Below are positions 1 to 64,000 of a DNA stretch of 64,000 nucleotides, piece by piece (within the stretch, counting starts at the first letter, position 1; each line of letters opens with the position of its first letter). A program made the translations under genes and the position numbers. The notes under the pieces are model-generated. The model had not been told where the DNA came from and did no database searches. It saw nothing but the letters and a program-made list of their open reading frames with translations. The stretch is from Campylobacterales bacterium (GTDB lineage: Bacteria; Campylobacterota; Campylobacteria; Campylobacterales; Sulfurospirillaceae), in contig JAFGFU010000001.1 in assembly GCA_016930915.1 (NCBI GenBank), positions 1-64,000 on the forward strand. The letters are read 5' to 3'.

Positions 1-256
1 AAACAAGAACAAACTTTGTCCAACATTAACTGCTAATATGGGAACAGGGGGGCATAATGTGCCTCTTATTAAAGACAATTTTGGAATAAGAAAGTTAACT
101 CCTGCTGAATGTTTAAACTTTCAAGGATTTCCAAAAACATTTAGTTTTCCAGATATCCCGCAAAGTCAAAAATATAAACAAGTTGGAAATTCAATTTCTG
201 TACCCGTTGTTACACAAATTATTTATAATATTTTAGTGGAGCTTGAAAATGTATGA
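1..256 (+). CDS. DNA (cytosine-5-)methyltransferase, C-terminal part (cut by window start)
   Basis: The reading frame is open from base 2, so the gene begins upstream of the window; about 84 C-terminal codons are visible. They carry the end of the target-recognition region and the last conserved blocks of C5-cytosine methyltransferases: LTANMGTGG, then RKLTPAECLNFQGFP (motif IX-like), then QVGNSISVPVV (motif X). The enzyme transfers a methyl group from S-adenosylmethionine to C5 of cytosine and should protect the host from the endonuclease that follows at once. The stop codon overlaps the start of that gene, so the two are translationally coupled. The stretch is visibly richer in A/T than the housekeeping genes after 1393, which fits lateral transfer. 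The family call is firm; the specificity cannot be read from this fragment. Confidence 0.9.
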   Translation, partial: NKNKLCPTLTANMGTGGHNVPLIKDNFGIRKLTPAECLNFQGFPKTFSFPDIPQSQKYKQVGNSISVPVVTQIIYNILVELENV

Positions 257-1379
257 TAGCGAACAACAAAAGCAATACGAAAATTTATTAAAGGCTTTTT
301 CTTCGTTGACAAAGTTGTTTTCAGATAATAATCAGCCATACTTAGAATATAGAGCAATGGAAAATATTTATTGCAAAAGTTTCAATGCCATTAATTTAGC
401 AAGAGAAGATGGTGCATTTGATGCAAAAATTGGAGATATAGGAATAGGGCTTAAAACATTTGGTATTAAAGATAATAGTGTTGAAAAAGTTGCAGAATTT
501 AATAAATATTCTTATGAACTAAAAAAATTAGATAAGGATACATTGGCTCAACGATTAGCTATTTTAAGAAATGAAAGAATTATTACAGCGACGAATCTTC
601 ATAGTCTAACAAAAAGAATATATCATTGCATTGGGCGTTATAAAAATGAATTAGTTGTTTTTGAAACAGAATATCCTTTAATAGATATTGGGTCATTATC
701 GCATATTAAGCAAACTGATAAGAGCCTGTTCTTTAAAGATAGAGATCATGAGTATAGATTTAATTTCTCTAAAAGCGTTTTAATGAAAAAATTTTCACTA
801 GAACAATCAACTATTATTTCAAAAATTGATATTAAAATATTTGAGAATCCTTATGACGCAATTTTACGATTACTTGATTTAATACCATGTTCAGTAAATG
901 AAACTAATCATACAAATGAGTACGTGATATTACCTTTATACTCTACAAGAAATAAACATAAAAAAGAAGTTCAAGAAAGAGCAGGGTTAAATCAGTGGAA
1001 TGCAAATGGCGAAAAACGAAAACGAAAGTTTGGTGAAATTTATATACCAATACCTGCAAAGGTTAGAGACTTAAAAAAAGATTTTTTCCCTTTGCGTGAC
1101 ATATCATTTAATTTAAAAACACCTGATGGTTCAATACTTAGTGCTAAAGTTTGTCAAGATGGTTCAAAAGCACTTATGACAAATCCAAACAATGCTATGT
1201 CTGACTGGCTATTAAAAAAGGTTTTTGGATTAAAAGAATGGGAACTATTGACTTATGAAAAATTACAAAATACAGGTTTTGATTCAGTCAAAATTATTAA
1301 ACTTGATTCATTAAATTTTGAAATCACCTTATCCAATCTTGATAGTTATGAAGATTGGATAGAACAAGAAGATAAATAA
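249..1379 (+). CDS. Type II restriction endonuclease, NgoFVII-like, with C-terminal B3-type domain
   Basis: Likely the nuclease partner of the methyltransferase that overlaps its start. I chose ATG 249 (376 aa) because GGAG at 238-241 sits 7 nt before it; the in-frame TTG at 243 is too close to that site. Residues about 30-71 hold a conserved block (PYLEYRAMENIYC, then DAKIGDIGIGLKTF) that I recall from endonucleases of this family. The C-terminal part (EIYIPIPAKV, FFPLRD, LSAKVCQDGSKALMTNP, WLLKKVFGL) resembles the NgoFVII C-terminal B3 DNA-binding domain. I cannot assign the catalytic residues: no clean HKD motif is visible and the acidic residues before GLK only loosely fit a PD-(D/E)XK core. 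The A/T-rich composition suggests acquisition by transfer. The gene ends 13 nt before the next one with no terminator. Confidence 0.72.
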   Translation: MYDSEQQKQYENLLKAFSSLTKLFSDNNQPYLEYRAMENIYCKSFNAINLAREDGAFDAKIGDIGIGLKTFGIKDNSVEKVAEFNKYSYELKKLDKDTLAQRLAILRNERIITATNLHSLTKRIYHCIGRYKNELVVFETEYPLIDIGSLSHIKQTDKSLFFKDRDHEYRFNFSKSVLMKKFSLEQSTIISKIDIKIFENPYDAILRLLDLIPCSVNETNHTNEYVILPLYSTRNKHKKEVQERAGLNQWNANGEKRKRKFGEIYIPIPAKVRDLKKDFFPLRDISFNLKTPDGSILSAKVCQDGSKALMTNPNNAMSDWLLKKVFGLKEWELLTYEKLQNTGFDSVKIIKLDSLNFEITLSNLDSYEDWIEQEDK

Positions 1380-1392
1380 AAAAGGAAAACCA

Positions 1393-2523
1393 TTGCATTT
1401 TCAACCCTATCCCTTTGAAAAATTAAGTGAATTACTCAAAGATATTACGCCAAACAGTGCGTATCCAGCGGTTTCTTTAACCATTGGTGAACCGCAGTTT
1501 GATACGCCTGATTTTATCCAAGAAGCCTTGAAGCAAAACAGCGCTCTTTTAAATAAATACCCCAAATCCTTAGGGGAAGTCTGTGTGAATGAAGCACAGC
1601 GTAGTTTTGTGAAAAAGCGTTTTGGTGTGGAACTAAAAGCCAGTGAGCTTATTTCAACCTTTGGAACCAGAGAAGTGTTGTTTAATTTTCCACAATACTT
1701 TTTATTCGATAAACCAAACCCTGTGATGGCGTACACCAACCCTTTTTATCAGATTTATGAAGGCTCAGCCATTGCGAGTCGTGCAAACGTGATTCATCTT
1801 AATCTTACCAAAGAGAATGCCTTTAAGCCTGATATGAATATACCTGAGCTTCAAAATGCGGATGTGATTATTTTAAATTTCCCGAACAATCCAACGACTT
1901 CCACGCTCTCTTTAGAGGAGTTGGGCGAATGGGTACGTTTTGCGCTCAAACATGATATTGTGCTCTTAAACGATGAGTGTTACAGCGAAATTTATGCTGA
2001 AACAAAGCCTGTATCGCTTTTAGAAGCCTCTTTACATGTAGGAAATCACAGCTTTAAAAATGTATTGGTGGTCAATTCCATCTCTAAACGAAGCTCAGCT
2101 CCTAGTTTGCGTTCAGGTTTTATTGCAGGAGATGCGACGATTTTAAAAGGCTATGCACAGTATCGAACCTATGTGGGTATGGGCATTCCCATGCCAATTC
2201 AAATGGCTTCAGCCCTTGCATGGAGCGATATGGAACATGTGGAACACACCCGCAAAGAGTACGCTAAAAATCTCTCTCTAACACAGGAAATTTTGGGTGT
2301 TGCAAAAGTGGATGCTACCTTTTACGTTTGGTTGGAAGTAAAAGACGATATAGCCTTTACATGTAAACTCTATGAGGCAAAAAACATCAAAGTTTTACCA
2401 GGGCGATTTTTAGGACGTGAGGGCATGGGCGAGGGATATGTGCGCATTGCTCTGGTGGAAAACAGTGAAAAAACCGAAAAAATTTTAAAAGAAATTGCAG
2501 CATTTATGAAGGAAAATTATTGA
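1393..2523 (+). CDS. PLP-dependent aminotransferase, probable succinyldiaminopimelate transaminase (DapC-type)
   Basis: A 376-aa fold-type I aminotransferase of the aspartate aminotransferase family. NFPNNPT (162-168) is the conserved turn, D194 in NDECYSEIY should bind the pyridine nitrogen, K232 in SISKRSS should be the Schiff-base lysine and R240 should bind the substrate carboxylate. The start is TTG 1393, preceded by AAGGAAA at 1382-1388; there is no better ATG. In Campylobacter relatives this murC neighbour is assigned to N-succinyl-diaminopimelate transamination, and dapE lies 4 kb downstream, so lysine/meso-DAP synthesis is the most likely role. That substrate is inferred from context; a general aspartate-type transaminase is possible. 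It overlaps murC by 4 nt. A TTACATGTAA palindrome (2357) encodes part of FTCK. Confidence 0.8.
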   Translation: MHFQPYPFEKLSELLKDITPNSAYPAVSLTIGEPQFDTPDFIQEALKQNSALLNKYPKSLGEVCVNEAQRSFVKKRFGVELKASELISTFGTREVLFNFPQYFLFDKPNPVMAYTNPFYQIYEGSAIASRANVIHLNLTKENAFKPDMNIPELQNADVIILNFPNNPTTSTLSLEELGEWVRFALKHDIVLLNDECYSEIYAETKPVSLLEASLHVGNHSFKNVLVVNSISKRSSAPSLRSGFIAGDATILKGYAQYRTYVGMGIPMPIQMASALAWSDMEHVEHTRKEYAKNLSLTQEILGVAKVDATFYVWLEVKDDIAFTCKLYEAKNIKVLPGRFLGREGMGEGYVRIALVENSEKTEKILKEIAAFMKENY

Positions 2524-3833
2524 AAAGAAGAGTTCATTTTGTAGGTATTGGGGGCATTGGACTCTCTGCTTTAGCGAAATATTTAAAGCAAGAGGGTTAT
2601 GAGATTACAGGCTCGGATATTAAAGCAACAAAAATTACAGCGGGCTTAGAAGAGTTAGGAATTCCTGTGCGTATTCCCCACGATGCGGATTGTATTAATG
2701 ACCAAGATTTGGTGGTTTACTCAGCGGTGATTAAACCTGATAACGTTGAGCTTATTCGTGCGCATGAAAAAGGAATCACCATTATGCCACGCCGTGAAGC
2801 ACTGTTGTTTATTTTAAAAGACAGACGGGTTTTCTCCGTCTGTGGCGCACACGGTAAAAGTACTACCAGTGCGATGCTTGCCTCATTGATTGAGGGCTCT
2901 TTGGTCATTGGGGCGGAGAGTAAGCAGTATGGCACCAATATGTACTACAAGGAGGGCAATAATGTCATTTTTGAAGCCGATGAGAGCGATGAGAGTTTTT
3001 TAAATTCAAATCCTTACGTGGCGGTTGTGCCTAATGCTGAGCCTGAGCATATGGAGTATTATAACTACGATTTAAACCGTTTTTATGGGGCGTATCGCCA
3101 TTTTTTACAGAGTGCGAAGATTCGTGTGATTAACGCAGAAGATGAGTTTTTGAGTACACTGAGTGAGCTTGAGGCAACCAGACTCTATCCTAGTAAGGAC
3201 ATTAAAAACATTCAAACTCTGATGCATGAGGGTGAGCCGTATACCTCTTTTGAGCTGAAAGATTTGGGGCGTTTTGAGGTGTGGGGCATTGGAGCGCATA
3301 TGGCGCTGAATGCCTCATTGGCCATTTTAGCAGCGTTGCATGAGATGGATGTGGAGAGTGTGCGTACAAAACTCAAATTTTACAAAGGCATTAAAAAGCG
3401 TTTTGATATTATTGCCAAAGAGGAGAATTTTGCGCTGATTGATGATTATGGGCATCATCCAACGGAGATTAAAGCAACGCTTAATTCAGCGAAAATCTAT
3501 GCTAATTTAATGGGCTTTAAAAAAGTAACGGCGATTTGGCAACCACACAAATACTCACGCACCATTGATAATTTGCAGAGTTTTGTCTCCTGTTTTGAAG
3601 GCGTGGATGAGCTAGTGATTTTACCTGTGTGGAAGGCGGGTGAAAAAGAGGTATTTATTGATTTTGAAGCAGAGTTTGCACGCTATAAACCACTTTTTGC
3701 GCCTCGCATTTACCGAAAAAATGATAGTATAGAGGTATGCCCAAACGAAGCAAATCAGCGTGTGTTTGATGAGGGATTAGTGATTAGTTTTGGTGCGGGC
3801 GATATTACCTATCAACTTCGAGGAGTGATCTGA
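2520..3833 (+). CDS. murC: UDP-N-acetylmuramate--L-alanine ligase
   Basis: MurC adds L-alanine to UDP-MurNAc using ATP, the first amino acid of the peptidoglycan stem peptide, in the cytoplasm. At 437 aa it is near family length. Visible motifs are the N-terminal nucleotide-binding GIGGIGLSALA (9-19), the Mur ligase P-loop GAHGKSTT (109-116), NAEPEHMEYYN in the central domain and DDYGHHPTEI at about 305, which is typical of MurC. It starts at TTG 2520, sharing TTGA with the stop of the aminotransferase, so the two are probably co-translated. Its stop overlaps the start of the next small membrane protein. Confidence 0.96.
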   Translation: MKRRVHFVGIGGIGLSALAKYLKQEGYEITGSDIKATKITAGLEELGIPVRIPHDADCINDQDLVVYSAVIKPDNVELIRAHEKGITIMPRREALLFILKDRRVFSVCGAHGKSTTSAMLASLIEGSLVIGAESKQYGTNMYYKEGNNVIFEADESDESFLNSNPYVAVVPNAEPEHMEYYNYDLNRFYGAYRHFLQSAKIRVINAEDEFLSTLSELEATRLYPSKDIKNIQTLMHEGEPYTSFELKDLGRFEVWGIGAHMALNASLAILAALHEMDVESVRTKLKFYKGIKKRFDIIAKEENFALIDDYGHHPTEIKATLNSAKIYANLMGFKKVTAIWQPHKYSRTIDNLQSFVSCFEGVDELVILPVWKAGEKEVFIDFEAEFARYKPLFAPRIYRKNDSIEVCPNEANQRVFDEGLVISFGAGDITYQLRGVI

Positions 3834-4174
3834 TGCAATTTTTACTCTTTATTGGGATAGCTTTATTTCTCAGTGCTCTTTGGTACGCTAACAATGAGGC
3901 TCTTTCAAAACGAAATAAACAAATACTGTTGGTTTTGATTGTTTTAACCATTGGCAGTGGTGGTGTGTATGAGTGGCAAAATGATAAAAAAAGTGCCCAC
4001 AATAGAGAGATGGCAAACGCCTTTAAACAAGGCAAAACTTTGCTTTGTAAAGATAAAGAAATTAGCAATGAAAGCTTTATTTTTGTGAGTGGAACACAGA
4101 GTTTTATTCCCAATGAAAACAATACAAATGACAAAGGTGTTGTCATTGACATTTTTACATGTAAACTCAAATAA
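3833..4174 (+). CDS. Small conserved membrane protein of the murC-mutS2 operon
   Basis: 113 aa with two hydrophobic segments near the N terminus (about residues 2-18 and 29-47), then a polar C-terminal domain with no motif I recognise. A small integral membrane protein between murC and mutS2 is also found in Campylobacter, so it is a real and conserved gene of unknown function. The start shares a base with the murC stop. The last residues (FTCKLK) are encoded by a TTTACATGTAAA palindrome at 4154-4165, an example of the iterated motif forming the end of a protein. Confidence 0.75.
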   Translation: MQFLLFIGIALFLSALWYANNEALSKRNKQILLVLIVLTIGSGGVYEWQNDKKSAHNREMANAFKQGKTLLCKDKEISNESFIFVSGTQSFIPNENNTNDKGVVIDIFTCKLK

Positions 4175-4176
4175 GC

Positions 4177-6378
4177 ATGGAAAAGCTTTTTTCAAAACTT
4201 GATTTGGTTGATTATGCAAGCTCATTTAAGCATTTTTTAGCCCGTGAAAAACCTCTGTTTATGGAGGGTGATGCCAATTTACATTATAAGCTGATTCATG
4301 AACTTCTGATGCGTGATCGCTTAAAGCCTTTGCCTGAAGTGCCTAATTTAGATGTGGCACTGATGCATTTGAGTAAAATGGGTGTGCTAAGGCTTAGCGA
4401 AATTTTTGCCTTTGTGCAGATGATTGCTTACTTTCTCTACCTCAAATCCATTTTACGTGAGCAGAGTTTGGGTGAGTGGATGGAGCGTATTTTAATTCCC
4501 GAAGAGCTTCAACGAATTTGTGACTATTTTGATGACAAAGGCGAGCTTAAGGCGAGTGTGGATGAACAGTTTGCGCATATTGCTAAAAGCTTGAAGATGG
4601 TTAAAGAGGAGATGAACTCTACGCTGAGACGTCTCATCTCCACCGAGAAAATTGCCCTGTATTTAGCCGATAAACAGATACATTACATCAACAACCAAGA
4701 AGCGCTTTTAGTGCGTGGTGGGTTCAATCATGTCTTAAAAGGCAATGTCATTGGGCGCAGTAGCAGTGGCTTTTTTTACGTGGTTCCAGAAGCACTCTCA
4801 AAATTGGTCAGTCGTGAAAGTGAACTTTTAGATAAAAAAGAGGAGTTGGTCTACACCTATGCCAAACAGATCTCTTCGCTTTTTAGCAAGCAGTTAAAAT
4901 TTTTAGCCTTTGCGAACAAAGAGTTTGACCGTTTTGATGCTTATTATGCCAGAGTCGCTTATGCCAGAGAAAAAGATATGGATTTTGTGCTTCCTTCCAA
5001 AGGCAATGCCTTAAAACTGGAAAATTTTGCGCATCCAGCCCTCTTGCATCCCAAGCCCATCAGCATTGACTTTAGTAAACAGGTGCTCATGATAACAGGG
5101 GTGAATGCGGGTGGAAAGACCATGCTTTTAAAGTCTATACTTTCAGCTGCCATTTTAAGTAAATACCTCCTGCCTATGCGCATTGATGCAAAACACTCCG
5201 CCATAGGCTCATTTAAAGAGGTGTTTGCCATTTTAGATGACCCTCAAAATGTGAAAAATGACATCTCAACCTTTGCAGGGCGCATGAGCGAATTTAGCAA
5301 ACTCTTTGGAAAAAAAGCAACGCTTGTGGGTGTCGATGAGATCGAATTAGGAACAGATGCCGATGAAGCGGCCAATCTTTTTAAAGTGATGATTGAAAAA
5401 CTCATTGATAAAGAGATGAAAATCGTCATCACGACCCACCATAAACGCTTAGCTTCTCTTTTAGCGACACATCCTGAGGTAGAGCTTTTAGCTGCCATTT
5501 ACGATGAAAAAACGGAATGTCCCACGTACAGTTTTTTAAAAGGAACCATAGGGAAAAGTTACGCCTTTGAAACCGCTCTTCGGTATGGGATTCCCCAAAC
5601 ACTCGTGGCAGAGGCGAGAGTGTTGTACGGTGAAGATAAAGAAAAACTCAATGATTTGATTCAAAAGAACATTGATTTGGAGCTCAAAATGCGCCAAACT
5701 TCTGAAGAGTTAGAGGCAAAGTTGCATGAAGTTGAAAAGCTCAAACTGTCGTTAAAAGATGAAAAAGAGCGGGTCAAAGATGAGTTTGAACTGGCGTATT
5801 CTAAGATGGCAAAAGAGTTTCAAGAAGCCATTGGTGAAGCCAAAAAAGCCATTAAAAGTACCGATACCAAAGAGTCGCATCGTCTTTTAAATAAAGCCAA
5901 TCAACTCCATCAAGAGACCAAAAAAGTGATTCCAGAGCATAAGCCTGAACCTTTGGTGGTGGGTGATAGAATTAAATATGGAAGCTCAAAAGGTGTGATT
6001 AAGAGCATTAAAAAAGAAGAGGCGATGATTGAGTGCGATGGCATTAGCCTTCGTGTGCCTCTCTCCAAGCTTAAGCGCAGTGGCAGTCAGCCCAAAGTTC
6101 AACGTGCGGGAGTGAGTATCTCCAAAGAGACACCTAGCGCTTCGATGATTTTAGATTTGCATGGACTAAGGGCTGATGAAGCGATAGAGCGGCTCGATAA
6201 ATTCTTAAGCGACGCCTTAATGAGTGGGTTTGATGAGGTGTTGGTCTATCATGGTATTGGGACGGGCAAACTTGCTTATGCGGTGAGAACCTTTTTAAGT
6301 AGCTATCCTGCGCTTGTTTCGTATGGTGATGCGCCAATTAACATGGGTGGTTTTGGTGCCACGCTGATTAAGCTTTAA
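4177..6378 (+). CDS. mutS2: Endonuclease MutS2 (anti-recombination / ribosome-rescue ATPase with Smr domain)
   Basis: 733 aa. A MutS-type core and ATPase (Walker A ITGVNAGGKT at about 305-314; Walker B LVGVDEIELGT at about 382-392) is followed by a long charged coiled coil (about 485-590). A C-terminal Smr nuclease domain holds LDLHGLRADEA (about 658) and HGIGTGKL. It lacks the mismatch-recognition domain of MutS1. In Helicobacter, MutS2 suppresses homologous recombination and aids oxidative DNA repair; in Bacillus it also acts on collided ribosomes. It begins 2 nt after the preceding stop and shows no strong ribosome site, suggesting translational coupling. Confidence 0.94.
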   Translation: MEKLFSKLDLVDYASSFKHFLAREKPLFMEGDANLHYKLIHELLMRDRLKPLPEVPNLDVALMHLSKMGVLRLSEIFAFVQMIAYFLYLKSILREQSLGEWMERILIPEELQRICDYFDDKGELKASVDEQFAHIAKSLKMVKEEMNSTLRRLISTEKIALYLADKQIHYINNQEALLVRGGFNHVLKGNVIGRSSSGFFYVVPEALSKLVSRESELLDKKEELVYTYAKQISSLFSKQLKFLAFANKEFDRFDAYYARVAYAREKDMDFVLPSKGNALKLENFAHPALLHPKPISIDFSKQVLMITGVNAGGKTMLLKSILSAAILSKYLLPMRIDAKHSAIGSFKEVFAILDDPQNVKNDISTFAGRMSEFSKLFGKKATLVGVDEIELGTDADEAANLFKVMIEKLIDKEMKIVITTHHKRLASLLATHPEVELLAAIYDEKTECPTYSFLKGTIGKSYAFETALRYGIPQTLVAEARVLYGEDKEKLNDLIQKNIDLELKMRQTSEELEAKLHEVEKLKLSLKDEKERVKDEFELAYSKMAKEFQEAIGEAKKAIKSTDTKESHRLLNKANQLHQETKKVIPEHKPEPLVVGDRIKYGSSKGVIKSIKKEEAMIECDGISLRVPLSKLKRSGSQPKVQRAGVSISKETPSASMILDLHGLRADEAIERLDKFLSDALMSGFDEVLVYHGIGTGKLAYAVRTFLSSYPALVSYGDAPINMGGFGATLIKL

Positions 6379-6449
6379 AAAATCTTGAGAGAAAAAGATA
6401 ACCTTAAAAAGAGAATGAATTTTAAACAAGACTCTTTTAGAATGGAAAA

Positions 6450-7565
6450 ATGATGATAAAAACAGATGAACTTTTTTTAAAACTTTTACGATATGTTTCA
6501 ATCACGCCTGAAGAGGATGGCGCATTTGCGTTTATAAAAGAGTACTTGAGTGATTTTGAAGTGATTGAAGTCAATGTAGAAGAGACGAAAAATCTTTTTT
6601 TATACAAACGTTTTGGAGAGGGTCCTCATCTCTGCTTTGCGGGGCATCTTGATGTTGTTCCTCCTGGGCAAGGATGGGAAAGCAATCCTTTTGAGCCTGT
6701 GGTCAAAGAGGGTGTGGTCTATGCCAGAGGGGCGCAAGATATGAAAAGTGGCGTGTGTGCTTTTGTACAAGCACTTAAAGGGGCAAAAAGCTTTAATGGT
6801 ACACTCTCAGCTCTTTTAACCAGCGATGAAGAGGGCGATGCGAAGCATGGAACGATAGAGGTGCTTAAGCTTTTAAAAGAGCGTTCATTTTTGCCTGATT
6901 ATGCCATTGTGGCGGAACCAACGTCTGAGAAAGTGTTTGGCGATGCGATAAAAGTAGGACGAAGAGGTTCCATTAATGGTGTGATTGAGATAAGAGGGAA
7001 GCAGGGGCATGCGGCTTATCCTGAAAAAGCCATCAACCCTGTGCATCAAATAGCTCCCGTTTTATCAAAACTTGCAGGACATCAACTCGATGCAGGAGAT
7101 GAATTTTTTGCACCTTCAATGATGGTTATCACCGATATAAGAGGTGGAATGGAGGTGAGCAATGTCACCCCGCAAAATTTAAAAATTATGTTTAATGTAC
7201 GAAACTCCACCAAAACGACGGCTGAGGCAATTGATGCGTATGTGAAAGAGGTTTTAAACGGGCTTGATTTTACGCTACGTTTAAATCAAACCGCACATCC
7301 TTTTGTTACATGTAAAGACGCTTGGATTGTTAAAGCGGTTGAAAAAGCACTCTTACATGTAACGAAAAAGTCCCCTAAACTCTCCACGGCTGGAGGTACA
7401 AGCGATGCACGTTTTTTTGGTGCGTTTGGGGTAGCAACTATTGAGTGTGGGGTGGTAAACGATACTATTCATGCCCCTAATGAGTGTTGTCCCTTAAGCG
7501 AAGTAGAAGCGCTTGAAGCTGTTTTTAACCATGTGATTGAACATTTTAAAAAGGAAGAAAAATGA
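6450..7565 (+). CDS. dapE: Succinyl-diaminopimelate desuccinylase
   Basis: An M20-family zinc amidohydrolase of 371 aa that hydrolyses N-succinyl-LL-diaminopimelate to LL-DAP and succinate in lysine and peptidoglycan synthesis. Metal-site motifs are GHLDVVPPG (about 66-74), ARGAQDMKSG (about 92-101) and the catalytic DEEGDA (about 127); RRGSINGVIEI and GGTSDARFF mark the dimerisation and C-terminal metal regions. It starts at ATG 6450 or the adjacent ATG 6453. The stop shares ATGA with ridA. Two exact TTACATGTAA palindromes lie only 47 nt apart inside the gene (7306, read VTCK; 7353, read LHVT). It is the functional partner of the DapC-type transaminase at 1393. Confidence 0.95.
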   Translation: MMIKTDELFLKLLRYVSITPEEDGAFAFIKEYLSDFEVIEVNVEETKNLFLYKRFGEGPHLCFAGHLDVVPPGQGWESNPFEPVVKEGVVYARGAQDMKSGVCAFVQALKGAKSFNGTLSALLTSDEEGDAKHGTIEVLKLLKERSFLPDYAIVAEPTSEKVFGDAIKVGRRGSINGVIEIRGKQGHAAYPEKAINPVHQIAPVLSKLAGHQLDAGDEFFAPSMMVITDIRGGMEVSNVTPQNLKIMFNVRNSTKTTAEAIDAYVKEVLNGLDFTLRLNQTAHPFVTCKDAWIVKAVEKALLHVTKKSPKLSTAGGTSDARFFGAFGVATIECGVVNDTIHAPNECCPLSEVEALEAVFNHVIEHFKKEEK

Positions 7566-7936
7566 ATGTTATCTCAACTCCCAATGCACCCTGCGCTATT
7601 GGACCTTATTCTCAAGCGATTGTCGCTAATGGGATGGTTTTTACCTCAGGTCAAATTGCCCTGCGTCCTGATGGTACGTTTTTAGAAGGTGATGTAATTG
7701 CCCAAACAACGCAGGTATTGGAAAATCTAAGTGCGGTATTGACTGAGGCGAAAAGCGGTTTAAATTATGTGGTTAAAACCACCATTTTTTTAGCCAATAT
7801 GGAAGATTTTGCCAGTGTCAATGAAGTGTATGGAAACTTTTTTGGTGACCACAAGCCTGCACGCAGTACCGTAGCGGTTAAGACCTTACCCAAAAATGCT
7901 TTGGTCGAAATTGAAGCGATTGCTTTACAATCTTAA
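7562..7936 (+). CDS. ridA: RidA-family reactive imine/enamine deaminase
   Basis: 124 aa, the normal size for the YjgF/YER057c/UK114 family. RidA hydrolyses reactive enamine/imine intermediates formed by PLP enzymes such as threonine dehydratase. Diagnostic stretches are APCAIGPYSQAI near the N terminus, FTSGQIALRPDG, and the C-terminal signature ARSTVAVKTLPKNALVEIEAIA. It overlaps dapE by 4 nt (ATGA), so it is expressed with the DAP genes. The family assignment is firm; the exact substrate is not. Confidence 0.93.
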   Translation: MNVISTPNAPCAIGPYSQAIVANGMVFTSGQIALRPDGTFLEGDVIAQTTQVLENLSAVLTEAKSGLNYVVKTTIFLANMEDFASVNEVYGNFFGDHKPARSTVAVKTLPKNALVEIEAIALQS

Positions 7937-7992
7937 AGTGTATGAACTAGTATATTAATGTTAAATTAGTTTAAAGTTTTTGTTGGATGTTT

Positions 7993-7998
7993 TATAAT
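7993..7998 (+). promoter_or_regulatory. Candidate -10 element for mqo
   Basis: TATAAT in the A/T-rich 105-bp gap between ridA and mqo, 43 bp before the mqo start. Epsilonproteobacterial sigma-70 promoters commonly show a clear -10 and no conserved -35, as here. Confidence 0.5.
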
Positions 7999-8041
7999 AA
8001 AATGTGTTACCCTAAAATCTTAGAGTAGGAAGTTTTTTATC

Positions 8042-9382
8042 ATGACAAAAAATCACTATGACGTCTTAGTCATTGGCGGCGGTATCTCAGGAGCAGCTCT
8101 TTTTTATGAGCTTGCCAAATATACAGATATTAAGCGTATTGCACTTGTTGAAAAGTATGATCGTTTAGCAAAACTTAATTCTGCTGGAACTTCCAATTCC
8201 CAAACCATTCACTGTGGTGATATTGAGACAAACTACACCTTAGAGAAAGCAACCAAAGTTAAAGAGACTGCAAGTATGGTCGCAAAGTATTGTGTTCAGC
8301 ATGGTCATCAGGATAAATTTCTGTTTGCTCATCAGAAAATGGCCATTGGTGTAGGTGATGCTGAAGTGGATTATATGCTTAAGCGTTACGAGGATTTTAA
8401 AGAGCTTTATCCTTATTTAGAAGTGTTTGATAAAGAAAAACTTTCCAAGATTGAGCCAAAACTCGTCTTTGACCAGTATGGCAAAGAACGTCCAGAAAAT
8501 ATCGTCGGTGTGGGTGTTGAGGGTGGACAGTACAGTACCGTAGATTTTGGACAAATGACAGAGAGTTTGGTAGAACAAGCTCAAAAGATTGAAGGTAAAG
8601 TTGCCGATGTTTTCTTAAATTCACAAGTGACCAATATCACAAAATTAGGTGATATGCATGTGGTGATGACTAAGGATAAAACCTTTACCGCAGACTTTGT
8701 CGTGGTCAATGCAGGTGCACACTCCCTTTACCTTGCGCACGAGATGGGTTATGGTATGGATTTGGCATGTTTACCAGTAGCTGGAAGCTTTTACATGACC
8801 AAGCAAAAAATGTTGAATGGTAAAGTTTACATGGTTCAGCATCCTAAACTTCCTTTTGCAGCACTGCATGGTGACCCTGATATTTTAGCAGATGGATGTA
8901 CACGTTTTGGACCCACAGCATTGGTTCTTCCCAAATTAGAGCGCTATACAGGGGGTACGTATCTTGATTTTTGGCAGACTTTGCAGTTTGATACGAAAGT
9001 TGCTAAAGTATTTTATGATTTGATGAAAGACAGCGATATTCGCAATTATATTTTAAGAAACTTTTTGTTTGAGGTGCCAAAATACGGGAAAGAACTTTTT
9101 GTTAAAGATGCACGTAAGATTGTCCCTTCTTTGCAGGTTGAGGATATTGAGTATGCGCATCATTTTGGAGGAGTAAGGCCTCAGGTGATTAATAAGACGG
9201 AGCAAAAGTTGATGTTAGGCGAGGCCAGTATTAATCCAGGAACAGGTATTGTTTTTAATATGACACCAAGTCCAGGGGCAACCAGTTGTTTAGGTAATGC
9301 ACGTCGTGATACACGTATTTTATGTGAGTACCTCGGTAAAACATTTAACGAAGAATTGTTCAAACAAGAACTCGTTGATTAA
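8042..9382 (+). CDS. mqo: Malate:quinone oxidoreductase (FAD-dependent)
   Basis: 446 aa. The N terminus has the dinucleotide-binding motif DVLVIGGGISGAAL and an acidic residue ending strand 2 (VEKYD), followed by SAGTSNSQTIHCGD, as in membrane-associated malate:quinone oxidoreductases. The C-terminal HHFGGVRPQ and SPGATSCLGNA stretches close the FAD site. It oxidises malate to oxaloacetate and reduces the quinone pool, replacing soluble malate dehydrogenase in the TCA cycle of many epsilonproteobacteria. It stands alone, with a promoter candidate upstream and an intrinsic terminator after it. Another 2-hydroxyacid:quinone dehydrogenase is the main alternative. Confidence 0.86.
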   Translation: MTKNHYDVLVIGGGISGAALFYELAKYTDIKRIALVEKYDRLAKLNSAGTSNSQTIHCGDIETNYTLEKATKVKETASMVAKYCVQHGHQDKFLFAHQKMAIGVGDAEVDYMLKRYEDFKELYPYLEVFDKEKLSKIEPKLVFDQYGKERPENIVGVGVEGGQYSTVDFGQMTESLVEQAQKIEGKVADVFLNSQVTNITKLGDMHVVMTKDKTFTADFVVVNAGAHSLYLAHEMGYGMDLACLPVAGSFYMTKQKMLNGKVYMVQHPKLPFAALHGDPDILADGCTRFGPTALVLPKLERYTGGTYLDFWQTLQFDTKVAKVFYDLMKDSDIRNYILRNFLFEVPKYGKELFVKDARKIVPSLQVEDIEYAHHFGGVRPQVINKTEQKLMLGEASINPGTGIVFNMTPSPGATSCLGNARRDTRILCEYLGKTFNEELFKQELVD

Positions 9383-9394
9383 AACTCTTAAGAA

Positions 9395-9418
9395 GGCGTG
9401 CTTGCACGCCTCTTTTTT
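9395..9418 (+). terminator. Intrinsic terminator after mqo
   Basis: G/C-rich stem GGCGTG (9395-9400) with CACGCC (9405-9410), loop CTTG, followed directly by a T-rich run to 9418. It ends the mqo transcript 12 nt after the stop codon. Confidence 0.88.
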
Positions 9419-9429
9419 AAAGAAGTCTG

Positions 9430-10119
9430 ATGATAAATCCCCTTGATCTTTACGCAAAAATTGAATCTCTCATTGGCTTTGATGCCCAGTATGAAACGCT
9501 GTATCAAAACTATTTAGGTATTTTAAACGCTTTACATGTAAAAACCATTTTAGATGTTGGCTGTGGCAATGGAAAATTCTTAAAACATCTCAAAGAGAAT
9601 GGTTTTGAAGCCGTTGGTATTGATAGAAGTGCTAAAATGGTAGAACGAGCCCTTGCTTTGGGTGTGAATGCCTCAACCAAGGAGCTTTGCGACTGCGAAG
9701 CGGAGAGTTTTGAGTGTGTGGTGGCTATTGCAGATGTTCTTAATTATATTTCTCTCCTAGAGTTAGGTTCTTTTTTGGATGCTATCGCCTTTTGTTTACC
9801 CAAAGGGGGCTATTTTGTCTGTGATGTCAATACACTCTATGGTTTTGAAGGTGTAGCAGAAGGGGTGATGTGTCAGGACAATGGCACACAATTTTTGTGC
9901 GTGGATGCAACTTTTTCGAACAAAGAGCTTCTAACTAAAATCGTCCTTTTTGAAAAAGAGGGTGCGTTATATCGCAAAGAAGAGGGAAGCATTACGCAAT
10001 ACTTTCATCCGCTTTCTTTTTTCAAAAAACTCACAGCGTTTAAATTGGTTTCGACCAAGCCCATCACCCTTTTTGGGGATGAGCCTGATAAAACCATTTT
10101 AATCTTTCAAAAGCGTTAA
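9430..10119 (+). CDS. Class I SAM-dependent methyltransferase
   Basis: 229 aa. Motif I is ILDVGCGNGKFL (about 38-49), motif II VGIDRS (about 61-66), and VVAIADVLNYI (about 97-107) follows, the order of a Rossmann-fold methyltransferase. The substrate cannot be read from sequence; small molecules or tRNA/protein sites are all possible. A TTACATGTAA palindrome (9532) encodes the LHVK just before motif I. The gene ends tail-to-tail with the minus-strand gene at 10116, sharing the 4-bp TTAA. Confidence 0.82.
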   Translation: MINPLDLYAKIESLIGFDAQYETLYQNYLGILNALHVKTILDVGCGNGKFLKHLKENGFEAVGIDRSAKMVERALALGVNASTKELCDCEAESFECVVAIADVLNYISLLELGSFLDAIAFCLPKGGYFVCDVNTLYGFEGVAEGVMCQDNGTQFLCVDATFSNKELLTKIVLFEKEGALYRKEEGSITQYFHPLSFFKKLTAFKLVSTKPITLFGDEPDKTILIFQKR

Positions 10120-10601
10120 GCTAAATCTTGCAAAAAGGTTGTTAGCGTAGAGGTTTGTTGTTTGAGTTCATCCTCAGCTTGCATCTTCTCTTGCAACTGT
10201 TTGCGATACGCATCAAGCATCTCCTCTAAACTTGCTAGCGCATTGACACGCTCTTCTCCTACTAATGGAGGTTGTGCGTCTTCTCCAAGCCCTAGTTTAT
10301 CCATAAGTTCCGCTTTTTTCTCTTCAATCATCTTTTCAATTTTCTCGAAATTGTAATCTTGATAAAATTGAAGAGCACCTTTGGTTCTAAGTGCCTCTTT
10401 GAAAGCTTCAAGCGCTTCATCTTGTGAAGAAGATGCTAGTGTCTCAGGTGTTTCATTGGATGCACTTTTTTGCTTAACGTCAATTTCACTCTCTAAAATA
10501 GAGGCAAAAGTACTCCCTACCTCTTCGTTTTTAGAGGCAATAGCATTGAGTGTTTGTTGCAAAAAGGTATTCACCCGTATTTTACTCTCATCAACAGTCA
10601 T
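10116..10601 (-). CDS. Conserved hypothetical coiled-coil protein
   Basis: I place the start at ATG 10601 (161 aa) because a strong AAGGAGG site lies just upstream; a longer reading from 10634 would put that site inside the gene. The protein is rich in Glu, Lys, Gln and Ala with no membrane segment or signal peptide, and helical heptad-like stretches dominate the C-terminal half (about 85-155). No domain is recognised. A TATATT -10 with an upstream TG lies at 10625-10630, so it is transcribed divergently from the acetyltransferase. Confidence 0.68.
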   Translation of the reverse strand: MTVDESKIRVNTFLQQTLNAIASKNEEVGSTFASILESEIDVKQKSASNETPETLASSSQDEALEAFKEALRTKGALQFYQDYNFEKIEKMIEEKKAELMDKLGLGEDAQPPLVGEERVNALASLEEMLDAYRKQLQEKMQAEDELKQQTSTLTTFLQDLA

Positions 10602-10624
10602 ACGTACCTCCTTTTTATGGTTAG

Positions 10625-10630
10625 AATATA
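10625..10630 (-). promoter_or_regulatory. Extended -10 promoter for the coiled-coil gene
   Basis: On the minus strand the sequence reads TGTTATATT: an extended TG, one spacer base and TATATT. The strong Shine-Dalgarno and ATG 10601 follow within 24 nt, giving a short leader. Confidence 0.5.
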
Positions 10631-10653
10631 ACAAGCAAAAAAGGTTCCTATGT

Positions 10654-10659
10654 TAAAAT
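10654..10659 (+). promoter_or_regulatory. Extended -10 promoter for the GNAT gene
   Basis: TGTTAAAAT at 10651-10659 (TG, one base, TAAAAT). Transcription from here would begin near 10666, just at the TTACATGTAA palindrome (10669-10678), and rules out ATG 10650 as the start codon. It is back-to-back with the minus-strand promoter at 10625. Confidence 0.5.
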
Positions 10660-10691
10660 ACAGACTCGTTACATGTAAAAAGGAAATCACG

Positions 10692-11141
10692 ATGTGGTCT
10701 GTTGAATTAGCAAAGCCCTCCGAAGTAAATGAGCTATCAGCGTTACTTGCAACTCTTTTTTCTCAAGAAAGTGAGTTTACGCCTAATGCTACGCTTCAAA
10801 GGAAAGGCTTAGAGATGATTTTAGAAACACCTTCCATGGGAACTATCTTTGTGCTAAAGTATGAGCGTGAAATTGCAGGGATGGTGACATTATTATGGAG
10901 TATTAGCACTGCACTGGGTGGAAAAGTCGCATGGTTGGAAGATATGATCGTCAAACCAGCCTACCGAAACAAAGGCGGGGGAGAAGTGCTTTTAGCGTCT
11001 ACTATTGCTCACGCCAAAGCGTTACACTGTAAACGCATTAGTTTATTGACCGATGCAGAGAACACGCAAGCACAAGCCTTTTATAGAAAGCTAGGTTTCA
11101 TGCATTCCTCAATGTCTACACTACGCTTAATGATAGAGTAG
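10692..11141 (+). CDS. GNAT-family N-acetyltransferase
   Basis: ATG 10692 is chosen because AGGAAA lies about 8 nt before it and the probable promoter overlaps the upstream ATG 10650; this gives 149 aa. The fold shows in WLEDMIVKPAYRNKGGGEVLL (written here as WLEDMIVKPAYR then NKGGGEVLL), the acetyl-CoA pyrophosphate loop, and in TDAENTQAQAFYRKLGF, the usual late GNAT motif. It should transfer an acetyl group from acetyl-CoA to an amine; the target is unknown. Exact TTACATGTAA copies flank it on both sides (10669 and 11147, the latter 5 nt after the stop). Confidence 0.83.
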   Translation: MWSVELAKPSEVNELSALLATLFSQESEFTPNATLQRKGLEMILETPSMGTIFVLKYEREIAGMVTLLWSISTALGGKVAWLEDMIVKPAYRNKGGGEVLLASTIAHAKALHCKRISLLTDAENTQAQAFYRKLGFMHSSMSTLRLMIE

Positions 11142-11161
11142 CCTTTTTACATGTAAAGAAG

Positions 11162-12214
11162 TTATTTAGTAATAAACATGTAAAAAGGTTTTTCGTCTAA
11201 TTGCATATCAATCCAGACACCATTGGATCCTAATGTGTCAGAAAGTGCTACTTGGAGAGAGAGGTAGGTTTTAGGTAGCTCAAAAAGCACTTTGAGATTT
11301 TTATTAGAGAAGATAACTTTTGCTGCACCCGTAATGATATTACAAAACTCTGCGACACCATCGATAATCGCTGCATTATCATCGGCTGAAATACTCTCTC
11401 CCAACATTGCTTCAAGGGCAACAAGCGCAAGATCTTTTGGAAAAATAAGGAAAAAGATACCGCTAATATCTCCTTTGAATTTCATTGCTGCAATAATGGT
11501 TTGAGGTGGAATTTTTTCATTAAATGGTCTAATTTCATGTTTGATTTTCTGTGCCTCAAGCCCTGTCATGGTAACCAGTGAATTAACCGCGGTGTCAATA
11601 AAAACAGGAAGGTTTATAATGAGTTGTTTCGAAAGGCCTAAACTTTTTGGTTGCGATGCCCCATCTTTAGAGTGATTGATAGCGGTGTGGGTAATAGTCA
11701 TATCATATTTTTTGGCTGAAGCTTTGATACGAAAATCTTCAGCATTATTGGCTTGTACAATAGAATAGCCTAGTTTAGAGAGTTCACTTGTAATTTTATT
11801 GGTATTCTCTTTGTCTTCATCATAAATTAAAACATCCAACTCTTTTTTCATGGCACTAGGATTAAAAAATAAAAGTGCCGTTTGGATATTCTGAAAAAGT
11901 TTAATCGATGTTGCCGCACTTAAGTCTTTAAGGTAGGCAAATAACTCTTTTTTATAGTCACCAATTCCAATGGGAATGTCTATTTTATGGCTTAGTTTTT
12001 CAAGTTGTTTTACAAGATTACCTAAATGGGGATCTTCTTTGAGAAAAGGAGAATAGGGTGCATGTTTAAGGGAAATAAAAATACCTTTAATGCCACGTTC
12101 TTTAAACGAAGCATATTGTCCTACGATGGTATTAGATAAAACAGTGTTACGACTCTCTAAAATTGTTTCATTGTAATGAAAAATTAAAATGGAATGTTGA
12201 ATGGTATTTGTCAT
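11162..12214 (-). CDS. CheX-type chemotaxis phosphatase fused to a receiver-like domain
   Basis: 350 aa in three parts. Residues about 1-115 have no motif I recognise. About 125-180 resembles a degenerate response-regulator receiver (DVLIYDEDKEN, then ITHTA). About 195-350 is a CheX/CheC-like domain with the phosphatase signature E289-x-x-N292 in GVAEFCNIITG. CheX proteins dephosphorylate CheY-P; the intact Glu/Asn pair suggests activity. No other chemotaxis gene is adjacent. It converges on the GNAT gene with a TTACATGTAA palindrome between them, and its own start is separated from pyk by an A/T-rich divergent promoter region. A second, shorter CheX-type gene lies at 55817. Confidence 0.72.
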   Translation of the reverse strand: MTNTIQHSILIFHYNETILESRNTVLSNTIVGQYASFKERGIKGIFISLKHAPYSPFLKEDPHLGNLVKQLEKLSHKIDIPIGIGDYKKELFAYLKDLSAATSIKLFQNIQTALLFFNPSAMKKELDVLIYDEDKENTNKITSELSKLGYSIVQANNAEDFRIKASAKKYDMTITHTAINHSKDGASQPKSLGLSKQLIINLPVFIDTAVNSLVTMTGLEAQKIKHEIRPFNEKIPPQTIIAAMKFKGDISGIFFLIFPKDLALVALEAMLGESISADDNAAIIDGVAEFCNIITGAAKVIFSNKNLKVLFELPKTYLSLQVALSDTLGSNGVWIDMQLDEKPFYMFITK

Positions 12215-12352
12215 GCTTGTGCTTCAAATATCTTATTTGTTAGGATTGTGAGTCATGATGATAGCATATAAAGCTTTTAAATTTATTGAAAATGATAGTT
12301 AGCTGTACAAAAGTTCATCATTATTACAGGCGTGAATAACAAAGCCTTATGA

Positions 12353-12358
12353 TATAAT
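12353..12358 (+). promoter_or_regulatory. Extended -10 promoter for pyk
   Basis: TGATATAAT at 12350-12358 (TG, one base, TATAAT), 52 bp before ATG 12411, in the 196-bp divergent region between the CheX-type gene and pyk. Confidence 0.62.
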
Positions 12359-12410
12359 TTTGTTACCATAGAATGATAAGATGGAGCGTATTTTAAATAA
12401 AGGAAAAAAT

Positions 12411-13856
12411 ATGGATAAAAAAACAAAGATTTTAGCAACGGTTGGTCCTGCAAGTGATAGCGTAGAAATTTTAGAGGGGCTTATTCGTGCAGGTGTAAAT
12501 GTATTTCGCCTCAATTTTAGTCATGGAAGTCATGAATACCATGCGAGTACCTTAGCCAAAATTAGAGAAGCAGAGGCAAAAGTGGGCAAAAAAGTAGGTG
12601 TTTTACAAGATATTTGCGGGCCTAAAATTCGAGTGGGTAAATTAGAAGAGGATTTTATGCTGGTTGCCGGGGATAAACTCTATTTTACGAAAGAGCAAAT
12701 TGTAGGCAAAAGAGTTAAAGAAGGTATGTATGAACTTTGTATCAATCAACCACAAATCTTAGATATGCTCAAAGTGGGTGAATATATCTATCTTTACGAT
12801 GGCAACATTCGTGCTAGGGTGGTTGAAACAGGTAAAAATATCGTCACAGAAGTTGAGAACAGTGGTAAACTCTCTTCGAATAAAGGGGTGAATTTCCCCA
12901 ATACAGTGATTAATATTGAAGTGATTACCCCAAAAGATGAAGCAGACCTTTTGTGGGGTGCGCAAAATGGGGTTGATTTTGTGGCTGTCTCCTTTGTTCA
13001 AAATGCCAATGACATTTTACATGTAAGAAGTATTTTGAATGAACATAAGTCCCGTTCCCATATTTTTGCCAAAATTGAAAAATTTGATGCCGTTGAGAAA
13101 ATTGATGAAATTTTAGAAGTGAGCGATGGTATTATGGTGGCTCGTGGAGATTTGGGCATTGAAGTTCCGTATTACAAAGTTCCAAGTATTCAAAAGAAAA
13201 TTATTGCCAAAGCCAATGCCGCTTCAAAACCTGTTATTACGGCGACACAAATGTTACTTTCCATGGCAGAAAAAGAGATGGCAACCCGTGCTGAAATCAG
13301 TGACGTTGCTAATGCGGTGCTCGATGGAACGGATGCTGTGATGCTTTCAGAAGAGAGTGCTATTGGTGTCAATCCTATTCATGTTGTTGAGGTTATGGCA
13401 GCAACGATTCGGGAAACAGAAAGTATCTATCCCTATGGGAAATTTGAAGTTTATCCCTTTTTAGATGAGACTGATATTATCTCTTCTTCGACAGCGAGAT
13501 TGGCAGATCGTTTAGGCGTTGAAGCGATGATTTCACTCACAAGTTCAGGAAAATCCGCTAAAAAATTGGGACGTTATCGCATTCGTGCTGATATCTATGC
13601 GGTCACACATGATGAAAAAATTGCACGCTCTCTTACCATTGCGTGGGGTATTAAACCCATTATGAATGTTGACACCAGCAATTTAAATGTGATGATTGGA
13701 CAAACCCTTCAAAGAGGTATTGAAAAAGGTGTGATTGATAAAGAAAAAACTTATATTGTCACAGCAGGGTATCCTTCTGGCGTTGAAGGGAGTACGAACT
13801 TTATTCGTATTTTGAAAAAAGAACAAATTGAGTATTACACCGATATGGTACTTTGA
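12411..13856 (+). CDS. pyk: Pyruvate kinase
   Basis: Converts phosphoenolpyruvate and ADP to pyruvate and ATP, the last step of glycolysis, in the cytoplasm. ATG 12411 is preferred over 12381: it has AAAGGAA just before it and gives the usual N terminus MDKKTKILATVGPAS. The 481-aa length is normal. Visible features are NVFRLNFSHGSH (substrate/metal), MVARGDLGIEVPY (active-site signature, about 242-254), ITATQMLLSM and the C-terminal domain with SSGKSAKKLGRYR. It carries a TTACATGTAA copy at 13017 read as LHVR. It is likely monocistronic, with a weak hairpin (ACTTC/GAAGT at 13883-13898) after it. Confidence 0.96.
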   Translation: MDKKTKILATVGPASDSVEILEGLIRAGVNVFRLNFSHGSHEYHASTLAKIREAEAKVGKKVGVLQDICGPKIRVGKLEEDFMLVAGDKLYFTKEQIVGKRVKEGMYELCINQPQILDMLKVGEYIYLYDGNIRARVVETGKNIVTEVENSGKLSSNKGVNFPNTVINIEVITPKDEADLLWGAQNGVDFVAVSFVQNANDILHVRSILNEHKSRSHIFAKIEKFDAVEKIDEILEVSDGIMVARGDLGIEVPYYKVPSIQKKIIAKANAASKPVITATQMLLSMAEKEMATRAEISDVANAVLDGTDAVMLSEESAIGVNPIHVVEVMAATIRETESIYPYGKFEVYPFLDETDIISSSTARLADRLGVEAMISLTSSGKSAKKLGRYRIRADIYAVTHDEKIARSLTIAWGIKPIMNVDTSNLNVMIGQTLQRGIEKGVIDKEKTYIVTAGYPSGVEGSTNFIRILKKEQIEYYTDMVL

Positions 13857-13904
13857 AGTAGGATGAAATTTTTATCTTTAATACTTCCTTAAAGAAGTTT
13901 TCGA

Positions 13905-13910
13905 TAAAAT
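13905..13910 (+). promoter_or_regulatory. Candidate -10 for rplU-rpmA
   Basis: TAAAAT 41 bp upstream of rplU ATG 13951, directly after the weak hairpin that follows pyk. An AAGAAGG ribosome site lies between it and the start codon. Confidence 0.45.
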
Positions 13911-13950
13911 CCAAACCCTAAATAAAATCTCTCCCAAGAAGGACATACGG

Positions 13951-14259
13951 ATGTATGCAATTATTAAAAATGGCGGGAAGCAATATAAAGTTCAAGAAGG
14001 CGACTACTTAAACGTCGACAAACTTGACGCTCAGCCAAAAGAGAAAATCGAAGTGACGGAAGTTTTAGCGGTGAATAACGGCGAACTTAAAGTGGGAACA
14101 CCTTTCGTCAGTGGTGCAGTTGTAGAACTGGTTGTTGTCACAGAAGGTAAAGACAAAAAAGTCATTACATTCAAAAAACGTAGACGTAAAGACTCAAAGG
14201 TCAAGCGTGGTTTTAGAAGACAATACACTAGAGTAAAAGTTGTAAGCATTAAAGCTTAA
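13951..14259 (+). CDS. rplU: 50S ribosomal protein L21
   Basis: 102 aa, full family length. It begins [20 protein letters not shown] and has the basic [15 protein letters not shown] stretch and C-terminal RRQYTRVKV that bind 23S rRNA. It is paired with rpmA as in almost all bacteria, 36 nt apart, and followed by obg. Confidence 0.98.
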
Positions 14260-14295
14260 CCCACAAGCGTTACATAGAAAAATTAGGAGTAACCA

Positions 14296-14553
14296 ATGGC
14301 TCACAAGAAAGGTCAAGGAAGTACCCAGAATAATAGAGACTCAGCTGGACGTAGACTGGGTGTTAAAAAATTTGGTGGCGAGTTTGTACGTGCAGGTAAT
14401 ATTATTATTCGTCAGCGCGGAACAAAAGTACATGTAGGAAGCAATGTTGGTATCGGTGTAGATCATACAATCTACGCTTTGGTTGACGGTTTTGTTCAAT
14501 TCCAACGTAAAGATAAAACACGAAACAAAGTTTCTGTTATCCCCGCAAACTAA
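14296..14553 (+). CDS. rpmA: 50S ribosomal protein L27
   Basis: 85 aa. It begins [20 protein letters not shown] and keeps [19 protein letters not shown], the core that sits near the peptidyl-transferase centre. There is no N-terminal extension of the kind cleaved in Firmicutes. A ribosome site (AGGAG) is just upstream. It is followed at once by a strong terminator. Confidence 0.98.
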
Positions 14554-14561
14554 TTCATATT

Positions 14562-14590
14562 AAGAAGGAGATTTTTCTCCTTCTTTTCTC
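14562..14590 (+). terminator. Intrinsic terminator after rpmA
   Basis: Perfect 10-bp stem AAGAAGGAGA (14562-14571) with TCTCCTTCTT (14576-14585), loop TTTT, then a T/C-rich tail. It separates the ribosomal protein pair from obg. Confidence 0.88.
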
Positions 14591-14604
14591 CTCTTAAACA
14601 ATTA

Positions 14605-14650
14605 AATACCTTCAATGATTACCTTCTTACATGTAATGATTAAAGGTATT
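14605..14650. repeat. Imperfect inverted repeat containing a TTACATGTAA copy, upstream of obg
   Basis: Arms 14605-14622 and 14633-14650 pair at 16 of 18 positions around a 10-nt loop. The palindrome TTACATGTAA (14627-14636) lies across the loop and the right arm. It is followed within 30 nt by the obg start, so it could be a second terminator, a leader structure or an operator. No T run follows. Confidence 0.6.
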
Positions 14651-14677
14651 ACTCTATACATATAAAAAGGTTTTACG

Positions 14678-15784
14678 ATGTTTATCGATAATGTAGCACT
14701 CACTCTAAGCTCTGGAAAAGGTGGCCCAGGCTGTGTCTCTTTTCGCAGAGAAAAACATGTTATTCAAGGTGGCCCTGATGGAGGCGATGGTGGTAAAGGT
14801 GGAAATGTCTATTTTAAAGTAGATAAAAATACCCACACGCTTTCACATTTTCGTAACAATCAACACCTTAAAGCAAGAAATGGCGAACCTGGTATGGGAC
14901 GTAAAATGTATGGAAAATCAGGTGAGCATTTAGTCATTATTGTTCCTCCTGGTACGCAAGTCATTGATGCAGAAACCAATGAAGTTTTATTGGATCTTTT
15001 GGAAGAAGGAGATAAACAACTCTTTTTGGAAGGGGGAATGGGTGGACTTGGTAATACACACTTTAAAAGTTCAACCAATCAACGTCCAGAATTTGCTCAA
15101 CCAGGTCGAGGTGGACTGACTAAAGCAATTAAATTAGAATTAAAACTTATTGCCGATGTTGGGCTTGTTGGATTTCCTAATGTAGGAAAATCAACACTAA
15201 TTTCTGTGGTTTCAAATGCCGAACCTGAAATTGCAAATTATGAATTTACGACATTGACACCAAAATTAGGCGTCGTTGTCACGGAGGACTATCGCTCGTA
15301 TGTGATGGCCGATATTCCAGGAATTATTGAGGGTGCAAGTGAAGGTAAAGGTTTGGGGATAGAATTTTTACGTCATATTGAACGTACAAAATTTTTACTT
15401 TTTATGATAGATTTAGCCAATTATCGTGATCTCGAAGAACAGTACGAGACGTTAAAAAAAGAGTTAAAAAAGTTTTCTGAAAAATTATCACAGCGAGATT
15501 ATGCTATTGCACTCACCCGTTGTGATACGCTTACCCCTGAAGAGATTAATGAAAAAGTAGATTTCTTTTTAAATCTTTTAGGTTTAAAAAGAAATGATTT
15601 GGCGCAAAAATATAAAGCCAGAGAGGATTTGCATTCGTATTGTCAAGATGTGTATGAGAGAGATGGCAACTTACCCTTCTTTGTCATGCCACTTTCCTCT
15701 GTATCAAAGATCAATGTGGATCCTATTAAATATGCACTATCTGATGTAATTCGAAAGGTTCGAGATGAAGAGAGTCGTTGTTAA
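14678..15784 (+). CDS. obg: GTPase Obg/CgtA
   Basis: A ribosome-associated GTPase that checks 50S maturation and links growth to nucleotide levels. 368 aa: the glycine-rich Obg domain (about 1-158, with [17 protein letters not shown] and [10 protein letters not shown]) is followed by the G domain, G1 GFPNVGKST (about 167-175), switch [10 protein letters not shown]3 DIPGIIEGA and a late SSVS box. It starts at ATG 14678. The last 20 nt overlap proB in another frame, so the two are translationally coupled. Confidence 0.96.
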
Positions 15785-16532
15785 AGTTGGTACACACGTT
15801 TTAAGTGAACAAAACTGTTTATGTAAAGAGCGTATTTTAAATTTAGTTGAATTTTTAGTAGCCCTCATGGAAAAGTACGAAGTCATTTTGGTCTCTTCGG
15901 GTGCTGTGGCTGCTGGATATTCCATTTTAAAGTTGGACAAACAACTCCTTCACAATCGTCAAGCCATTGCTGCTGTAGGACAACCTCAATTGATGTCAAC
16001 CTACAATAAAAAACTTGAACGATTTGGTAAAAGTGGAGCGCAATTACTTCTTACAGCCGATGATTTTGACTCACGTAAGCGCTGTTATCATGCTAAATGT
16101 ACGATTGATACCTTGCTTGAAAATGGCATTTTACCAATTATCAATGAGAACGATGCCACGGCAACGGAAGAGCTCGTTTTTGGGGATAATGACCAACTCT
16201 CTTCTCGTGTGGCATACTATTTTGGTGCAGATTTATTGATTTTACTCTCTGATATTGATGGCTACTACGATAAAGACCCTCATAAATATGAGGATGCAAA
16301 AATGCGAAAAATTGTCCATGCAATTGAACCCTCAGAACTTGAAATGGAAAAATCAGCTAATTTTGCTTTTGCAACGGGTGGCATTGTGACAAAACTTAAA
16401 GCGGCACAATTTTTATTGGATCACCAAAAATCAATGTTTATTGCCAGTGGATTTGATTTGAGCGATGTGAAAAGTTATATGCTAGAAGGTGTTCATAACG
16501 GTGGAACCCTTTTTACATGTGAAAACCGTTAA
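15765..16532 (+). CDS. proB: Glutamate 5-kinase, short form without PUA domain
   Basis: Phosphorylates L-glutamate with ATP in the first step of proline synthesis. The kinase domain is complete ([66 protein letters not shown]), but at 255 aa it lacks the C-terminal PUA domain of the E. coli type, as is known for Campylobacter relatives. It starts at ATG 15765, inside the end of obg. Close to the stop is a one-mismatch copy of the iterated palindrome (TTACATGTGA, 16513). Confidence 0.95.
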
Positions 16533-16558
16533 ATCAAAGTGAACTTCTTCACTTTGAT
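16533..16558 (+). promoter_or_regulatory. Perfect hairpin between proB and fmt
   Basis: An 11-bp perfect stem (16533-16543 with 16548-16558) closes a CTTC loop; it starts at the last base of the proB stop. No T run follows, so it is not a classic terminator. It could stabilise the upstream mRNA end, attenuate fmt or be a processing site. Confidence 0.6.
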
Positions 16559-16614
16559 AGGTTTGGAACCGAAGCATGTATGTGAAGAATGAACATATGC
16601 GGAGGAATGAGAAA

Positions 16615-17532
16615 TTGAAAATAGTTTTTATGGGAACACCTTCGTATGCAACAACCATTTTAGAAGCGTTATGTAATGAACCTTCAATTGAGGTTACGCT
16701 TTTAGTAACACAAGAAGATAAACCTGTAGGTCGAAAACAACTTTTAACGCCGCCCCATACCAAAGCATGGCTTTTAGAACAGGGTTTACATATAGAGATT
16801 TTCCAGCCAAAAACCCTGCGTTCCAAAGAGGCGCAAGAGAAAATTTCTGCGTGCAATCCCGATTTTATTGTGGTTGCTGCTTATGGGCAAATTTTGCCTC
16901 GAGACATACTCGATATTGCTCCTTGTATCAACCTGCATGCTTCTTTGCTTCCTAAGTACAGAGGAGCAAGTCCTATTCAATCAGCTCTCCTTTCGGGCGA
17001 AGCATATACAGGAGTGACATCCATGTTGATGGAAGAGGGGCTTGACACGGGTGCAATGCTAGGATTTTCGTATCTCAAAATTGAGCCAGAGCATAATGCA
17101 TCTTTTTTATTTGATACTTTATCGGACTGTGCAGCACAATTGACACTAACAACCCTAAAAAATTTCTCTTCTATTTTGCCGATACAACAAGTAAGTGCGA
17201 ATGCAACCCATTGTAAAAAAATTAAAAAAGAGGATGGCTTAATTTCCCTTTCATTGGATGCTACTGAGATTATCAATCGTTTTAAAGCGCTTTCTCCTTG
17301 GCCTGGAATTTTTTTAGAATCAGGGTTAAAGTTATTGGAAATTAAGCAGGTTGATACCATAGAAAATGAGACGTTTGGTATTATAAGCGAGATAACATCC
17401 GAGGGGATTATTCTTACATGTAAAAAGGGAAAAATAGTGGTTAAAACACTTCAGCCCGCCTCTAAAAGTGCTATGAGTGCTAGGGATTATATTCGTGGCA
17501 AAAGGTTAAATTGTGGTGATTCACTGGTTTGA
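16615..17532 (+). CDS. fmt: Methionyl-tRNA formyltransferase
   Basis: Formylates initiator Met-tRNA using 10-formyl-tetrahydrofolate. TTG 16615 is chosen because GGAGGAA (16601-16607) sits 7 nt before it and it gives the family N terminus LKIVFMGTPSYA; in-frame ATGs upstream (16576, 16597) lack a site. That makes 305 aa, a usual length. Signatures are LLVTQEDKPVGR, the catalytic region NLHASLLPKYRGASPIQ, and the C-terminal tRNA-binding domain with FKALSPWPG. A TTACATGTAA copy (17414) is read LTCK. It overlaps birA by 20 nt. Confidence 0.95.
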   Translation: MKIVFMGTPSYATTILEALCNEPSIEVTLLVTQEDKPVGRKQLLTPPHTKAWLLEQGLHIEIFQPKTLRSKEAQEKISACNPDFIVVAAYGQILPRDILDIAPCINLHASLLPKYRGASPIQSALLSGEAYTGVTSMLMEEGLDTGAMLGFSYLKIEPEHNASFLFDTLSDCAAQLTLTTLKNFSSILPIQQVSANATHCKKIKKEDGLISLSLDATEIINRFKALSPWPGIFLESGLKLLEIKQVDTIENETFGIISEITSEGIILTCKKGKIVVKTLQPASKSAMSARDYIRGKRLNCGDSLV

Positions 17533-18148
17533 AACAATTGAGTCAACGCATCAATATTTAATTGCTGCTTTACGTGGGGGAACGGTTTGTGCACCTTATG
17601 CTGTTGGTGCAAAACTTCAAACGCAAGGTATTGGTAGTAGAGGTAATGCTTGGCATGGAGAAGAAGGGAACTTTTTTTTCTCTTTTTGTATCGAAGAGAA
17701 ACACTTACCTAACGATTTACCATTAGCTTCTGTTTCTATCTACTTTTCTTCCTTAATGAAAGAAGTTCTAGCATCGTATGGTTCGAAAGTATGGCTGAAG
17801 TGGCCTAATGATTTTTATTTAAAAGAGAAAAAAATTGGTGGTATGATTACCACAAAAATTGGAAGTACTATTGTAGGTTCAATTGGGCTAAATATTGTTG
17901 TTTCCCCACCTGATTTTGGGCATTTGGATGTTTTTATTTCCCCAAATGATTTAGCTGAGCAGTTTATTGGAATCGTTGATCAAAAAGAATCGTGGAAGAA
18001 AGTTTTTAGTAATTATAAGATAAAATTTGATGAAAATCGAAGTTTTTCTTTCCACTTAGATGGCAAATTGGTCTCTTTAAAAGATGCGGTATTGTGTGAT
18101 GATGGCTCTATAGAGCTAGAAAATAAAAAGGTGTACAGTTTACGATGA
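17513..18148 (+). CDS. birA: Biotin--[acetyl-CoA-carboxylase] ligase, catalytic-domain-only form
   Basis: Joins biotin to the carrier lysine of biotin enzymes through biotinyl-AMP. 211 aa: there is no N-terminal helix-turn-helix, so it is a class I ligase without repressor function. Visible motifs are ESTHQYL, the biotinyl-AMP loop GIGSRGNAWHGEEGN, KWPNDFYLKEKKIGG, and IGLNIVV. It starts at GTG 17513 (or the adjacent GTG 17516), inside the end of fmt, and overlaps parA by 4 nt. Confidence 0.93.
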   Translation: MVIHWFETIESTHQYLIAALRGGTVCAPYAVGAKLQTQGIGSRGNAWHGEEGNFFFSFCIEEKHLPNDLPLASVSIYFSSLMKEVLASYGSKVWLKWPNDFYLKEKKIGGMITTKIGSTIVGSIGLNIVVSPPDFGHLDVFISPNDLAEQFIGIVDQKESWKKVFSNYKIKFDENRSFSFHLDGKLVSLKDAVLCDDGSIELENKKVYSLR

Positions 18149-18930
18149 GCGAGATTATAGCGATAGCAAATCAAAAAGGCGGTGTTGGTAAAACAACGAC
18201 TGCTATTAATTTGGCTGCCTCCTTAGCAGTTGCTGAAAAGCGCGTCTTATTGATCGACATTGATCCTCAAGCGAATGCTACCACAGGACTTGGGTTTCAT
18301 CGAAGCGATTATGAGTACAACATTTATCACGTCCTCATTGGGAGAAAACGGCTTTCTCAAGTCATCCTAGAAACATCCCTCTCAACCTTACATGTAGCGC
18401 CATCAAACATTGGACTGGTTGGTGTTGAAAAAGAGTTTTATGATAACAACACCAAAGGTCGAGAGCTTATTTTAAAAACAAAAATTGAAGAGATTAAAGA
18501 CCAGTACGATTATATTATTATTGATTCTCCTCCCGCCCTTGGAAGCATTACGATTAATGCGCTAAGCGCTGCCAATTCGGTGATTATTCCTATCCAGTGC
18601 GAGTTTTTTGCATTAGAAGGACTTGCTCAGCTTCTCAATACGGTGAAATTAATTAAAAAAACGATTAATCCAACCCTTGAGATTAAAGGCTTTTTGCCAA
18701 CCATGTACAGCACCCAGAATAATCTTTCAAAACAAGTTTTTGCAGATTTGAAAGAGCATTTTAAAAGCAAACTCTTTTTGGATAAAGAGAGCGCGTCGTA
18801 TGTAGTAATTCCTCGTAATATTAAGTTAGCTGAATCTCCGAGTTTTGGAAAACCTATCATACTATACGATGTAGAATCTCCTGGTTCAAAGGCATATCAA
18901 AATCTTGCCAATTCCATTTTAGTGAGTTAG
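18145..18930 (+). CDS. parA: Chromosome-partitioning ATPase ParA/Soj
   Basis: A 261-aa Walker-type ATPase with the deviant Walker A NQKGGVGKTTTAINLA (8-23), LLIDIDPQANATTGLG (A' motif), and IIIDSPPALG (Walker B region). With ParB it segregates the origin region. The lack of an N-terminal DNA-binding extension marks a chromosomal Soj-type protein. It overlaps birA by 4 nt and is 1 nt from parB. Confidence 0.95.
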   Translation: MSEIIAIANQKGGVGKTTTAINLAASLAVAEKRVLLIDIDPQANATTGLGFHRSDYEYNIYHVLIGRKRLSQVILETSLSTLHVAPSNIGLVGVEKEFYDNNTKGRELILKTKIEEIKDQYDYIIIDSPPALGSITINALSAANSVIIPIQCEFFALEGLAQLLNTVKLIKKTINPTLEIKGFLPTMYSTQNNLSKQVFADLKEHFKSKLFLDKESASYVVIPRNIKLAESPSFGKPIILYDVESPGSKAYQNLANSILVS

Positions 18931-18931
18931 T

Positions 18932-19786
18932 ATGAGTACAAAGAAAGTTTTAGGTCGAGGATTAAGTGCTATTATTGAGGATGTTGAAGAGGCGTATAAG
19001 CAAGATATAGAACAAGCGAAAGATTTAGTACGTGAAATTGACATTGAACGTATTACCCCAAATCCTTACCAACCACGTGTCTCTTTTAATGAGGTAGCAC
19101 TTAAAGAATTGAGTGAATCTATTAAAAGGCATGGCCTTTTACAGCCGATTATTGTTGTCGCTAAAGATGATGATTATATGCTTTTGGCTGGTGAGAGACG
19201 TTTACGTGCAAGTAAATTAGCAGGTTTTAAAAAGATTAAAGCCATTGTTGCTGATATTGAATCCAAAAATTTACGTGAATTAGCACTCATTGAAAATATT
19301 CAACGAGAAGACTTAAATCCTATTGAACTAGCGATTGCTTATAAAGAGTTAATTGAAGAGTATCAAATTACACAAGATGGACTTTCTGAAATTATTCATA
19401 AAAGTCGGACTCAAATTACAAATACCATTCGATTACTAACCTTAAGTGAGCAAACTAAAAAATATCTTGCCAAAGGTATTCTTTCTCAAGGTCATGCTAA
19501 AGTATTAGTAGGGCTTGAAGCCAAAGATGAAGCGATGGTGGTTAATACTATTTTAGGTCAAAAGTTAAGTGTTCGTGAGACAGAAGCATTGGTTAAAAAA
19601 CTTAAAAGTAATGATGAGTCTATTGGTAAAAAAGAAAAGACAATTTTAACAATTCCAGAAGAGCTACAGGCTGTATCAACACGCCTAAAAGAGCTTGGTT
19701 TTGAAGTTAAACCAAAATCAAACAGTATTACCATACACTTCAAAAATGGTGAAGCAATTTATACTTTTTTAGAGCGTTTCCAATAG
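18932..19786 (+). CDS. parB: Chromosome-partitioning protein ParB/Spo0J
   Basis: 284 aa. The N-terminal ParB/Srx CTPase domain is seen in NPYQPRVSFNE, LLQPIIV and AGERRLRASKLAG, with IENIQREDLNPIE ahead of the helix-turn-helix region (about 140-190, HKSRTQITNTIRLL). A C-terminal dimerisation part follows. It binds parS centromere sites; I found no obvious copy of the usual parS 16-mer in the window. It directly follows parA. Confidence 0.95.
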   Translation: MSTKKVLGRGLSAIIEDVEEAYKQDIEQAKDLVREIDIERITPNPYQPRVSFNEVALKELSESIKRHGLLQPIIVVAKDDDYMLLAGERRLRASKLAGFKKIKAIVADIESKNLRELALIENIQREDLNPIELAIAYKELIEEYQITQDGLSEIIHKSRTQITNTIRLLTLSEQTKKYLAKGILSQGHAKVLVGLEAKDEAMVVNTILGQKLSVRETEALVKKLKSNDESIGKKEKTILTIPEELQAVSTRLKELGFEVKPKSNSITIHFKNGEAIYTFLERFQ

Positions 19787-19836
19787 TTTTATCTATAAAT
19801 GTCACAAGTTTAATAAACTATTTTCCTTTGTTGTGG

Positions 19837-19842
19837 TAAAAT
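19837..19842 (+). promoter_or_regulatory. Candidate promoter for the atp-tol operon
   Basis: TAAAAT after TGTGG, about 90 bp upstream of atpF'. The leader contains a short inverted repeat, ATTCGC (19841-19846) and GCGAAT (19862-19867), and a strong AAAGGAG ribosome site before ATG 19930. Confidence 0.45.
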
Positions 19843-19929
19843 TCGCAAAAATTTTCTCATAGCGAATTTAATCTGTATTAAAAAAATCTTAAAAATTGAG
19901 TGTGATCTTAAGCTAAAGGAGCAAGAATT

Positions 19930-20352
19930 ATGTTGGATATTATACCAGCACTCTTACTAGTGACTGGAACTGTATTTTTAGTTTTGTTAATCGTTCTTAA
20001 CAAAACACTTTATAAACCCCTCTTGGAGTTTATCGATAATAGAAATAATTCTATTAATCGTGATTTAGAAAATGCAGGAAAAAATGCTAGTGATGTTGTT
20101 GCCTATTATCAGGAAATAGAAACAATTTTATCTGAAGGTAAATTAGAAGCTGCCAAAGTTCGTGAGGTGGCTATTAATGAAGCAAATGATAAAGCAATTA
20201 AACGTATTGAGCAAAAGAAAAATGACATTGAAGCTCAAAATGTTGCATTTTTAAATGCGTTAGAGTCGGAAAAAGATGAATTTAAAAACGGTTTAATGGC
20301 AAAAATGCCTCTTTTTAAAGAGAGCATTCATGTAAAATTAAGCTCAATTTAG
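19930..20352 (+). CDS. atpF': ATP synthase F0 subunit b'
   Basis: 140 aa: one N-terminal membrane helix (about 5-24) followed by a long charged helix, the peripheral-stalk layout. With the neighbouring b subunit it forms a heterodimeric stator, as in other Campylobacterota. The F0 a and c subunits are not in this window. ATG 19930 has a strong AAAGGAG site. The stop overlaps the region before the b gene. Confidence 0.88.
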   Translation: MLDIIPALLLVTGTVFLVLLIVLNKTLYKPLLEFIDNRNNSINRDLENAGKNASDVVAYYQEIETILSEGKLEAAKVREVAINEANDKAIKRIEQKKNDIEAQNVAFLNALESEKDEFKNGLMAKMPLFKESIHVKLSSI

Positions 20353-20363
20353 TGGAGGGTAAA

Positions 20364-20879
20364 ATGAAAAAAAGTTATTTCTTGCTCTTATTGGCACCTA
20401 TCGCTCTTTTTGCGAGTGAAGGCGTAAGTGCTGGATCAACAGATATTTTCCCAAGGACTGTTAACTTCTTAATTTTCGTAGCTATTTTGTATTACTATGT
20501 TGCTGCTAATCTTAAAGAGTGGCATTTTGGTCGTAAAAACGAAATTGCAACGAAGTTGGATTCCATTCAGGTGAAACTTAAAGAATCAAACAGTAAAAAA
20601 GAGGTCGCTCTTGCAAAAGTAGAAGAAGCAAAAGTTAATGCAAAAAATCTCATAGAAACAGCAAAAAAAGAGGCTGTCTTGCTTAGTGAAAAAATCACAC
20701 AGGAAGCAGATCATGAAATTGAAAACTTAGAAAAAGTATTTCAAGATCGTATTTCTATCGAGCGTCGTAAAATGCAAAGGGTTATTATTTCTGAAGTTTT
20801 AGATGAAATGTTCAAAGAAGGTTCTATTTCATTAGATAACGATGAAGTTGTGAATATTGTTAATAAGAAGGTTGCATAA
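20364..20879 (+). CDS. atpF: ATP synthase F0 subunit b
   Basis: ATG 20364 has GGAGGG just upstream and is preferred to the GTG at 20352; this gives 171 aa. Residues 1-17 form a hydrophobic segment ending in FAS, which looks like a signal peptide, then a second hydrophobic helix (about 30-47, NFLIFVAILYYYVA) and a long charged stalk helix. A b subunit with an extra cleavable-looking N terminus is unusual compared with the E. coli form. It overlaps atpH by one base. Confidence 0.9.
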   Translation: MKKSYFLLLLAPIALFASEGVSAGSTDIFPRTVNFLIFVAILYYYVAANLKEWHFGRKNEIATKLDSIQVKLKESNSKKEVALAKVEEAKVNAKNLIETAKKEAVLLSEKITQEADHEIENLEKVFQDRISIERRKMQRVIISEVLDEMFKEGSISLDNDEVVNIVNKKVA

Positions 20880-21409
20880 TGAGTAATGCAGTAGCAAAAA
20901 AATATGTTAATGCTTTTGTACAAGGATGCAACAGTGCTGAATTGGTAGAAATGTTTGAAGAATTGAGTGAATTAACAAAAGCTTATTCATTGGAGAAATT
21001 TAACACAATTATAGATTCTCCAAACATTGCAAAATCAACTAAAGAAGAATTTGTTTTATCTTTAGTTCAAACAAAGAGTGTTAAGTTTGAAAACTTTATA
21101 AAACTTTTAAATGCCAATGATAGACTAAAACTTATTCCTAATATTGTAGAAGAATTATCGTATCAAATTGCATTAAAAAATAATACATTTGAAGGAACGG
21201 TTTCTACAAATTTTGTGATGAACAAAGTTCAGATTAAAATGTTAGAGGAAAATTTTAGTAAAAAATTTAATGCAAAGATTAAGTTAAATAATTTGGTTAA
21301 TGCATATCCTGGTATTAAAGTTGAGCTTGATAATTTGGGTGTGGAAGTAAGTTTCTCCGTTGAGCGACTCAAAGCTCAGATGTGTGAACATATTTTAAAA
21401 GCAATTTAA
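20879..21409 (+). CDS. atpH: ATP synthase F1 subunit delta
   Basis: 176 aa with the all-helical N-terminal domain (AKKYVNAFVQ near the start) and the C-terminal VNAYPGIKVELDNLGVEVSFSV, a variant of the usual delta/OSCP end. It links the F1 head to the b/b' stalk. It overlaps atpF by one base; 41 nt separate it from atpA. Confidence 0.92.
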   Translation: MSNAVAKKYVNAFVQGCNSAELVEMFEELSELTKAYSLEKFNTIIDSPNIAKSTKEEFVLSLVQTKSVKFENFIKLLNANDRLKLIPNIVEELSYQIALKNNTFEGTVSTNFVMNKVQIKMLEENFSKKFNAKIKLNNLVNAYPGIKVELDNLGVEVSFSVERLKAQMCEHILKAI

Positions 21410-21450
21410 TAAATTAAGATAATTAATTAAAGAAATATAAGGAGTAATGT

Positions 21451-22968
21451 GTGGGTGCAAAAATGAAAGCTGATGAAATCAGTTCCATCATTAAAGAACG
21501 TATTGAAAATTTTGAACTCAATGTTGACATCGAAGAGACTGGAAAGGTTATTTCAGTAGCAGATGGTGTTGCCAATGTTTATGGTTTGAAAAACGTTATG
21601 GCCGGTGAAATGGTTGAATTTGAGAATGGCGAAAGAGGTATGGCACTGAATCTTGAAGAGTCAAGTGTTGGTATTGTTGTTCTTGGTAGTTGTAATGAGA
21701 TTAAAGAAGGCTCTTCTGTAAAAAGGTTGGCAAAACTTCTTCGTGTTCCAGTCGGTGAAGCACTTGTAGGCCGTGTTGTAAACTCATTAGGTGATCCTAT
21801 TGATGCAAAAGGTCCAATTAATGCAACAGAAACACGTTTCGTTGAAGAGAAAGCCCTTGGAATTATGGCACGTAAATCAGTTCATGAGCCTCTTCAAACA
21901 GGTATCAAAGCGATTGATGCCCTTGTACCAATTGGTAGAGGTCAAAGAGAGCTAATTATTGGTGATAGACAAACAGGTAAAACAACCATTGCAATTGATA
22001 CAATTATTAATCAAAAAGGTCAAAACGTTACATGTATTTATGTCGCGATTGGTCAAAAACAATCTACCGTTGCTCAAGTTGTAAAAAAACTTGAAGAGCA
22101 TGGTGCAATGGATTATACGATCATCGTTAATGCGGGTGCAAGTGATTCTGCTGCAATGCAATTTTTAGCTCCATATGCGGGTGTTTCTATGGGTGAATAC
22201 TTTAGAGACAGCGGAAAACACGCATTAATTGTTTATGATGACCTTTCAAAACACGCAGTTGCTTACCGGGAGATGTCATTGATTCTTAGACGTCCTCCAG
22301 GTCGTGAAGCGTATCCAGGTGATGTTTTTTATCTCCACTCAAGACTTCTTGAGCGTGCTGCAAAAGTTAACGATGAATTAGGTGCAGGTTCACTAACAGC
22401 GCTTCCAATTATTGAAACACAAGCGGGTGATGTATCAGCGTATATTCCAACAAACGTTATTTCTATTACAGATGGTCAAATTTTCTTGGAATCAGATTTA
22501 TTTAACTCAGGTATTCGTCCTGCGATTAACGTTGGTTTATCTGTTTCTCGTGTTGGTGGTGCAGCTCAAATTAAAGCAACCAAACAAGTTGCAGGAACAT
22601 TAAGACTTGATCTTGCTCAATACCGTGAACTTCAAGCATTTGCACAGTTTGCAAGTGATCTTGATGAATCAAGCCGTAAGCAACTTGAGCGTGGACAAAG
22701 AATGGTTGAGCTTCTTAAACAACCTCCTTATGCACCAATTGCTATTGAGAAACAAGTATTAATTATTTTTGCAGGGGCAAAAGGTTACCTAGATAGTATT
22801 GACGTAAGAGACGTTAGCCGTTTTGAAGCTGAACTCAATTCATATGTCAGTGCAAAATATCCAGATATTATTGAACAACTTAACGTTAAAAAAGCAATTG
22901 ATAAAGATTTAGAAGAACAATTACATAAGGCATTGAGCGAGTTTAAAGCGACGTTTGCAGTCAAGTAA
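21451..22968 (+). CDS. atpA: ATP synthase F1 subunit alpha
   Basis: 505 aa, regular length. The nucleotide-binding P-loop is GDRQTGKT (about 171-178) and the alpha signature [17 protein letters not shown] is near 365-381. GTG 21451 is taken as start because AAGGAG (21439-21444) is 6 nt before it; ATG 21463 is possible. It contains a one-mismatch copy of the iterated palindrome at 22028. Confidence 0.97.
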
Positions 22969-22977
22969 GGATAAGCT

Positions 22978-23862
22978 ATGGCAAACCTTAAAGAGATAAA
23001 AAGAAAAATCAAGAGTGTTCAAAATACTCAAAAAACGACACGTGCTATGAAACTTGTTTCAACAGCAAAGTTGAAACGGGCAGAAACAGCAGCAAAGCAA
23101 TCGCGTGTGTATGCTATTAAGATTAATGAAGTGCTTTCTGAAATAGCATATAAGATCAACCAAGCTACAAATGGTGCAGTTGAAAGTCGTTTTTTTGATA
23201 ACAATAAAGCACCGCAAACAGTGGATGTTATTTTTGTTACAGCTGATAAAGGCTTATGTGGTGGTTTTAATATTCAAACCATTAAAGCCGTAAGAAATTT
23301 ATTAGCAGAGTATGCTGAACAAAAGATCACAGTAAGATTACGTGCTGTTGGTCGCAAAGGTATTGCGTTTTTTAATTTTCAAGGTGTTGAACTTTTAACT
23401 TCTTATGCAGGGGTTAGTTCATCTCCAAGTTATGAAAAAGCACAAGAGATTATTAAAAGTGCAATTGATGATTTTGTCGAAGGAAAAACAGACAAAGTTA
23501 TTCTAGTTCACAATGGTTATAAAAATATGATTTCACAAGAATTAAAAATTGTAGATGTCGTTCCTGTTCAATCACCGATTGAAGCTAAAGAGACAAGTTC
23601 TTTAATGGAAGTTGAACCTGAAGCAAGTGGAGAGGAGATCTTAGATTCTTTAATTCAGAAATATTTTGAGTATAACATGTATTATGCGTTAATCGACTCA
23701 TTAGCTGCGGAGCACAGTGCTCGTATGCAGGCTATGGAAAATGCAACTAATAATGCAAAAGAACGTGTTGGTGTCTTGACATTGGCATATAATAAAGCAA
23801 GACAAGAGTCTATTACTACTGAACTCATTGAGATTATCAGTGGTGTGGAATCTATGAAATAA
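22978..23862 (+). CDS. atpG: ATP synthase F1 subunit gamma
   Basis: 294 aa. It has the typical N-terminal helix [20 protein letters not shown] (rotor shaft), the central [11 protein letters not shown] and the C-terminal helix ending [16 protein letters not shown], close to the family signature. It is the central rotor that couples proton flow to catalysis. It lies 9 nt after atpA. Confidence 0.97.
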
Positions 23863-23872
23863 ACTGTTTTAA

Positions 23873-25291
<1,419 letters not shown>

Positions 25292-25310
25292 GAAGCGATA
25301 AGGTCAAAAA

Positions 25311-25706
25311 ATGAATACATTAAAATTGGAAATTGTGACCCCTGAGGGTCAGATTTTTGCTAATGATGTAAAAAGTGTTACACTTCCTGGAAAAGAAGGT
25401 GAGTTTGGGGTCCTCCCAAACCACGCTTCTGTTGTGGCACTTTTACAAGCAGGCGTGATTGATATTGAACTTACAGATGGCAATCATGATATAGTTGCTA
25501 TCAATTGGGGACATGTTAAAGTAGATGAAAATTCTGTTACTATTTTGGCAGATGGCGCCGTTTCAATTGGTGGTACTTCTGAAAGTGAAGTAGCAAAATC
25601 ACTTGAGTCTGCTAAAGCACTTTTAAAAAGTATTGGTGATTCAGATGTTGCTATTGCAATGGCAACAGCAAAAATTGAATCCGTTGCTAAAATGAAAAAG
25701 TTTTAA
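25311..25706 (+). CDS. atpC: ATP synthase F1 subunit epsilon
   Basis: 131 aa. The N-terminal beta-barrel is clear (LEIVTPEGQIFANDVKSVTL, GKEGEFGVLPNHA) followed by a shorter C-terminal helical part. It connects rotor and head and can inhibit ATP hydrolysis. It is followed after 4 nt by tolQ, so the ATP synthase and Tol-Pal genes form one continuous run. Confidence 0.96.
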   Translation: MNTLKLEIVTPEGQIFANDVKSVTLPGKEGEFGVLPNHASVVALLQAGVIDIELTDGNHDIVAINWGHVKVDENSVTILADGAVSIGGTSESEVAKSLESAKALLKSIGDSDVAIAMATAKIESVAKMKKF

Positions 25707-25710
25707 GTTT

Positions 25711-26298
25711 ATGTCTCCTTTTGAATTAGTAATTAATTTTTTTGCAAGAAGCAATTTTTTTACGTTAGTTATTATGCTTTGGTTGTCTATTTATTTTATT
25801 ATTACTTTTGGAATATTATTTAGTAGGCATTTGTATTTAACACATTGGCTTTCCGTTGAAAAAAATTCTTTAGAATCTATGTTAATGGGTGCAAAAAATG
25901 TGCGGGATGATTCTATTTTGAGAAAATGCTCAAGTGTGTCTGGGACATCTGAAAAATTATTAAATGTATGCAAAAACGTTGCAGAAAAAAATGTAACAAG
26001 CGCATTATGGATGCTCTCAATTATTGCTTCTACAGCTCCTTTTATCGGTCTTTTTGGTACAGTAGTGTCTATTTTGGAAACCTTTAGTGGACTAGGACAA
26101 TCTGGCAGTGCATCGTTAGGTGTTATTGCACCTGCTATTAGTGAAGCCTTGGTCGCAACAGCAGCAGGTATTTTTGTGGCAATTCCAGCTTACAGTGCGA
26201 ACCTTTTTTTAAGAAGAAAAGCCTACGAAGTAATTGTGTATGTACAAAGAGAGGTTGATATTTTACTTTCTTCGAATGAAACCAAAAGAGATTCATAA
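25711..26298 (+). CDS. tolQ: TolQ/ExbB-family proton channel protein
   Basis: 195 aa with three membrane segments (about 15-37, 105-130 and 145-168). The conserved MotA/TolQ/ExbB region is visible as APFIGLFGTVVSILETF and AISEALVATAAGIFVAIPA. With TolR it uses the proton gradient to drive TolA. The position before tolR-tolA-tolB-pal supports TolQ over ExbB. Confidence 0.9.
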   Translation: MSPFELVINFFARSNFFTLVIMLWLSIYFIITFGILFSRHLYLTHWLSVEKNSLESMLMGAKNVRDDSILRKCSSVSGTSEKLLNVCKNVAEKNVTSALWMLSIIASTAPFIGLFGTVVSILETFSGLGQSGSASLGVIAPAISEALVATAAGIFVAIPAYSANLFLRRKAYEVIVYVQREVDILLSSNETKRDS

Positions 26299-26690
26299 TG
26301 CACAGTCAACTAGACGAAGTTCCTGAATTAAATATTACACCTTTAGTTGATATTATGTTGGTCTTGCTTGCTATACTAATGGTTACAACGCCAGCATTAG
26401 TTTATGAAGAGGTTATTAAGCTACCTGATGGGAGTAAGTCATCAGTTGTGAGTAAATTGCCAGAGCTTGAGATTAGGATTACGAAGGAGAGAAAGGTTTA
26501 TCTTAAAAATGATAGCTTTATGCTCTCCGAATTTCCTGATAGTTTTATGATGCAAAAAAGTAAATATCCTCTCAAAAGTATTGTTTATATTAAAGCTGAT
26601 GAGGGACTTTCATATAAAGACGTTATGTTTGTATTAAAAAGTATTAAACAAGCTGGATTTACTAACATATCACTAGAAACTAATGGATAG
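26298..26690 (+). CDS. tolR: TolR/ExbD-family protein
   Basis: 130 aa: a short cytoplasmic start, one membrane helix with the conserved proton-carrying Asp (NITPLVDIMLVLLAILMV, D about residue 17) and a periplasmic domain. It works with TolQ to energise the Tol-Pal system. It shares its first base with the end of tolQ. Confidence 0.9.
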   Translation: MHSQLDEVPELNITPLVDIMLVLLAILMVTTPALVYEEVIKLPDGSKSSVVSKLPELEIRITKERKVYLKNDSFMLSEFPDSFMMQKSKYPLKSIVYIKADEGLSYKDVMFVLKSIKQAGFTNISLETNG

Positions 26691-26695
26691 CTAAC

Positions 26696-27472
26696 GTGTC
26701 GAACGTTAATAAATATGCCTCTTTAGGATGGACGATGTCCATCTTCCTTTACACTTTTCTTTTAATCTTTTTTGCTTATATGATAAGTCATGAAAAACAA
26801 ACACTTAAAAATTATACATCGAATAAAGACCCAATGAATATTGCTCTTGTGGAGAGAAAAAAGAATGACTCACAAAAATTAAAAGAAGAAAGAAAAAAAG
26901 AGGAAGTTCAAAAGCCCGTCGAAAAACCTTCTGAAAAACCAAAGAGTGAAGAAAAAAAAGTTGCATCTTCTCCAAAAGAAGCAGTTAAAAGTCAATCTTT
27001 AAGAGGTTTATTTGAGGATATTAATACTTCAAAACTTAAACCAGAAGCCAAAGAGCAGAAAAAAAATCAAACACAGCCAACACGTATTAAGCCCAATAAA
27101 GAAGAAACAAAAGAAAAAAGTGAAAATGTTGCTTCCAAAATTGCAAATTCTTTAATTTTTTCAGAACAAAAACAAGATGCTGATACAAAAAAATCTGGTG
27201 AATATGACCCTTTTATTGGGAAAGTTCAAGAAATTTTAGAAGAAAATTGGCAAAGAACTTTAGATACTGAAAATGGAAATGTAGCAAAAGTTCTTATTAA
27301 AGTAAGTAATCAAGGTGTTTTTAGTTATAAAATAATGTCATTGTCTTATAGTAATGATTTTAATATAAAGTTAAAAGAGTTTCTTCATAGCATGGAAAGT
27401 GTAGAATTTCCAAAATATGACAAAGGGGAACTTTTTGAATTACCTATTGTATTTAAAGATATTAAGGAGTAA
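26696..27472 (+). CDS. tolA: TolA/TonB-like energy-transducing protein
   Basis: 258 aa. One N-terminal membrane helix (about 11-31) is followed by a long Lys/Glu/Pro-rich spacer (about 55-150) and a C-terminal TonB/TolA-like domain (about 170-258, FIGKVQEILEENWQR, then VLIKVSNQGVFSYKI). It should span the periplasm from TolQR to TolB/Pal. It starts at GTG 26696. TolA is chosen over TonB because of the operon; the sequence alone does not settle it. Confidence 0.82.
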   Translation: MSNVNKYASLGWTMSIFLYTFLLIFFAYMISHEKQTLKNYTSNKDPMNIALVERKKNDSQKLKEERKKEEVQKPVEKPSEKPKSEEKKVASSPKEAVKSQSLRGLFEDINTSKLKPEAKEQKKNQTQPTRIKPNKEETKEKSENVASKIANSLIFSEQKQDADTKKSGEYDPFIGKVQEILEENWQRTLDTENGNVAKVLIKVSNQGVFSYKIMSLSYSNDFNIKLKEFLHSMESVEFPKYDKGELFELPIVFKDIKE

Positions 27473-27475
27473 ATC

Positions 27476-28744
27476 ATGATCAAAAAAATGATTTGTTTTA
27501 TGTTGTTTACATTATTTTCTTATGCAGCTGATGCAACTGTTGAAATTGTGAAGAAAATAGATGTTTTGCCAAAAATAGCAGTTCAGGATGCAAGCCCGAA
27601 AAATGTTGATTTAGGAGCAAGACAGGGTTTTTTTAAACTTTTAGTTGGTGATTTAAGGGTTAGTAGTCATTTTCAAGTACTTGATGAGTATTTACAAAGT
27701 AGTTATGAAGGTGGTCCTCTAGAAAATTTTTTATCTGACAAAAGAGTTGATTTGATTTTGCGATTTAGTTTAAACCAAGATTTTAATACCATGTCAGCTA
27801 CAGTTAAATTTATCAATGCTAAAACAGGTGTCGCAACATTTGAAAAGGTATATTCATTAAGCGATAAAAAAAGATCACCCTTTTTAGCACATAAAATTAT
27901 TGTAGATGTTAATGAACATATTGGTGCTCCTTCTATCAAGTGGATGGAGCAATCTGTCCTTTTTGCTCGATATATAGGTGCTAAGAAAAGTGAAATAGTT
28001 ATTTCTGATTATACCCTTAGTTATCAGAAAATAATTGTAGCGGGGGGGTTGAATATATTTCCAAAGTGGGCAAATAGTGAGCAAAATGCATTCTACTACA
28101 CTTCTTATAATGGAGCAGAGCCAACCATATATCGCTATGATTTAAAAACAGGGGCGCGACGCAGTATTATTTCGAGTAGTGGTATGATTGTGTGCTCAGA
28201 TGTTTCACAAGATGGTAATAAGCTTTTACTTACAATGGCACCTAAGGATCAAACAGATATTTATTTATATGATCTAAGAACTAAGAAAATTACAAAAATC
28301 ACTGACTACTCTGGTATTGATGTTAATGGTAATTTTATTGATAATGATAGGCGTATTGCATTCGTTTCTGATCGTTTAGGAAATCCTGATATTTTCGCTC
28401 AAGGTATTTATGATAAAAGTTTCGAAAAATTGGTTTATCATGGAAAAAATAAAAATTCAATTTCTACATTTGATAATTATATTGTTTATTCAAGCAGAGA
28501 AGCTGAGAGTGAATTTGGAAGAAATACATTTAATCTTTACTTGATTTCAACTCAAACAGATTATTTACGCCAACTAACAGCAACAGGTGAGAATCTTTAT
28601 CCACGTTTTGCTAATGATTCTGATACAATTATGTTTATAAAACAGTTTGGAAATCAAAGTGCATTGGGCATAATTCGGTTAAATGCGAACAAAACGTATC
28701 ACTTTCAATTAAAAACTGGTAAACTTCAGTCAATTGATTGGTAA
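27476..28744 (+). CDS. tolB: Tol-Pal system beta-propeller protein TolB
   Basis: 422 aa with an N-terminal signal peptide (about 1-17, MIKKMICFMLFTLFSYA, then AD). The N-terminal alpha/beta domain precedes a beta-propeller with repeated blade motifs such as YYTSYNGAEPTIYRYDLKTG, SQDGNKLLL and SDRLGNPDIF. A periplasmic partner of Pal and TolA in outer-membrane constriction. It follows tolA after 3 nt. Confidence 0.93.
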   Translation: MIKKMICFMLFTLFSYAADATVEIVKKIDVLPKIAVQDASPKNVDLGARQGFFKLLVGDLRVSSHFQVLDEYLQSSYEGGPLENFLSDKRVDLILRFSLNQDFNTMSATVKFINAKTGVATFEKVYSLSDKKRSPFLAHKIIVDVNEHIGAPSIKWMEQSVLFARYIGAKKSEIVISDYTLSYQKIIVAGGLNIFPKWANSEQNAFYYTSYNGAEPTIYRYDLKTGARRSIISSSGMIVCSDVSQDGNKLLLTMAPKDQTDIYLYDLRTKKITKITDYSGIDVNGNFIDNDRRIAFVSDRLGNPDIFAQGIYDKSFEKLVYHGKNKNSISTFDNYIVYSSREAESEFGRNTFNLYLISTQTDYLRQLTATGENLYPRFANDSDTIMFIKQFGNQSALGIIRLNANKTYHFQLKTGKLQSIDW

Positions 28745-28762
28745 TATTCAAAAAAAAAATGG

Positions 28763-28768
28763 TATAAT
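28763..28768 (+). promoter_or_regulatory. Extended -10 promoter before pal
   Basis: TGGTATAAT at 28760-28768 in the 63-bp gap between tolB and pal. An internal promoter here would allow the abundant lipoprotein Pal to be made above the level of the operon. Confidence 0.6.
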
Positions 28769-28807
28769 TCCAAAGTTTTAAATTTAATTTCCAAAAAGGA
28801 TCTAATA

Positions 28808-29308
28808 ATGGGTAAATTAGCGTTAACAAGTTTAGCGGTAGCGGTTTTAGTATTGACTGGTTGTAGTCAAAAAAGTCCAGAAGTTGATATGACTAAATCA
28901 ACTGCTGATACACAATCAAGTGTAGATGATGGCATGAGTGCACTTCAAAAATTAATTGCTTCTTTAGAGGCTAACTCTAAGACAATTTATTTTGATTTTG
29001 ATAAATACAATGTTCGTAAAGATCAACAATCAAATATTGATGCAAATGCAGCATTATTTAATTCAGCAGAGGCAAAAAACTTTTCAATTAAAGTTGAAGG
29101 TAACTGTGACGAATTCGGTACAGATGAATACAACTATGCGCTTGGCCTTAAAAGAGCAAAAAGCGTTAAAGATGGTTTGGTTGCAAAAGGTATGAATGCT
29201 GACAGACTTACTGTTGTAAGTTATGGTGAAAGCAATCCTGCAGTTAGTGAGCATAATAAAGAAGCTTGGGCTAAAAACAGAAGAGCAGAATTTAAAGTAC
29301 TTCCATAA
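28808..29308 (+). CDS. pal: Peptidoglycan-associated lipoprotein Pal
   Basis: 166 aa. A lipoprotein signal peptide ends in the lipobox LTGC (Cys 19). The OmpA-like C-terminal domain (about 60-166) has TIYFDFDKYNVR, VEGNCDEFGTDEYNYALGLKRA and NRRAEFKV, which bind the diaminopimelate of peptidoglycan. It anchors the outer membrane to the wall and interacts with TolA/TolB. It has a strong AAAAAGGA ribosome site and its own promoter candidate. Confidence 0.96.
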   Translation: MGKLALTSLAVAVLVLTGCSQKSPEVDMTKSTADTQSSVDDGMSALQKLIASLEANSKTIYFDFDKYNVRKDQQSNIDANAALFNSAEAKNFSIKVEGNCDEFGTDEYNYALGLKRAKSVKDGLVAKGMNADRLTVVSYGESNPAVSEHNKEAWAKNRRAEFKVLP

Positions 29309-29319
29309 TTATTCTCTCT

Positions 29320-30246
29320 ATGAAAAAAAAGCTTTTTAAATTTTCGATGGCGCTACTTCCAATAGTAGCGTTATCGGCCGAACCTTCTGTTTATGGTACT
29401 GTTGATACTAATGGTATTTCTTCAAATAATGGCATATCTTCTCATGAAGTTAAACATGTCCCAATTAACCAAACTTCTTCTTATAATTTGGAGTCTATCC
29501 GTTACACAGAGCCTGAAAAAAGTTCAAATAATGGGGCAGACCAATATGAAGGAATTCGTTCTGTTGTACAGAGTTATGAAACAAAGATAGCTAAGCAAGA
29601 TGAACGTATTCGACAACTTGAAGATGAAATAATTAAATTGCGTGGATATGTTGAAGAGAGTCGAAAAATTCAGACTGAAAATCAAGATAAAGTTAAAGTT
29701 GTTGTCGGTGAACTTAGTACATTAATTGACTCTATCAATAAGAATTATGTTCCAAAAGAGAAATTTGAGCAATTGGAACATGAACTTAAAAGCTCAAAAG
29801 CAACTTCTTCAAAGCAAATTGCTACTTCTTCTGAATCGAGCAACAAAAATGCAGAAAAAGAAGCTATATCTAAATCTCCTTCTGCGAAAGAGTTGAGTAC
29901 TAAAGATAGTGCAACGTTATTAAAAGAGGCAGATGATTTTTTTGAAAAAAAATCTTATACAAATGCTGAAGTAATGTATAAAGAGTTGTTAAATCGTAAT
30001 TATAAACTCGCTAAAGTTAACTTCCAGTTGGGTGAAATTGCCTATAATAAAAAATCGTATGCTACTGCGATAGAAAACTATAAAACGAGTATTTCACTTT
30101 TTGATAAAGCTTCGTATATTCCTACTCTTTTGTATCATACAGGAGCTTCTTTTGAAAAACTAGGTAAAACCAAGGACGCGCAGGGGTTTTATAAAGCATT
30201 AAAAGAGAATTATCCCACCTCTCCTGAAGCAAAAAAAGTAAAATAA
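29320..30246 (+). CDS. cpoB: Tol-Pal coordinator CpoB/YbgF
   Basis: 308 aa: N-terminal signal peptide (about 1-20, ending LSA), a coiled coil (about 75-150, rich in Glu/Lys/Gln) and C-terminal TPR repeats (about 190-308, ADDFFEKKSYTNAEVMYKELL and similar). A periplasmic protein that coordinates wall synthesis with outer-membrane constriction. It is the usual last gene of the Tol-Pal operon and is followed by a terminator-like hairpin. Confidence 0.88.
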   Translation: MKKKLFKFSMALLPIVALSAEPSVYGTVDTNGISSNNGISSHEVKHVPINQTSSYNLESIRYTEPEKSSNNGADQYEGIRSVVQSYETKIAKQDERIRQLEDEIIKLRGYVEESRKIQTENQDKVKVVVGELSTLIDSINKNYVPKEKFEQLEHELKSSKATSSKQIATSSESSNKNAEKEAISKSPSAKELSTKDSATLLKEADDFFEKKSYTNAEVMYKELLNRNYKLAKVNFQLGEIAYNKKSYATAIENYKTSISLFDKASYIPTLLYHTGASFEKLGKTKDAQGFYKALKENYPTSPEAKKVK

Positions 30247-30256
30247 GTGATTATGG

Positions 30257-30290
30257 GGTTAAAGATTTAATAATTTTTAACCATTTTTTT
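30257..30290 (+). terminator. Probable terminator after cpoB
   Basis: Stem GGTTAAA (30257-30263) with TTTAACC (30276-30282), loop of 12 nt, then CATTTTTTT-type T run at 30284-30290. The stem is A/T-rich, so efficiency is uncertain, but it sits 11 nt after the end of the Tol-Pal operon. Confidence 0.65.
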
Positions 30291-30380
30291 GCATAAAAAA
30301 TAGACTTATATTTTTTCCTAAGGCCTTCTACAACAAAGTTATGTTAACATTTATCCCATTATAAAAACAAGGGAGAAGTT

Positions 30381-31004
30381 ATGCTGATTTGTGATAACAA
30401 AGTCGTTTCAATTCATTATGAACTTAAAAGTGTTGATAATGATGAAATCTTAGACAGCAATTTAAATGCTGCACCACTCTCTTTTATTGTTGGAAAAGGT
30501 CAAATTATTCCAGGACTAGAAGAAAAAATTAAAGAACTTAAAGCAGGTGATAGTTCCAATATTCAAGTTGCTGCCGTTGACGCTTATGGCGAATATGACA
30601 GTAATGCCGTTCAAACTTTACCAAAAGAACAATTTGCAGGGCTTGAACTTCAACTTGGAATGACGCTTTATGGTCAAGGTGAACATGGCGAAACGGTACA
30701 AGTTGTCGTTAAAAATTTCAATGATGAAACAGTTGAAATCGATTTTAACCATCCTTTAGCAGGTAAAGATTTATTATTTGCTATTAGTGTACTAGAAGTT
30801 CGTGATGCAACAGCAGATGAGCTTTTGAATGGCTATGTTGGTAGTCAAGGTGGTTGTGGATGCGGAACAGGTGGCAGTTGCCACACTACAAATGATGATA
30901 GCGAGTGTTGTGGTGGAAATGATCATGATCATTCTCACGGTGAAGGTGGATGCTGCGGCGGTGAAAGTCACTCTCATGGTGGCGGATGTTGTGGATCACA
31001 CTAA
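30381..31004 (+). CDS. slyD: FKBP-type peptidyl-prolyl isomerase SlyD with metal-binding tail
   Basis: 207 aa. The FKBP core with the inserted chaperone flap occupies about 1-150 (PLSFIVGKGQIIPGLEEKI, MTLYGQGEHGE, FNHPLAGKDLLF). The last 55 residues are a Gly/Cys/His tail with repeats such as GGCGCG, SECCGGNDHDHSHGEGGCC and GGGCCGSH, a nickel/zinc-binding region. SlyD helps fold proteins and delivers nickel to hydrogenases in E. coli. It starts at ATG 30381 with GGGAG upstream. Its last codons overlap the next gene. Confidence 0.95.
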   Translation: MLICDNKVVSIHYELKSVDNDEILDSNLNAAPLSFIVGKGQIIPGLEEKIKELKAGDSSNIQVAAVDAYGEYDSNAVQTLPKEQFAGLELQLGMTLYGQGEHGETVQVVVKNFNDETVEIDFNHPLAGKDLLFAISVLEVRDATADELLNGYVGSQGGCGCGTGGSCHTTNDDSECCGGNDHDHSHGEGGCCGGESHSHGGGCCGSH

Positions 31005-31755
31005 TTATATAGCAAAGTCAAGAGCCTCTATTGAGGCTCTTAAGTCTGCGAATCTACTTAAAAGTGTTTCTATTAATGCGTTAATTTTAGGTGAAAGTGG
31101 CGTTGGAAAACAAACACTAGCAAGGCATATTTCTTCTGCTCCTATTGTTGATGCAGCTTCTTTTAATGATTTATTGGCGTCAATTGAAACAAATCATACA
31201 TTGATTGTTAAAAATTTTCATAAAATTACAAATTACAAAAAATTAAGAGTTGCTCTTGATGTTTATAAAACACGCATTATTGCTACTTCAAATGTTTATA
31301 TTGATGAAGCTATTGTAGATGATTTTTTTAGTTTAAAGATTTTGATTCCACCCCTTAGCAAACGTCAAGAAGATATTGCGCCCTTAATGGAAAAGTTTTC
31401 ATTAGAAGCACGTTTGATGTTTGATGATGCTTATGGTGATACCCTTTCATTAGAAGATATTGTCCCAGATGTGAGTAAAAATTGTTATTCATTAAGACGA
31501 TCAGTTTATAATGCTTATTTGATGAATTCTTTTGGAGAAGAAGAAATTTTAATGATGATGCAAAACTTTTTGTCCAATCGTATTGGAGGCAGAAACGATT
31601 ATAGGGATCTATTATATCTTTTTGATGTTCCAATGATTAAGAGTGGCTATGCAAAATTTGGCTCACAACTTGCCATCAGTGAAAAATTTGGACTTAACCG
31701 AAATACCCTGCGTAAAAAAATTAATGACTACAAAGATAGATTAATACTAGACTAA
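30991..31755 (+). CDS. NtrC/Fis-like AAA+ protein lacking receiver and GAFTGA
   Basis: 254 aa from GTG 30991, which overlaps slyD by 14 nt; the frame is open further upstream but there it only shadows the slyD tail. Walker A is GESGVGKQ (34-41). The middle (KNFHKI, RIIATSNVYIDE, LIPPLSKRQEDIAPL) follows the sigma-54 activator plan but no GAFTGA loop is visible, so contact with sigma-54 is unlikely. The C terminus (GSQLAISEKFGLNRNTLRKKI) is a Fis-type helix-turn-helix. There is no receiver domain. I do not recall it between slyD and fabD in C. jejuni. It may regulate DNA without sigma-54; function unproven. Confidence 0.7.
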   Translation: MDHTNYIAKSRASIEALKSANLLKSVSINALILGESGVGKQTLARHISSAPIVDAASFNDLLASIETNHTLIVKNFHKITNYKKLRVALDVYKTRIIATSNVYIDEAIVDDFFSLKILIPPLSKRQEDIAPLMEKFSLEARLMFDDAYGDTLSLEDIVPDVSKNCYSLRRSVYNAYLMNSFGEEEILMMMQNFLSNRIGGRNDYRDLLYLFDVPMIKSGYAKFGSQLAISEKFGLNRNTLRKKINDYKDRLILD

Positions 31756-31812
31756 ATGTAAGTTTTTTGATAGAACAAAAGCTTACATGTAAAAAAATAG
31801 AGAGGTACATCA

Positions 31813-32736
31813 ATGAATAAAACCCTTTTTATATTCCCTGGGCAAGGGAGTCAAAAAATTGGTATGGGAAAAGATTTTTATGACAATAGTTTACTTGCAA
31901 AAGAGATGGTTGAGAAAGCAAGTGAGCGCATTCATGTTGATTTTACAAAACTTCTTTTTAAAGAAAATGACCAATTAGAACAAACAGAATATACACAACC
32001 TGCCATTTTGTTAGTGAGTTTGATGGCACATCGTCTTTTTACGGAACAGTGTAAAGCGACTCCTGTAGCTGTTTTAGGGCACTCTTTGGGTGAATTTTCA
32101 GCTTTGAGTGCAACAGGCGCTATGGACTACTTAGACGCTGTTGAATTAGTCCACCAACGAGGACTTCTGATGAAGCAAGCGTGTGAGGGCATTAACGCTG
32201 GTATGATGGCTCTCTTAGGACTAGATGATGCCCGTGTGGAAGAGATTACATGTAAAGAGCGGGAGCTTGGTAAAAAAGTGTGGGCAGCCAATTATAATGG
32301 GGATGGGCAAATTGTCATTGCAGGCAATAAAGATGACCTTGCTTTCCTAGAGCCACTCTTTAAAGAAGCAGGTGCTAAAAAAGCAGTTTTACTACCAATG
32401 TCTGTTGCCAGTCATTGTCCATTGCTCAGTTCAGCTCAAGGCAATTTAGAGGGCTATTTGGAAAAGTGGTTGAAAGATACGTTTGCGATGCCTATTATTT
32501 CTAATGTTACAGCAGAAGCGTATCAAAGCAAAGAAGAGGCAAAACGTCTATTGTCTGAGCAGTTGATTTTTCCTGTAAAATACAAACAATCTATTTTACA
32601 TGTAGAATCCTCAACCGATATGTTTATAGAATTTGGTGGCAGTGTGTTAAAGGGGTTAAACAAACGAATTTCTCAAAAACCAACCCATAGCATTGTCGAT
32701 ATGAAAAGCTTAGAAGACGTGCTTGCACTGTTTTAA
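31813..32736 (+). CDS. fabD: Malonyl-CoA:ACP transacylase
   Basis: Moves malonyl from CoA to acyl carrier protein to start fatty-acid elongation. 307 aa with FIFPGQGSQKIGMGKDF at the N terminus, the nucleophile elbow LGHSLGEFSAL (Ser about 92) and the late catalytic SVASHCPLL (His about 200). It carries one exact TTACATGTAA (32246, ITCK) and a one-mismatch copy (32596, LHVE); another exact copy (31783) lies 21 nt before the start. Confidence 0.96.
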   Translation: MNKTLFIFPGQGSQKIGMGKDFYDNSLLAKEMVEKASERIHVDFTKLLFKENDQLEQTEYTQPAILLVSLMAHRLFTEQCKATPVAVLGHSLGEFSALSATGAMDYLDAVELVHQRGLLMKQACEGINAGMMALLGLDDARVEEITCKERELGKKVWAANYNGDGQIVIAGNKDDLAFLEPLFKEAGAKKAVLLPMSVASHCPLLSSAQGNLEGYLEKWLKDTFAMPIISNVTAEAYQSKEEAKRLLSEQLIFPVKYKQSILHVESSTDMFIEFGGSVLKGLNKRISQKPTHSIVDMKSLEDVLALF

Positions 32737-32745
32737 AGGGAAAAA

Positions 32746-33441
32746 ATGAAAATAGCAATTATGGGTGCGATGGTCGAAGAGATCACGCCACTGTTAGATT
32801 TTTTTGGAACGTATGAAACAATAGAGTTTGCGAAAAACCGTTACTATACGACCACATATAAAGGGATGGAGTTAGTCATTGCGTATAGCAAAATTGGTAA
32901 AGTCAATGCGAGTTTAACCGCAACCACACTGATTGAAAAATTTGGTGCAGAGCAACTGCTCTTTTCAGGTGTCGCAGGTGCGCTCAATCCGAACTTACAT
33001 GTAGGAGATGTTTTAGTCGCAACGGCTTTAACACAACATGATTTAGATATTACGGCGTTTGGGCATCCTCATGGTTATGTCCCCGAAGGTTCTGTTTATG
33101 TGGAAACGGATGCATCGCTTCGAGCTTTAGCACATAAAGTAGCCCATGCACAAAAGATCTCTTTACAAGAGGGCATTATTGCTACAGGTGATCAATTCAT
33201 TTGTGATGGGACTAAAAAAGAGTGGATTTACAAAACTTTTAATGCAGATGCGACGGAGATGGAAGGTGCATCGGTTGCCGTGGTGTGTGATGCACTCAAA
33301 ATTCCTTTTTGTGTTTTTCGAGCGATTAGTGATGCGGCAGATATGGATGCGGGTTTTAGCTTTGATGAATTTTTAGTAAGCTCTGCTAAAGAGAGTGCAC
33401 AATTTATTATTGCTATGTTGGATGAATTGGCCAATGCTTAA
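32746..33441 (+). CDS. mtnN: 5'-methylthioadenosine/S-adenosylhomocysteine nucleosidase
   Basis: 231 aa. Visible motifs are IAIMGAMVEEITPLL, SGVAGALNPNLHVGDV, ATGDQFI and the substrate-binding EMEGASVAVVC with RAISDAAD. It cleaves adenine from MTA, S-adenosylhomocysteine and, in Campylobacterota, 6-amino-6-deoxyfutalosine in menaquinone synthesis. Which substrate dominates cannot be told here. It starts 9 nt after fabD; the last 8 nt overlap the next gene. A one-mismatch palindrome copy at 32995 is read LHVG. Confidence 0.94.
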   Translation: MKIAIMGAMVEEITPLLDFFGTYETIEFAKNRYYTTTYKGMELVIAYSKIGKVNASLTATTLIEKFGAEQLLFSGVAGALNPNLHVGDVLVATALTQHDLDITAFGHPHGYVPEGSVYVETDASLRALAHKVAHAQKISLQEGIIATGDQFICDGTKKEWIYKTFNADATEMEGASVAVVCDALKIPFCVFRAISDAADMDAGFSFDEFLVSSAKESAQFIIAMLDELANA

Positions 33442-34189
33442 TATCAGTAAACGTCTCTTGCGTATTGCTGGGCGTACGAATGCCCGCTATAAACTCATTC
33501 ATGAGGGTGATAAGATTCTTTTGGGGCTTAGTGGTGGTAAAGATTCTCTGAGCCTTGCGCACATTTTAAAGCACATGCAACGAGTTGCTCCGTTTGATTT
33601 TGAATTTAAGGCGGTTACGATTACCTATGGTATGGGAGAAGAACTGCACACACTTCATCAACACTGTGTTGAGCATGAAATAGACCATGAAATTGTGGAT
33701 ACTAAAATTTTTGATTTGGCTCAGGAAAAAATTAGAGAAAATTCTTCATTTTGTAGCTTTTTTTCACGCATGCGAAGGGGAGCGCTTTATACCTATGCGT
33801 TGGAGCATGGCTATACAAAATTAGCACTCGCACACCATTTAGACGATGCGGTAGAGAGCTTTTTTATGAACTTTTCCTACAATGGAACATTGCGTTCTAT
33901 GCCTCCAAAATACACAGCGCAGAATGGTTTAGAAGTAATTCGTCCGTTGATTCATACAAGAGAGCGTCAATTACGTGATTGTGCAAAAGAACATAACATG
34001 CCAACCATTGGAGATGAAGCGTGTCCTGCCATGCGTTTTGATGTTAAAATGCCCGTGATGCGTGCACGTACCAAAGAGATGCTAACACAGATGGAGCAAG
34101 AGAATCCTGAGCTTTTCATTTCTCTCAAAAAAGCGTTTGAAAGCTTACAAGTTTCGAGTTTTTGTGATGAGCGTTTTTTAGAGTCATGA
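33434..34189 (+). CDS. TtcA-like PP-loop tRNA-thiolation protein with reduced cysteine set
   Basis: I start at ATG 33434, inside the end of mtnN, giving 251 aa with the family N terminus. The adenylating PP-loop is SGGKDS (33-38). ALAHHLDDAVESFFMN and MPPKY follow the TtcA plan. TtcA of E. coli makes 2-thiocytidine in tRNA using a [4Fe-4S] cluster held by a CxxC pair and a further cysteine. Here the first pair is C107-S-F-F, with Phe in place of the second Cys, and only C197 remains of the later group. A similar PP-loop protein is, as I recall, next to mtnN in C. jejuni. Activity as a cluster enzyme is uncertain. Confidence 0.75.
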   Translation: MLNISKRLLRIAGRTNARYKLIHEGDKILLGLSGGKDSLSLAHILKHMQRVAPFDFEFKAVTITYGMGEELHTLHQHCVEHEIDHEIVDTKIFDLAQEKIRENSSFCSFFSRMRRGALYTYALEHGYTKLALAHHLDDAVESFFMNFSYNGTLRSMPPKYTAQNGLEVIRPLIHTRERQLRDCAKEHNMPTIGDEACPAMRFDVKMPVMRARTKEMLTQMEQENPELFISLKKAFESLQVSSFCDERFLES

Positions 34190-34197
34190 ACTAGATG

Positions 34198-34815
34198 TTA
34201 AAACCCTTCCAATAAAATCTTCCATAGCACATCCACCTCGTCATCACTGAGTGCTATGGTGCTTTTTTCTTCAAATAATCTTCTTACATGTAAAAGTGAA
34301 AACGTTTGATCCCACGCACAATTTTTGTGTGCGGGTAAATAGGCTCGAATCAGTGTTAAATCACTCATTATGGGCTCTTCGCAATTAAAACAGATAAAAT
34401 CATCATGCAATCTTCCCTCGTACTCCAAAAGCTTGATATAAGCCTCAACAGCGATGCGTTTAGGATTTTGTTTCGCCCAAATATTCCCGCATGACTCTAA
34501 AAGTTCAAAATAGAAAGGCTCTAAGGTTGCAATATCTTTAAGATGAGTGTAAAAAAGACGTACAAAAGGTTGCCATAAGAGCATTCGCTCACGATGGGTA
34601 TTCCACGAAGTACCTAAATGGAGGATGGAGCGTAACTGTGGTAGTGAAGATTTGATGGAGGCAAGCGCTTCGAAATCAATTTTATAACCTAAGTGAATGG
34701 TTGAGTGTCTTGCTCCATAAAATCGGTAGAGCGTTTGGATGCTATTTTGCGTAAGAACGGTGACAATGAGGTCTTCATCTTTAACCCGTGTAATATTGAT
34801 AATATAACCTTGCAT
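34198..34815 (-). CDS. recO: Recombination mediator RecO (epsilonproteobacterial type)
   Basis: 205 aa from ATG 34815 (a start at 34830 would add five residues; neither has a clear ribosome site). The N terminus MQGYIINITRVKDEDLIVTVLT is the OB-fold of RecO, followed by LYRFYGARHS, a block typical of the group, and a helical part with FICFNCEEP, a possible remnant of a zinc site. RecO with RecR loads RecA on SSB-coated DNA. It converges on the TtcA-like gene. A TTACATGTAA copy (34284) is read LHVR. Confidence 0.82.
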   Translation of the reverse strand: MQGYIINITRVKDEDLIVTVLTQNSIQTLYRFYGARHSTIHLGYKIDFEALASIKSSLPQLRSILHLGTSWNTHRERMLLWQPFVRLFYTHLKDIATLEPFYFELLESCGNIWAKQNPKRIAVEAYIKLLEYEGRLHDDFICFNCEEPIMSDLTLIRAYLPAHKNCAWDQTFSLLHVRRLFEEKSTIALSDDEVDVLWKILLEGF

Positions 34816-34865
34816 GAGGAATTTTAGCATTCAAATATTGCAATAATATTAAACTTTAAAATTAG

Positions 34866-34897
34866 TATATTAAATTTATATATTAAATTTATTGACA
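34866..34897 (+). promoter_or_regulatory. Tandem 13-bp repeat and TTGACA upstream of gltB
   Basis: Two perfect, directly adjacent copies of TATATTAAATTTA (34866-34878, 34879-34891) are followed at once by a consensus -35 hexamer TTGACA (34892-34897). No good -10 lies at the right spacing (GATAAG at 34913 is weak), while TAAAAT at 34937-34942 could serve as a -10 on its own. The repeats may be an activator or repressor site, or an A-tract UP element. They lie in the 227-bp divergent region between recO and gltB. Confidence 0.5.
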
Positions 34898-35042
34898 ATT
34901 AATTTTATTTACGATAAGTAACTGCTCAAAATAGCATAAAATAGTGTTTAATTGTTTTTTAACCATTTTTTATGTAACATCCTTCGCTTTTAACTTAAAA
35001 TTTATCAGATTTTTGATGAAAATTCCATAAAAGGCTTGTGCA

Positions 35043-38000
35043 ATGGATCTTATTACAGGATTTAAAGACAATTGCGGTTTTGGACTAATCGCAAACATAA
35101 AAAATATCCCAACCCATGAAAATGTTGAAGATGCAATTACAGCGCTAGAGCGTATGATGCACCGAGGTGCGATAGCAGCGGATGGTAAGAGTGGAGATGG
35201 AAGTGGTCTTCTTTTTTCAATGCCCACTGAGTTTATGAAAAACGAAGCAAAAAAACTGGGTGTGGACTTGCCAAAGCAGTTTGCAGTTGCGATGATTTTT
35301 TTACAAAACGATGAGCAAAAACAGATTTTTGAAGAGACCTGTGAGCAAAATGACCTTAAAGTTCTTTTGTACCGTGATGTACCCGTCAAAACAAAAGCGC
35401 TTGGAAAATTAGCACTGGATTCATTGCCCAAGATTGTACAAGCCTTTGTTACCTCTTCTTCATTGGTTGCAACGAAACGCTTTGAAGCATTATTGTATTT
35501 AACCCGTAAAATGGTTGAAAAAAAGTTAGCACAAGCTTCTGATTTTTACATTGCCTCTTTTTCAAGCAAAGTGATTTCGTATAAAGGGTTGGTGATGCCA
35601 ACCTATATTAAAACCTTTTTCCCCGATTTGAGCGATAAAGCGTTTAAAGCAACCTTTGCACTTTTTCATCAACGTTTTTCGACCAATACCCTTCCAAAAT
35701 GGAAACTGGCACAACCGTTTCGTACTTTAGCGCATAACGGTGAGATTAACTCTATTTCAGCGAATCGCTTTTACACACAAGTGCGCAGTGAATCTATAAA
35801 AAGTTCTGTTTTTACGCAAGAAGAGCTTCAACAACTCTATCCTTTAACCAACGCTGATGTCAGTGATAGCGCAAGTTTGGATAATATGTTTGAGTTTATG
35901 CTCATTAATGGATTTGACTTTTTTAAAGCGATTCGCTCTTTAATTCCTGTACCATGGCAAAATGCTCCTCATATGGATGCTGAACTTCGTGCTTTTTATG
36001 AATATTCCAGTATCAATTTTGAGCCATGGGATGGACCTGCGGCTATTTCTTTGACCGATGGACGTTACATTGCCTGTGTCTTAGATAGAAATGGTCTGCG
36101 CCCTGCTAAATATATTATCACCAAAGATGACCGCATTTTAATTTCAAGTGAGTATGGTGTTTTAGATATTGAAGAAGATAACATTATTGAACGTGGTCGT
36201 CTGCAAAGTGGTCAAATGATAGGCTTAGACCTTAAGTTTGGCAAAATCATGAAAGATGATGACATTAACGACTATATTAAAAGCTCCAATACCTATACCG
36301 AATGGCTCAATAAAGGGCTTGTTTATTTGCAAGAGTTTGTGGATATTCCTTTTTCTAAAACAACGGATTATGTGCGTGAACATTTAGAGATAGAACAGCG
36401 CTATTTTAACATCACACAAGAAGTTAAAAATATGGTGCTTGAACCGATGATGAAAGATGGCAAAGAGGGTGTTGGTTCTATGGGCGATGATACGCCTATG
36501 GCAGCATTTAGTCAGACACAGCGTAATTTTAGCGACTATTTTAAACAAAAATTTGCACAAGTCACCAACCCTCCAATTGACCCGATTCGTGAAAAAGTGG
36601 TCATGAGTCTAAATACCAACTTTGGCATCATTCGCAATATCCTAGAAGAGGGTGAAGAACATGCCCTTTGTATTAAAACGATTTCACCGCTTTTGATGCA
36701 AGAAAAATACGAAATTATTGATTCGTTTGGTGATGCGAGTAAACCTCGTTATAAAGAAGAATACAAAAATCGCTATTTTTCAACCCTCTTTGAAGATAAT
36801 CTCAAAGGCAGCCTTGAAGATTTGGTTTACGACATCGTGCAAGCGGTCAAAGAAGAGGGTGTGCGCATTGTTTTCTTAGATGATAGAGGTATGAGTGAAA
36901 AACAAAAACCAATGCCGATGACTATGGTCATTGGACGTGTCAATCAAGTCTTATTGGATGAAGAGGTTCGCTCACTTGTTTCGATTGTTGCTATTAGTGG
37001 AGAGGCGTTAGATGCGCATTCGTGTGCAACGATGGTTGGATTTGGCGCAAGTGCGATTTATCCATACCTTTTATACGCAACCGTGTTGGATGAGTGTAAA
37101 AAGAGTGAGATGAGTGCGTATGAGACGAAAACAAAACTGAAAAATGTCAGTCACGCTATCAATCAGGGTTTACTCAAAATCATGTCAAAGATGGGTATCG
37201 CAACGATTGCTTCGTATCGCAATTCAGCCTTGTTTGATGTCTTAGGACTCTCTGGCGAGATTGTCAAAGAGTGTTTTAATGGTGCGATTTCTATGATTCC
37301 AGGTCTTGGATACAGCGATATTGAAGAGCGTCTTGCGAGTAACCATGCAAAAGCATATGATTTAAATATTAACAAAAAACTCTTTCCACTTGAAATTGGT
37401 GGATTTTACAAATACATTGAGGGGCAAGAGTTTCACGACTATCATCCGTACATTGTCCATGCGATTCATAAAGCTGTTGTGACAGCGGAGAAAAAAGATT
37501 TTGCGGAGTTTACTAAAATGGTGAATAACCGTGGCTTTAAAATGATTCGTGACTTTTTTGAACTCAAATCTGATCGTGAGCCTATCGCATTGGAAAAAGT
37601 AGAGAGCAAAGAGGCTATTTTTAAGCGTTTTGCTACGGCGGCGATGAGTTTGGGTTCTATCTCCCCTGAAGCACACGAAGCATTGGGTGAAGCGATGAAT
37701 AAAATTGGGGGTATGAGTAATTCAGGCGAAGGCGGTGAAGCACCAGAGCGTCTTAAAACCCATAAAAACTCTAAAATTAAACAGATTGCCTCAGGTCGTT
37801 TTGGTGTCACACCTGAGTATTTACGCTCTGCTACCGAGATTCAAATCAAAGTGGCGCAAGGTGCAAAACCAGGTGAAGGCGGACAACTTCCTGGGCATAA
37901 AGTCACACCACTTATTGCAAGTCTTCGTTATACCATTCCTGGGGTGACACTGATTTCTCCTCCTCCACATCACGATATTTACTCAATTGAGGATTTGGCA

Positions 38001-39467
38001 CAGCTTATTTTTGATATGAAGCAGATTAATCCTGATGCAATTATTACGGTGAAATTGGTTTCCACAGCAGGTGTTGGAACGATTGCTGCGGGTGTGGCAA
38101 AAGCGTATGCGGATAAAATTATTATCTCAGGAGGCGATGGTGGTACGGGTGCAGCGCCACTGACATCCATTAAATTTGCAGGAAATCCGTGGGAATTGGG
38201 TCTTAGTGAAGCACACAATGCACTCAAAGCAAACCATTTGCGTGATAGTGTTCATTTACAAACCGATGGGGGTTTAAAAACAGGACTTGATGTTATCAAG
38301 GCTGCTTTATTGGGGGCAGAGAGTTATGCTTTTGGAACACTCTCTTTGACGATCATTGGCTGTAAAGTGCTTCGTGTGTGTCATCTCAATCGCTGTTCTG
38401 TAGGTGTGGCAACGCAAGATGAGAAACTGCGTGAACACTTTGTTGGTACGGTGGATAAATTGGTGAATTTCTTCACTTTGTTAGCCGAAGATGTGAGAGA
38501 GATTTTGGCACATTTAGGGTACGAGCGTTTGGAAGATATTATTGGGCGCAGTGACCTTTTAAGCGTCATTGATCATGAGTTTGCAAAAAAATTCGATTTT
38601 TCATCCGTCTTGATGCGACTCGAAGGCCCAAACACGCACAATGGCAAAGCGAATGAGCCGTTTGATAAAAACGAATTCGAGAAAGAGATTTTAAAAGAGG
38701 TTTACAAAGTTATTGAAAATCCTGATGAAAAAATGGTTTTACACAAATCAATTTGCAATACAAACCGTAGTTTTGGAACACTTATCAGCGGTGAAATTGC
38801 GAAATATTATGGCAACAAAGGGCTAAAAGATGAGAGCATTGTCTTTAGACTCAATGGGGTTGCAGGACAATCTTTGGGGGCTTTTTTAGCCAATGGTATA
38901 AGTATTAACCTCAAAGGTACCGCCAATGATTATGTGGGTAAAGGCATGAACGGTGGAAAAATCGTCATTGCACCAAAATACCAAGGCAGAGGTTACTCGT
39001 GTGCGGGCAATACCTGTTTGTATGGCGCAACGGGGGGAAAACTTTTTGTTGCGGGCAATGTGGGTGAGCGTTTTTGTGTGCGTAACTCAGGGGCAACCGC
39101 TGTAGTTGAAGGAACGGGTGATCATGCGTGTGAGTATATGACAGGCGGTGTGGTTGCTATCTTAGGCAGTACGGGTGTGAATTTTGGTGCGGGTATGACA
39201 GGCGGTGTAGCGTTTATCTACGATGAAAACCGTGATTTTATTGACAAACTCAACCAAGAGTTGGTTGTGGCAGAGCGCATTGATACCGATGATATGGACG
39301 AAGCACGTCACTTCTTAAAACGCCTCCTTCGAACGCACGTCAATGAGACGGTGAGTTTCAAAGCCACTCATATTTTAGAGAATTTCCGTGATGTTTTAAG
39401 AGATTTTTGGATGGTACGTCCTAAAGATATGACCAATGTACCACTCAACCCAGCGCAAGGAGACTAA
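35043..39467 (+). CDS. gltB: Glutamate synthase (NADPH) large subunit
   Basis: 1474 aa. Glutaminase domain with the N-terminal nucleophile Cys 11 (DNCGFGLIAN) after a short propeptide; central domain; FMN synthase domain (GEGGEAPERL, PGEGGQLPGHKV, ISGGDGGTGAAPL); a 3Fe-4S site C1107-x5-C1113-x4-C1118 in CKVLRVCHLNRC; and the C-terminal GXGXG beta-helix (GKGMNGGKIVIAP, GATGGKLFVAG). It transfers the amide of glutamine to 2-oxoglutarate, making two glutamates. The 4.4-kb gene contains no copy of the iterated palindrome. gltD follows after 1 nt. Confidence 0.97.
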   Translation: MDLITGFKDNCGFGLIANIKNIPTHENVEDAITALERMMHRGAIAADGKSGDGSGLLFSMPTEFMKNEAKKLGVDLPKQFAVAMIFLQNDEQKQIFEETCEQNDLKVLLYRDVPVKTKALGKLALDSLPKIVQAFVTSSSLVATKRFEALLYLTRKMVEKKLAQASDFYIASFSSKVISYKGLVMPTYIKTFFPDLSDKAFKATFALFHQRFSTNTLPKWKLAQPFRTLAHNGEINSISANRFYTQVRSESIKSSVFTQEELQQLYPLTNADVSDSASLDNMFEFMLINGFDFFKAIRSLIPVPWQNAPHMDAELRAFYEYSSINFEPWDGPAAISLTDGRYIACVLDRNGLRPAKYIITKDDRILISSEYGVLDIEEDNIIERGRLQSGQMIGLDLKFGKIMKDDDINDYIKSSNTYTEWLNKGLVYLQEFVDIPFSKTTDYVREHLEIEQRYFNITQEVKNMVLEPMMKDGKEGVGSMGDDTPMAAFSQTQRNFSDYFKQKFAQVTNPPIDPIREKVVMSLNTNFGIIRNILEEGEEHALCIKTISPLLMQEKYEIIDSFGDASKPRYKEEYKNRYFSTLFEDNLKGSLEDLVYDIVQAVKEEGVRIVFLDDRGMSEKQKPMPMTMVIGRVNQVLLDEEVRSLVSIVAISGEALDAHSCATMVGFGASAIYPYLLYATVLDECKKSEMSAYETKTKLKNVSHAINQGLLKIMSKMGIATIASYRNSALFDVLGLSGEIVKECFNGAISMIPGLGYSDIEERLASNHAKAYDLNINKKLFPLEIGGFYKYIEGQEFHDYHPYIVHAIHKAVVTAEKKDFAEFTKMVNNRGFKMIRDFFELKSDREPIALEKVESKEAIFKRFATAAMSLGSISPEAHEALGEAMNKIGGMSNSGEGGEAPERLKTHKNSKIKQIASGRFGVTPEYLRSATEIQIKVAQGAKPGEGGQLPGHKVTPLIASLRYTIPGVTLISPPPHHDIYSIEDLAQLIFDMKQINPDAIITVKLVSTAGVGTIAAGVAKAYADKIIISGGDGGTGAAPLTSIKFAGNPWELGLSEAHNALKANHLRDSVHLQTDGGLKTGLDVIKAALLGAESYAFGTLSLTIIGCKVLRVCHLNRCSVGVATQDEKLREHFVGTVDKLVNFFTLLAEDVREILAHLGYERLEDIIGRSDLLSVIDHEFAKKFDFSSVLMRLEGPNTHNGKANEPFDKNEFEKEILKEVYKVIENPDEKMVLHKSICNTNRSFGTLISGEIAKYYGNKGLKDESIVFRLNGVAGQSLGAFLANGISINLKGTANDYVGKGMNGGKIVIAPKYQGRGYSCAGNTCLYGATGGKLFVAGNVGERFCVRNSGATAVVEGTGDHACEYMTGGVVAILGSTGVNFGAGMTGGVAFIYDENRDFIDKLNQELVVAERIDTDDMDEARHFLKRLLRTHVNETVSFKATHILENFRDVLRDFWMVRPKDMTNVPLNPAQGD

Positions 39468-39468
39468 G

Positions 39469-40851
39469 ATGCAAAATTTTATCAATGAAGAGAGAATTGA
39501 GCCACGAAAGCGCTCAACCAGTGATAGGGTCAGAGATTTTAAAGAGATTTATGAAGTGATGGGTCGAGAGGATGCAAGGGAGCAGGCAGATCGTTGTGTG
39601 CAATGTGGCGATCCTTTTTGCCATAGCAAATGTCCTTTGCACAACTACATTCCTTTTTGGCTTAAAGCGACCAGTGGTTTAAAGAGAGAGTTGGCGTTTA
39701 ACCTCTCCAATGAGACCAACCCTTTTCCTGAAATTACAGGGCGTATTTGTCCTCAAGATAGGCTCTGCGAGGGGGATTGTACGCTTAATGACGGGTATGG
39801 CGCAATTACGATTGGCTCTATTGAGACGTTTATCTCTGAAGATGGATTTAAGCGAGGATTAAAACCCTCCTTCCCAGGGATTACAACCAAGAAAAAAGTA
39901 GCGGTTATTGGTGCGGGACCTGCAGGGTTGGCGTGTGCAACCTATTTACTTCGTGCGGGCATTGCGGTGAGTTTGTATGACAAGCAAAACAGAGCGGGTG
40001 GACTTTTAACCTATGGAATTCCTGGGTTTAAACTCGATAAAGAGGTGGTGGCACGTCGTGTGAAGTGGCTTGAAGAAGCGGGTCTTTCTTTACATGTAAA
40101 CACGCATGTAGGCAAAGAACTTAGTTTTGATGAGGTCGCACATAGCCATGATGCTATCTTCTTAGGCATTGGTGCGGAGAGTCCACGAAAAGCCAATATC
40201 GCCAATGAAAATGCTGAGGGTGTTTTTCTTGCCATTGACTTTTTACGCTCTATTCAGAAAAAACTTTTCAATGAAGCCTATGATAAAAAGTTTGAAGTCA
40301 AGGGCAAAAATGTTGTGGTCATTGGTGGTGGCGATACGGCGATGGATTGTCTTAGAACCTCTATTCGTGAGGGTGCAAAGAGCGTGACCTGTTTGTATCG
40401 AAGAGATAAATACAATATGCCAGGCAGTAAAAAAGAGTTTAAAAATGCTATTGAAGAGGGCGCAGAGTTCGTTTATAACGTGACACCTAAAGAGATTTTA
40501 GTCAATTCTGAGGGCGCTGTGGTTGGCATTGATATGCATAAAACGATTTTGGGTGCGAAAGATGCGAGTTGCCGTCAGTGCGTGGAAATTGTCAAAGGTG
40601 GCGATTTTAGAGTGGATGCTGATGTGATTATTTTTGCTTTAGGCTTTAGCCCTTCTGTTCCGACATTTTTAGCTGAAAATGGTATTGAAGTAAATAAATC
40701 AGGTTGCATTGTCGTCAATCATGAGTATCAAACCACCAAATCAGGGGTTTATGCGGGGGGAGATTGTAAGCGAGGCTCAGACCTTGTTGTAACCGCAGCC
40801 AAAGAGGGCAAAGAAGCGGCGATGCATATCATTAAGAAACTGCTCGGCTAA
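39469..40851 (+). CDS. gltD: Glutamate synthase small subunit
   Basis: ATG 39469 follows GGAG and gives 460 aa; an upstream in-frame ATG lies inside gltB. The N-terminal cluster-binding region has CVQCGDPFCHSKCPLHNYIPFW-type cysteines (about 43-54) and RICPQDRLCEGDC. FAD is bound by VIGAGPAGLACATYL and NADPH by VVIGGGDTAMDCLRTS; AGGDCKRG closes the FAD site. It feeds electrons from NADPH to GltB. A TTACATGTAA copy (40090) is read LHVN. Confidence 0.96.
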   Translation: MQNFINEERIEPRKRSTSDRVRDFKEIYEVMGREDAREQADRCVQCGDPFCHSKCPLHNYIPFWLKATSGLKRELAFNLSNETNPFPEITGRICPQDRLCEGDCTLNDGYGAITIGSIETFISEDGFKRGLKPSFPGITTKKKVAVIGAGPAGLACATYLLRAGIAVSLYDKQNRAGGLLTYGIPGFKLDKEVVARRVKWLEEAGLSLHVNTHVGKELSFDEVAHSHDAIFLGIGAESPRKANIANENAEGVFLAIDFLRSIQKKLFNEAYDKKFEVKGKNVVVIGGGDTAMDCLRTSIREGAKSVTCLYRRDKYNMPGSKKEFKNAIEEGAEFVYNVTPKEILVNSEGAVVGIDMHKTILGAKDASCRQCVEIVKGGDFRVDADVIIFALGFSPSVPTFLAENGIEVNKSGCIVVNHEYQTTKSGVYAGGDCKRGSDLVVTAAKEGKEAAMHIIKKLLG

Positions 40852-41576
40852 TGAATTTTATTGAGGCAGTTTTACGTGCCAATGAAGAGCTCTATACCCT
40901 TTTACATGTAAAGGGTTTAGAGGCATCACACCATGAAGCATTTGACGTAGGTGCGGGAGGTGATCGAAGTGCGGGGATTGATTTGGAGGCGGAGAGGATT
41001 TTTATCAAATATCTTTTGCCTTTTGGAGAGATTCTCTCCGAAGAGAGTGGGGTGATTGAAAACCCCGCTACTTCTGCTCGTATTGTGCTCGATCCTATTG
41101 ATGGTAGTGAAAACCTACTCTCACATTTACCTTATTATGGCACCTCCGTGGCTTATTTTGAAGCAGGAAAATGCACCCAAGCTGTCATTGTAAATTTAGC
41201 CAATGGGGATGTTTTTATGAAAGATGAAAAGGGGTTAAGGCAAGGCAAAATCGGCTCAGATACCTTTTTACATGTAAGAAAAAACAGTTTTTCAAAAGTG
41301 GGTATTTTTGAGCGTTCGTACGCTTCCAATCATGTGCATCAAACGCTTTTTACTGCAGGAATAAAATACCGCTCTCCAGGTGCCTTTGCTCTCTCTTTAG
41401 CGTACGCACATGAGGTTTCATTTGTCCTTTATGTGGGGAAAATACGTTCTTATGATATTGAAGCGGGACTGTTTATGTGTGAGGATTTATACACCTTCCG
41501 TGAGGGTGAGATTTTCCTCGTAAGTAAAGATAAGGAAATTTTCGATAAAATGATAGGCTTATTTAAAAGCGATTAG
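40851..41576 (+). CDS. Inositol-monophosphatase-family phosphatase
   Basis: 241 aa. Metal and substrate motifs are EILSEESGV (about 59-67), LDPIDGSENLLS (about 80-91) and late YDIEAGLFMCED. The Mg-dependent family acts on sugar or inositol phosphates, fructose-1,6-bisphosphate or 3'-phosphoadenosine 5'-phosphate; sequence does not decide. The position beside gltD and accD matches Campylobacter relatives. It overlaps the gltD stop by one base. Two exact palindrome copies (40902, LHVK; 41268, LHVR) are in one 726-bp gene, a high density. Confidence 0.85.
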   Translation: MNFIEAVLRANEELYTLLHVKGLEASHHEAFDVGAGGDRSAGIDLEAERIFIKYLLPFGEILSEESGVIENPATSARIVLDPIDGSENLLSHLPYYGTSVAYFEAGKCTQAVIVNLANGDVFMKDEKGLRQGKIGSDTFLHVRKNSFSKVGIFERSYASNHVHQTLFTAGIKYRSPGAFALSLAYAHEVSFVLYVGKIRSYDIEAGLFMCEDLYTFREGEIFLVSKDKEIFDKMIGLFKSD

Positions 41577-41597
41577 CTTTACACGAGGATAAAACCT

Positions 41598-42476
41598 ATG
41601 CGATTTGCAGAAATTTTCAGTAGCATCCGAAAAATGCAATCTACTCCAAGCGAAGCCCCAAGCCATTGGGTGAAGTGTGGTGCTTGCCAATCTTTGATGT
41701 ATTATAAAGAAATTGAACAGTGTTTAAATGTCTGCCCAAAGTGTGGTTTTCATATGCGTATCTCTGCCAAACAACGTATCGAACAGCTCTGTGATGAAAA
41801 CAGTTTTGTTGAATTTGATGCCAATTTAGCGCCTATTGATCCCCTTAAATTTGTCGACAAAAAATCCTATAAAAAACGTATTGAAGAAGCACAAGAGAAG
41901 ACAGGAAAAAACTCCTCCGTGGTCTGTGGCTCATGTAAAATTAACGATGTTAGTGTTCAACTCGTGGTCTTTGACTTTGCCTTTATGGGTGGAAGTTTAG
42001 GTTCTGTTGAAGGGGAAAAAATCGTACGAGCCATTAACCGTGCCATTGCCAATAAAGAGGGTTTAATTATTATTAGTGCGAGTGGTGGGGCACGTATGCA
42101 AGAGAGTACATTTTCTTTGCTTCAAATGTCAAAAACATCTGCAGCACTTACTAAATTTGCCGATGCAAAATTGCCGTATATCTCTATTTTAACCGATCCA
42201 ACGATGGGTGGTGTTAGTGCCTCTTTTGCTTTTTTGGGTGATATTATTATGGCAGAGCCTGGTGCATTGGTTGGATTTGCAGGGCAAAGGGTTATTAAAC
42301 AAACCATTGGGGCTGATTTACCAGAGGGTTTTCAAAGGGCAGAATTTTTGCTAGACCATGGTTTAATTGATATGATTGTTAAGCGTACAGAAATGAAAAG
42401 TGTTTTATCCAATTTGTTAAAACTTTTGGGTGAGCATTGTCATAAAGATGCATTTGAGCTTAAACTCAAAGCATGA
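41598..42476 (+). CDS. accD: Acetyl-CoA carboxylase carboxyltransferase subunit beta
   Basis: 292 aa. An N-terminal zinc ribbon (CGACQSLMYY, then CPKCGF) precedes the carboxyltransferase crotonase fold with GGSLGSVEGEKI, SASGGARMQES, LTDPTMGGVSASFA and GALVGFAGQRVI. It carries the carboxyl transfer from biotin to acetyl-CoA, with AccA encoded elsewhere. Together with FabD in this window it supplies malonyl units for fatty acids. Its last codons overlap rlmH by 4 nt. Confidence 0.96.
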   Translation: MRFAEIFSSIRKMQSTPSEAPSHWVKCGACQSLMYYKEIEQCLNVCPKCGFHMRISAKQRIEQLCDENSFVEFDANLAPIDPLKFVDKKSYKKRIEEAQEKTGKNSSVVCGSCKINDVSVQLVVFDFAFMGGSLGSVEGEKIVRAINRAIANKEGLIIISASGGARMQESTFSLLQMSKTSAALTKFADAKLPYISILTDPTMGGVSASFAFLGDIIMAEPGALVGFAGQRVIKQTIGADLPEGFQRAEFLLDHGLIDMIVKRTEMKSVLSNLLKLLGEHCHKDAFELKLKA

Positions 42477-42928
42477 ATGTAAATGTTTTTACAATTGAAA
42501 AAAGTAGCGATAAATCTTTAGATACTATCGCAAATGAATATACAAAAATGATCTCTCGCTTTGCTAAAGTAGAAGAGATCAAGATCTTTAATAAGCATAT
42601 TGCCTCTGCACAAATGATAGGTGCTAAAGAAGCGAAAGCTTCGTATACAAAAGCGTATGAGCCTTTTTTAAAAGGCTATAATGTAGCGCTTGATGTACAA
42701 GGTGAAACATTAAGCAGTGAGCAATTTAGTACTATTTTTAATCAAGATATAACGGTTAACTTTTTTATTGGAGGTGCTTTTGGCTTTGAAGAGGCTTTTT
42801 TAGGCAGAACTCAAAAGATTATAAGTTTAAGTAGATTAACATATGCGCACAAAATCGCAAAGGTGGTTTTATTTGAACAGATTTATCGGGGATTGTGTAT
42901 AAAAAATAACCATCCCTATCACAAGTAG
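42473..42928 (+). CDS. rlmH: 23S rRNA (pseudouridine1915-N3)-methyltransferase RlmH
   Basis: 151 aa, an SPOUT methyltransferase. The signature is in the C-terminal half: FFIGGAFGFEE and SLSRLTYAHKIAKVVLFEQIYR ending in NHPYHK (quoted here in part), the usual RlmH tail. It methylates pseudouridine 1915 in helix 69 of 23S rRNA on the assembled ribosome. It overlaps accD by 4 nt. Confidence 0.93.
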   Translation: MNVNVFTIEKSSDKSLDTIANEYTKMISRFAKVEEIKIFNKHIASAQMIGAKEAKASYTKAYEPFLKGYNVALDVQGETLSSEQFSTIFNQDITVNFFIGGAFGFEEAFLGRTQKIISLSRLTYAHKIAKVVLFEQIYRGLCIKNNHPYHK

Positions 42929-42970
42929 TTATCTATAATGGTTTCAACATTTTCGTAAAGGAAACAGAGG

Positions 42971-43330
42971 ATGAGAGAGCACGAGCTAAAGCATTTTGAG
43001 GACATTCTAAAAGAAAGAAGAGTCCAAATTAAGAAAAATATTGAAGATTCAATGCGTGAAATAGAAGATTTAAAAGACAGTGAAGTAGGGGATGAAGCGG
43101 ATCATGCTTCTGTAAGTACGGATCGTATGATTGAACAGGCTATTAGTACGCAGCAAACGAAAGAGCTTAATGAGATTGAGTTTGCTCTGAATAAAATTCG
43201 CAATGGCTCTTATGGCATGTGTGAAATGTGTGAAGAGGATATTGGATTTCAACGACTTAAAGTAAAACCTCATGCAAGGTATTGTATTGTATGTCGTGAG
43301 ATTATCGAAAAATCAGCAAAAAATAAGTAA
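42971..43330 (+). CDS. dksA: RNA polymerase-binding transcription factor DksA
   Basis: 119 aa: coiled-coil N-terminal region, then a zinc finger CEMCEEDIGFQRLKVKPHAR with CIVC (C-x2-C-x17-C-x2-C, about 85-109). The acidic coiled-coil tip includes GDEADHAS. It binds the RNA polymerase secondary channel and works with ppGpp. The ribosome site AAAGGAAA lies before ATG 42971. Confidence 0.93.
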   Translation: MREHELKHFEDILKERRVQIKKNIEDSMREIEDLKDSEVGDEADHASVSTDRMIEQAISTQQTKELNEIEFALNKIRNGSYGMCEMCEEDIGFQRLKVKPHARYCIVCREIIEKSAKNK

Positions 43331-43350
43331 GACAACGTAGGGAGAACCAC

Positions 43351-44361
43351 ATGGGAATTAAACGCTATTTTCTAGTATCACTAATTTATATGTTAGCCAT
43401 TGGGCTGTATGTGTATAGTTTTAATGGAGAGGGGTATACTTTAGAGTTTTTTGGCTTATCGCTTACCCTTCCAGTAGCGTTTTGGATGGTTCTTCCTGTC
43501 TTTATTTTGGTGATTGCGTCTATTGGTCATTTGGTATTTTATAATTTTAAAGATTTTTTATACAAAAGAGCATGGAAGAAAGACAGTGAAGTTTTTCATG
43601 AAGCTGCGAAAAATCGTATATTGGGTGAAGAGGTTAATGCTTCTTATAAAACAGATGGTTTTAAATTTGCTGGTAAAATGCTTCAAGCTATGAAATTTGA
43701 TCCATCATTACCTTCTTCTTTTATTGAGGAAGATATTGCCAATGCCTCAGCAATAGCAGTAAGTGTTGCGAATGGTAATTATGAAGATTTAAAAAAATAT
43801 AAACTTTCTAAAGAGAATCCTTTGGTGCTTCAAAATACACTTAATCGATTGAAAGTTGAGCCTAAATACGCACTTGAAATTTTAAAAAATTGTAAAGAAC
43901 TTGAGGGTGAATTATGTAAAAAAGCGTACGATACACTCCTTGATTTTGCTAGTTTTAATGAAATCAAGCGTTACAATTTTCCTGTTGATAAACAAACATT
44001 TCGTCGTATGATGGAGCGTTATTTAAACTCTGATGATAGTTTTGATATGGATGTAAAATCTATTGAAGAGATGTTAGAGCAGCTCAATGCTGAGCGTACT
44101 GATTATCTTGAATTAGCACGTAAAATTAAAGGAAAACTTTCACCTGATTCTTTGATTGCCCTTTTTGAAAAAATGTACAATGCAAAAGGTATCCTTGCAG
44201 CGGATGCCTATTTGTATGTTCTTTATGATTTGCAGATGATTGACAAAATTCGTGAGATTTTACTTAACTCTGACCCTGAGGAATTTGTAAAATTTAGAAC
44301 ACTTCTCTTTTTAAGAGACAATGGTAAAAGTATAAACATCGACACATTTTTGAACATATGA
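43351..44361 (+). CDS. Conserved membrane-anchored hypothetical protein
   Basis: 336 aa. Two hydrophobic segments near the N terminus (about 6-24 and 37-69) are followed by a large, soluble, helix-rich domain with no motif I recognise. A gene of this type sits between dksA and dus in Campylobacter, so it is conserved in the phylum. The start has GGGAGAA upstream; the stop overlaps dus by 4 nt. The function is unknown. Confidence 0.75.
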   Translation: MGIKRYFLVSLIYMLAIGLYVYSFNGEGYTLEFFGLSLTLPVAFWMVLPVFILVIASIGHLVFYNFKDFLYKRAWKKDSEVFHEAAKNRILGEEVNASYKTDGFKFAGKMLQAMKFDPSLPSSFIEEDIANASAIAVSVANGNYEDLKKYKLSKENPLVLQNTLNRLKVEPKYALEILKNCKELEGELCKKAYDTLLDFASFNEIKRYNFPVDKQTFRRMMERYLNSDDSFDMDVKSIEEMLEQLNAERTDYLELARKIKGKLSPDSLIALFEKMYNAKGILAADAYLYVLYDLQMIDKIREILLNSDPEEFVKFRTLLFLRDNGKSINIDTFLNI

Positions 44362-45296
44362 ATCATGAGATAGACTTTGAGCGAGGCATTTTAGCCCTCG
44401 CGCCTCTTGCTGGTTTTACGGATCTTCCTTTTCGTTCTGTGGTTAAAAAATTTGGTGCAGATGTTACTTTTTCTGAAATGATTAGTGCCAATGCTCTGCG
44501 TTATGGTTCTGAAAAAACACTTAAGATGCTCACCAAATCTCCTCTTGAAACGCCTTATATTGTACAGATTGCTGGTTCTGATTTGGAATCAATCAAACAA
44601 GCCGTTTTGGTTTTAAATGACATTGAAGGTATTGATGGTATTGATTTAAACTGTGGTTGTCCTGTGCCTAAGATTATTGCACAAGAAGCAGGTTCTTCGT
44701 TGCTTTTAAATTTAGGACATATGCAAAAAATTATTGAGACCATTAAAACTTATTCTAATAAACGCTACACCAGTGCAAAAGTAAGGCTGGGTTTTAGTAC
44801 TAAAATTCCTGAAGAGATAGCCAAAGCATGTGAAAATGCTGGAGTGGATTTTATGAGTATGCATGGGCGAACACGTGCAGGTGCCTATAAAGCGGAAGTG
44901 GATTATCATGCAATTGCACGTGCAAGGGAAGCTGTTTCAATTCCTCTCATTGCTAATGGGGATATTACCAGCTATGAAAAAGCCTTACATGTAAAAGAAG
45001 TTACAGGTTGTAAGAGCCTTATGATTGGCAGAGGAGCTGTGGGTAATCCGTGGATTTTTTATCAGATAAAAAATGAACTAACACATGTTGAAAAAACAAA
45101 AATTTTGGAGATTGTATTAGAACATTATGATGCAATGGTTGACTTTTATGGCGAAAAAGGTGTTTCGATTTTTCGTAAACATTTACATACGTATTCTAAA
45201 GGATTTCGTGAAGCTTCTGAATTTCGAGATAAGATTAACCGAATTGAAGATAGAGTGTTCATGCGTGAAGCGATTGAAAGTTTTTTTGCTCAATAA
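44358..45296 (+). CDS. dus: tRNA-dihydrouridine synthase
   Basis: 312 aa, FMN-dependent TIM barrel. Family marks are LAPLAGFTDLPFR, the catalytic cysteine in LNCGCPVPKI (about 97-106), MHGRTRAG, LIANGDI and MIGRGAVGNPWIF. It reduces uridines in the D-loop of tRNA. DusB is the closest type, but the class is not certain. A TTACATGTAA copy (44985) is read LHVK. It ends tail-to-tail with a minus-strand gene, overlapping by 7 nt. Confidence 0.93.
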   Translation: MNHEIDFERGILALAPLAGFTDLPFRSVVKKFGADVTFSEMISANALRYGSEKTLKMLTKSPLETPYIVQIAGSDLESIKQAVLVLNDIEGIDGIDLNCGCPVPKIIAQEAGSSLLLNLGHMQKIIETIKTYSNKRYTSAKVRLGFSTKIPEEIAKACENAGVDFMSMHGRTRAGAYKAEVDYHAIARAREAVSIPLIANGDITSYEKALHVKEVTGCKSLMIGRGAVGNPWIFYQIKNELTHVEKTKILEIVLEHYDAMVDFYGEKGVSIFRKHLHTYSKGFREASEFRDKINRIEDRVFMREAIESFFAQ

Positions 45297-45643
45297 CCGT
45301 CATTAAAGCCTTGTGCTTTGTGTTTCTCTTTTTTATAGCCACCTTGATATTTTTCTTTTTCAAGAAGATTGGCCTCTTTGGTAAGGCGTTTATGGATCTC
45401 TTGCGGGTCATTTTCTTTATTAGCGATGCTCTGTGCGACAAGATTAGCATAGTTTTGAAGCGCATTGGTATAACGTGAATCTAAACTAATTGCTTCAACT
45501 TTTTGCAATGTTTTTAAACTTTTTTCTGCACGTTTGACAAAAAGATTATAATCAAAATTTTCATTTTTTAATGCGCTAATACAGCTTCCTAAGAATCGTT
45601 CAAGCGCACGAATATATTTAACTCTAGCTTCTTTATCTTTCAT
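45290..45643 (-). CDS. Conserved hypothetical protein, helix-rich
   Basis: 117 aa, highly charged (Lys/Glu), predicted helical, with no signal peptide or membrane segment. It overlaps the AEC transporter stop by 4 nt, so it is the last gene of the minus-strand run fliN-fliO-AEC. No domain recognised; a role cannot be assigned. Confidence 0.6.
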   Translation of the reverse strand: MKDKEARVKYIRALERFLGSCISALKNENFDYNLFVKRAEKSLKTLQKVEAISLDSRYTNALQNYANLVAQSIANKENDPQEIHKRLTKEANLLEKEKYQGGYKKEKHKAQGFNDGY

Positions 45644-46569
45644 GGCATACTTACAATACAGAGATGGTGAAGAAGGTTACTAACCAAAATAAAAAAAGGT
45701 ATAAAAACCAATGAAGTAAAAAAGACCATTGCTGTAACATCCAGTGGTTTACATTCATACAGTGCTGCTAAGTTAACATTTGTGACTGCTAAAGGAACAA
45801 TGAGTTCTATAAAAACAAGGGTGGCAAGCATGGGGTCTAAGTCTAAAATCCCATAAAGAATCCAACCAGCAATTAAAGGCGTTATAATAAACTTAATGAC
45901 GCTTACATGTAAAAGTAATTTATAGTTAATACTATGTAGTTTAATGTTGTACAAATACATTCCAAAAATAACCAATTGAATGACCATAGTACAATAAGCA
46001 CCCATTTGCAAAGGTGTTTGCATCGCAGGGTGAAGTTTTAATTCAAAAATATTCATAAACAGAGCTAAAAATGCAAACCAAATAACAGGGAGTTTTATAA
46101 TGTTAAGAAGCGATTGTTTAATACTACAATTTCCCCTAGAATAGAAGAAAACACCTAAGGTATAGACCACAAAAACATTGGTAATATTGATCATACTCAT
46201 GTAGATAATCGAAGCTTCACCAAAGAGTGCTATGCCTAAGGGAATGCCTAAATTGCCAGTGTTTCCAAGTACCACACAAATGGTAATAATGGATTTTTCT
46301 TTAATATCGTCTTTAAAAAAAAGATAGGCAATAACCGAGCTAATCAGAATACAAATAAAGGAGATAACAAGATACAAAAAAGGAGCGTGTAATAATTCTA
46401 AGCTAATGGGTTTAGTAGAAAGCCCCCAAAAAGAGAGCATAGGCTGTAAAAAGTAGATGGACATCAAAATCATGCCCTTCTCATTCATCTCCTCTTTAAG
46501 CATTCTTTTTGCCATAAATCCTAAGAAAATAAAGGCATAAATAGACAAAATAGAAATGGCAATATTCAT
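45640..46569 (-). CDS. AEC-family permease (auxin efflux carrier type)
   Basis: 309 aa with about ten hydrophobic segments in two halves, the AEC/BASS-like plan. Typical stretches are VVLGNTGNLGIPLG and the late LAVTNVNLAALY. Bacterial members export or exchange organic acids such as malonate or malate; the substrate here is unknown. It follows fliO after 6 nt, although it has no evident flagellar role. A TTACATGTAA copy (45903) is read LHVS. Confidence 0.85.
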   Translation of the reverse strand: MNIAISILSIYAFIFLGFMAKRMLKEEMNEKGMILMSIYFLQPMLSFWGLSTKPISLELLHAPFLYLVISFICILISSVIAYLFFKDDIKEKSIITICVVLGNTGNLGIPLGIALFGEASIIYMSMINITNVFVVYTLGVFFYSRGNCSIKQSLLNIIKLPVIWFAFLALFMNIFELKLHPAMQTPLQMGAYCTMVIQLVIFGMYLYNIKLHSINYKLLLHVSVIKFIITPLIAGWILYGILDLDPMLATLVFIELIVPLAVTNVNLAALYECKPLDVTAMVFFTSLVFIPFFILVSNLLHHLCIVSMP

Positions 46570-46575
46570 AAGTAT

Positions 46576-47445
46576 TTAGCGATTTTCATCATAAGGCGCA
46601 TAATCAGCCGAAGCCTTTTCTTTATAGCTATTTTGCTTGCTACTGTCTTGTAATTTTAGGTATTCATCCAAGCGACGACGATTTTCTTCAAAGACTTTTT
46701 CAAAATCATTGTCATCTTTCACTTCACCATTTTGAAATTTTTCGAGTAAAAGATTCGAACTTCCTGTCATGACCAGATATTTAATAGAGCCGTATTCAAA
46801 AAGAACAACACTGTTTTGGGTATCAATAGGTTTTTTATGTAAAAGAGTCACTTCTTGAGCAGAGGTTGTTTTTTGATTAAAGAGCCATGAAGAAGGTGCT
46901 GCATTAACAGGCTGGCCATGTGTTTGGATGGCTATACGTCGTTTAATCCAAAACATTAAAATAATTAAAAGTAGCAGAATAAGAATCACGATAATATAGC
47001 GTGAATCAATCAAATCCATTGTGCCAGAAGATGCTGCGGGTAACGTGCTAGAGACGGCTTCAGAACTTTGTATTTTGGTTGGTTTTTGCATAATGCTACT
47101 TCGAATACGAAGACCAAAACCATCAACAGTTTTTGAAGCTACCACACTAATTTGTTTATCGCTTTTAAGGACAATTTGAAGGGTGTTGTTTTTTTCAGGA
47201 ATCATGATGAGTTCTTGAATAATCGCAGAATTAATGCTTTTCTCAATCATCTTGTCATAACCTAAATCATTGATAGTAAGCATGATGGCATTGGCATCAT
47301 TTTTTTGTGAAATGGCACCTTCGTGTGGTGCATCAAAAGAGAGCATAACATCTACACGATCGGTTCGTTCGTAGACATTATAGGTCAATAAATTCGCAGC
47401 ATGACTCCAAATACACAACGCAATGATTGTCAAGAAAATTTTCAT
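46576..47445 (-). CDS. fliO: Flagellar biosynthesis protein FliO (long epsilon type)
   Basis: 289 aa: an N-terminal signal peptide (about 1-16), a periplasmic AMIN-like beta-rich domain (about 20-115), one membrane helix (about 148-167, VILILLLLIILMFWIKRR) and a cytoplasmic tail with a FliO-like start (QEVTLLHKKPID, then VLFEYGSIKYLV). It would help assemble FliP in the flagellar export gate. It overlaps fliN by 4 nt, the order seen in Campylobacter, where the homologue is FliO. The call rests on context and layout more than on motifs. Confidence 0.75.
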   Translation of the reverse strand: MKIFLTIIALCIWSHAANLLTYNVYERTDRVDVMLSFDAPHEGAISQKNDANAIMLTINDLGYDKMIEKSINSAIIQELIMIPEKNNTLQIVLKSDKQISVVASKTVDGFGLRIRSSIMQKPTKIQSSEAVSSTLPAASSGTMDLIDSRYIIVILILLLLIILMFWIKRRIAIQTHGQPVNAAPSSWLFNQKTTSAQEVTLLHKKPIDTQNSVVLFEYGSIKYLVMTGSSNLLLEKFQNGEVKDDNDFEKVFEENRRRLDEYLKLQDSSKQNSYKEKASADYAPYDENR

Positions 47446-47753
47446 CGATTCTCTTTTTTAAAGTATTGAATAACCGTTTTAGAATCCAAAATTTCATTAA
47501 TACGAATGGCAAGGTTTTTTTCATAAACCATCACTTCGCCTTTACCAAAAATTTTATTGTTAATATAAAGCTCAACACTCTCTCCCGCTGGTTTTTCAAG
47601 GTCAATGACAGAGCCTTTTTCCAGTTTTAAAAGACGTTGAATGGTGATATTGGTTGTTCCCAGTTCTGCCACAAAATCAACACTAATGTCCAGCAAATTT
47701 TCAAATCCTGAAAGCAGTTTGCGTTCAACATACTCTTGATCAGCTGCGTCCAA
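47442..47753 (-). CDS. fliN: Flagellar motor switch protein FliN
   Basis: 103 aa, almost wholly a SpoA domain: LLDISVDFVAELGTTNITI, LKLEKGSVIDLEKPAGESV and GEVMVYEKNLAIRI are classic FliN stretches. It forms the C-ring with FliM and FliG and sets rotation direction. First gene of a minus-strand run with fliO; a TATAAT -10 lies 70 bp upstream. Confidence 0.93.
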   Translation of the reverse strand: MDAADQEYVERKLLSGFENLLDISVDFVAELGTTNITIQRLLKLEKGSVIDLEKPAGESVELYINNKIFGKGEVMVYEKNLAIRINEILDSKTVIQYFKKENR

Positions 47754-47821
47754 TGGTTTTCCTTTGAAATATGTTGATTAAATAAAGCAAAAACTCTTCC
47801 AAGCCTCGCTAAATGAGGTTT

Positions 47822-47827
47822 ATTATA
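47822..47827 (-). promoter_or_regulatory. Candidate -10 for fliN-fliO
   Basis: The minus strand reads ACTATAATAAACC; TATAAT is at 47822-47827, about 70 nt before the fliN start and after the xth end. A weak CCTC/GAGG hairpin (47804-47818) lies in the leader. No sigma-54 GG-GC pair was noticed in this gap. Confidence 0.45.
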
Positions 47828-47874
47828 GTTTATTTTGTTTAAATTGTTTATTAACCCCTTTTTACATGTAAAGA

Positions 47875-48639
47875 TTACAACGCTATCTCAATCCCCACAG
47901 GACAATGATCCGAACCATGAATCTCATTTAAAATAAAAGCATCATTGAGTTTGCTTTTAAGCTCATTGGAGATAAAAAAGTAGTCAATTCTCCATCCCAC
48001 ATTTCGCTCTCTAGCCCCTGAGCGATAGGACCACCACGAGTAGGCATCTTTCACATCACCGTGCACTTCTCTAAAGGTATCAAGATAGCCCTTCTCTAAA
48101 AGGGTGTCCATCCATGCACGCTCAATGGGTAGAAAGCCTGAAGTGTTTTCATTGGCTTTTGGGTTTGCAAGGTCGATTTCACGGTGTGCGGTATTGACAT
48201 CACCGCAAATAATAATCCCTTTTCCTTTTTGACGCAACGTTTCGGTATGTGCTAAAAAATCACTGTAAAATTTCATTTTATGACTAAGGCGTTCTTCACT
48301 TTGCTGGCCGTTGGGAAAATAGACATTAAACAGGGCAACATCTCCAAAATGATGCTCCAAAATGCGCCCCTCTTTGGTATGGTCGATATGCCATGCGGTA
48401 TCTGTTGTATCAAAGGTTTGTGTGGAAAAGCTCATGGTGCCAGAGTAGCCTTTTTTGCTTGCAGAGTTGATATGTTTACATGTAAAAGGGTGTGTGAAAA
48501 GAGGTTCAGGGATCTGAGGTGCTTCTGCTTTGATTTCTTGCAAACACAAAACATCAGGTTTTATCTCATCGACCCATGAAAAACCATTTTTATTTGCAAC
48601 TGCACGAATGCCATTGACATTCCACGAGATTAGTTTCAT
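47875..48639 (-). CDS. xth: Exodeoxyribonuclease III
   Basis: 254 aa of the Mg-dependent exonuclease III/APE family, acting at abasic sites in base-excision repair. Catalytic motifs are ISWNVNGIRA (Asn), LCLQEIKAE (Glu about 34), FNVYFPNGQ (Tyr), CGDVNTAHREIDLA (Asp/Asn) and HGSDHCPVGI (final Asp-His). Exact palindrome copies lie inside (48476, FTCK) and on both sides (47862, 4 nt after the stop; 48705, 66 nt before the start). Confidence 0.95.
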   Translation of the reverse strand: MKLISWNVNGIRAVANKNGFSWVDEIKPDVLCLQEIKAEAPQIPEPLFTHPFTCKHINSASKKGYSGTMSFSTQTFDTTDTAWHIDHTKEGRILEHHFGDVALFNVYFPNGQQSEERLSHKMKFYSDFLAHTETLRQKGKGIIICGDVNTAHREIDLANPKANENTSGFLPIERAWMDTLLEKGYLDTFREVHGDVKDAYSWWSYRSGARERNVGWRIDYFFISNELKSKLNDAFILNEIHGSDHCPVGIEIAL

Positions 48640-48768
48640 TCATCATCCTTCATTATTCTGTAGGCAGAATCCTAGCACAGGCATCTTGAAAGGGATGTTT
48701 GGTTTTACATGTAAAGAGAAAAAAGAAGGGTGATGTACCACGCACGAATGCATTGGTACATCTTTTTT

Positions 48769-49962
48769 TTAGAGAATATTGTTAAATAAGATACCAATTC
48801 CCCATGCAAAATAAATTGCCATCCACGCTATCATAATATAAAGTGTGGATTGTCCTAATCTACTCACCATCACATCTTTGGAACCATCAAAAACACCTTC
48901 GTTTTTACCTACTTTCCATGCCATAGTAAGTAAATATGCCACGCCGACAAAGCCCATAATAAGGAACGTTGAGAGGAACATAACAATCGTTGGAATTTCA
49001 AGATTGACAGGATAATCATAAATGTTATAGCCTAAATCTATCATAAGATCGAAACGAATCAGCTCTCTTATGGTTGAAATCAAAAGGGCAACGATGACTA
49101 AAACCAAGGTTGTGTAGTAGCTATTGCGATTGGTTTTTGCCATGACTAAAAGTACTAAAACACCCACAACCGTGGCAAGCGATACGGGATGAAAGAGATA
49201 GCCAACTTGGAACATCCATAGTACAAAAAGTACGGCACTAATCAGTAGTCCAATGACAGAAAGAGTTGTTCCTAGTTTAGCACTGTACTCAATAAAGGAT
49301 GCTTCAAAATCTTTACGTGTAGATAAAAAACGGCTGTAATTTTGTAGAAAAATACCCACCACAGGAATGCTCAAACTTACCATAAATGCTAAACGAATGA
49401 TATCAACATTAAACGTCCAACCACTGGTATCGACCACACCATTTGGAGCATACATATTCATCCACTCGTTAGGCATAAGTGACGTTACGGTAAAATTGTG
49501 CATTAAAATGCCCGCAAAAACTAAGATGCCAAAAGAGATAAAGCCAATGAAGGTACTGCTTGATTTTTGAGCTTTATTGGCGTAGTAGTACCAATAATAC
49601 ATACAATAACCCACAATTAAAGAATAAATAAAAATGAAAACCCACATACCAGAGAGCGTATTGGTCACGTACCAATTTGGGTCATAAATGACTTGCGTAA
49701 ACAAAAGTGGTGCAACGCCTAAAACAATCAAAATCGAAACGCTGATTTTGCCTGTTTGAATGAGGTGTGGTGTTAAAATACTCCAATGTTTATCGCTTCC
49801 TCCTTTGGCAGAACCATAAAGTGATAAGCCCAGTGAGCCTAAAGACAGAAGCACAAAAGCGATGTGCAATGCCCATGTTAAGACATAGAGTATTTGAAAA
49901 ACAATGGGGTAAAAAGGAACCCCAGCAGGGTCTCTTAGTGCTAATAATACAGATGCGTCCAT
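48769..49962 (-). CDS. Membrane subunit II of a bd-oxidase-like complex
   Basis: 397 aa with about nine or ten hydrophobic segments. It follows the CydA-like gene after 9 nt and is surely its partner. It lacks the N-terminal pattern I know from classical CydB (VTDGFDMG). A His in a first-helix stretch (WALHIAFVLLSLG) and helices with Trp/Tyr clusters (CMYYWYYYA) resemble the CydA-type half instead, so this may be a CydA'-like or divergent CydB-like subunit. Which of these is right cannot be settled by eye. The gene holds no copy of the iterated palindrome. Confidence 0.62.
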   Translation of the reverse strand: MDASVLLALRDPAGVPFYPIVFQILYVLTWALHIAFVLLSLGSLGLSLYGSAKGGSDKHWSILTPHLIQTGKISVSILIVLGVAPLLFTQVIYDPNWYVTNTLSGMWVFIFIYSLIVGYCMYYWYYYANKAQKSSSTFIGFISFGILVFAGILMHNFTVTSLMPNEWMNMYAPNGVVDTSGWTFNVDIIRLAFMVSLSIPVVGIFLQNYSRFLSTRKDFEASFIEYSAKLGTTLSVIGLLISAVLFVLWMFQVGYLFHPVSLATVVGVLVLLVMAKTNRNSYYTTLVLVIVALLISTIRELIRFDLMIDLGYNIYDYPVNLEIPTIVMFLSTFLIMGFVGVAYLLTMAWKVGKNEGVFDGSKDVMVSRLGQSTLYIMIAWMAIYFAWGIGILFNNIL

Positions 49963-49971
49963 AGTTTCTCC

Positions 49972-51309
49972 TTAGTATTTAAGCGATGCAAGGTATTCTG
50001 CCATGGCATCGTATTCGTGTTCGGGTAATTTTAAGGTTGGCATATAGGAAAATGCGCCATCGCCCATAGCATATAAAATGGCTTTAATTCCATCCTTATC
50101 CATTCCCGTGAGTTTGTCTTTTAATGGTCTATAAACCCCTGTTGTTTCTAGTGAGTGGCAGTTTGAACATGCCATTTTAGAGAGAAGTGCACCTGCTTCA
50201 AGTTTGTTCTCTTCTGTGATTGTTTTAAGATTTTTCGGTACAAAAGGATTGACTTGTAAAAGCCCTTTCTCTGCAATAATAGGCAACTCACTTTTAATAT
50301 TTTTGCCAGGAACATCACGACTGATAATTTGGTTAGAGTAGATGTATTGACCTGCAACATAAGGTTTTCTCATAGACTCTCTTAGTTTCTCTCCTGACCA
50401 CAAACCAGAAATGAGAATGACAGCGATCATCGTGCTTGCTAAAGCTGGATGAATCAGTTTTGGTTTGATGATAGCAATGGCAAAATAGCTCATAAAAACA
50501 AGTGTCAGGATAATTCTATTTTGGATAATTGTCTCTTTTGAAAAGGCAAAAACCGCATGGGCATTGTCAGGCAATGTTCCCATATACCATACAAAGAAGA
50601 AGAGGGTAATAAACCCACCAAAAATACTCACATAACCCATTTTTCGGCTGAGTTCATTGGAGAGTTCTTCGTTCTCTTTGCGCATAGCGCTAGAGATGAC
50701 CAAACCAATAACGCCTGACATCATAATCATAAAGCCAACACGTAGGAACATATGTGGGAAAGTGTTGATACCAAAAAAAGCATCACTTGCACTACCTGTG
50801 GCATAGTACGCCTGTGTGCCTGGCCACATCATAAAGCTGATGATACCAATAATAAGTGCTAAGGTTCCCACCGAAGCAAGAGCAAAGGTGTAGGTAAGTT
50901 GTAAATGTGTTTTTTTATCTATTTTGTTCATGAAGTAAACCAGTACAAAAACACCAATGACTTCATAAATAAAAAAGACCCATTCCGTTGCCCAGACCCA
51001 CACAAAGTTGTGAATGAGTGCACTAATGCCCCTAGGACTAGCCGCCGTTGCCGTGTACCAAATACCAGGTCCTGTAATGGATCCTAAGACATAGGAAAAT
51101 ATCAGCAAGAACATGCCGTACTTTTTCATGTACGGGTAGTAATCACTCCTGTTTTCTTTATAGGCTTTGTGTGACAAAAAGGCAAACAACATCGCCGCCC
51201 CAACAGAAGTATGTGAAAATAAGATGTGTATCGTGCCCGTAATACCCATCATCCAAGCACTTCCATACTCAGGAAAATAAAACAATGGAAATTGTCCTAT
51301 TATATCCAT
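49972..51309 (-). CDS. Cytochrome bd oxidase-like subunit I with fused C-terminal cytochrome c
   Basis: 445 aa. The first part follows CydA: a His-bearing helix (TIHILFSHTSVGAAM), GSITGPGIWYTA and Glu-containing helix EWVFFIYEVIG, with MWPGTQAY later. About eight or nine membrane segments run to about 320. I see no GRQPW or Q-loop of quinol-oxidising CydA. The C-terminal about 90 residues form a c-type cytochrome domain with one CSNCH heme site and a distal methionine candidate in YMPTLKLPEHE. The layout matches the cytochrome c-fused (OR-C) branch of the bd superfamily. Electron donor and substrate (oxygen or other) are unproven. The ribosome site AAGGAGAG precedes ATG 51309. Confidence 0.75.
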   Translation of the reverse strand: MDIIGQFPLFYFPEYGSAWMMGITGTIHILFSHTSVGAAMLFAFLSHKAYKENRSDYYPYMKKYGMFLLIFSYVLGSITGPGIWYTATAASPRGISALIHNFVWVWATEWVFFIYEVIGVFVLVYFMNKIDKKTHLQLTYTFALASVGTLALIIGIISFMMWPGTQAYYATGSASDAFFGINTFPHMFLRVGFMIMMSGVIGLVISSAMRKENEELSNELSRKMGYVSIFGGFITLFFFVWYMGTLPDNAHAVFAFSKETIIQNRIILTLVFMSYFAIAIIKPKLIHPALASTMIAVILISGLWSGEKLRESMRKPYVAGQYIYSNQIISRDVPGKNIKSELPIIAEKGLLQVNPFVPKNLKTITEENKLEAGALLSKMACSNCHSLETTGVYRPLKDKLTGMDKDGIKAILYAMGDGAFSYMPTLKLPEHEYDAMAEYLASLKY

Positions 51310-51763
51310 GAACTCTCCTTTAGTTAAATTTTTTCAATTCACGGATATTATTAAACAGACGTGTTAAATATGTGTTAATTTAATTTGAAATTAAGAAAAT
51401 AATTAGAAATTTTTATATTAATGTTACATATTAAGAAACAAATTATAGAAAGATTAAGTAATAGACTTCTTGCAAAACTCATTTTGTAAGAAGGAAAAGC
51501 ATTAAGGGTGCGTGAGCTTTCTGCCAAAGATTACCCAGTATTAATGTAGCCTTTAGAGCTTTGCTTTAAAGGCGTGTCAAGAGTTCTGCAAGAACTCTAA
51601 TGAAAATATGTAGTTTTACATGTAAAAAAGAGTAGAGCCATATCTTAAAAGCCCAATTTGATCTATCTGTGTTCTAATGTAAATCTTAGTTTATGGTGTT
51701 AATAAAAATTTGGGAGAAGCTTTTTAATGCCTTCACGCTAGACTCAAAACAAAAAGAGAAGTC
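51310..51763. other. 454-bp gap with promoter repeats and three hairpins; no gene seen
   Basis: The left part (51310-51440) is A/T-rich and is probably the cyd-like promoter region. The middle holds three inverted repeats in a row: 51466-51477 with 51482-51493 (12 bp, one G-T pair), 51549-51559 with 51563-51573 (11 bp, one mismatch), and 51580-51587 with 51591-51598 (8 bp, perfect). A TTACATGTAA copy follows at 51616. No open reading frame with a ribosome site was found. A small RNA, a degraded insertion sequence or stacked terminators are possible. Confidence 0.55.
51361..51378 (-). promoter_or_regulatory. Direct repeats 11 bp apart upstream of the cyd-like operon
   Basis: GTGTTAA occurs at 51361-51367 and 51372-51378, an 11-bp period, so both copies face the same side of the helix (TTAACAC on the coding strand of the operon). 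This arrangement is typical of OmpR-type response regulators. It is 52-69 bp upstream of ATG 51309. TAATAT-like -10 sequences lie between the repeats and the gene. Confidence 0.45.
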
Positions 51764-52249
51764 ATGAAAGAGTTTATCGCCACTGTTCAAACTGCCATTA
51801 TTAGTACATTGGATAAAAAGAATCATCCTTTTAGTTCGTATGCACCTTACATTTACGATAACAACCGTTTTTATGTCTACATTTCTGACATCGCAACCCA
51901 CGCCAAAAACATTCAAAGAAACCCCAAAGCCTCACTTTTTTTTGTGGAAGATGAGAGTAAAACGGAGAATGTATTTGCCAGAAAGCGTGTGTCATTGCAA
52001 TGCGATAGCCAAAAAATTGAGCGAGGCAGTGAACGCTTTGAAGTGGTGCTGGACTTGTTTGCTGAAAAATTTGATGCCAAAATGGTTGGTACACTGAAAA
52101 AAATGTTGGACTTTAATCTGTACGAGTTCAAAGTGAATTACGGTGAAGCGACGTTTGGATTTGGGAAAGCCTATTTTATCGGTGGAGAACATATGGATGA
52201 ATTGATTGCTCGGAGTGAAGTAAATCCACATCATGGGGTAAGCAAATAG
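51764..52249 (+). CDS. HugZ-like heme-binding/pyridoxamine-oxidase-fold protein
   Basis: 161 aa. The split beta-barrel fold shows in the N-terminal stretch TVQTAIISTLDKKNHPFSSYAPYI, FYVYISDIATHAKNI and PKASLFFVEDE, and in the C-terminal NLYEFKVNYGEATFGFGKAYFI. This is the layout of HugZ/ChuZ proteins of Helicobacter and Campylobacter, which degrade heme to release iron. Here it is shorter than those (about 250 aa), holding only the barrel part plus a short tail with a His pair (NPHHG). Heme oxygenase activity is inferred. The ribosome site AGAGAAG lies before ATG 51764. Confidence 0.75.
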   Translation: MKEFIATVQTAIISTLDKKNHPFSSYAPYIYDNNRFYVYISDIATHAKNIQRNPKASLFFVEDESKTENVFARKRVSLQCDSQKIERGSERFEVVLDLFAEKFDAKMVGTLKKMLDFNLYEFKVNYGEATFGFGKAYFIGGEHMDELIARSEVNPHHGVSK

Positions 52250-52253
52250 TGTA

Positions 52254-52282
52254 TTGACAAAGCATCTACAAAATACTAAAAT
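52254..52282 (+). promoter_or_regulatory. Consensus sigma-70 promoter for the toxin-antitoxin pair
   Basis: TTGACA (52254-52259), a 17-bp spacer, then TAAAAT (52277-52282). This is one of the few sites in the window with a full -35 and ideal spacing. Transcription should start near 52289, giving a short leader to GTG 52308 with AAGGAAA in between. Confidence 0.7.
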
Positions 52283-52307
52283 ATTTCATCAACGATAAGG
52301 AAAAACT

Positions 52308-52589
52308 GTGGATAAAGTGATTCGTTGGGATGAAGCAAAAAATCAACTCTTGCAACTTCAACGAGGTGTGAGTTTTGAAGAGGTGCTTGAGTTAATTGAA
52401 CAAGGGAGTATTTTAAATCGACTGATGCACCCCAACCATGAAAAATACCCGCATCAAGAGATTTTTGTGGTTGAGATGAAAGGCTACATTTGGTACGTGC
52501 CTTTCGTGGAAAATGAAAGTGAGATATTTTTAAAGACCATAATTCCTAGTCGAAAATTGGTCAAAATGTTTGGAGGGAAAAAACAGTGA
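52308..52589 (+). CDS. BrnT-like toxin of a type II toxin-antitoxin module
   Basis: 93 aa from GTG 52308 (AAGGAAA upstream). VIRWDEAKNQLLQLQRGVSFEEVLELIEQG at the N terminus follows the BrnT/RelE-like pattern (basic FxWDxxKN...GVSFEEA) and the C-terminal FLKTIIPSRK is the expected basic end. Such toxins are ribosome-associated or free RNases. The antitoxin gene follows with a 4-nt overlap, and the pair has its own consensus promoter. The order toxin then antitoxin matches brnT-brnA. Activity is unproven. Confidence 0.75.
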   Translation: MDKVIRWDEAKNQLLQLQRGVSFEEVLELIEQGSILNRLMHPNHEKYPHQEIFVVEMKGYIWYVPFVENESEIFLKTIIPSRKLVKMFGGKKQ

Positions 52590-52876
52590 AAACAAAAAAA
52601 ATAGTCCTAGATGCTGAAGAATTAGAGCTTTTAAGTGAAATAGAAGCAGGCGAATGGAGTGAAAAATCACTGGACAAGAACGAGCTAAGTGCTTACCAAA
52701 ACCATGCCAAATATACAAAATCACTGAATGAAAAAAGACAAACCACCATTCGCTTTTCCGTTAGTGACCTAGCTATCCTCAAAGCAAAATCCAAAGAGCT
52801 AGGCATCGGATACCAAAACCTCATTCAAGCGTTGGTGCATAACTATGTGAAGGGTGATATTAAGCTGGAAGTGTGA
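52586..52876 (+). CDS. BrnA/CopG-like antitoxin
   Basis: 96 aa from GTG 52586, overlapping the toxin stop (GTGA). An acidic N-terminal half (VLDAEELELLSEIEAGEW) likely covers the toxin. The C-terminal RQTTIRFSVSDLAILKAKSKELGIGYQNLIQALV is a ribbon-helix-helix DNA-binding domain. It should neutralise the toxin and repress the shared promoter. A TTACATGTAA copy lies 11 nt after the stop (52888). Confidence 0.76.
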   Translation: MKTKKIVLDAEELELLSEIEAGEWSEKSLDKNELSAYQNHAKYTKSLNEKRQTTIRFSVSDLAILKAKSKELGIGYQNLIQALVHNYVKGDIKLEV

Positions 52877-52937
52877 GGGTTTTGGCTTTACATGTAAAAG
52901 TGAATAGGGAAGTAATAAAAGTTTAGCTCAGACCCCT

Positions 52938-52976
52938 ATTTTCAATGAAAAATTGAAAATCTAAATATGCTATAAT
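52938..52976 (+). promoter_or_regulatory. Perfect hairpin next to an extended -10 before the orphan membrane gene
   Basis: A 9-bp perfect inverted repeat (52938-52946 with 52952-52960, 5-nt loop) is followed by TGCTATAAT (52968-52976), an extended -10. The repeat overlaps the -35 zone of that promoter, so it is better placed as an operator than as a terminator; it could also end the toxin-antitoxin transcript. Confidence 0.5.
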
Positions 52977-53030
52977 GGGCATATGAAATATAATTTCTTA
53001 TTCAACTAGTTTTGACATAAGGTTAGATTT

Positions 53031-53573
53031 GTGAAGCCTATATTGACGTTAAAAAAACAAAATAATTTTAATAAATTCAATTTTTTACTAACTGAAATAC
53101 TTTTTTGGACGACTATAGCCATTGGCGGATTAATATATGGAGGACAACCTTATTTAGTCAATGCACTATTAATCTTTTTGGTTGCTATTTCTTATTTTTT
53201 TTATTTAACTAAGTTGTATGATAACATAATAGATTCTATTGAAAAATGTTATGAAATAGAAATTTTTCAAGATACTATTCGCATCAATCAAAAAAATCTA
53301 TTAAATATTAGAGATATTTATTTCGATGTACCATTTTATGCTATGGGATACTACCCTCAATATGATTTTGGTACTATAAAAGATCATACAGGCAAAGAGC
53401 TTTTCAAAATTTACTTTAGCGTCAATAGATATATAATAAAGGAATGTGTGATCTTTGACATATCTGCCCAGAAATTGAAACAACTTATTGATGATTTAAA
53501 ATTTCGCATAGAAACTGATGATAAGGCTCATGAAATGATTGCAAAGCTAAAATTAAGAAAAGTAAAAGAGTAA
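53031..53573 (+). CDS. Orphan membrane protein, function unknown
   Basis: 180 aa from GTG 53031 with AAGG upstream. Two membrane helices (about 20-38 and 42-62) are followed by a soluble beta-rich domain (about 75-150) and a charged end. The A/T-rich composition exceeds that of its neighbours, which suggests an acquired gene. No motif is recognised. It stands alone between the toxin-antitoxin pair and thiC and is flanked by exact TTACATGTAA copies (52888 and 53640). Confidence 0.6.
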   Translation: MKPILTLKKQNNFNKFNFLLTEILFWTTIAIGGLIYGGQPYLVNALLIFLVAISYFFYLTKLYDNIIDSIEKCYEIEIFQDTIRINQKNLLNIRDIYFDVPFYAMGYYPQYDFGTIKDHTGKELFKIYFSVNRYIIKECVIFDISAQKLKQLIDDLKFRIETDDKAHEMIAKLKLRKVKE

Positions 53574-53684
53574 AAGGAGGGTTAAACTTTTAGTTTGTTA
53601 CTTCACTTAATAAAGGCTATTTTTCTCTTTTAAAATTCTTTACATGTAAAATTATTTTAGTCGTATTGTAAAGCAGAAATAGAA

Positions 53685-53714
53685 GAAGATAGCCCTTTTT
53701 CAAGGGCTATCTTC
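53685..53714 (-). terminator. Intrinsic terminator after thiC
   Basis: A 13-bp stem (53685-53697 with 53702-53714), loop TTTC, directly after the thiC stop when read on the minus strand. The pairs include a GGGC/GCCC core. The base of the stem abuts the palindrome that contains the thiC stop. There is no long T run, but the stem is strong. Confidence 0.75.
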
Positions 53715-53715
53715 T

Positions 53716-55596
<1,881 letters not shown>

Positions 55597-55599
55597 TTA

Positions 55600-55690
55600 T
55601 TTCCTACGCTGGCATTATCCAGATCAGGTTCATGAAACCGCATTAACGGTCTCTTAGGGTATTATCTCAGCCTTTTACAGCACCCCCACA
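55600..55690 (-). promoter_or_regulatory. TPP riboswitch controlling thiC
   Basis: Read on the minus strand the leader holds GGGGGTGC, then GGCTGAGATAATACCC, and later ACCTGATCTGGATAATGCCA and GCG, the conserved thi-box blocks. They form the three-way junction that binds thiamine pyrophosphate. The element ends about 16 nt before the thiC start and covers the approach to its ribosome site, so control of translation initiation is likely; no separate terminator hairpin is seen between them. Confidence 0.96.
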
Positions 55691-55716
55691 GACAATGGTA
55701 AACAGTTTAAAAGTTG

Positions 55717-55722
55717 ATTATA
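55717..55722 (-). promoter_or_regulatory. -10 element of the thiC promoter
   Basis: The minus strand reads TTGTATAATC; TATAAT is at 55717-55722. Transcription would begin near 55710, about 20 nt before the first conserved riboswitch block. Confidence 0.62.
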
Positions 55723-55816
55723 CAAAAGCAGACAAAGAAGTGACTTAAGAAAAAAAGTTGGCTTTTAAAAAATAGATATTTGTTAAAAAGACGTTTCACT
55801 TCTTTACATGTAAAGA

Positions 55817-56233
55817 TTAACGTGCAATGACAAAGGTACTGTTCTTAACCTGAAAATGGTGCTTATCGCTTAGTTGAATTGGAAAGGGGGCACACACATT
55901 TCCCATAAATTCAGGCACACATAAATGGTAGTTGTTTTCAGGGTATTTCTCCTCTAAAAGTACTTTAGCAGAACCGATAATTTGATTGGCAATTTCTTTG
56001 AGTAAATCATCCAAATCATTTTCACTCAGGTTCTCTTCAAAAAGCAGGTTAAAGGCAATTTCATCTAAGACCTTTTTTTCAAAAAAGAGATACCACATGT
56101 GTTCACTTCCATTTTCAAGCAAAGCAATGGCTGAGCCATAAAAATACTCCCCTAACTCTTCAATTTTTTGAGGAATTTCACACAAAATCGTTTCACAAAA
56201 ATGGTGTGTCGCTTCAATGACAGCTTCTTTCAT
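55817..56233 (-). CDS. CheX-type phosphatase-like protein
   Basis: ATG 56233 follows AAAGGGAAA and starts the conserved part (138 aa); the frame extends upstream without a better site. The helix LLKEIANQIIGSAKV carries the CheX/CheC signature E80-x-x-N83, and the rest fits the alpha/beta CheX fold. It should act on a phosphorylated receiver, perhaps CheY, but no chemotaxis gene is adjacent. It is a stand-alone relative of the domain at the C-terminal end of the protein at 11162. Exact TTACATGTAA copies sit on both sides (55804, 4 nt after the stop; 56305, 72 nt before the start). Confidence 0.7.
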   Translation of the reverse strand: MKEAVIEATHHFCETILCEIPQKIEELGEYFYGSAIALLENGSEHMWYLFFEKKVLDEIAFNLLFEENLSENDLDDLLKEIANQIIGSAKVLLEEKYPENNYHLCVPEFMGNVCAPFPIQLSDKHHFQVKNSTFVIAR

Positions 56234-56371
56234 GCTTTCCCTTTCGTTAAGATACGTTTGGACATTATAAGTCAATTTCTTTAAATTGTAGATTACAAAA
56301 TGTTTTACATGTAAAGATTTTTTTGAAAAAAGATACAATGATGCTTTTAATTTTTAGCGTGAAGGAATTTT

Positions 56372-57709
56372 ATGCACAAACATAAGCTTTCAAGAGGCTT
56401 GCAAAATAGGCATGTACAGCTTATTGCCTTAGGTGGAGCGATTGGAACAGGTCTTTTTTTAGGGGTTTCAACCACCGTTCAACTAACAGGTCCTGCGGTA
56501 CTTTTAGGGTATGCTCTGGGTGGATTTATTGCGTTTATGATTATGAGACAACTGGGTGAAATGGTTGTTGAAGAACCTGTTGCTGGCTCATTTAGTCACT
56601 TTGCGAACAAATACTGGCACCCCTTTGCGGGGTTTGCTTCAGGCTGGAACTACTGGATTTTGTATGTTTTAGTGGGCATGGCAGAACTCACCGCCATTGG
56701 TACCTTTGTCCATTTTTGGTTGCCACAGATTCCTGTGTGGGTTTCAGCGGCATTTTTCTTTGTGCTGGTAAACCTTATTAATTTGGTGAATGTACGCATT
56801 TACGGAGAGTTTGAGTTTTGGTTCTCTATTATTAAAGTGGTGGCGATTATTGCAATGATTGCTTTTGGAAGTTATTTACTCATAAGTGGTAATGGTGGAG
56901 AGAGTGCAAAACTGAGTAATCTTTGGGCGCTTGAGGGTGGTTTTTTCCCACACGGGCTTCAAGGCTTTTTAATGGCGATGGTGTTTATTATGTTCTCATT
57001 TGGTGGCTTAGAATTGATTGGAATTGCTGCTGCTGAGACGGATGATCCCAGTCATACCATTCCCATGGCGACCAATCAAGTGATTTACCGTATTTTGATT
57101 TTTTACATTGGAGCATTGGCGATTTTACTCTCCTTAATGCCATGGATGAATATGACCAAAGATGTCACCCCTTTTGTGATGGTTTTTCAAGTGATTGACC
57201 AAAATATTATTGCGCATATACTGAATGCCATTGTCTTAACCGCAGCGCTTTCGGTGTATAACAGCGGAGTTTACTCCAACTCTCGTATGCTTTTTGGTTT
57301 AGCGATGCAAGGCAATGCTCCTAAAAAGTTGATGAAACTAAACTCCAAAGGTGTGCCTGTCAATGCGGTACTTTTCTCTGCACTCATTACAGGAACGTGT
57401 GTCGTGCTCAACTATTTTATGCCAGAGGATGCCTTTAAATTTTTAATGGCGCTTGTGGTTTCTGCGTTGGTGGTGAATTGGTTTATGATTAGTTTTGCGC
57501 ACCTTAAATTTCGCTACGCTATGATGAAAAAGCATATTGAACCAAAATTTAAAGCCTTTTGGTTTCCTTTTGGCAACATTTTGTGTTTGGCGTTTTTTGT
57601 GATGATTTTGGGCATTATGCTTTTTATTGAAGGCATTAGTACCTCAGTTTATCTCATTCCAATTTGGTTGGGAGTCCTTGCCATCGGTTATAAACTCTCT
57701 CGCAAATAA
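56372..57709 (+). CDS. Amino acid permease, APC superfamily (AAT family)
   Basis: 445 aa with about twelve hydrophobic segments. The first-helix signature GLQNRHVQLIALGGAIGTGLF and the following GPAVLLGYALGG, plus GWNYWILYVLVGMAELTA, are typical of the AroP/CycA/ProY/AnsP group. It is a proton symporter of an amino acid; which one is not visible. It has AAGGA before ATG 56372 and TACAAT (56334-56339) as a -10 candidate. Two palindrome copies follow its stop. Confidence 0.88.
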   Translation: MHKHKLSRGLQNRHVQLIALGGAIGTGLFLGVSTTVQLTGPAVLLGYALGGFIAFMIMRQLGEMVVEEPVAGSFSHFANKYWHPFAGFASGWNYWILYVLVGMAELTAIGTFVHFWLPQIPVWVSAAFFFVLVNLINLVNVRIYGEFEFWFSIIKVVAIIAMIAFGSYLLISGNGGESAKLSNLWALEGGFFPHGLQGFLMAMVFIMFSFGGLELIGIAAAETDDPSHTIPMATNQVIYRILIFYIGALAILLSLMPWMNMTKDVTPFVMVFQVIDQNIIAHILNAIVLTAALSVYNSGVYSNSRMLFGLAMQGNAPKKLMKLNSKGVPVNAVLFSALITGTCVVLNYFMPEDAFKFLMALVVSALVVNWFMISFAHLKFRYAMMKKHIEPKFKAFWFPFGNILCLAFFVMILGIMLFIEGISTSVYLIPIWLGVLAIGYKLSRK

Positions 57710-57720
57710 ACTTTAAATCT

Positions 57721-57747
57721 TTACATGTAAAAAGCCTTTACATGTAA
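57721..57747. repeat. Twin TTACATGTAA palindromes
   Basis: Two exact 10-mers (57721-57730 and 57738-57747) lie 17 bp apart, start to start, in the 91-bp gap between the permease and the TauE gene. It is the closest pair in the window. Both are flanked by T before and A after, so the 12-bp forms can also pair with each other as one larger hairpin. Confidence 0.9.
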
Positions 57748-57800
57748 AGATAACCATTTATTAAGAGCGCTTGAAGTAGAATCAGACATCTTAAAGTAAA

Positions 57801-58559
57801 GTGAAAATGATGTTAACAATACTGGCTTTTTTTGGTCTTTTGGTGGGGTTTTCCTCAGGCTTTTTTGGCATTGGTGGCGGTACCATCTTAGTTCCTACTC
57901 TGATTTATTTTGGTTATGACATTAAAATGGCAATTGGTATCTCTGTCATGCAGATGATTTTTAGCTCCATGTTTGGCTCTTACCATAACTATAAAGCAGG
58001 CGTGTTACAACTCAACAGTGGTATTTTTTTAGGTTTTGGCGCTCTTTTTGGTGCGGCTCTTAGTGGTGTTATTGTCGATACTTTATCCTCCTTATCGTTG
58101 TTAATCCTCTTTGCTTCTGTGTTAGTACTTTCTATTTACAAATTTTTTACCGCACCGCTTATGCCTAAGTGTGAACCTAATGAGTCCAAAATCGTGCTGT
58201 TTGGTGTTGGTTTTGTGATTGGTGCAATTGCGATTAGTACAGGAACAGGAGGCGCTGTCTTTTTAACACCTGTGTTGGTTGGTTTTTTAAATTGGGATAT
58301 TAAAAAAGCTGTGGGAACCACACTCTTTTTTATTATTTTTGGCTCTATTTCTGGCTTTATTAGCCTTGCTACGCACGGGCATGTGGATTATAATGTAGGT
58401 GTAGCCGTGGGTATTGGCTCACTCATTGGTGTCTATTTTGGGGTGAAATTATCCCATCGTATTGAAAAGAAGGTACAAAAAAGAGCCCTTTTGATCTTAT
58501 ACGTCGTTATGTTGGTTTTAACCCTCAATAAAATTTTAAGTGAGATGAACATTCTATGA
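57801..58559 (+). CDS. Sulfite exporter TauE/SafE family membrane protein
   Basis: 252 aa from GTG 57801 (ATG 57807 is possible) with about eight membrane segments in two similar halves: GLLVGFSSGFFGIGGGTILVP near the start (given here in part) and FVIGAIAISTGTGGAVFLTP in the second half. Members export sulfite, sulfoacetate or other organic anions. A sulfur role would fit the organism but is not shown. It overlaps uvrA by 4 nt. Confidence 0.87.
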   Translation: MKMMLTILAFFGLLVGFSSGFFGIGGGTILVPTLIYFGYDIKMAIGISVMQMIFSSMFGSYHNYKAGVLQLNSGIFLGFGALFGAALSGVIVDTLSSLSLLILFASVLVLSIYKFFTAPLMPKCEPNESKIVLFGVGFVIGAIAISTGTGGAVFLTPVLVGFLNWDIKKAVGTTLFFIIFGSISGFISLATHGHVDYNVGVAVGIGSLIGVYFGVKLSHRIEKKVQKRALLILYVVMLVLTLNKILSEMNIL

Positions 58560-61372
58560 TAAAAATTTACGGTGCAAAAGAGAACAATCTTAAAAATATT
58601 AACCTTGAAATTCCCAAAAATAAACTGGTTGTTTTTACAGGGCTTAGTGGAAGCGGTAAAAGTACTTTAGCCTTCGATACCCTCTATGCGGAGGGACAGC
58701 GCCGTTACATTGAGTCGCTTTCCTCGTACGCAAGGCAGTTTTTAGACAGAGTGGGTAAGCCCGATGTGGAAAAAATTGAAGGGCTCACACCTGCCATTGC
58801 GATAGACCAGAAGACAACCAGTAAAAATCCTCGCTCGACTGTGGGGACGATTACAGAAATTTATGATTATATGCGTTTATTGTTCGCTAGAGTTGGCAAA
58901 CAGCATTGTCATTTGTGTGGTAAAGAGATTTCACAGATGTCTGTGGCAGATATTATCGAGCAGGTTTTAAAACTTCCCCTTGAGACGAAACTCTCCATTT
59001 TAGCGCCTTTGGTGCGTGAGAAGAAGGGCAGTTTTGCTGATATGATAGAAGCTTTACGTCATAAAGGATATGTCAGAGCGCAAATTGATGGCGTGATGGT
59101 ACGCTTGGATGAGGAGATCGAGCTTTCAAAAACGAAAAAGCATACCATTAAAGTCATTATTGACCGTGTGGTGATTCGTGAGGAGAACAAAGAGCGTATT
59201 GCGACAGATATTGAAAAAGCGCTTTTGGAGAGTTATGGTGAGGTGGAGCTTGATATTGCCAACGCTGAAGAAGTAGGGCTTCCAACATCGCACATTCATT
59301 ACAGTGAACATTTGGCGTGTTTTGATTGTAAGATTAGTTTTGAACCTTTAGAGCCGCTCTCCTTTTCCTTTAACTCCCCCAAAGGAGCGTGTCCAACCTG
59401 CGATGGTTTGGGCATTCGCTATACGCTTGATTTAAAGAAAATCATTAATGAACATGTGAGCATTCAAGAGGGTGCTATCAAGATTTTTTACGGCTTTAAC
59501 AAAAGCTTTTACGCCAAATTTTTAGAAGCCTACTGTGAGGCGGCTGGCATTAATACACGCATTCCCTACGAAGAACTTGAAGAGCATCAACAGCGCTCCA
59601 TTTTACATGGTGGCGTAGAAGAAGCGACGTTTTTTTGGAAAAAACATAAACTGACTCGTAAATGGGAAGGGGTCATTAAAATCGCGTATGACATGCTCAA
59701 AGATGAAAAAGAGCTGGGCGAGTACATGAGCGAAAAGGTGTGCGATACCTGTGGCGGATACCGTTTGAAAGCGGAGAGTTTAGCCGTTAAGGTGGCGGGG
59801 AGAAATATCGCAGATATCTTAGAGATGCCTATTGATAAATGTTTGGAATTTTTCAAAAACGATGAGAATTTTGCCTATATGAAAGCCCAACATAGGATGA
59901 TTTCAGAGCCTATTTTAAAAGAGATACGAGAACGCCTTTTCTTTTTATTTGATGTGGGGCTTGGCTATATTAGTCTAGGCAGAGATGCGAGGACTATCAG
60001 TGGGGGTGAGGCGCAACGTATTCGTATTGCGTCACAAATTGGCAGTGGGCTTACGGGTGTCATGTATGTTTTGGATGAGCCTAGCATTGGGTTGCATGAG
60101 AGAGATACGCTCAAACTCATTCGCACCTTACGAAATTTACAAAAGAAAGGCAATTCGGTCATTGTGGTAGAGCACGACAAAGAGACGATACAAAGCGCTG
60201 ATTTTATTGTGGATATTGGACCTGGGGCTGGGAAGTTTGGAGGGGAGATTGTTTTTAAAGGAAACAAAGAGGAGCTTTTAAAAAGCAATACCTTAACGGC
60301 ACAGTATCTGAATGGTACAAAAATTATTAATTACCGAGAAAATAGAGCGCAAGAGCGCTGGATTGAGCTCAATAACGTTACGATTAACAACATTCAAAAC
60401 CTCGATGTTAAAATCCCCTTAGGCAATTTAGTAGCCATTACGGGTGTGAGTGGCAGCGGAAAGAGTTCGCTGATTTTGCAAACCTTACTTCCTGTGGCAA
60501 AAGAGTATCTCAACCGTGCTAAAAAGGTGAACAAAGTAGCAGGTGTGGAGTGCATCGGGCTTGAGCAACTCGATAAAGTTATTTATCTTGATCAAAGTCC
60601 TATTGGAAGAACCCCCCGCTCCAATCCTGCGACGTATACAGGTGTGATGGATGAGATTCGAGCACTGTTTGCGAAAACCAAAGAGGCGCAAATACGTGGA
60701 TACAGTGTTGGACGCTTTTCATTTAACGTGAAGGGTGGACGCTGTGAGAAGTGTCAAGGCGATGGCGAAATAAAAATAGAGATGCACTTCTTGCCTGACA
60801 TTATGGTCAAATGCGATAGCTGCAAAGGACACCGTTACAACGCACAAACGCTGGAGATTAAATACAAAGGCAAATCCATTTCAGATGTTTTGAGTATGAG
60901 TGTGGACGAGGCGTTTGAGTTTTTCAAAGCCATTCCTAAAATTCATCAAAAAGTGCAAACCTTAATGGATGTTGGATTGGGCTACATTACACTGGGGCAA
61001 AATGCGGTGACACTAAGTGGCGGTGAGGCACAGCGTATTAAGTTGGCTAAGGAGCTTAGTAAAAAAGATACGGGTAATACACTCTATGTTTTGGATGAGC
61101 CAACCACAGGTTTACACTTCGCTGATGTAGATAGATTGGTCAAAGTGTTACATCATCTCACAGATATGGGTAACAGTGTTTTAGTCATTGAGCATAATAT
61201 GGATGTGATAAAAAACGCTGATTATTTGATTGATATGGGACCTGAGGGTGGAAGCTATGGCGGTCTCATAATAGCGATGGGAACGCCATTAGAAGTGGCT
61301 TCTGGTGCTGGAAAGTCAGGCAGTTATACAGGGAAATTTTTAGCCTTAGAATTGGAGAGTGAGAAAAAATAA
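58556..61372 (+). CDS. uvrA: Excinuclease ABC subunit A
   Basis: 938 aa. It scans DNA for bulky damage with UvrB in nucleotide-excision repair. Two ABC modules: first Walker A GLSGSGKST (about 30-38), zinc-finger cysteines CHLCGKEI and CPTCDGLG, signature SGGEAQRIRIA; second Walker A GVSGSGKSS (about 632-640), CEKCQGDGEIKIEMHFLPDI with CDSCKG, signature SGGEAQRIKLA and Walker B LYVLDEPTTGLH. It overlaps the TauE gene by 4 nt. The 2.8-kb gene has no exact copy of the iterated palindrome. Confidence 0.98.
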   Translation: MIKIYGAKENNLKNINLEIPKNKLVVFTGLSGSGKSTLAFDTLYAEGQRRYIESLSSYARQFLDRVGKPDVEKIEGLTPAIAIDQKTTSKNPRSTVGTITEIYDYMRLLFARVGKQHCHLCGKEISQMSVADIIEQVLKLPLETKLSILAPLVREKKGSFADMIEALRHKGYVRAQIDGVMVRLDEEIELSKTKKHTIKVIIDRVVIREENKERIATDIEKALLESYGEVELDIANAEEVGLPTSHIHYSEHLACFDCKISFEPLEPLSFSFNSPKGACPTCDGLGIRYTLDLKKIINEHVSIQEGAIKIFYGFNKSFYAKFLEAYCEAAGINTRIPYEELEEHQQRSILHGGVEEATFFWKKHKLTRKWEGVIKIAYDMLKDEKELGEYMSEKVCDTCGGYRLKAESLAVKVAGRNIADILEMPIDKCLEFFKNDENFAYMKAQHRMISEPILKEIRERLFFLFDVGLGYISLGRDARTISGGEAQRIRIASQIGSGLTGVMYVLDEPSIGLHERDTLKLIRTLRNLQKKGNSVIVVEHDKETIQSADFIVDIGPGAGKFGGEIVFKGNKEELLKSNTLTAQYLNGTKIINYRENRAQERWIELNNVTINNIQNLDVKIPLGNLVAITGVSGSGKSSLILQTLLPVAKEYLNRAKKVNKVAGVECIGLEQLDKVIYLDQSPIGRTPRSNPATYTGVMDEIRALFAKTKEAQIRGYSVGRFSFNVKGGRCEKCQGDGEIKIEMHFLPDIMVKCDSCKGHRYNAQTLEIKYKGKSISDVLSMSVDEAFEFFKAIPKIHQKVQTLMDVGLGYITLGQNAVTLSGGEAQRIKLAKELSKKDTGNTLYVLDEPTTGLHFADVDRLVKVLHHLTDMGNSVLVIEHNMDVIKNADYLIDMGPEGGSYGGLIIAMGTPLEVASGAGKSGSYTGKFLALELESEKK

Positions 61373-61445
61373 TCTGTTTTGTTTCTTTTGGTAACAATTG
61401 TTTTCTTAAGCAAACCTATAAATAGCTCTACATGTAAGAAAACAT

Positions 61446-61472
61446 AAGTTAGACATAACTTTTCATTATAAT
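61446..61472 (+). promoter_or_regulatory. Promoter of the dctA-like gene with an operator-like inverted repeat
   Basis: TATAAT at 61467-61472 is the likely -10. Just upstream, AAGTTA (61446-61451) and TAACTT (61456-61461) form a perfect inverted repeat with a 4-bp spacer, where the -35 should be. Its place suggests a regulator site. A one-mismatch copy of the iterated palindrome (CTACATGTAA, 61428) lies before it. Confidence 0.52.
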
Positions 61473-61502
61473 CCTCGCTTAATCAGATAAAAAGGATTTG
61501 GC

Positions 61503-62816
61503 TTGGGGCATAGAAAAAAAAGAGATTGGAAGAGCTATACCATTAAAAGTTTGGCGTTTTGGGTTGTGGTTGCCATTATTGCAGGTATCCTCTTAGGGAG
61601 TGTTAGTCCAGAATTGGGTGTGCAGACAAAACCTGGAATTGATTGGTTTATTCAAATTTTAAAATGGCTGGTAGGCCCGATTATTTTCTTAACGATTATC
61701 TCAGGTATTGTGGGACTTGAGAGTTTAAAAGAAGTTGGAACGATTGGGTTTAAGGCATTTATCTATTTTGAAGTGGTAAGTACGTTTGCCTTAGCCATTG
61801 GTGTTCTTTTTGGAAATGTGTTAGGTGCTGGCAATGGCATGAATCTCTCAGCAGATTCGCTTGATCCTGAGAGTGTTTCAAAGTTTACGCAAAATACGCA
61901 AGAAGTGGGTTCGGCGTGGTCAATTTTAAAAAGCGCGATTCCGCATGACCCCATCACGCCATTTATTAATGGCAACACTTTGCAAGTCTTGGTGATGGCA
62001 CTCACATTGGCTATTTTGATTTCTGCGTTTGGTGGAAAATACAAAGAGGCGATTTTACGTCCGCTTGAGCAAACACAAAACTTTTTCTTTAAAATTTTAA
62101 CGATTTTAATGTGGTTAAGCCCCATTGCTAGCTTTAGTGCAATGGCATTTCTCATTGGTAAATTTGGTGTGGCTTCGCTAATTAACATGGCTAGTTTACT
62201 GGGTGCTATGTTTGTCTCAGTTCTTGCTTTTATTTTTGGTGTTTTGGGCATCATTATGGCGATTTTTAAAATTAATATTTTTAAATTTATGCGTTTTATC
62301 TCAAAAGAAGTTCTCATTGTTTTTGCAACCTCTTCAAGTGAGTCAGCACTCGCCCCTCTTATGCGACGTTTAGAAGCTGCAGGTGTGAGTCGTGGTACAA
62401 CAGGACTGGTGATTCCAACAGGGTATTCGTTTAATCTGGATTGTACAAACATTTACCTCTCACTTTCGATTATTTTTATCTCGCAAGCGTTTAATATTCC
62501 ACTCACCTTAGCAGAAGAGTTGAGCATTATTCTGATTCTTATGGTGACTTCAAAAGGTGCAGTTGGTGTGACAGGTTCAGGCTTTATTGTTCTAGCAGGT
62601 ACCTTGTCGGCTATGGGTGGGTCCATTCCTGTGGCAACCGTTTCTGTGCTTTTAGGTGTGGATAAATTCATGAGTGAAATGCGTGCTGTGGGTAACTTGT
62701 GCGGAAATGCGGTTGCGTGTGTGGTGGTTGCGGCATGGGATAAACAGATTGATATGAAAAAATTTAAACATGCCCTAAATTATCCAGAAAGCGTTGAGGA
62801 TGGAATTCCTTCGTAA
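61503..62816 (+). CDS. Dicarboxylate/amino acid:cation symporter (DctA/GltP family)
   Basis: 437 aa from TTG 61503 (AAGGA upstream). About eight membrane helices and two hairpins are seen, with the transport core SSSESALAPLMRRLEAAGVS, IPTGYSFNLDCTNIYLS and GGSIPVATVSVLLGVDKFM. In DctA/GltP proteins the second motif usually reads NLDGT; here it is NLDCT. The substrate is C4-dicarboxylate or glutamate/aspartate. C4-dicarboxylates are most likely given the malate metabolism of such organisms, which is an inference. A long hairpin follows the gene. Confidence 0.87.
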   Translation: MGHRKKRDWKSYTIKSLAFWVVVAIIAGILLGSVSPELGVQTKPGIDWFIQILKWLVGPIIFLTIISGIVGLESLKEVGTIGFKAFIYFEVVSTFALAIGVLFGNVLGAGNGMNLSADSLDPESVSKFTQNTQEVGSAWSILKSAIPHDPITPFINGNTLQVLVMALTLAILISAFGGKYKEAILRPLEQTQNFFFKILTILMWLSPIASFSAMAFLIGKFGVASLINMASLLGAMFVSVLAFIFGVLGIIMAIFKINIFKFMRFISKEVLIVFATSSSESALAPLMRRLEAAGVSRGTTGLVIPTGYSFNLDCTNIYLSLSIIFISQAFNIPLTLAEELSIILILMVTSKGAVGVTGSGFIVLAGTLSAMGGSIPVATVSVLLGVDKFMSEMRAVGNLCGNAVACVVVAAWDKQIDMKKFKHALNYPESVEDGIPS

Positions 62817-62847
62817 ATCATCTTTAGAGCTAATCCAATTTTTTATC

Positions 62848-62875
62848 AGAGTTCTTGCAAAACGGCAAGAACTCT
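62848..62875 (+). terminator. Hairpin after the dctA-like gene
   Basis: A perfect 11-bp stem (62848-62858 with 62865-62875), loop of 6 nt. A T-rich stretch comes a few bases later (62882-62886). It ends the symporter transcript. Its sequence is related to the hairpin at 51580-51598 and to the first one at 51466-51493. Confidence 0.75.
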
Positions 62876-62899
62876 ATTAGCTTTTTAATAAAACCTCGT

Positions 62900-62905
62900 T
62901 ATAAT
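62900..62905 (+). promoter_or_regulatory. -10 element for the HDOD gene
   Basis: TATAAT, 29 bp before ATG 62934, after the terminator-like hairpin. A purine-rich AAAGAGAGA site lies between it and the start. Confidence 0.55.
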
Positions 62906-62933
62906 CTCTTTAAATTAATAAAAGAGAGATTCT

Positions 62934-63743
62934 ATGATAGAAGCGATTGCTGAGCGTATTAAGGCTTTGCCCCCATTACCAAAAAGTTTTCATCAGATGA
63001 ATGAGATTTTTCATAATCCTGAAAGCAGTGTGGGTGATTTGGCCCGAGTCATTGAGCAAGATCCAATGCTTGTTGCTAATCTTTTAAAAGTTGCAAATTC
63101 TCCTTTGTATGGTTTTCGCAGAGAAATTAGAAATGTTGTTCAAGCCGTGAGTCTTTTTGGAATGTCAACGACGCGCTCTTTGGTGACGGATATGTCCATT
63201 AAAAAATTGTTGCAAGTCGATATGGCGCCTTATGGAATTAGCCCAGAAGAGTTTGCGCTTATCTCAGGGATGCAAAGTGCGTTGATGATGCGCTGGTACA
63301 CCAAAGTTGATCCTAAAAAACTTGATATGCTTTTTTTAGCTTCATTACTCCAAGAAACAGGCAAGATTTTAATCGCTGATGAGGTTGTGAAAAACGATGA
63401 GACGTATCAGTTTCGTTCAGAGATTGAAAATTGTATTAATGTTGCTGACGTTGAAAAAATGTTTGTGGGTATGAATAGCAGTGACGTTGCTGCGCTTATC
63501 TTTAAACATTGGAAGTTTGATGAACGTATGGTGGATGCTATTGCCCATTCTGAATCGTGGCATGATGCTTGCGATGAGATTCGCCCTTATGCAGTTGCCC
63601 TGAAAATTGTAAAAACGGCTCTTCCTATTAATGCACCACTTTCTGAACGTAGTTTAAATTTGGCTTTAGGTTTAATTGAAAAAGAGCAATTAGACACAGA
63701 CTCTTTTTTAGAGGCTGTCGCAAAGTTAAAAGAGTCTTATTAG
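62934..63743 (+). CDS. HDOD-domain signalling protein
   Basis: 269 aa, almost entirely an HDOD domain: IKALPPLPKSFHQMNEIF at the start, VIEQDPMLVANLLKVANSPLYG and the VSLFGMSTTRSLV helix, LASLLQETGKILIA later. HDOD domains are HD-related but lack the catalytic HD pair, so it is probably a scaffold or regulator, not a hydrolase. A homologue in C. jejuni has been linked to motility. It stands alone with its own promoter. Confidence 0.85.
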   Translation: MIEAIAERIKALPPLPKSFHQMNEIFHNPESSVGDLARVIEQDPMLVANLLKVANSPLYGFRREIRNVVQAVSLFGMSTTRSLVTDMSIKKLLQVDMAPYGISPEEFALISGMQSALMMRWYTKVDPKKLDMLFLASLLQETGKILIADEVVKNDETYQFRSEIENCINVADVEKMFVGMNSSDVAALIFKHWKFDERMVDAIAHSESWHDACDEIRPYAVALKIVKTALPINAPLSERSLNLALGLIEKEQLDTDSFLEAVAKLKESY

Positions 63744-63876
63744 TATTCTTGCAGGGTTTTTAAGAGATTTAACAACTGCGTATAAACGGCTACATTCACA
63801 CACCTTTGGTGCTTTCGTATCGTGCAAATAAGCTTTGTGTGCGATACTCAAATTCTTTACATGTAAAAGGCATTTT

Positions 63877-64000
63877 GTGAAAACATTGACTATTATTGAT
63901 ACTTTCGGCTTCTTCTTTAGAAATTATTATGCACTTCCACAACTTCGAAATTCTGAGGGTTTTCCAACAGGGCTTTTAACAGGATTTGCTAATTTTGTCT
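63877..64000 (+). CDS. polA: DNA polymerase I, N-terminal part (cut by window end)
   Basis: GTG 63877 follows AAAGG and opens a frame that runs off the window: 41 codons, KTLTIIDTFGFFFRNYYALP and then LRNSEGFPTGLLTGFANFV. This is the start of the 5'-3' exonuclease domain; the Asp in IIDTFGF and the Arg in FFFRNYY belong to its active site. The enzyme removes RNA primers and fills repair gaps. A TTACATGTAA copy (63857) ends 10 nt before the start, overlapping the ribosome site region. The leader (63744-63876) also contains a 6-bp inverted repeat (GTATCG 63817, CGATAC 63842). Confidence 0.9.
   Translation, partial: MKTLTIIDTFGFFFRNYYALPQLRNSEGFPTGLLTGFANFV

Follow-up and report, generated by a model that had tools for sequence, protein, structure and literature searches.

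TTACATGTAA, a highly iterated palindrome of Sulfurospirillum genomes that looks methylation-linked and perhaps serves recognition of own DNA

The 10-bp palindrome TTACATGTAA occurs about once per 2 kb in Sulfurospirillum genomes. Because of this spacing, its bendable flanks and its fading after loss of a methylase, it looks actively maintained and methylation-linked, and perhaps serves recognition of own DNA during uptake. We tentatively favor the reading that TTACATGTAA is a DNA-uptake signal that requires methylated adenine in its central CATG, to which we give somewhat less than an even chance.

The window, the whole 64-kb stretch of DNA that was analysed, contains 30 exact copies of TTACATGTAA, at 2357-2366, 4155-4164, 7306-7315, 7353-7362, 9532-9541, 10669-10678, 11147-11156, 13017-13026, 14627-14636, 17414-17423, 31783-31792, 32246-32255, 34284-34293, 40090-40099, 40902-40911, 41268-41277, 44985-44994, 45903-45912, 47862-47871, 48476-48485, 48705-48714, 51616-51625, 52888-52897, 53640-53649, 53716-53725, 55804-55813, 56305-56314, 57721-57730, 57738-57747 and 63857-63866. 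The closest pair, sites 28 and 29, lies 17 bp apart. Seven one-mismatch copies are found on the plus strand: TTACATGTAG at 2032-2041, 18388-18397, 32596-32605 and 32995-33004, TTACATGTGA at 16513-16522, TTACATGTAT at 22028-22037 and CTACATGTAA at 61428-61437. The mismatch is at the outermost base in six of the seven; in the other it affects the second position of an arm. Our recount thus gave the same numbers of exact and one-mismatch copies as an earlier note on this DNA. A second-order Markov model of the window predicts 0.15 exact copies, which makes the excess ~200-fold and confirms the strong over-representation claimed in that note; with up to one mismatch allowed, the expectation is 4.25 and the maximum among 100 dinucleotide shuffles is 9. 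The excess is not shared by many palindromes, as the runner-up among all 10-bp palindromes in the window has only 3 copies. The region at 18.4-31.8 kb, which has no exact copy, was considered as a recent insertion, which was rejected since its genes are of ATP synthase and Tol-Pal type and non-mobile.

The element extends to the whole genome (2,230,579 bases, 37 contigs), where TTACATGTAA has 1127 copies and the pattern read backwards has 6. This count, which the note had called for, agrees with the hundreds to thousands of copies of a short motif that mark genome-wide uptake sequences, and supports the proposal of a genome-scale element in Campylobacterota, here in the genus Sulfurospirillum. 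The core is sharp. In G017, with 238 exact copies, inner-base variants are at chance level (15 seen, 18.8 expected). The sites are also conserved: G012 and G019 are 85% identical and have 48 of 55 sites in common, whereas 35% of control 10-mers are retained between them. Spacing in G017 is approximately random (CV 1.07), and no obvious trend along its chromosome was seen across 21 stretches. As the note had stated, copies lie in both genes and gaps, with a simple ORF caller placing 18 of the window copies within ORFs and 12 in gaps. Gaps make up 9% of the G017 sequence and hold 34% of its sites, with convergent gene pairs highest. Such over-representation in gaps and at gene ends is what a global transcription-factor or terminator site might show. 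However, 155 of the 238 copies in G017, like the 18 of 30 in the window, are ORF-internal, genic copies are phased in the same way as the others (see below), and there are more than 1000 near-identical copies. We consider this explanation very improbable, in line with the note's view that the density is too high for an ordinary transcription factor; the sites are too sharp and too dense for an ordinary regulator.

In its longer form, the site reads YTTTACATGTAAAR and is flanked on both sides by phased A/T-rich DNA. A/T content near the sites oscillates with a period of ~11.3 bp for ~100 bp on either side, and in the pooled set it stays above the largest value from shuffling as far out as 135 bp. 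Phasing on the left and right sides is independent and of equal strength, and ORF-internal copies show the same phasing. A generic periodicity of the genome was rejected as its source, with values of 0.012 for A-tracts, 0.013 for ACATGT outside the motif and at most 0.026 for other 6-bp palindromes, compared to 0.069 at the sites.

The symmetric phasing bears on our main rival reading, in which the site is coupled to methylation and structures the chromosome. A dimeric nucleoid protein would bind the palindrome and read or protect its methylated CATG, and the ~200 bp of phased DNA would be wrapped into a nucleoprotein particle every ~2 kb. The palindromic site, the equally strong and independent phasing of its two sides, the enrichment in gaps with convergent genes highest, and the lack of an obvious trend along the G017 chromosome are all consistent with this reading. 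However, no such protein is known or was found here, the spacing is random rather than regular, and loss of the methylase would not obviously abolish a structural role. Uptake sequences more typically show dialect changes of this kind and an almost complete lack of inner variants. We regard a structuring site as unlikely overall, though a serious contender.

The phased A/T could also be the wrapping signature of DNA gyrase, with the palindrome as a preferred gate in strong gyrase sites. The enrichment between convergent genes would suit such sites. DNA gyrase is essential and is therefore expected in G028, G021 and G033, yet the sites decay in these genomes. According to the excerpted text of PMC6379681, E. 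coli gyrase sites carry a symmetric motif of ~130 bp with GC content periodic at 10.75 bp, but this motif is degenerate and has no fixed 10-mer. The pattern here has the longer period of ~11.3 bp, a longer extent and a fixed core. We consider gyrase sites improbable.

The link to methylation proposed in the earlier note appears to hold at the CATG centre, which the repeat dialects share. An orphan D12 adenine methylase gene adjoins a conserved gene, E, in 12 genomes, which have 869-1496 sites. In 6 genomes the methylase is missing beside gene E, and these have 49-605 sites. The ranks of the two groups are fully separated, although relatedness inflates the rank test. Five g1 genomes of <90% completeness (G024, G027, G029, G030 and G031; 608-1405 sites) were excluded from the methylase searches and all tests. 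On the small tree, the methylase was lost separately three times or more (G028; G021; G032 with G033) and was replaced in G022 with G026. G028 keeps only 8 of 52 sites of its sister G012 (Fisher 1.6e-14 vs G019), and decay is also seen in G021 and G033. Across family f1, a CATG-centred repeat is present in 18 of 19 methylase-bearing samples and in 1 of 5 methylase-less samples. Outside the family, the methylase is no predictor of such a repeat, which is present in 4 of 22 cases with the enzyme and in 2 of 13 cases lacking it (p 0.61). Several genomes of genus g2 have the methylase and few copies of TTACATGTAA, and methylase-bearing Helicobacter-type and other genomes are without the repeat. 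Conversely, close methylase homologues are missing from G025 (934 sites), G035 (567), G151 (340, a complete contig) and G268 (194), and G011 (265) has only a weak match; G025 also lacks gene E, perhaps due to an assembly gap. Methylase homologues of 369-372 residues, ~33% identical, are common in family f10 of the order and are candidates for CtsM, the methylase of the C. jejuni system discussed below. The N6_N4 methylase family (PF01555) was rejected as the partner, being missing from complete high-count genomes such as G013, G014, G015, G017 and G018.

The CATG specificity of the orphan methylase is suggested by its relatives. Of six tested loci with relatives of ~50% identity, four have ICEA, a CATG endonuclease, next to the methylase gene. 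The enzyme is of the same D12 type as M.HpyI of the M.HpyI/IceA1 (NlaIII-type) system, which, as far as the consulted part of the source goes, targets CATG, is conserved in H. pylori and is sometimes an orphan. Unlike in that system, no endonuclease is found among the 9 other ORFs around the methylase gene in L087, and CATG is not depleted in the window (231 vs ~278). The adjacent endonuclease and the target avoidance of a type II restriction-modification target are thus both missing. Searches of solved structures with the methylase and the ICEA protein gave zero matches, and an NCBIfam search gave nothing informative.

An over-represented palindrome with a matching methylase is also the hallmark of cyanobacterial HIP1. 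From what the excerpted source describes (PMC4390886), HIP1 is paired with an orphan methylase for its core, deviates at outer bases and has lineage-specific alternates. TTACATGTAA, whose orphan methylase is predicted to act on CATG, resembles it in each respect as well as in being highly iterated. The likeness of its density to uptake sequences or HIP1, drawn in the earlier note, is supported. In the Elhai model, methylase and methyl-directed mismatch repair ratchet up a palindrome that has no function. The tie to an orphan methylase and the concentration of near-misses at the outermost base, as for HIP1, fit such a by-product. However, MutL (PF01119) is present in 0 of 38 family genomes, compared to 11 of 14 control genomes, so creation by methyl-directed mismatch repair finds no support. 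A CATG ratchet would not yield extended flanks or ~11-bp phasing, the Helicobacter-type and other genomes carry the methylase without the repeat, and, unlike HIP1, the sites here have helically phased flanks and are mostly lost after methylase loss. A HIP1-like by-product seems to us a slim prospect, marginally below that of gyrase sites.

The uptake reading is consistent with the machinery in the hosts. Two markers of transformation were found, with ComEC in 41 of 44 family genomes and T2SSF (pilus platform) in 38 of 38. Genomes that lost the methylase keep both, with ComEC full-length in G021, G028 and G032 and a partial match in G033, and loss of the competence machinery as the cause of site loss is unsupported by these two markers. 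In our proposed mechanism, the orphan CATG-type methylase would label the DNA of its own cell. The pilus/ComEC machinery would include a receptor that recognises the methylated palindrome and bends the DNA, such that own-species DNA is preferred, and preferred uptake with recombination would maintain and spread the sites. Once the methylase is lost, own DNA would become unrecognisable and the sites would drift away. The logic resembles that of C. jejuni, which, in the parts of the literature consulted, imports DNA through T2SS/T4P and ComEC only if CtsM has methylated it at RAATTY. Both systems belong to the same order and would combine a palindrome containing a methylatable adenine, an orphan adenine methylase and the same uptake apparatus. 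Here, however, the site is different and has ten bases rather than six, with extreme over-representation and phased flanks. TTACATGTAA is also similar to the DUS of Neisseria and the USS of Pasteurellaceae in density, sharp inner core, dialects, which DUS are described in excerpts as having, and gap enrichment. It shares A/T tracts with USS, and these aid uptake in H. influenzae; in the excerpted accounts they are one-sided and lie within ~32 nt. DUS and USS are non-palindromic and have no tie to a methylase, whereas TTACATGTAA is palindromic and methylase-tied. Its symmetric phasing over ~100 bp per side is unlike known DUS/USS and counts against uptake; a wrapping protein fits it at least as well. 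The data connect methylation with a DNA-bending recogniser that they do not name, and the three roles listed in the earlier note (uptake signal, methylation-linked site, nucleoid protein site) are non-exclusive. More speculatively, TTACATGTAA may be a methyl-CATG landmark, an orphan-methylated palindrome every ~2 kb, each forming the dyad of a ~200-bp segment that is in helical phase and would be wrapped by a protein in the manner of a nucleosome. The same particle would organise the chromosome and identify self DNA at uptake, with dialects keeping the CATG centre across Campylobacterales families. We think this combination rather unlikely.

If the uptake reading is true, TTACATGTAA would add a third lineage, independent of the others, to those with genome-wide sequences of the uptake type. 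It would be the first such sequence tied to a methylase by natural gene losses, and would be palindromic and flanked by very long stretches of phased DNA. The losses (G012 vs G028, and others) are natural knock-outs in which uptake-driven selection or drive could be set against a structural role in keeping the sequences. Judged by titles, a literature text search for TTACATGTAA returned no paper on a bacterial genomic repeat. Searches for 'DNA uptake sequence' with Sulfurospirillum, and for over-represented palindromes with uptake and Epsilonproteobacteria, found none, and the excerpted text of PMC7755780 held nothing relevant on a related binding motif. Within G017, housekeeping domains were found in a low-count stretch (L060). 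Plasmid pSDIE1 has 4 sites while 16.6 are expected, a comparison that takes in pSDIE1 and a portion of a single related plasmid.

The window contains 30 exact copies of the 10-bp palindrome TTACATGTAA, which is centred on CATG, and seven copies with one mismatch, as counted in an earlier note. The excess claimed there was borne out: 0.15 exact copies are expected under a second-order Markov model, and the runner-up among the other 10-bp palindromes of the window has only 3 copies. In the whole genome (2,230,579 bases) the palindrome occurs 1127 times, versus 6 for the backwards-read pattern. The stretch at 18398-31782, more than 13 kb with genes of ATP synthase and Tol-Pal type, has no exact site and one near-match at 22028. 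Among 44 genomes of the family, the 24 Sulfurospirillum genomes carry 49 to 1496 copies each, and the other genera 6 to 97 (g2), 265 (g3), 22 to 593 (g4) and 446 to 733 (g5). In a survey of 298 genomes of the order (37 of the family, 261 others), 31 to 367 copies were found in seven non-family genomes, all from the family that includes Sulfurimonas (f16), and 0 to 10 in the remainder.

Placement was analyzed in the window and in the Sulfurospirillum genome G017, sampled as 21 stretches (420 kb, 91% ORF-covered). The 238 sites in G017 comprise 155 inside ORFs, 82 in gaps and 1 at an edge. In the pooled data, convergent-gene gaps hold 19 sites in 3.3 kb, divergent gaps 20 in 11.3 kb, and two classes of co-directional gaps 32 in 16.9 kb and 20 in 7.4 kb. 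Site variants are almost all at the outermost base (in G017, 24 versus 2.9 expected); the four inner positions of G017 sites gave 15 variants versus 18.8 expected. The extended consensus from 684 half-flanks is YTTTACATGTAAAR, with A at 75% in position +1 and G at 52% and T at 4% in position +2. AAAAAGAG-type words are in moderate excess alike in the window, G017 and methylase-less relatives (window and Sulfurospirillum loci).

The window's genome encodes a D12-class adenine methylase of 323 residues (G000, C23:169433-170401) with intact FAGSG and DPPY motifs, and no endonuclease was found among nine other ORFs around it. A RhuM/BRO-N domain gene lies nearby (L087 10047-10874). Methylase relatives with ~50% identity in named genomes adjoin ICEA at four of six loci tested, and CATG is nearly absent (observed/expected below 0.15) in 11 of 72 loci with such relatives. 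The Helicobacter magdeburgensis locus, for example, has 0 CATG versus 64 expected; the ratio is 0.38 to 0.93 in 11 methylase-less genomes of the order. M.HpyI of H. pylori, part of the iceA system, is reported to methylate the A of CATG. The ICEA-adjoining relatives, the CATG depletion and the M.HpyI specificity together suggest that CATG is the probable target of the orphan methylase. CATG is almost eliminated in genomes in which the methylase adjoins ICEA (L208, L231, L199 and L159).

The methylase adjoins a transglutaminase-like gene, gene E, in 12 genomes (G000, G012-G020, G023 and G034). In a search of ten Sulfurospirillum genomes, including G017 as control, gene E was present at 80-86% identity in G017, G021, G022, G026, G028, G032 and G033; it was not found in G024 and G025, and G029 gave a weak match only. 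Apart from the control, none of these gene E carriers has a full methylase beside it; the only similarity there spans 23 to 55 residues and falls within the over-extended start of the G034 ORF. G022 and G026 have a divergent methylase ~18-26 kb away, 51-53% identical to that of G000 and 88% to each other. A tree of three linked proteins, with several weak nodes, places G028 as sister to G012, and G032 plus G033 as sister to G034, sets G021 apart and joins G022 with G026, suggesting at least three methylase losses and one replacement. Site counts are 869-1496 with the native methylase and 49-605 without it, with ranks fully separated (p 0.0004, uncorrected for kinship). Next to IS21 genes, plasmids of S. 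diekertiae encode a second such methylase (L153 1692-2732; L154 6933-7829), and its copy on pSDIE1 is fragmented.

Comparison of relatives provided insights into site maintenance. In 116 kb aligned between G012 and G019 (85% identity), 48 of 55 G012 sites are common to both, versus 35% conservation of control 10-mers of the same G+C. G012 and G028 are equally close, yet only 8 of 52 sites are common (control 33%). G028 has 8 sites in the aligned DNA, every one of which G012 shares, and the lost sites have changes at every position. Whatever maintains the palindrome has thus gone from G028. One-mismatch copies are in excess in G028 (18 versus 5.6 expected) and G033 (14 versus 4.1), and scarcely raised in G021 (16 versus 13.1).

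The link to the methylase has limits. With a single sample per genome, 22 of 41 genomes that have the methylase and 3 of 18 that lack it showed CATG-centred repeats. Inside the family the proportions are 18/19 and 1/5 (p 0.002); outside it the methylase is no predictor (4/22 versus 2/13, p 0.61), indicating that it is insufficient alone. G151, G268, G035, G025 and G011 have 194-934 sites and no close methylase homologue (G025 also lacks gene E). Either the methylase is sometimes dispensable, or its place is taken by a different CATG methylase. One S. diekertiae plasmid, pSDIE1, has 4 sites versus 16.6 expected.

Outside the extended consensus, A/T content oscillates: in 936 half-flanks it is 68% at +4 to +9, 52% at +10 to +13, 65% at +15 to +20, 56% at +21 to +24 and 66% at +26 to +31, versus 61-63% for matched control words. 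Pooling 924 half-flanks gives a best period of 11.4, and the 11-bp component is stronger than in any of 300 shuffles for all four blocks between +4 and +135; the window's genome by itself (74 half-flanks) exceeds the shuffles in block +4 to +36 only. Genic and intergenic copies are alike. The periodicity is 0.069 at sites versus 0.012 for A-tracts and 0.013 for ACATGT outside the motif. Around 37 sites lost in G028 and kept in G019, it is reduced in G028, at 0.032 versus 0.052 and 0.062 (bootstrap of the G028-G019 difference, 0.003 to 0.036).

We rank first, tentatively, a putative methylation-coupled uptake signal. ComEC is present in 41 of 44 family genomes and the T2SSF platform in 38 of 38, losers of the methylase included. 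Within the order, C. jejuni is reported to import DNA via such a machine only when CtsM has methylated it at RAATTY, and A/T tracts of the H. influenzae USS aid uptake. MutL was found in none of 38 family genomes searched and matched in 11 of 14 control genomes. Its absence disfavours a MutL-dependent ratchet of the HIP type (PMC4390886). A methylation-coupled wrapping site ranks second and is rather unlikely; the HIP-type by-product, a gyrase site (judged by its published motif) and a regulator site stand behind these two. Iterated uptake-type palindromes are a known kind of element. Literature searches found no published report of this one. What appears to be new is the palindrome itself, the tie between it and loss of the methylase, and flanks phased over a long distance.

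Several relatives have their own dialects, and CATG is retained in every one: T[TG]ACATGT[AC]A in G022, CTACATGTAG in G002, ACATGT with AA and AG arms in G190, TATCATGATA in G010 (166 copies versus 2 for the control), a CTATCATGATAG-like form in G080 (ATCATGAT, 26 in 20 kb versus 1.7 expected) and TTCATGAA in G126 (7 versus 0.36 expected). The A/T-oscillation phase matches the reference in G022, G080, g4/g5 and f16, with only G022 passing its own shuffled maximum. The phase disagrees in G010, and the G126 sample is too small to judge. Palindromes not centred on CATG are also over-represented in some genomes: TATCGATA in G122 (L072), AAGCGCTT in G074 (L134) and ATCGAT in G076 (L076).

Follow-up and report, generated by a model that had tools for sequence, protein, structure and literature searches.

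Where do electrons enter a protein of the bd superfamily that ends in a cytochrome c domain of its own, and does quinol still take part? The question is raised by a gene in the window, the whole stretch of 64,000 nucleotides of Campylobacterales DNA that was analysed. A sequence-only reading of the window had placed at 49972-51309 a bd-like subunit I whose electrons would come through a c-type heme and not from quinol. The gene, its partner and their relatives were compared by profiles, structure models and genome context, and the results bear on this proposal as follows.

Subunit I and its partner gene

An ORF of 445 codons occupies exactly this interval and is read 51309→49972 on the minus strand, which the sequence-only reading had not named; frame 1 of the plus strand is full of stops. 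The gene is present in single copy in the window genome. Relatives with 84-91% identity belong to Sulfurospirillum cavolei, S. arcachonense and Sulfurospirillum MAGs, and the window genome is close to Sulfurospirillum. The features of the locus are collected in Table 1.

Table 1. Features of the operon, in window coordinates.
Feature	Position	Strand	Remarks
Subunit II gene, 397 aa	48769..49962	-	begins 9 bp past the subunit I stop; CydA paralog, divergent, without Pfam match
Subunit I gene, 445 aa	49972..51309	-	CydA-like membrane domain and C-terminal cytochrome c
Cytochrome c domain, residues 366-445	49975..50214	-	CSNCH at 381-385 (nt 50155-50169); Met423 probably the axial ligand
CydA-like membrane part, residues 18-322	50344..51258	-	eight predicted TM helices; without Q-loop (TM6-TM7) and without TM9
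E307-KLR-E311-SM-R314-K315-P316	50362..50391	-	E311 opposite E445, the heme b595 ligand; RKP opposite the RQP of GRQPW
TM3 codons E109 to E116	50962..50985	-	opposite E99 and E107 of the E. coli protein; E109 invariant, E116 Asp in Thermus only
H28 codon	51226..51228	-	opposite the heme ligand H19 of E. coli and H21 of Geobacillus; invariant
Upstream intergenic region, 454 bp	51310..51763	-	probable promoter region

Taken as one protein, subunit I gave weak matches in Pfam, to Cyt_bd_oxida_I over residues 19-210 (E 1.1e-5, just below the gathering cut-off) and to Cytochrome_CBB3 and Cytochrom_C over residues 370-444 (E 5e-4 to 1e-3), and a PDB search with the single sequence returned no match. 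These assignments became solid once profiles were used. The membrane part matched the canonical CydA alignment with E 2.3e-13, and a profile of the subunit I relatives recovered the CydA of G. thermodenitrificans (5doq_A) with E 1.5e-6 as well as cytochrome c proteins. The AlphaFold model, which has a mean pLDDT of 74, eight long helices and no hemes, resembles the CydA chains of solved bd oxidases (Z 18.5-21.6) more closely than it does alternative complex III (Z 14-16) or polysulfide reductase (Z 13); rows from plasmid records were left out of the alignments feeding this model and that of subunit II. The CxxCH motif is invariant in 50/50 distinct relatives. Thus, the bd-like nature of the protein and its C-terminal cytochrome c domain with CSNCH, both claimed from the letters alone, are borne out.

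The partner gene, read 49962→48769, had been missed in that reading. Its product, subunit II, found neither a Pfam match nor a PDB sequence match. Nevertheless, by sequence and model it is a second CydA paralog, nearer to CydA than to CydB, as in CydAA', because four kinds of observation agree: its profile scores (E 1e-5 against CydA, 0.004 against CydB and 6e-9 against subunit I); its model, with pLDDT 81, of moderate confidence and free of hemes like that of subunit I, whose best structural matches are CydA chains with Z 25-28 over most of the length; the direct match of one Bacillota subunit II to PF01654 (Cyt_bd_oxida_I); and its conserved residues, namely the invariant H33, aligned with H28 of subunit I, then R190, R299 and an Arg or Lys at 303. 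An identity as CydB is disfavoured by the profile scores and the fold. Position 300 of subunit II is Glu in the clade of the window and mostly His in the other clade, and the subunit II proteins of Campylobacterota clade 2 carry an additional C-terminal cytochrome c domain with CxxCH.

Heme ligand positions, Q-loop and known systems

In canonical bd enzymes electrons from quinol are taken up by heme b558 and its ligand pair, and the Q-loop of the E. coli protein is well over 100 residues long. In E. coli, His186 and Met393 ligate heme b558 and Glu445 ligates heme b595, whereas heme d has His19 as ligand in bd-II and faces Glu99 in the bd-I model (PMC8585947, PMC6853902). We scored residue conservation on 50 distinct subunit I sequences from Campylobacterota, Bacillota, Thermus and Alphaproteobacteria. 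H28, E109, E311, R314, K315 and P316 are invariant among them, such that the ligand positions of both active-site hemes are kept, with E116 being Glu or Asp. The spacing between E109 and E116 is 7, the same as in Geobacillus; the Leu101 insertion of E. coli CydA (PMC6853902) is absent.

The b558 positions look different. HHalign places an invariant R190 opposite His186 and a variable I261 opposite Met393, and no invariant His in TM5 or invariant Met in TM7 was found among the 50 sequences. The H186 of subunit I itself is replaced by Ser, Met, Gln or Gly in most other lineages. In the window's own clade, the main one of Campylobacterota, all sequences keep this His, roughly one helical turn away from the position aligned with the b558 ligand, so that a third heme b (b558) is conceivable there. 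The residue alignment with CydA in TM5 and TM7 is itself uncertain by about one turn. The sequence-only reading had pointed to the three heme ligands and the oxygen-site glutamates as the positions to look at: those of the active-site hemes stand, and the b558 pair does not.

A normal Q-loop with all quinol-oxidase residues was looked for by alignment and model. The Q-loop is absent, as had been supposed, since TM6 of the model ends at about residue 244 and TM7 starts at about 258, leaving a linker of some 13 residues. The argument originally given for this loss, a missing GRQPW, had to be rejected: the motif follows Glu445 in CydA, outside the Q-loop, and its counterpart ESMRKPY (311-317) is present in subunit I. 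Two family-wide features are new with respect to CydA, a second TM1 histidine (H33 of subunit I) and E307 in place of Trp441, four residues before Glu445 by counting. Together, the conserved active-site heme positions and the non-conserved b558 pair strengthen the idea that electrons would enter through the c-type heme and not from quinol. O2 would be the molecule reduced.

The cytochrome c-fused family of the bd superfamily is OR-C, reportedly so described by Murali, Gennis and Hemp in 2021. The superfamily comprises the families qOR, OR-C and OR-N, the quinol site being the mark of qOR (PMC10839748, PMC13189123). Compared by description, the window pair corresponds to that family, with a CydA homolog devoid of the quinol site, a fused cytochrome c domain and retained active-site residues, and no feature tested sets it apart; the placement in a cytochrome c-fused bd branch, proposed earlier, therefore holds for a c-fused, Q-loop-less member. 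Canonical CydAB (E. coli bd-I and bd-II, G. thermodenitrificans 5doq) shares with subunit I the CydA fold and the counterparts of H19, E99, E107, E445, R448 and P450. Unlike it, the window enzyme has no Q-loop, no TM9 and no conserved b558 ligands, carries an added cytochrome c and has a second subunit nearer to CydA. In CydAA' of Archaea and OR-N of Nitrospirota and Nitrospinota, the enzyme is made up, or proposed to be made up, of two CydA-type paralogs, and OR-N, devoid of the quinol site, presumably takes its electrons from cytochrome c (PMC10839748, PMC12342949). The window pair likewise consists of two CydA-type paralogs, but has its c domain as a fused part of subunit I. CydA proteins fused to c-type cytochromes and found without CydB were noted in 2015 (PMC5322542); compared by description only, they are like subunit I in the fusion and in not being paired with CydB, and they have more than one c heme each (several), against a single one in the window protein. 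Our literature search on the c-fused branch found no report of its electron donor, acceptor or heme content; the branch is already named, and its function has apparently not yet been measured.

Distribution and neighbours of the operon

A full subunit I was found in 54 of 397 sampled Campylobacterota genomes, among them those of cultivated Sulfurospirillum and Arcobacter relatives; the count leaves out one genus-mate (G272) having only a cytochrome c match of 74 residues. Further relatives lie on plasmids of Methylosinus, Thermus and Agrobacterium, and a strong match occurs in 5/120 sampled genomes of the Anoxybacillus order. The genes of subunits I and II are adjacent at almost every locus checked in Campylobacterota, Bacillota, Thermus and Alphaproteobacteria, and the trees of both subunits show the same two main clades, with several long branches. 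A clade-1 operon (L028) and two clade-2 operons (L079, L083) have flanking genes in common, which suggests replacement in place.

Outside the subunit gene pair the gene content differs greatly from locus to locus, so that a fixed neighbourhood was rejected as a clue to function. The commonest are a response regulator and small cytochromes c, TsdA being rare. Small monoheme c cytochromes (cluster 4) adjoin the operon in Sulfurospirillum (L005-L007, L024, L029, L091) and also in Methylosinus. An orphan OmpR-type response regulator adjoins it in many Campylobacterota, at L025 (8564-9226), L027 (8566-9249) and L079 (7381-8046), and also at L009, L011-L014, L016, L018, L030 and L094; in the Arcobacter-type copies the presumed phospho-accepting Asp is changed to Asn or Gly, which suggests a regulator independent of phosphorylation. 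In Campylobacterota clade 2 (L079-L083) the next genes of the operon encode a thioredoxin-like protein and a NapH/CcoG-like polyferredoxin, perhaps an electron input from the quinol side.

On the plasmid of Methylosinus sp. C49 (L066, 9247-25417) the operon lies between feoB and a methanobactin cluster, which hints at metal-limited conditions; the genes behind it encode a small cytochrome c, a histidine kinase and a response regulator. On a Thermus plasmid (L067, 14108-22618) a ZnuA-type metal-binding gene precedes the operon, and a CobW-type GTPase, a second ZnuA and DsrE-family genes come after it. In the window itself, a divergent gene of the pyridoxamine-phosphate-oxidase family (PNPOx_N; 51764-52249, plus strand) lies upstream, a position kept in the nearest relatives only. 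Next to it, at 52308-52876 on the same strand, are a BrnT-like toxin gene (below the Pfam cut-off) and, after it, a 96-aa gene without Pfam match, probably a toxin-antitoxin pair of the BrnT/BrnA type.

Proposed electron path and its alternatives

We consider it likely that the pair forms a two-subunit enzyme belonging to OR-C within the bd superfamily, acting as a copper-free cytochrome c:O2 reductase. Subunit I would hold the two active-site hemes, with H28, E109 and E311 as ligands. By the topology carried over from canonical CydA, its helix 8 is expected to end on the periplasmic side at E311, and the cytochrome c domain follows in place of the canonical TM9, which would bring heme c close to the active-site heme on the periplasmic side. 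Electrons would then pass from a donor cytochrome c, perhaps one of the small periplasmic ones, to heme c and from there straight to the di-heme site and O2, such that neither the Q-loop and quinol nor the low-spin b558 would be needed; subunit II would be the second CydA-type paralog in the place of CydB. The operon is compact, and what it predicts is clear-cut: an enzyme with heme c and two active-site hemes that has neither b558 nor quinol activity. If true, bd chemistry could be driven by cytochrome c, as a copper-free alternative to the cbb3-type cytochrome c oxidases.

It is conceivable, if rather doubtful, that the enzyme is a minimal copper-free cytochrome c oxidase, made of two active-site hemes and a tethered heme c with b558 and quinol chemistry dropped, that links periplasmic oxidations of the thiosulfate type to O2 or stands in for copper oxidases under metal scarcity. 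The role in metal scarcity is suggested by the Methylosinus copy close to methanobactin and feoB and by Thermus copies near zinc-uptake and CobW genes.

The substrate could be NO or another small oxidant. One alternative is a detoxifying reductase, directed at NO or at peroxide and oxidative stress and fed by cytochrome c, for which O2 respiration is not the main role. The window genome also carries canonical cydAB and one full COX1-family heme-copper oxidase gene (presumably cbb3), so that a third respiratory oxidase looks redundant, and the flavoprotein gene of the PNPOx family stands upstream on the opposite strand, both here and in the nearest relatives. Against these points, the canonical O2-site residues are kept, no NO-related gene is prominent among the neighbours examined, and nosZ is not associated with the operon in the 397 Campylobacterota genomes (14/54 with it vs 113/343 without; Fisher p 0.35). 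We hold a mainly detoxifying role to be improbable. A link to denitrification or NO reduction was rejected for want of this nosZ co-occurrence.

That the enzyme serves chiefly as the oxidase end of the oxidation of thiosulfate or another sulfur compound, with electrons going from TsdA through cytochrome c to the enzyme and O2, strikes us as quite improbable, even if it has concrete observations on its side. A gene for a TsdA/SoxA-type diheme cytochrome lies directly downstream of subunit II at one Campylobacterota locus (L004) and 25 bp upstream of subunit I at a Bacillota locus (L084), two phyla with one and the same clade of operon; this is adjacency at 2 of about 57 loci only. TsdA-like genes occur in 33/54 genomes with the operon and 55/343 without it (odds ~8), and the L004 type in 10/54 and 5/343, respectively, among the same 397 genomes; since both counts ignore relatedness, and a TsdA-like gene is present in almost every genome of the window's genus, the co-occurrence is only a hint of a link to thiosulfate oxidation. 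The window operon has no TsdA neighbour, and the TsdA-like gene of the window genome is of a distant type and sits on another contig. Least probable by far, in our judgement, is a bd enzyme that oxidises quinol in the usual way, its c domain being decorative. Membership of the bd superfamily and the partly retained GRQPW-like stretch would fit it, but the Q-loop is gone, the b558 ligands are not conserved and the partner subunit resembles CydA, not CydB.
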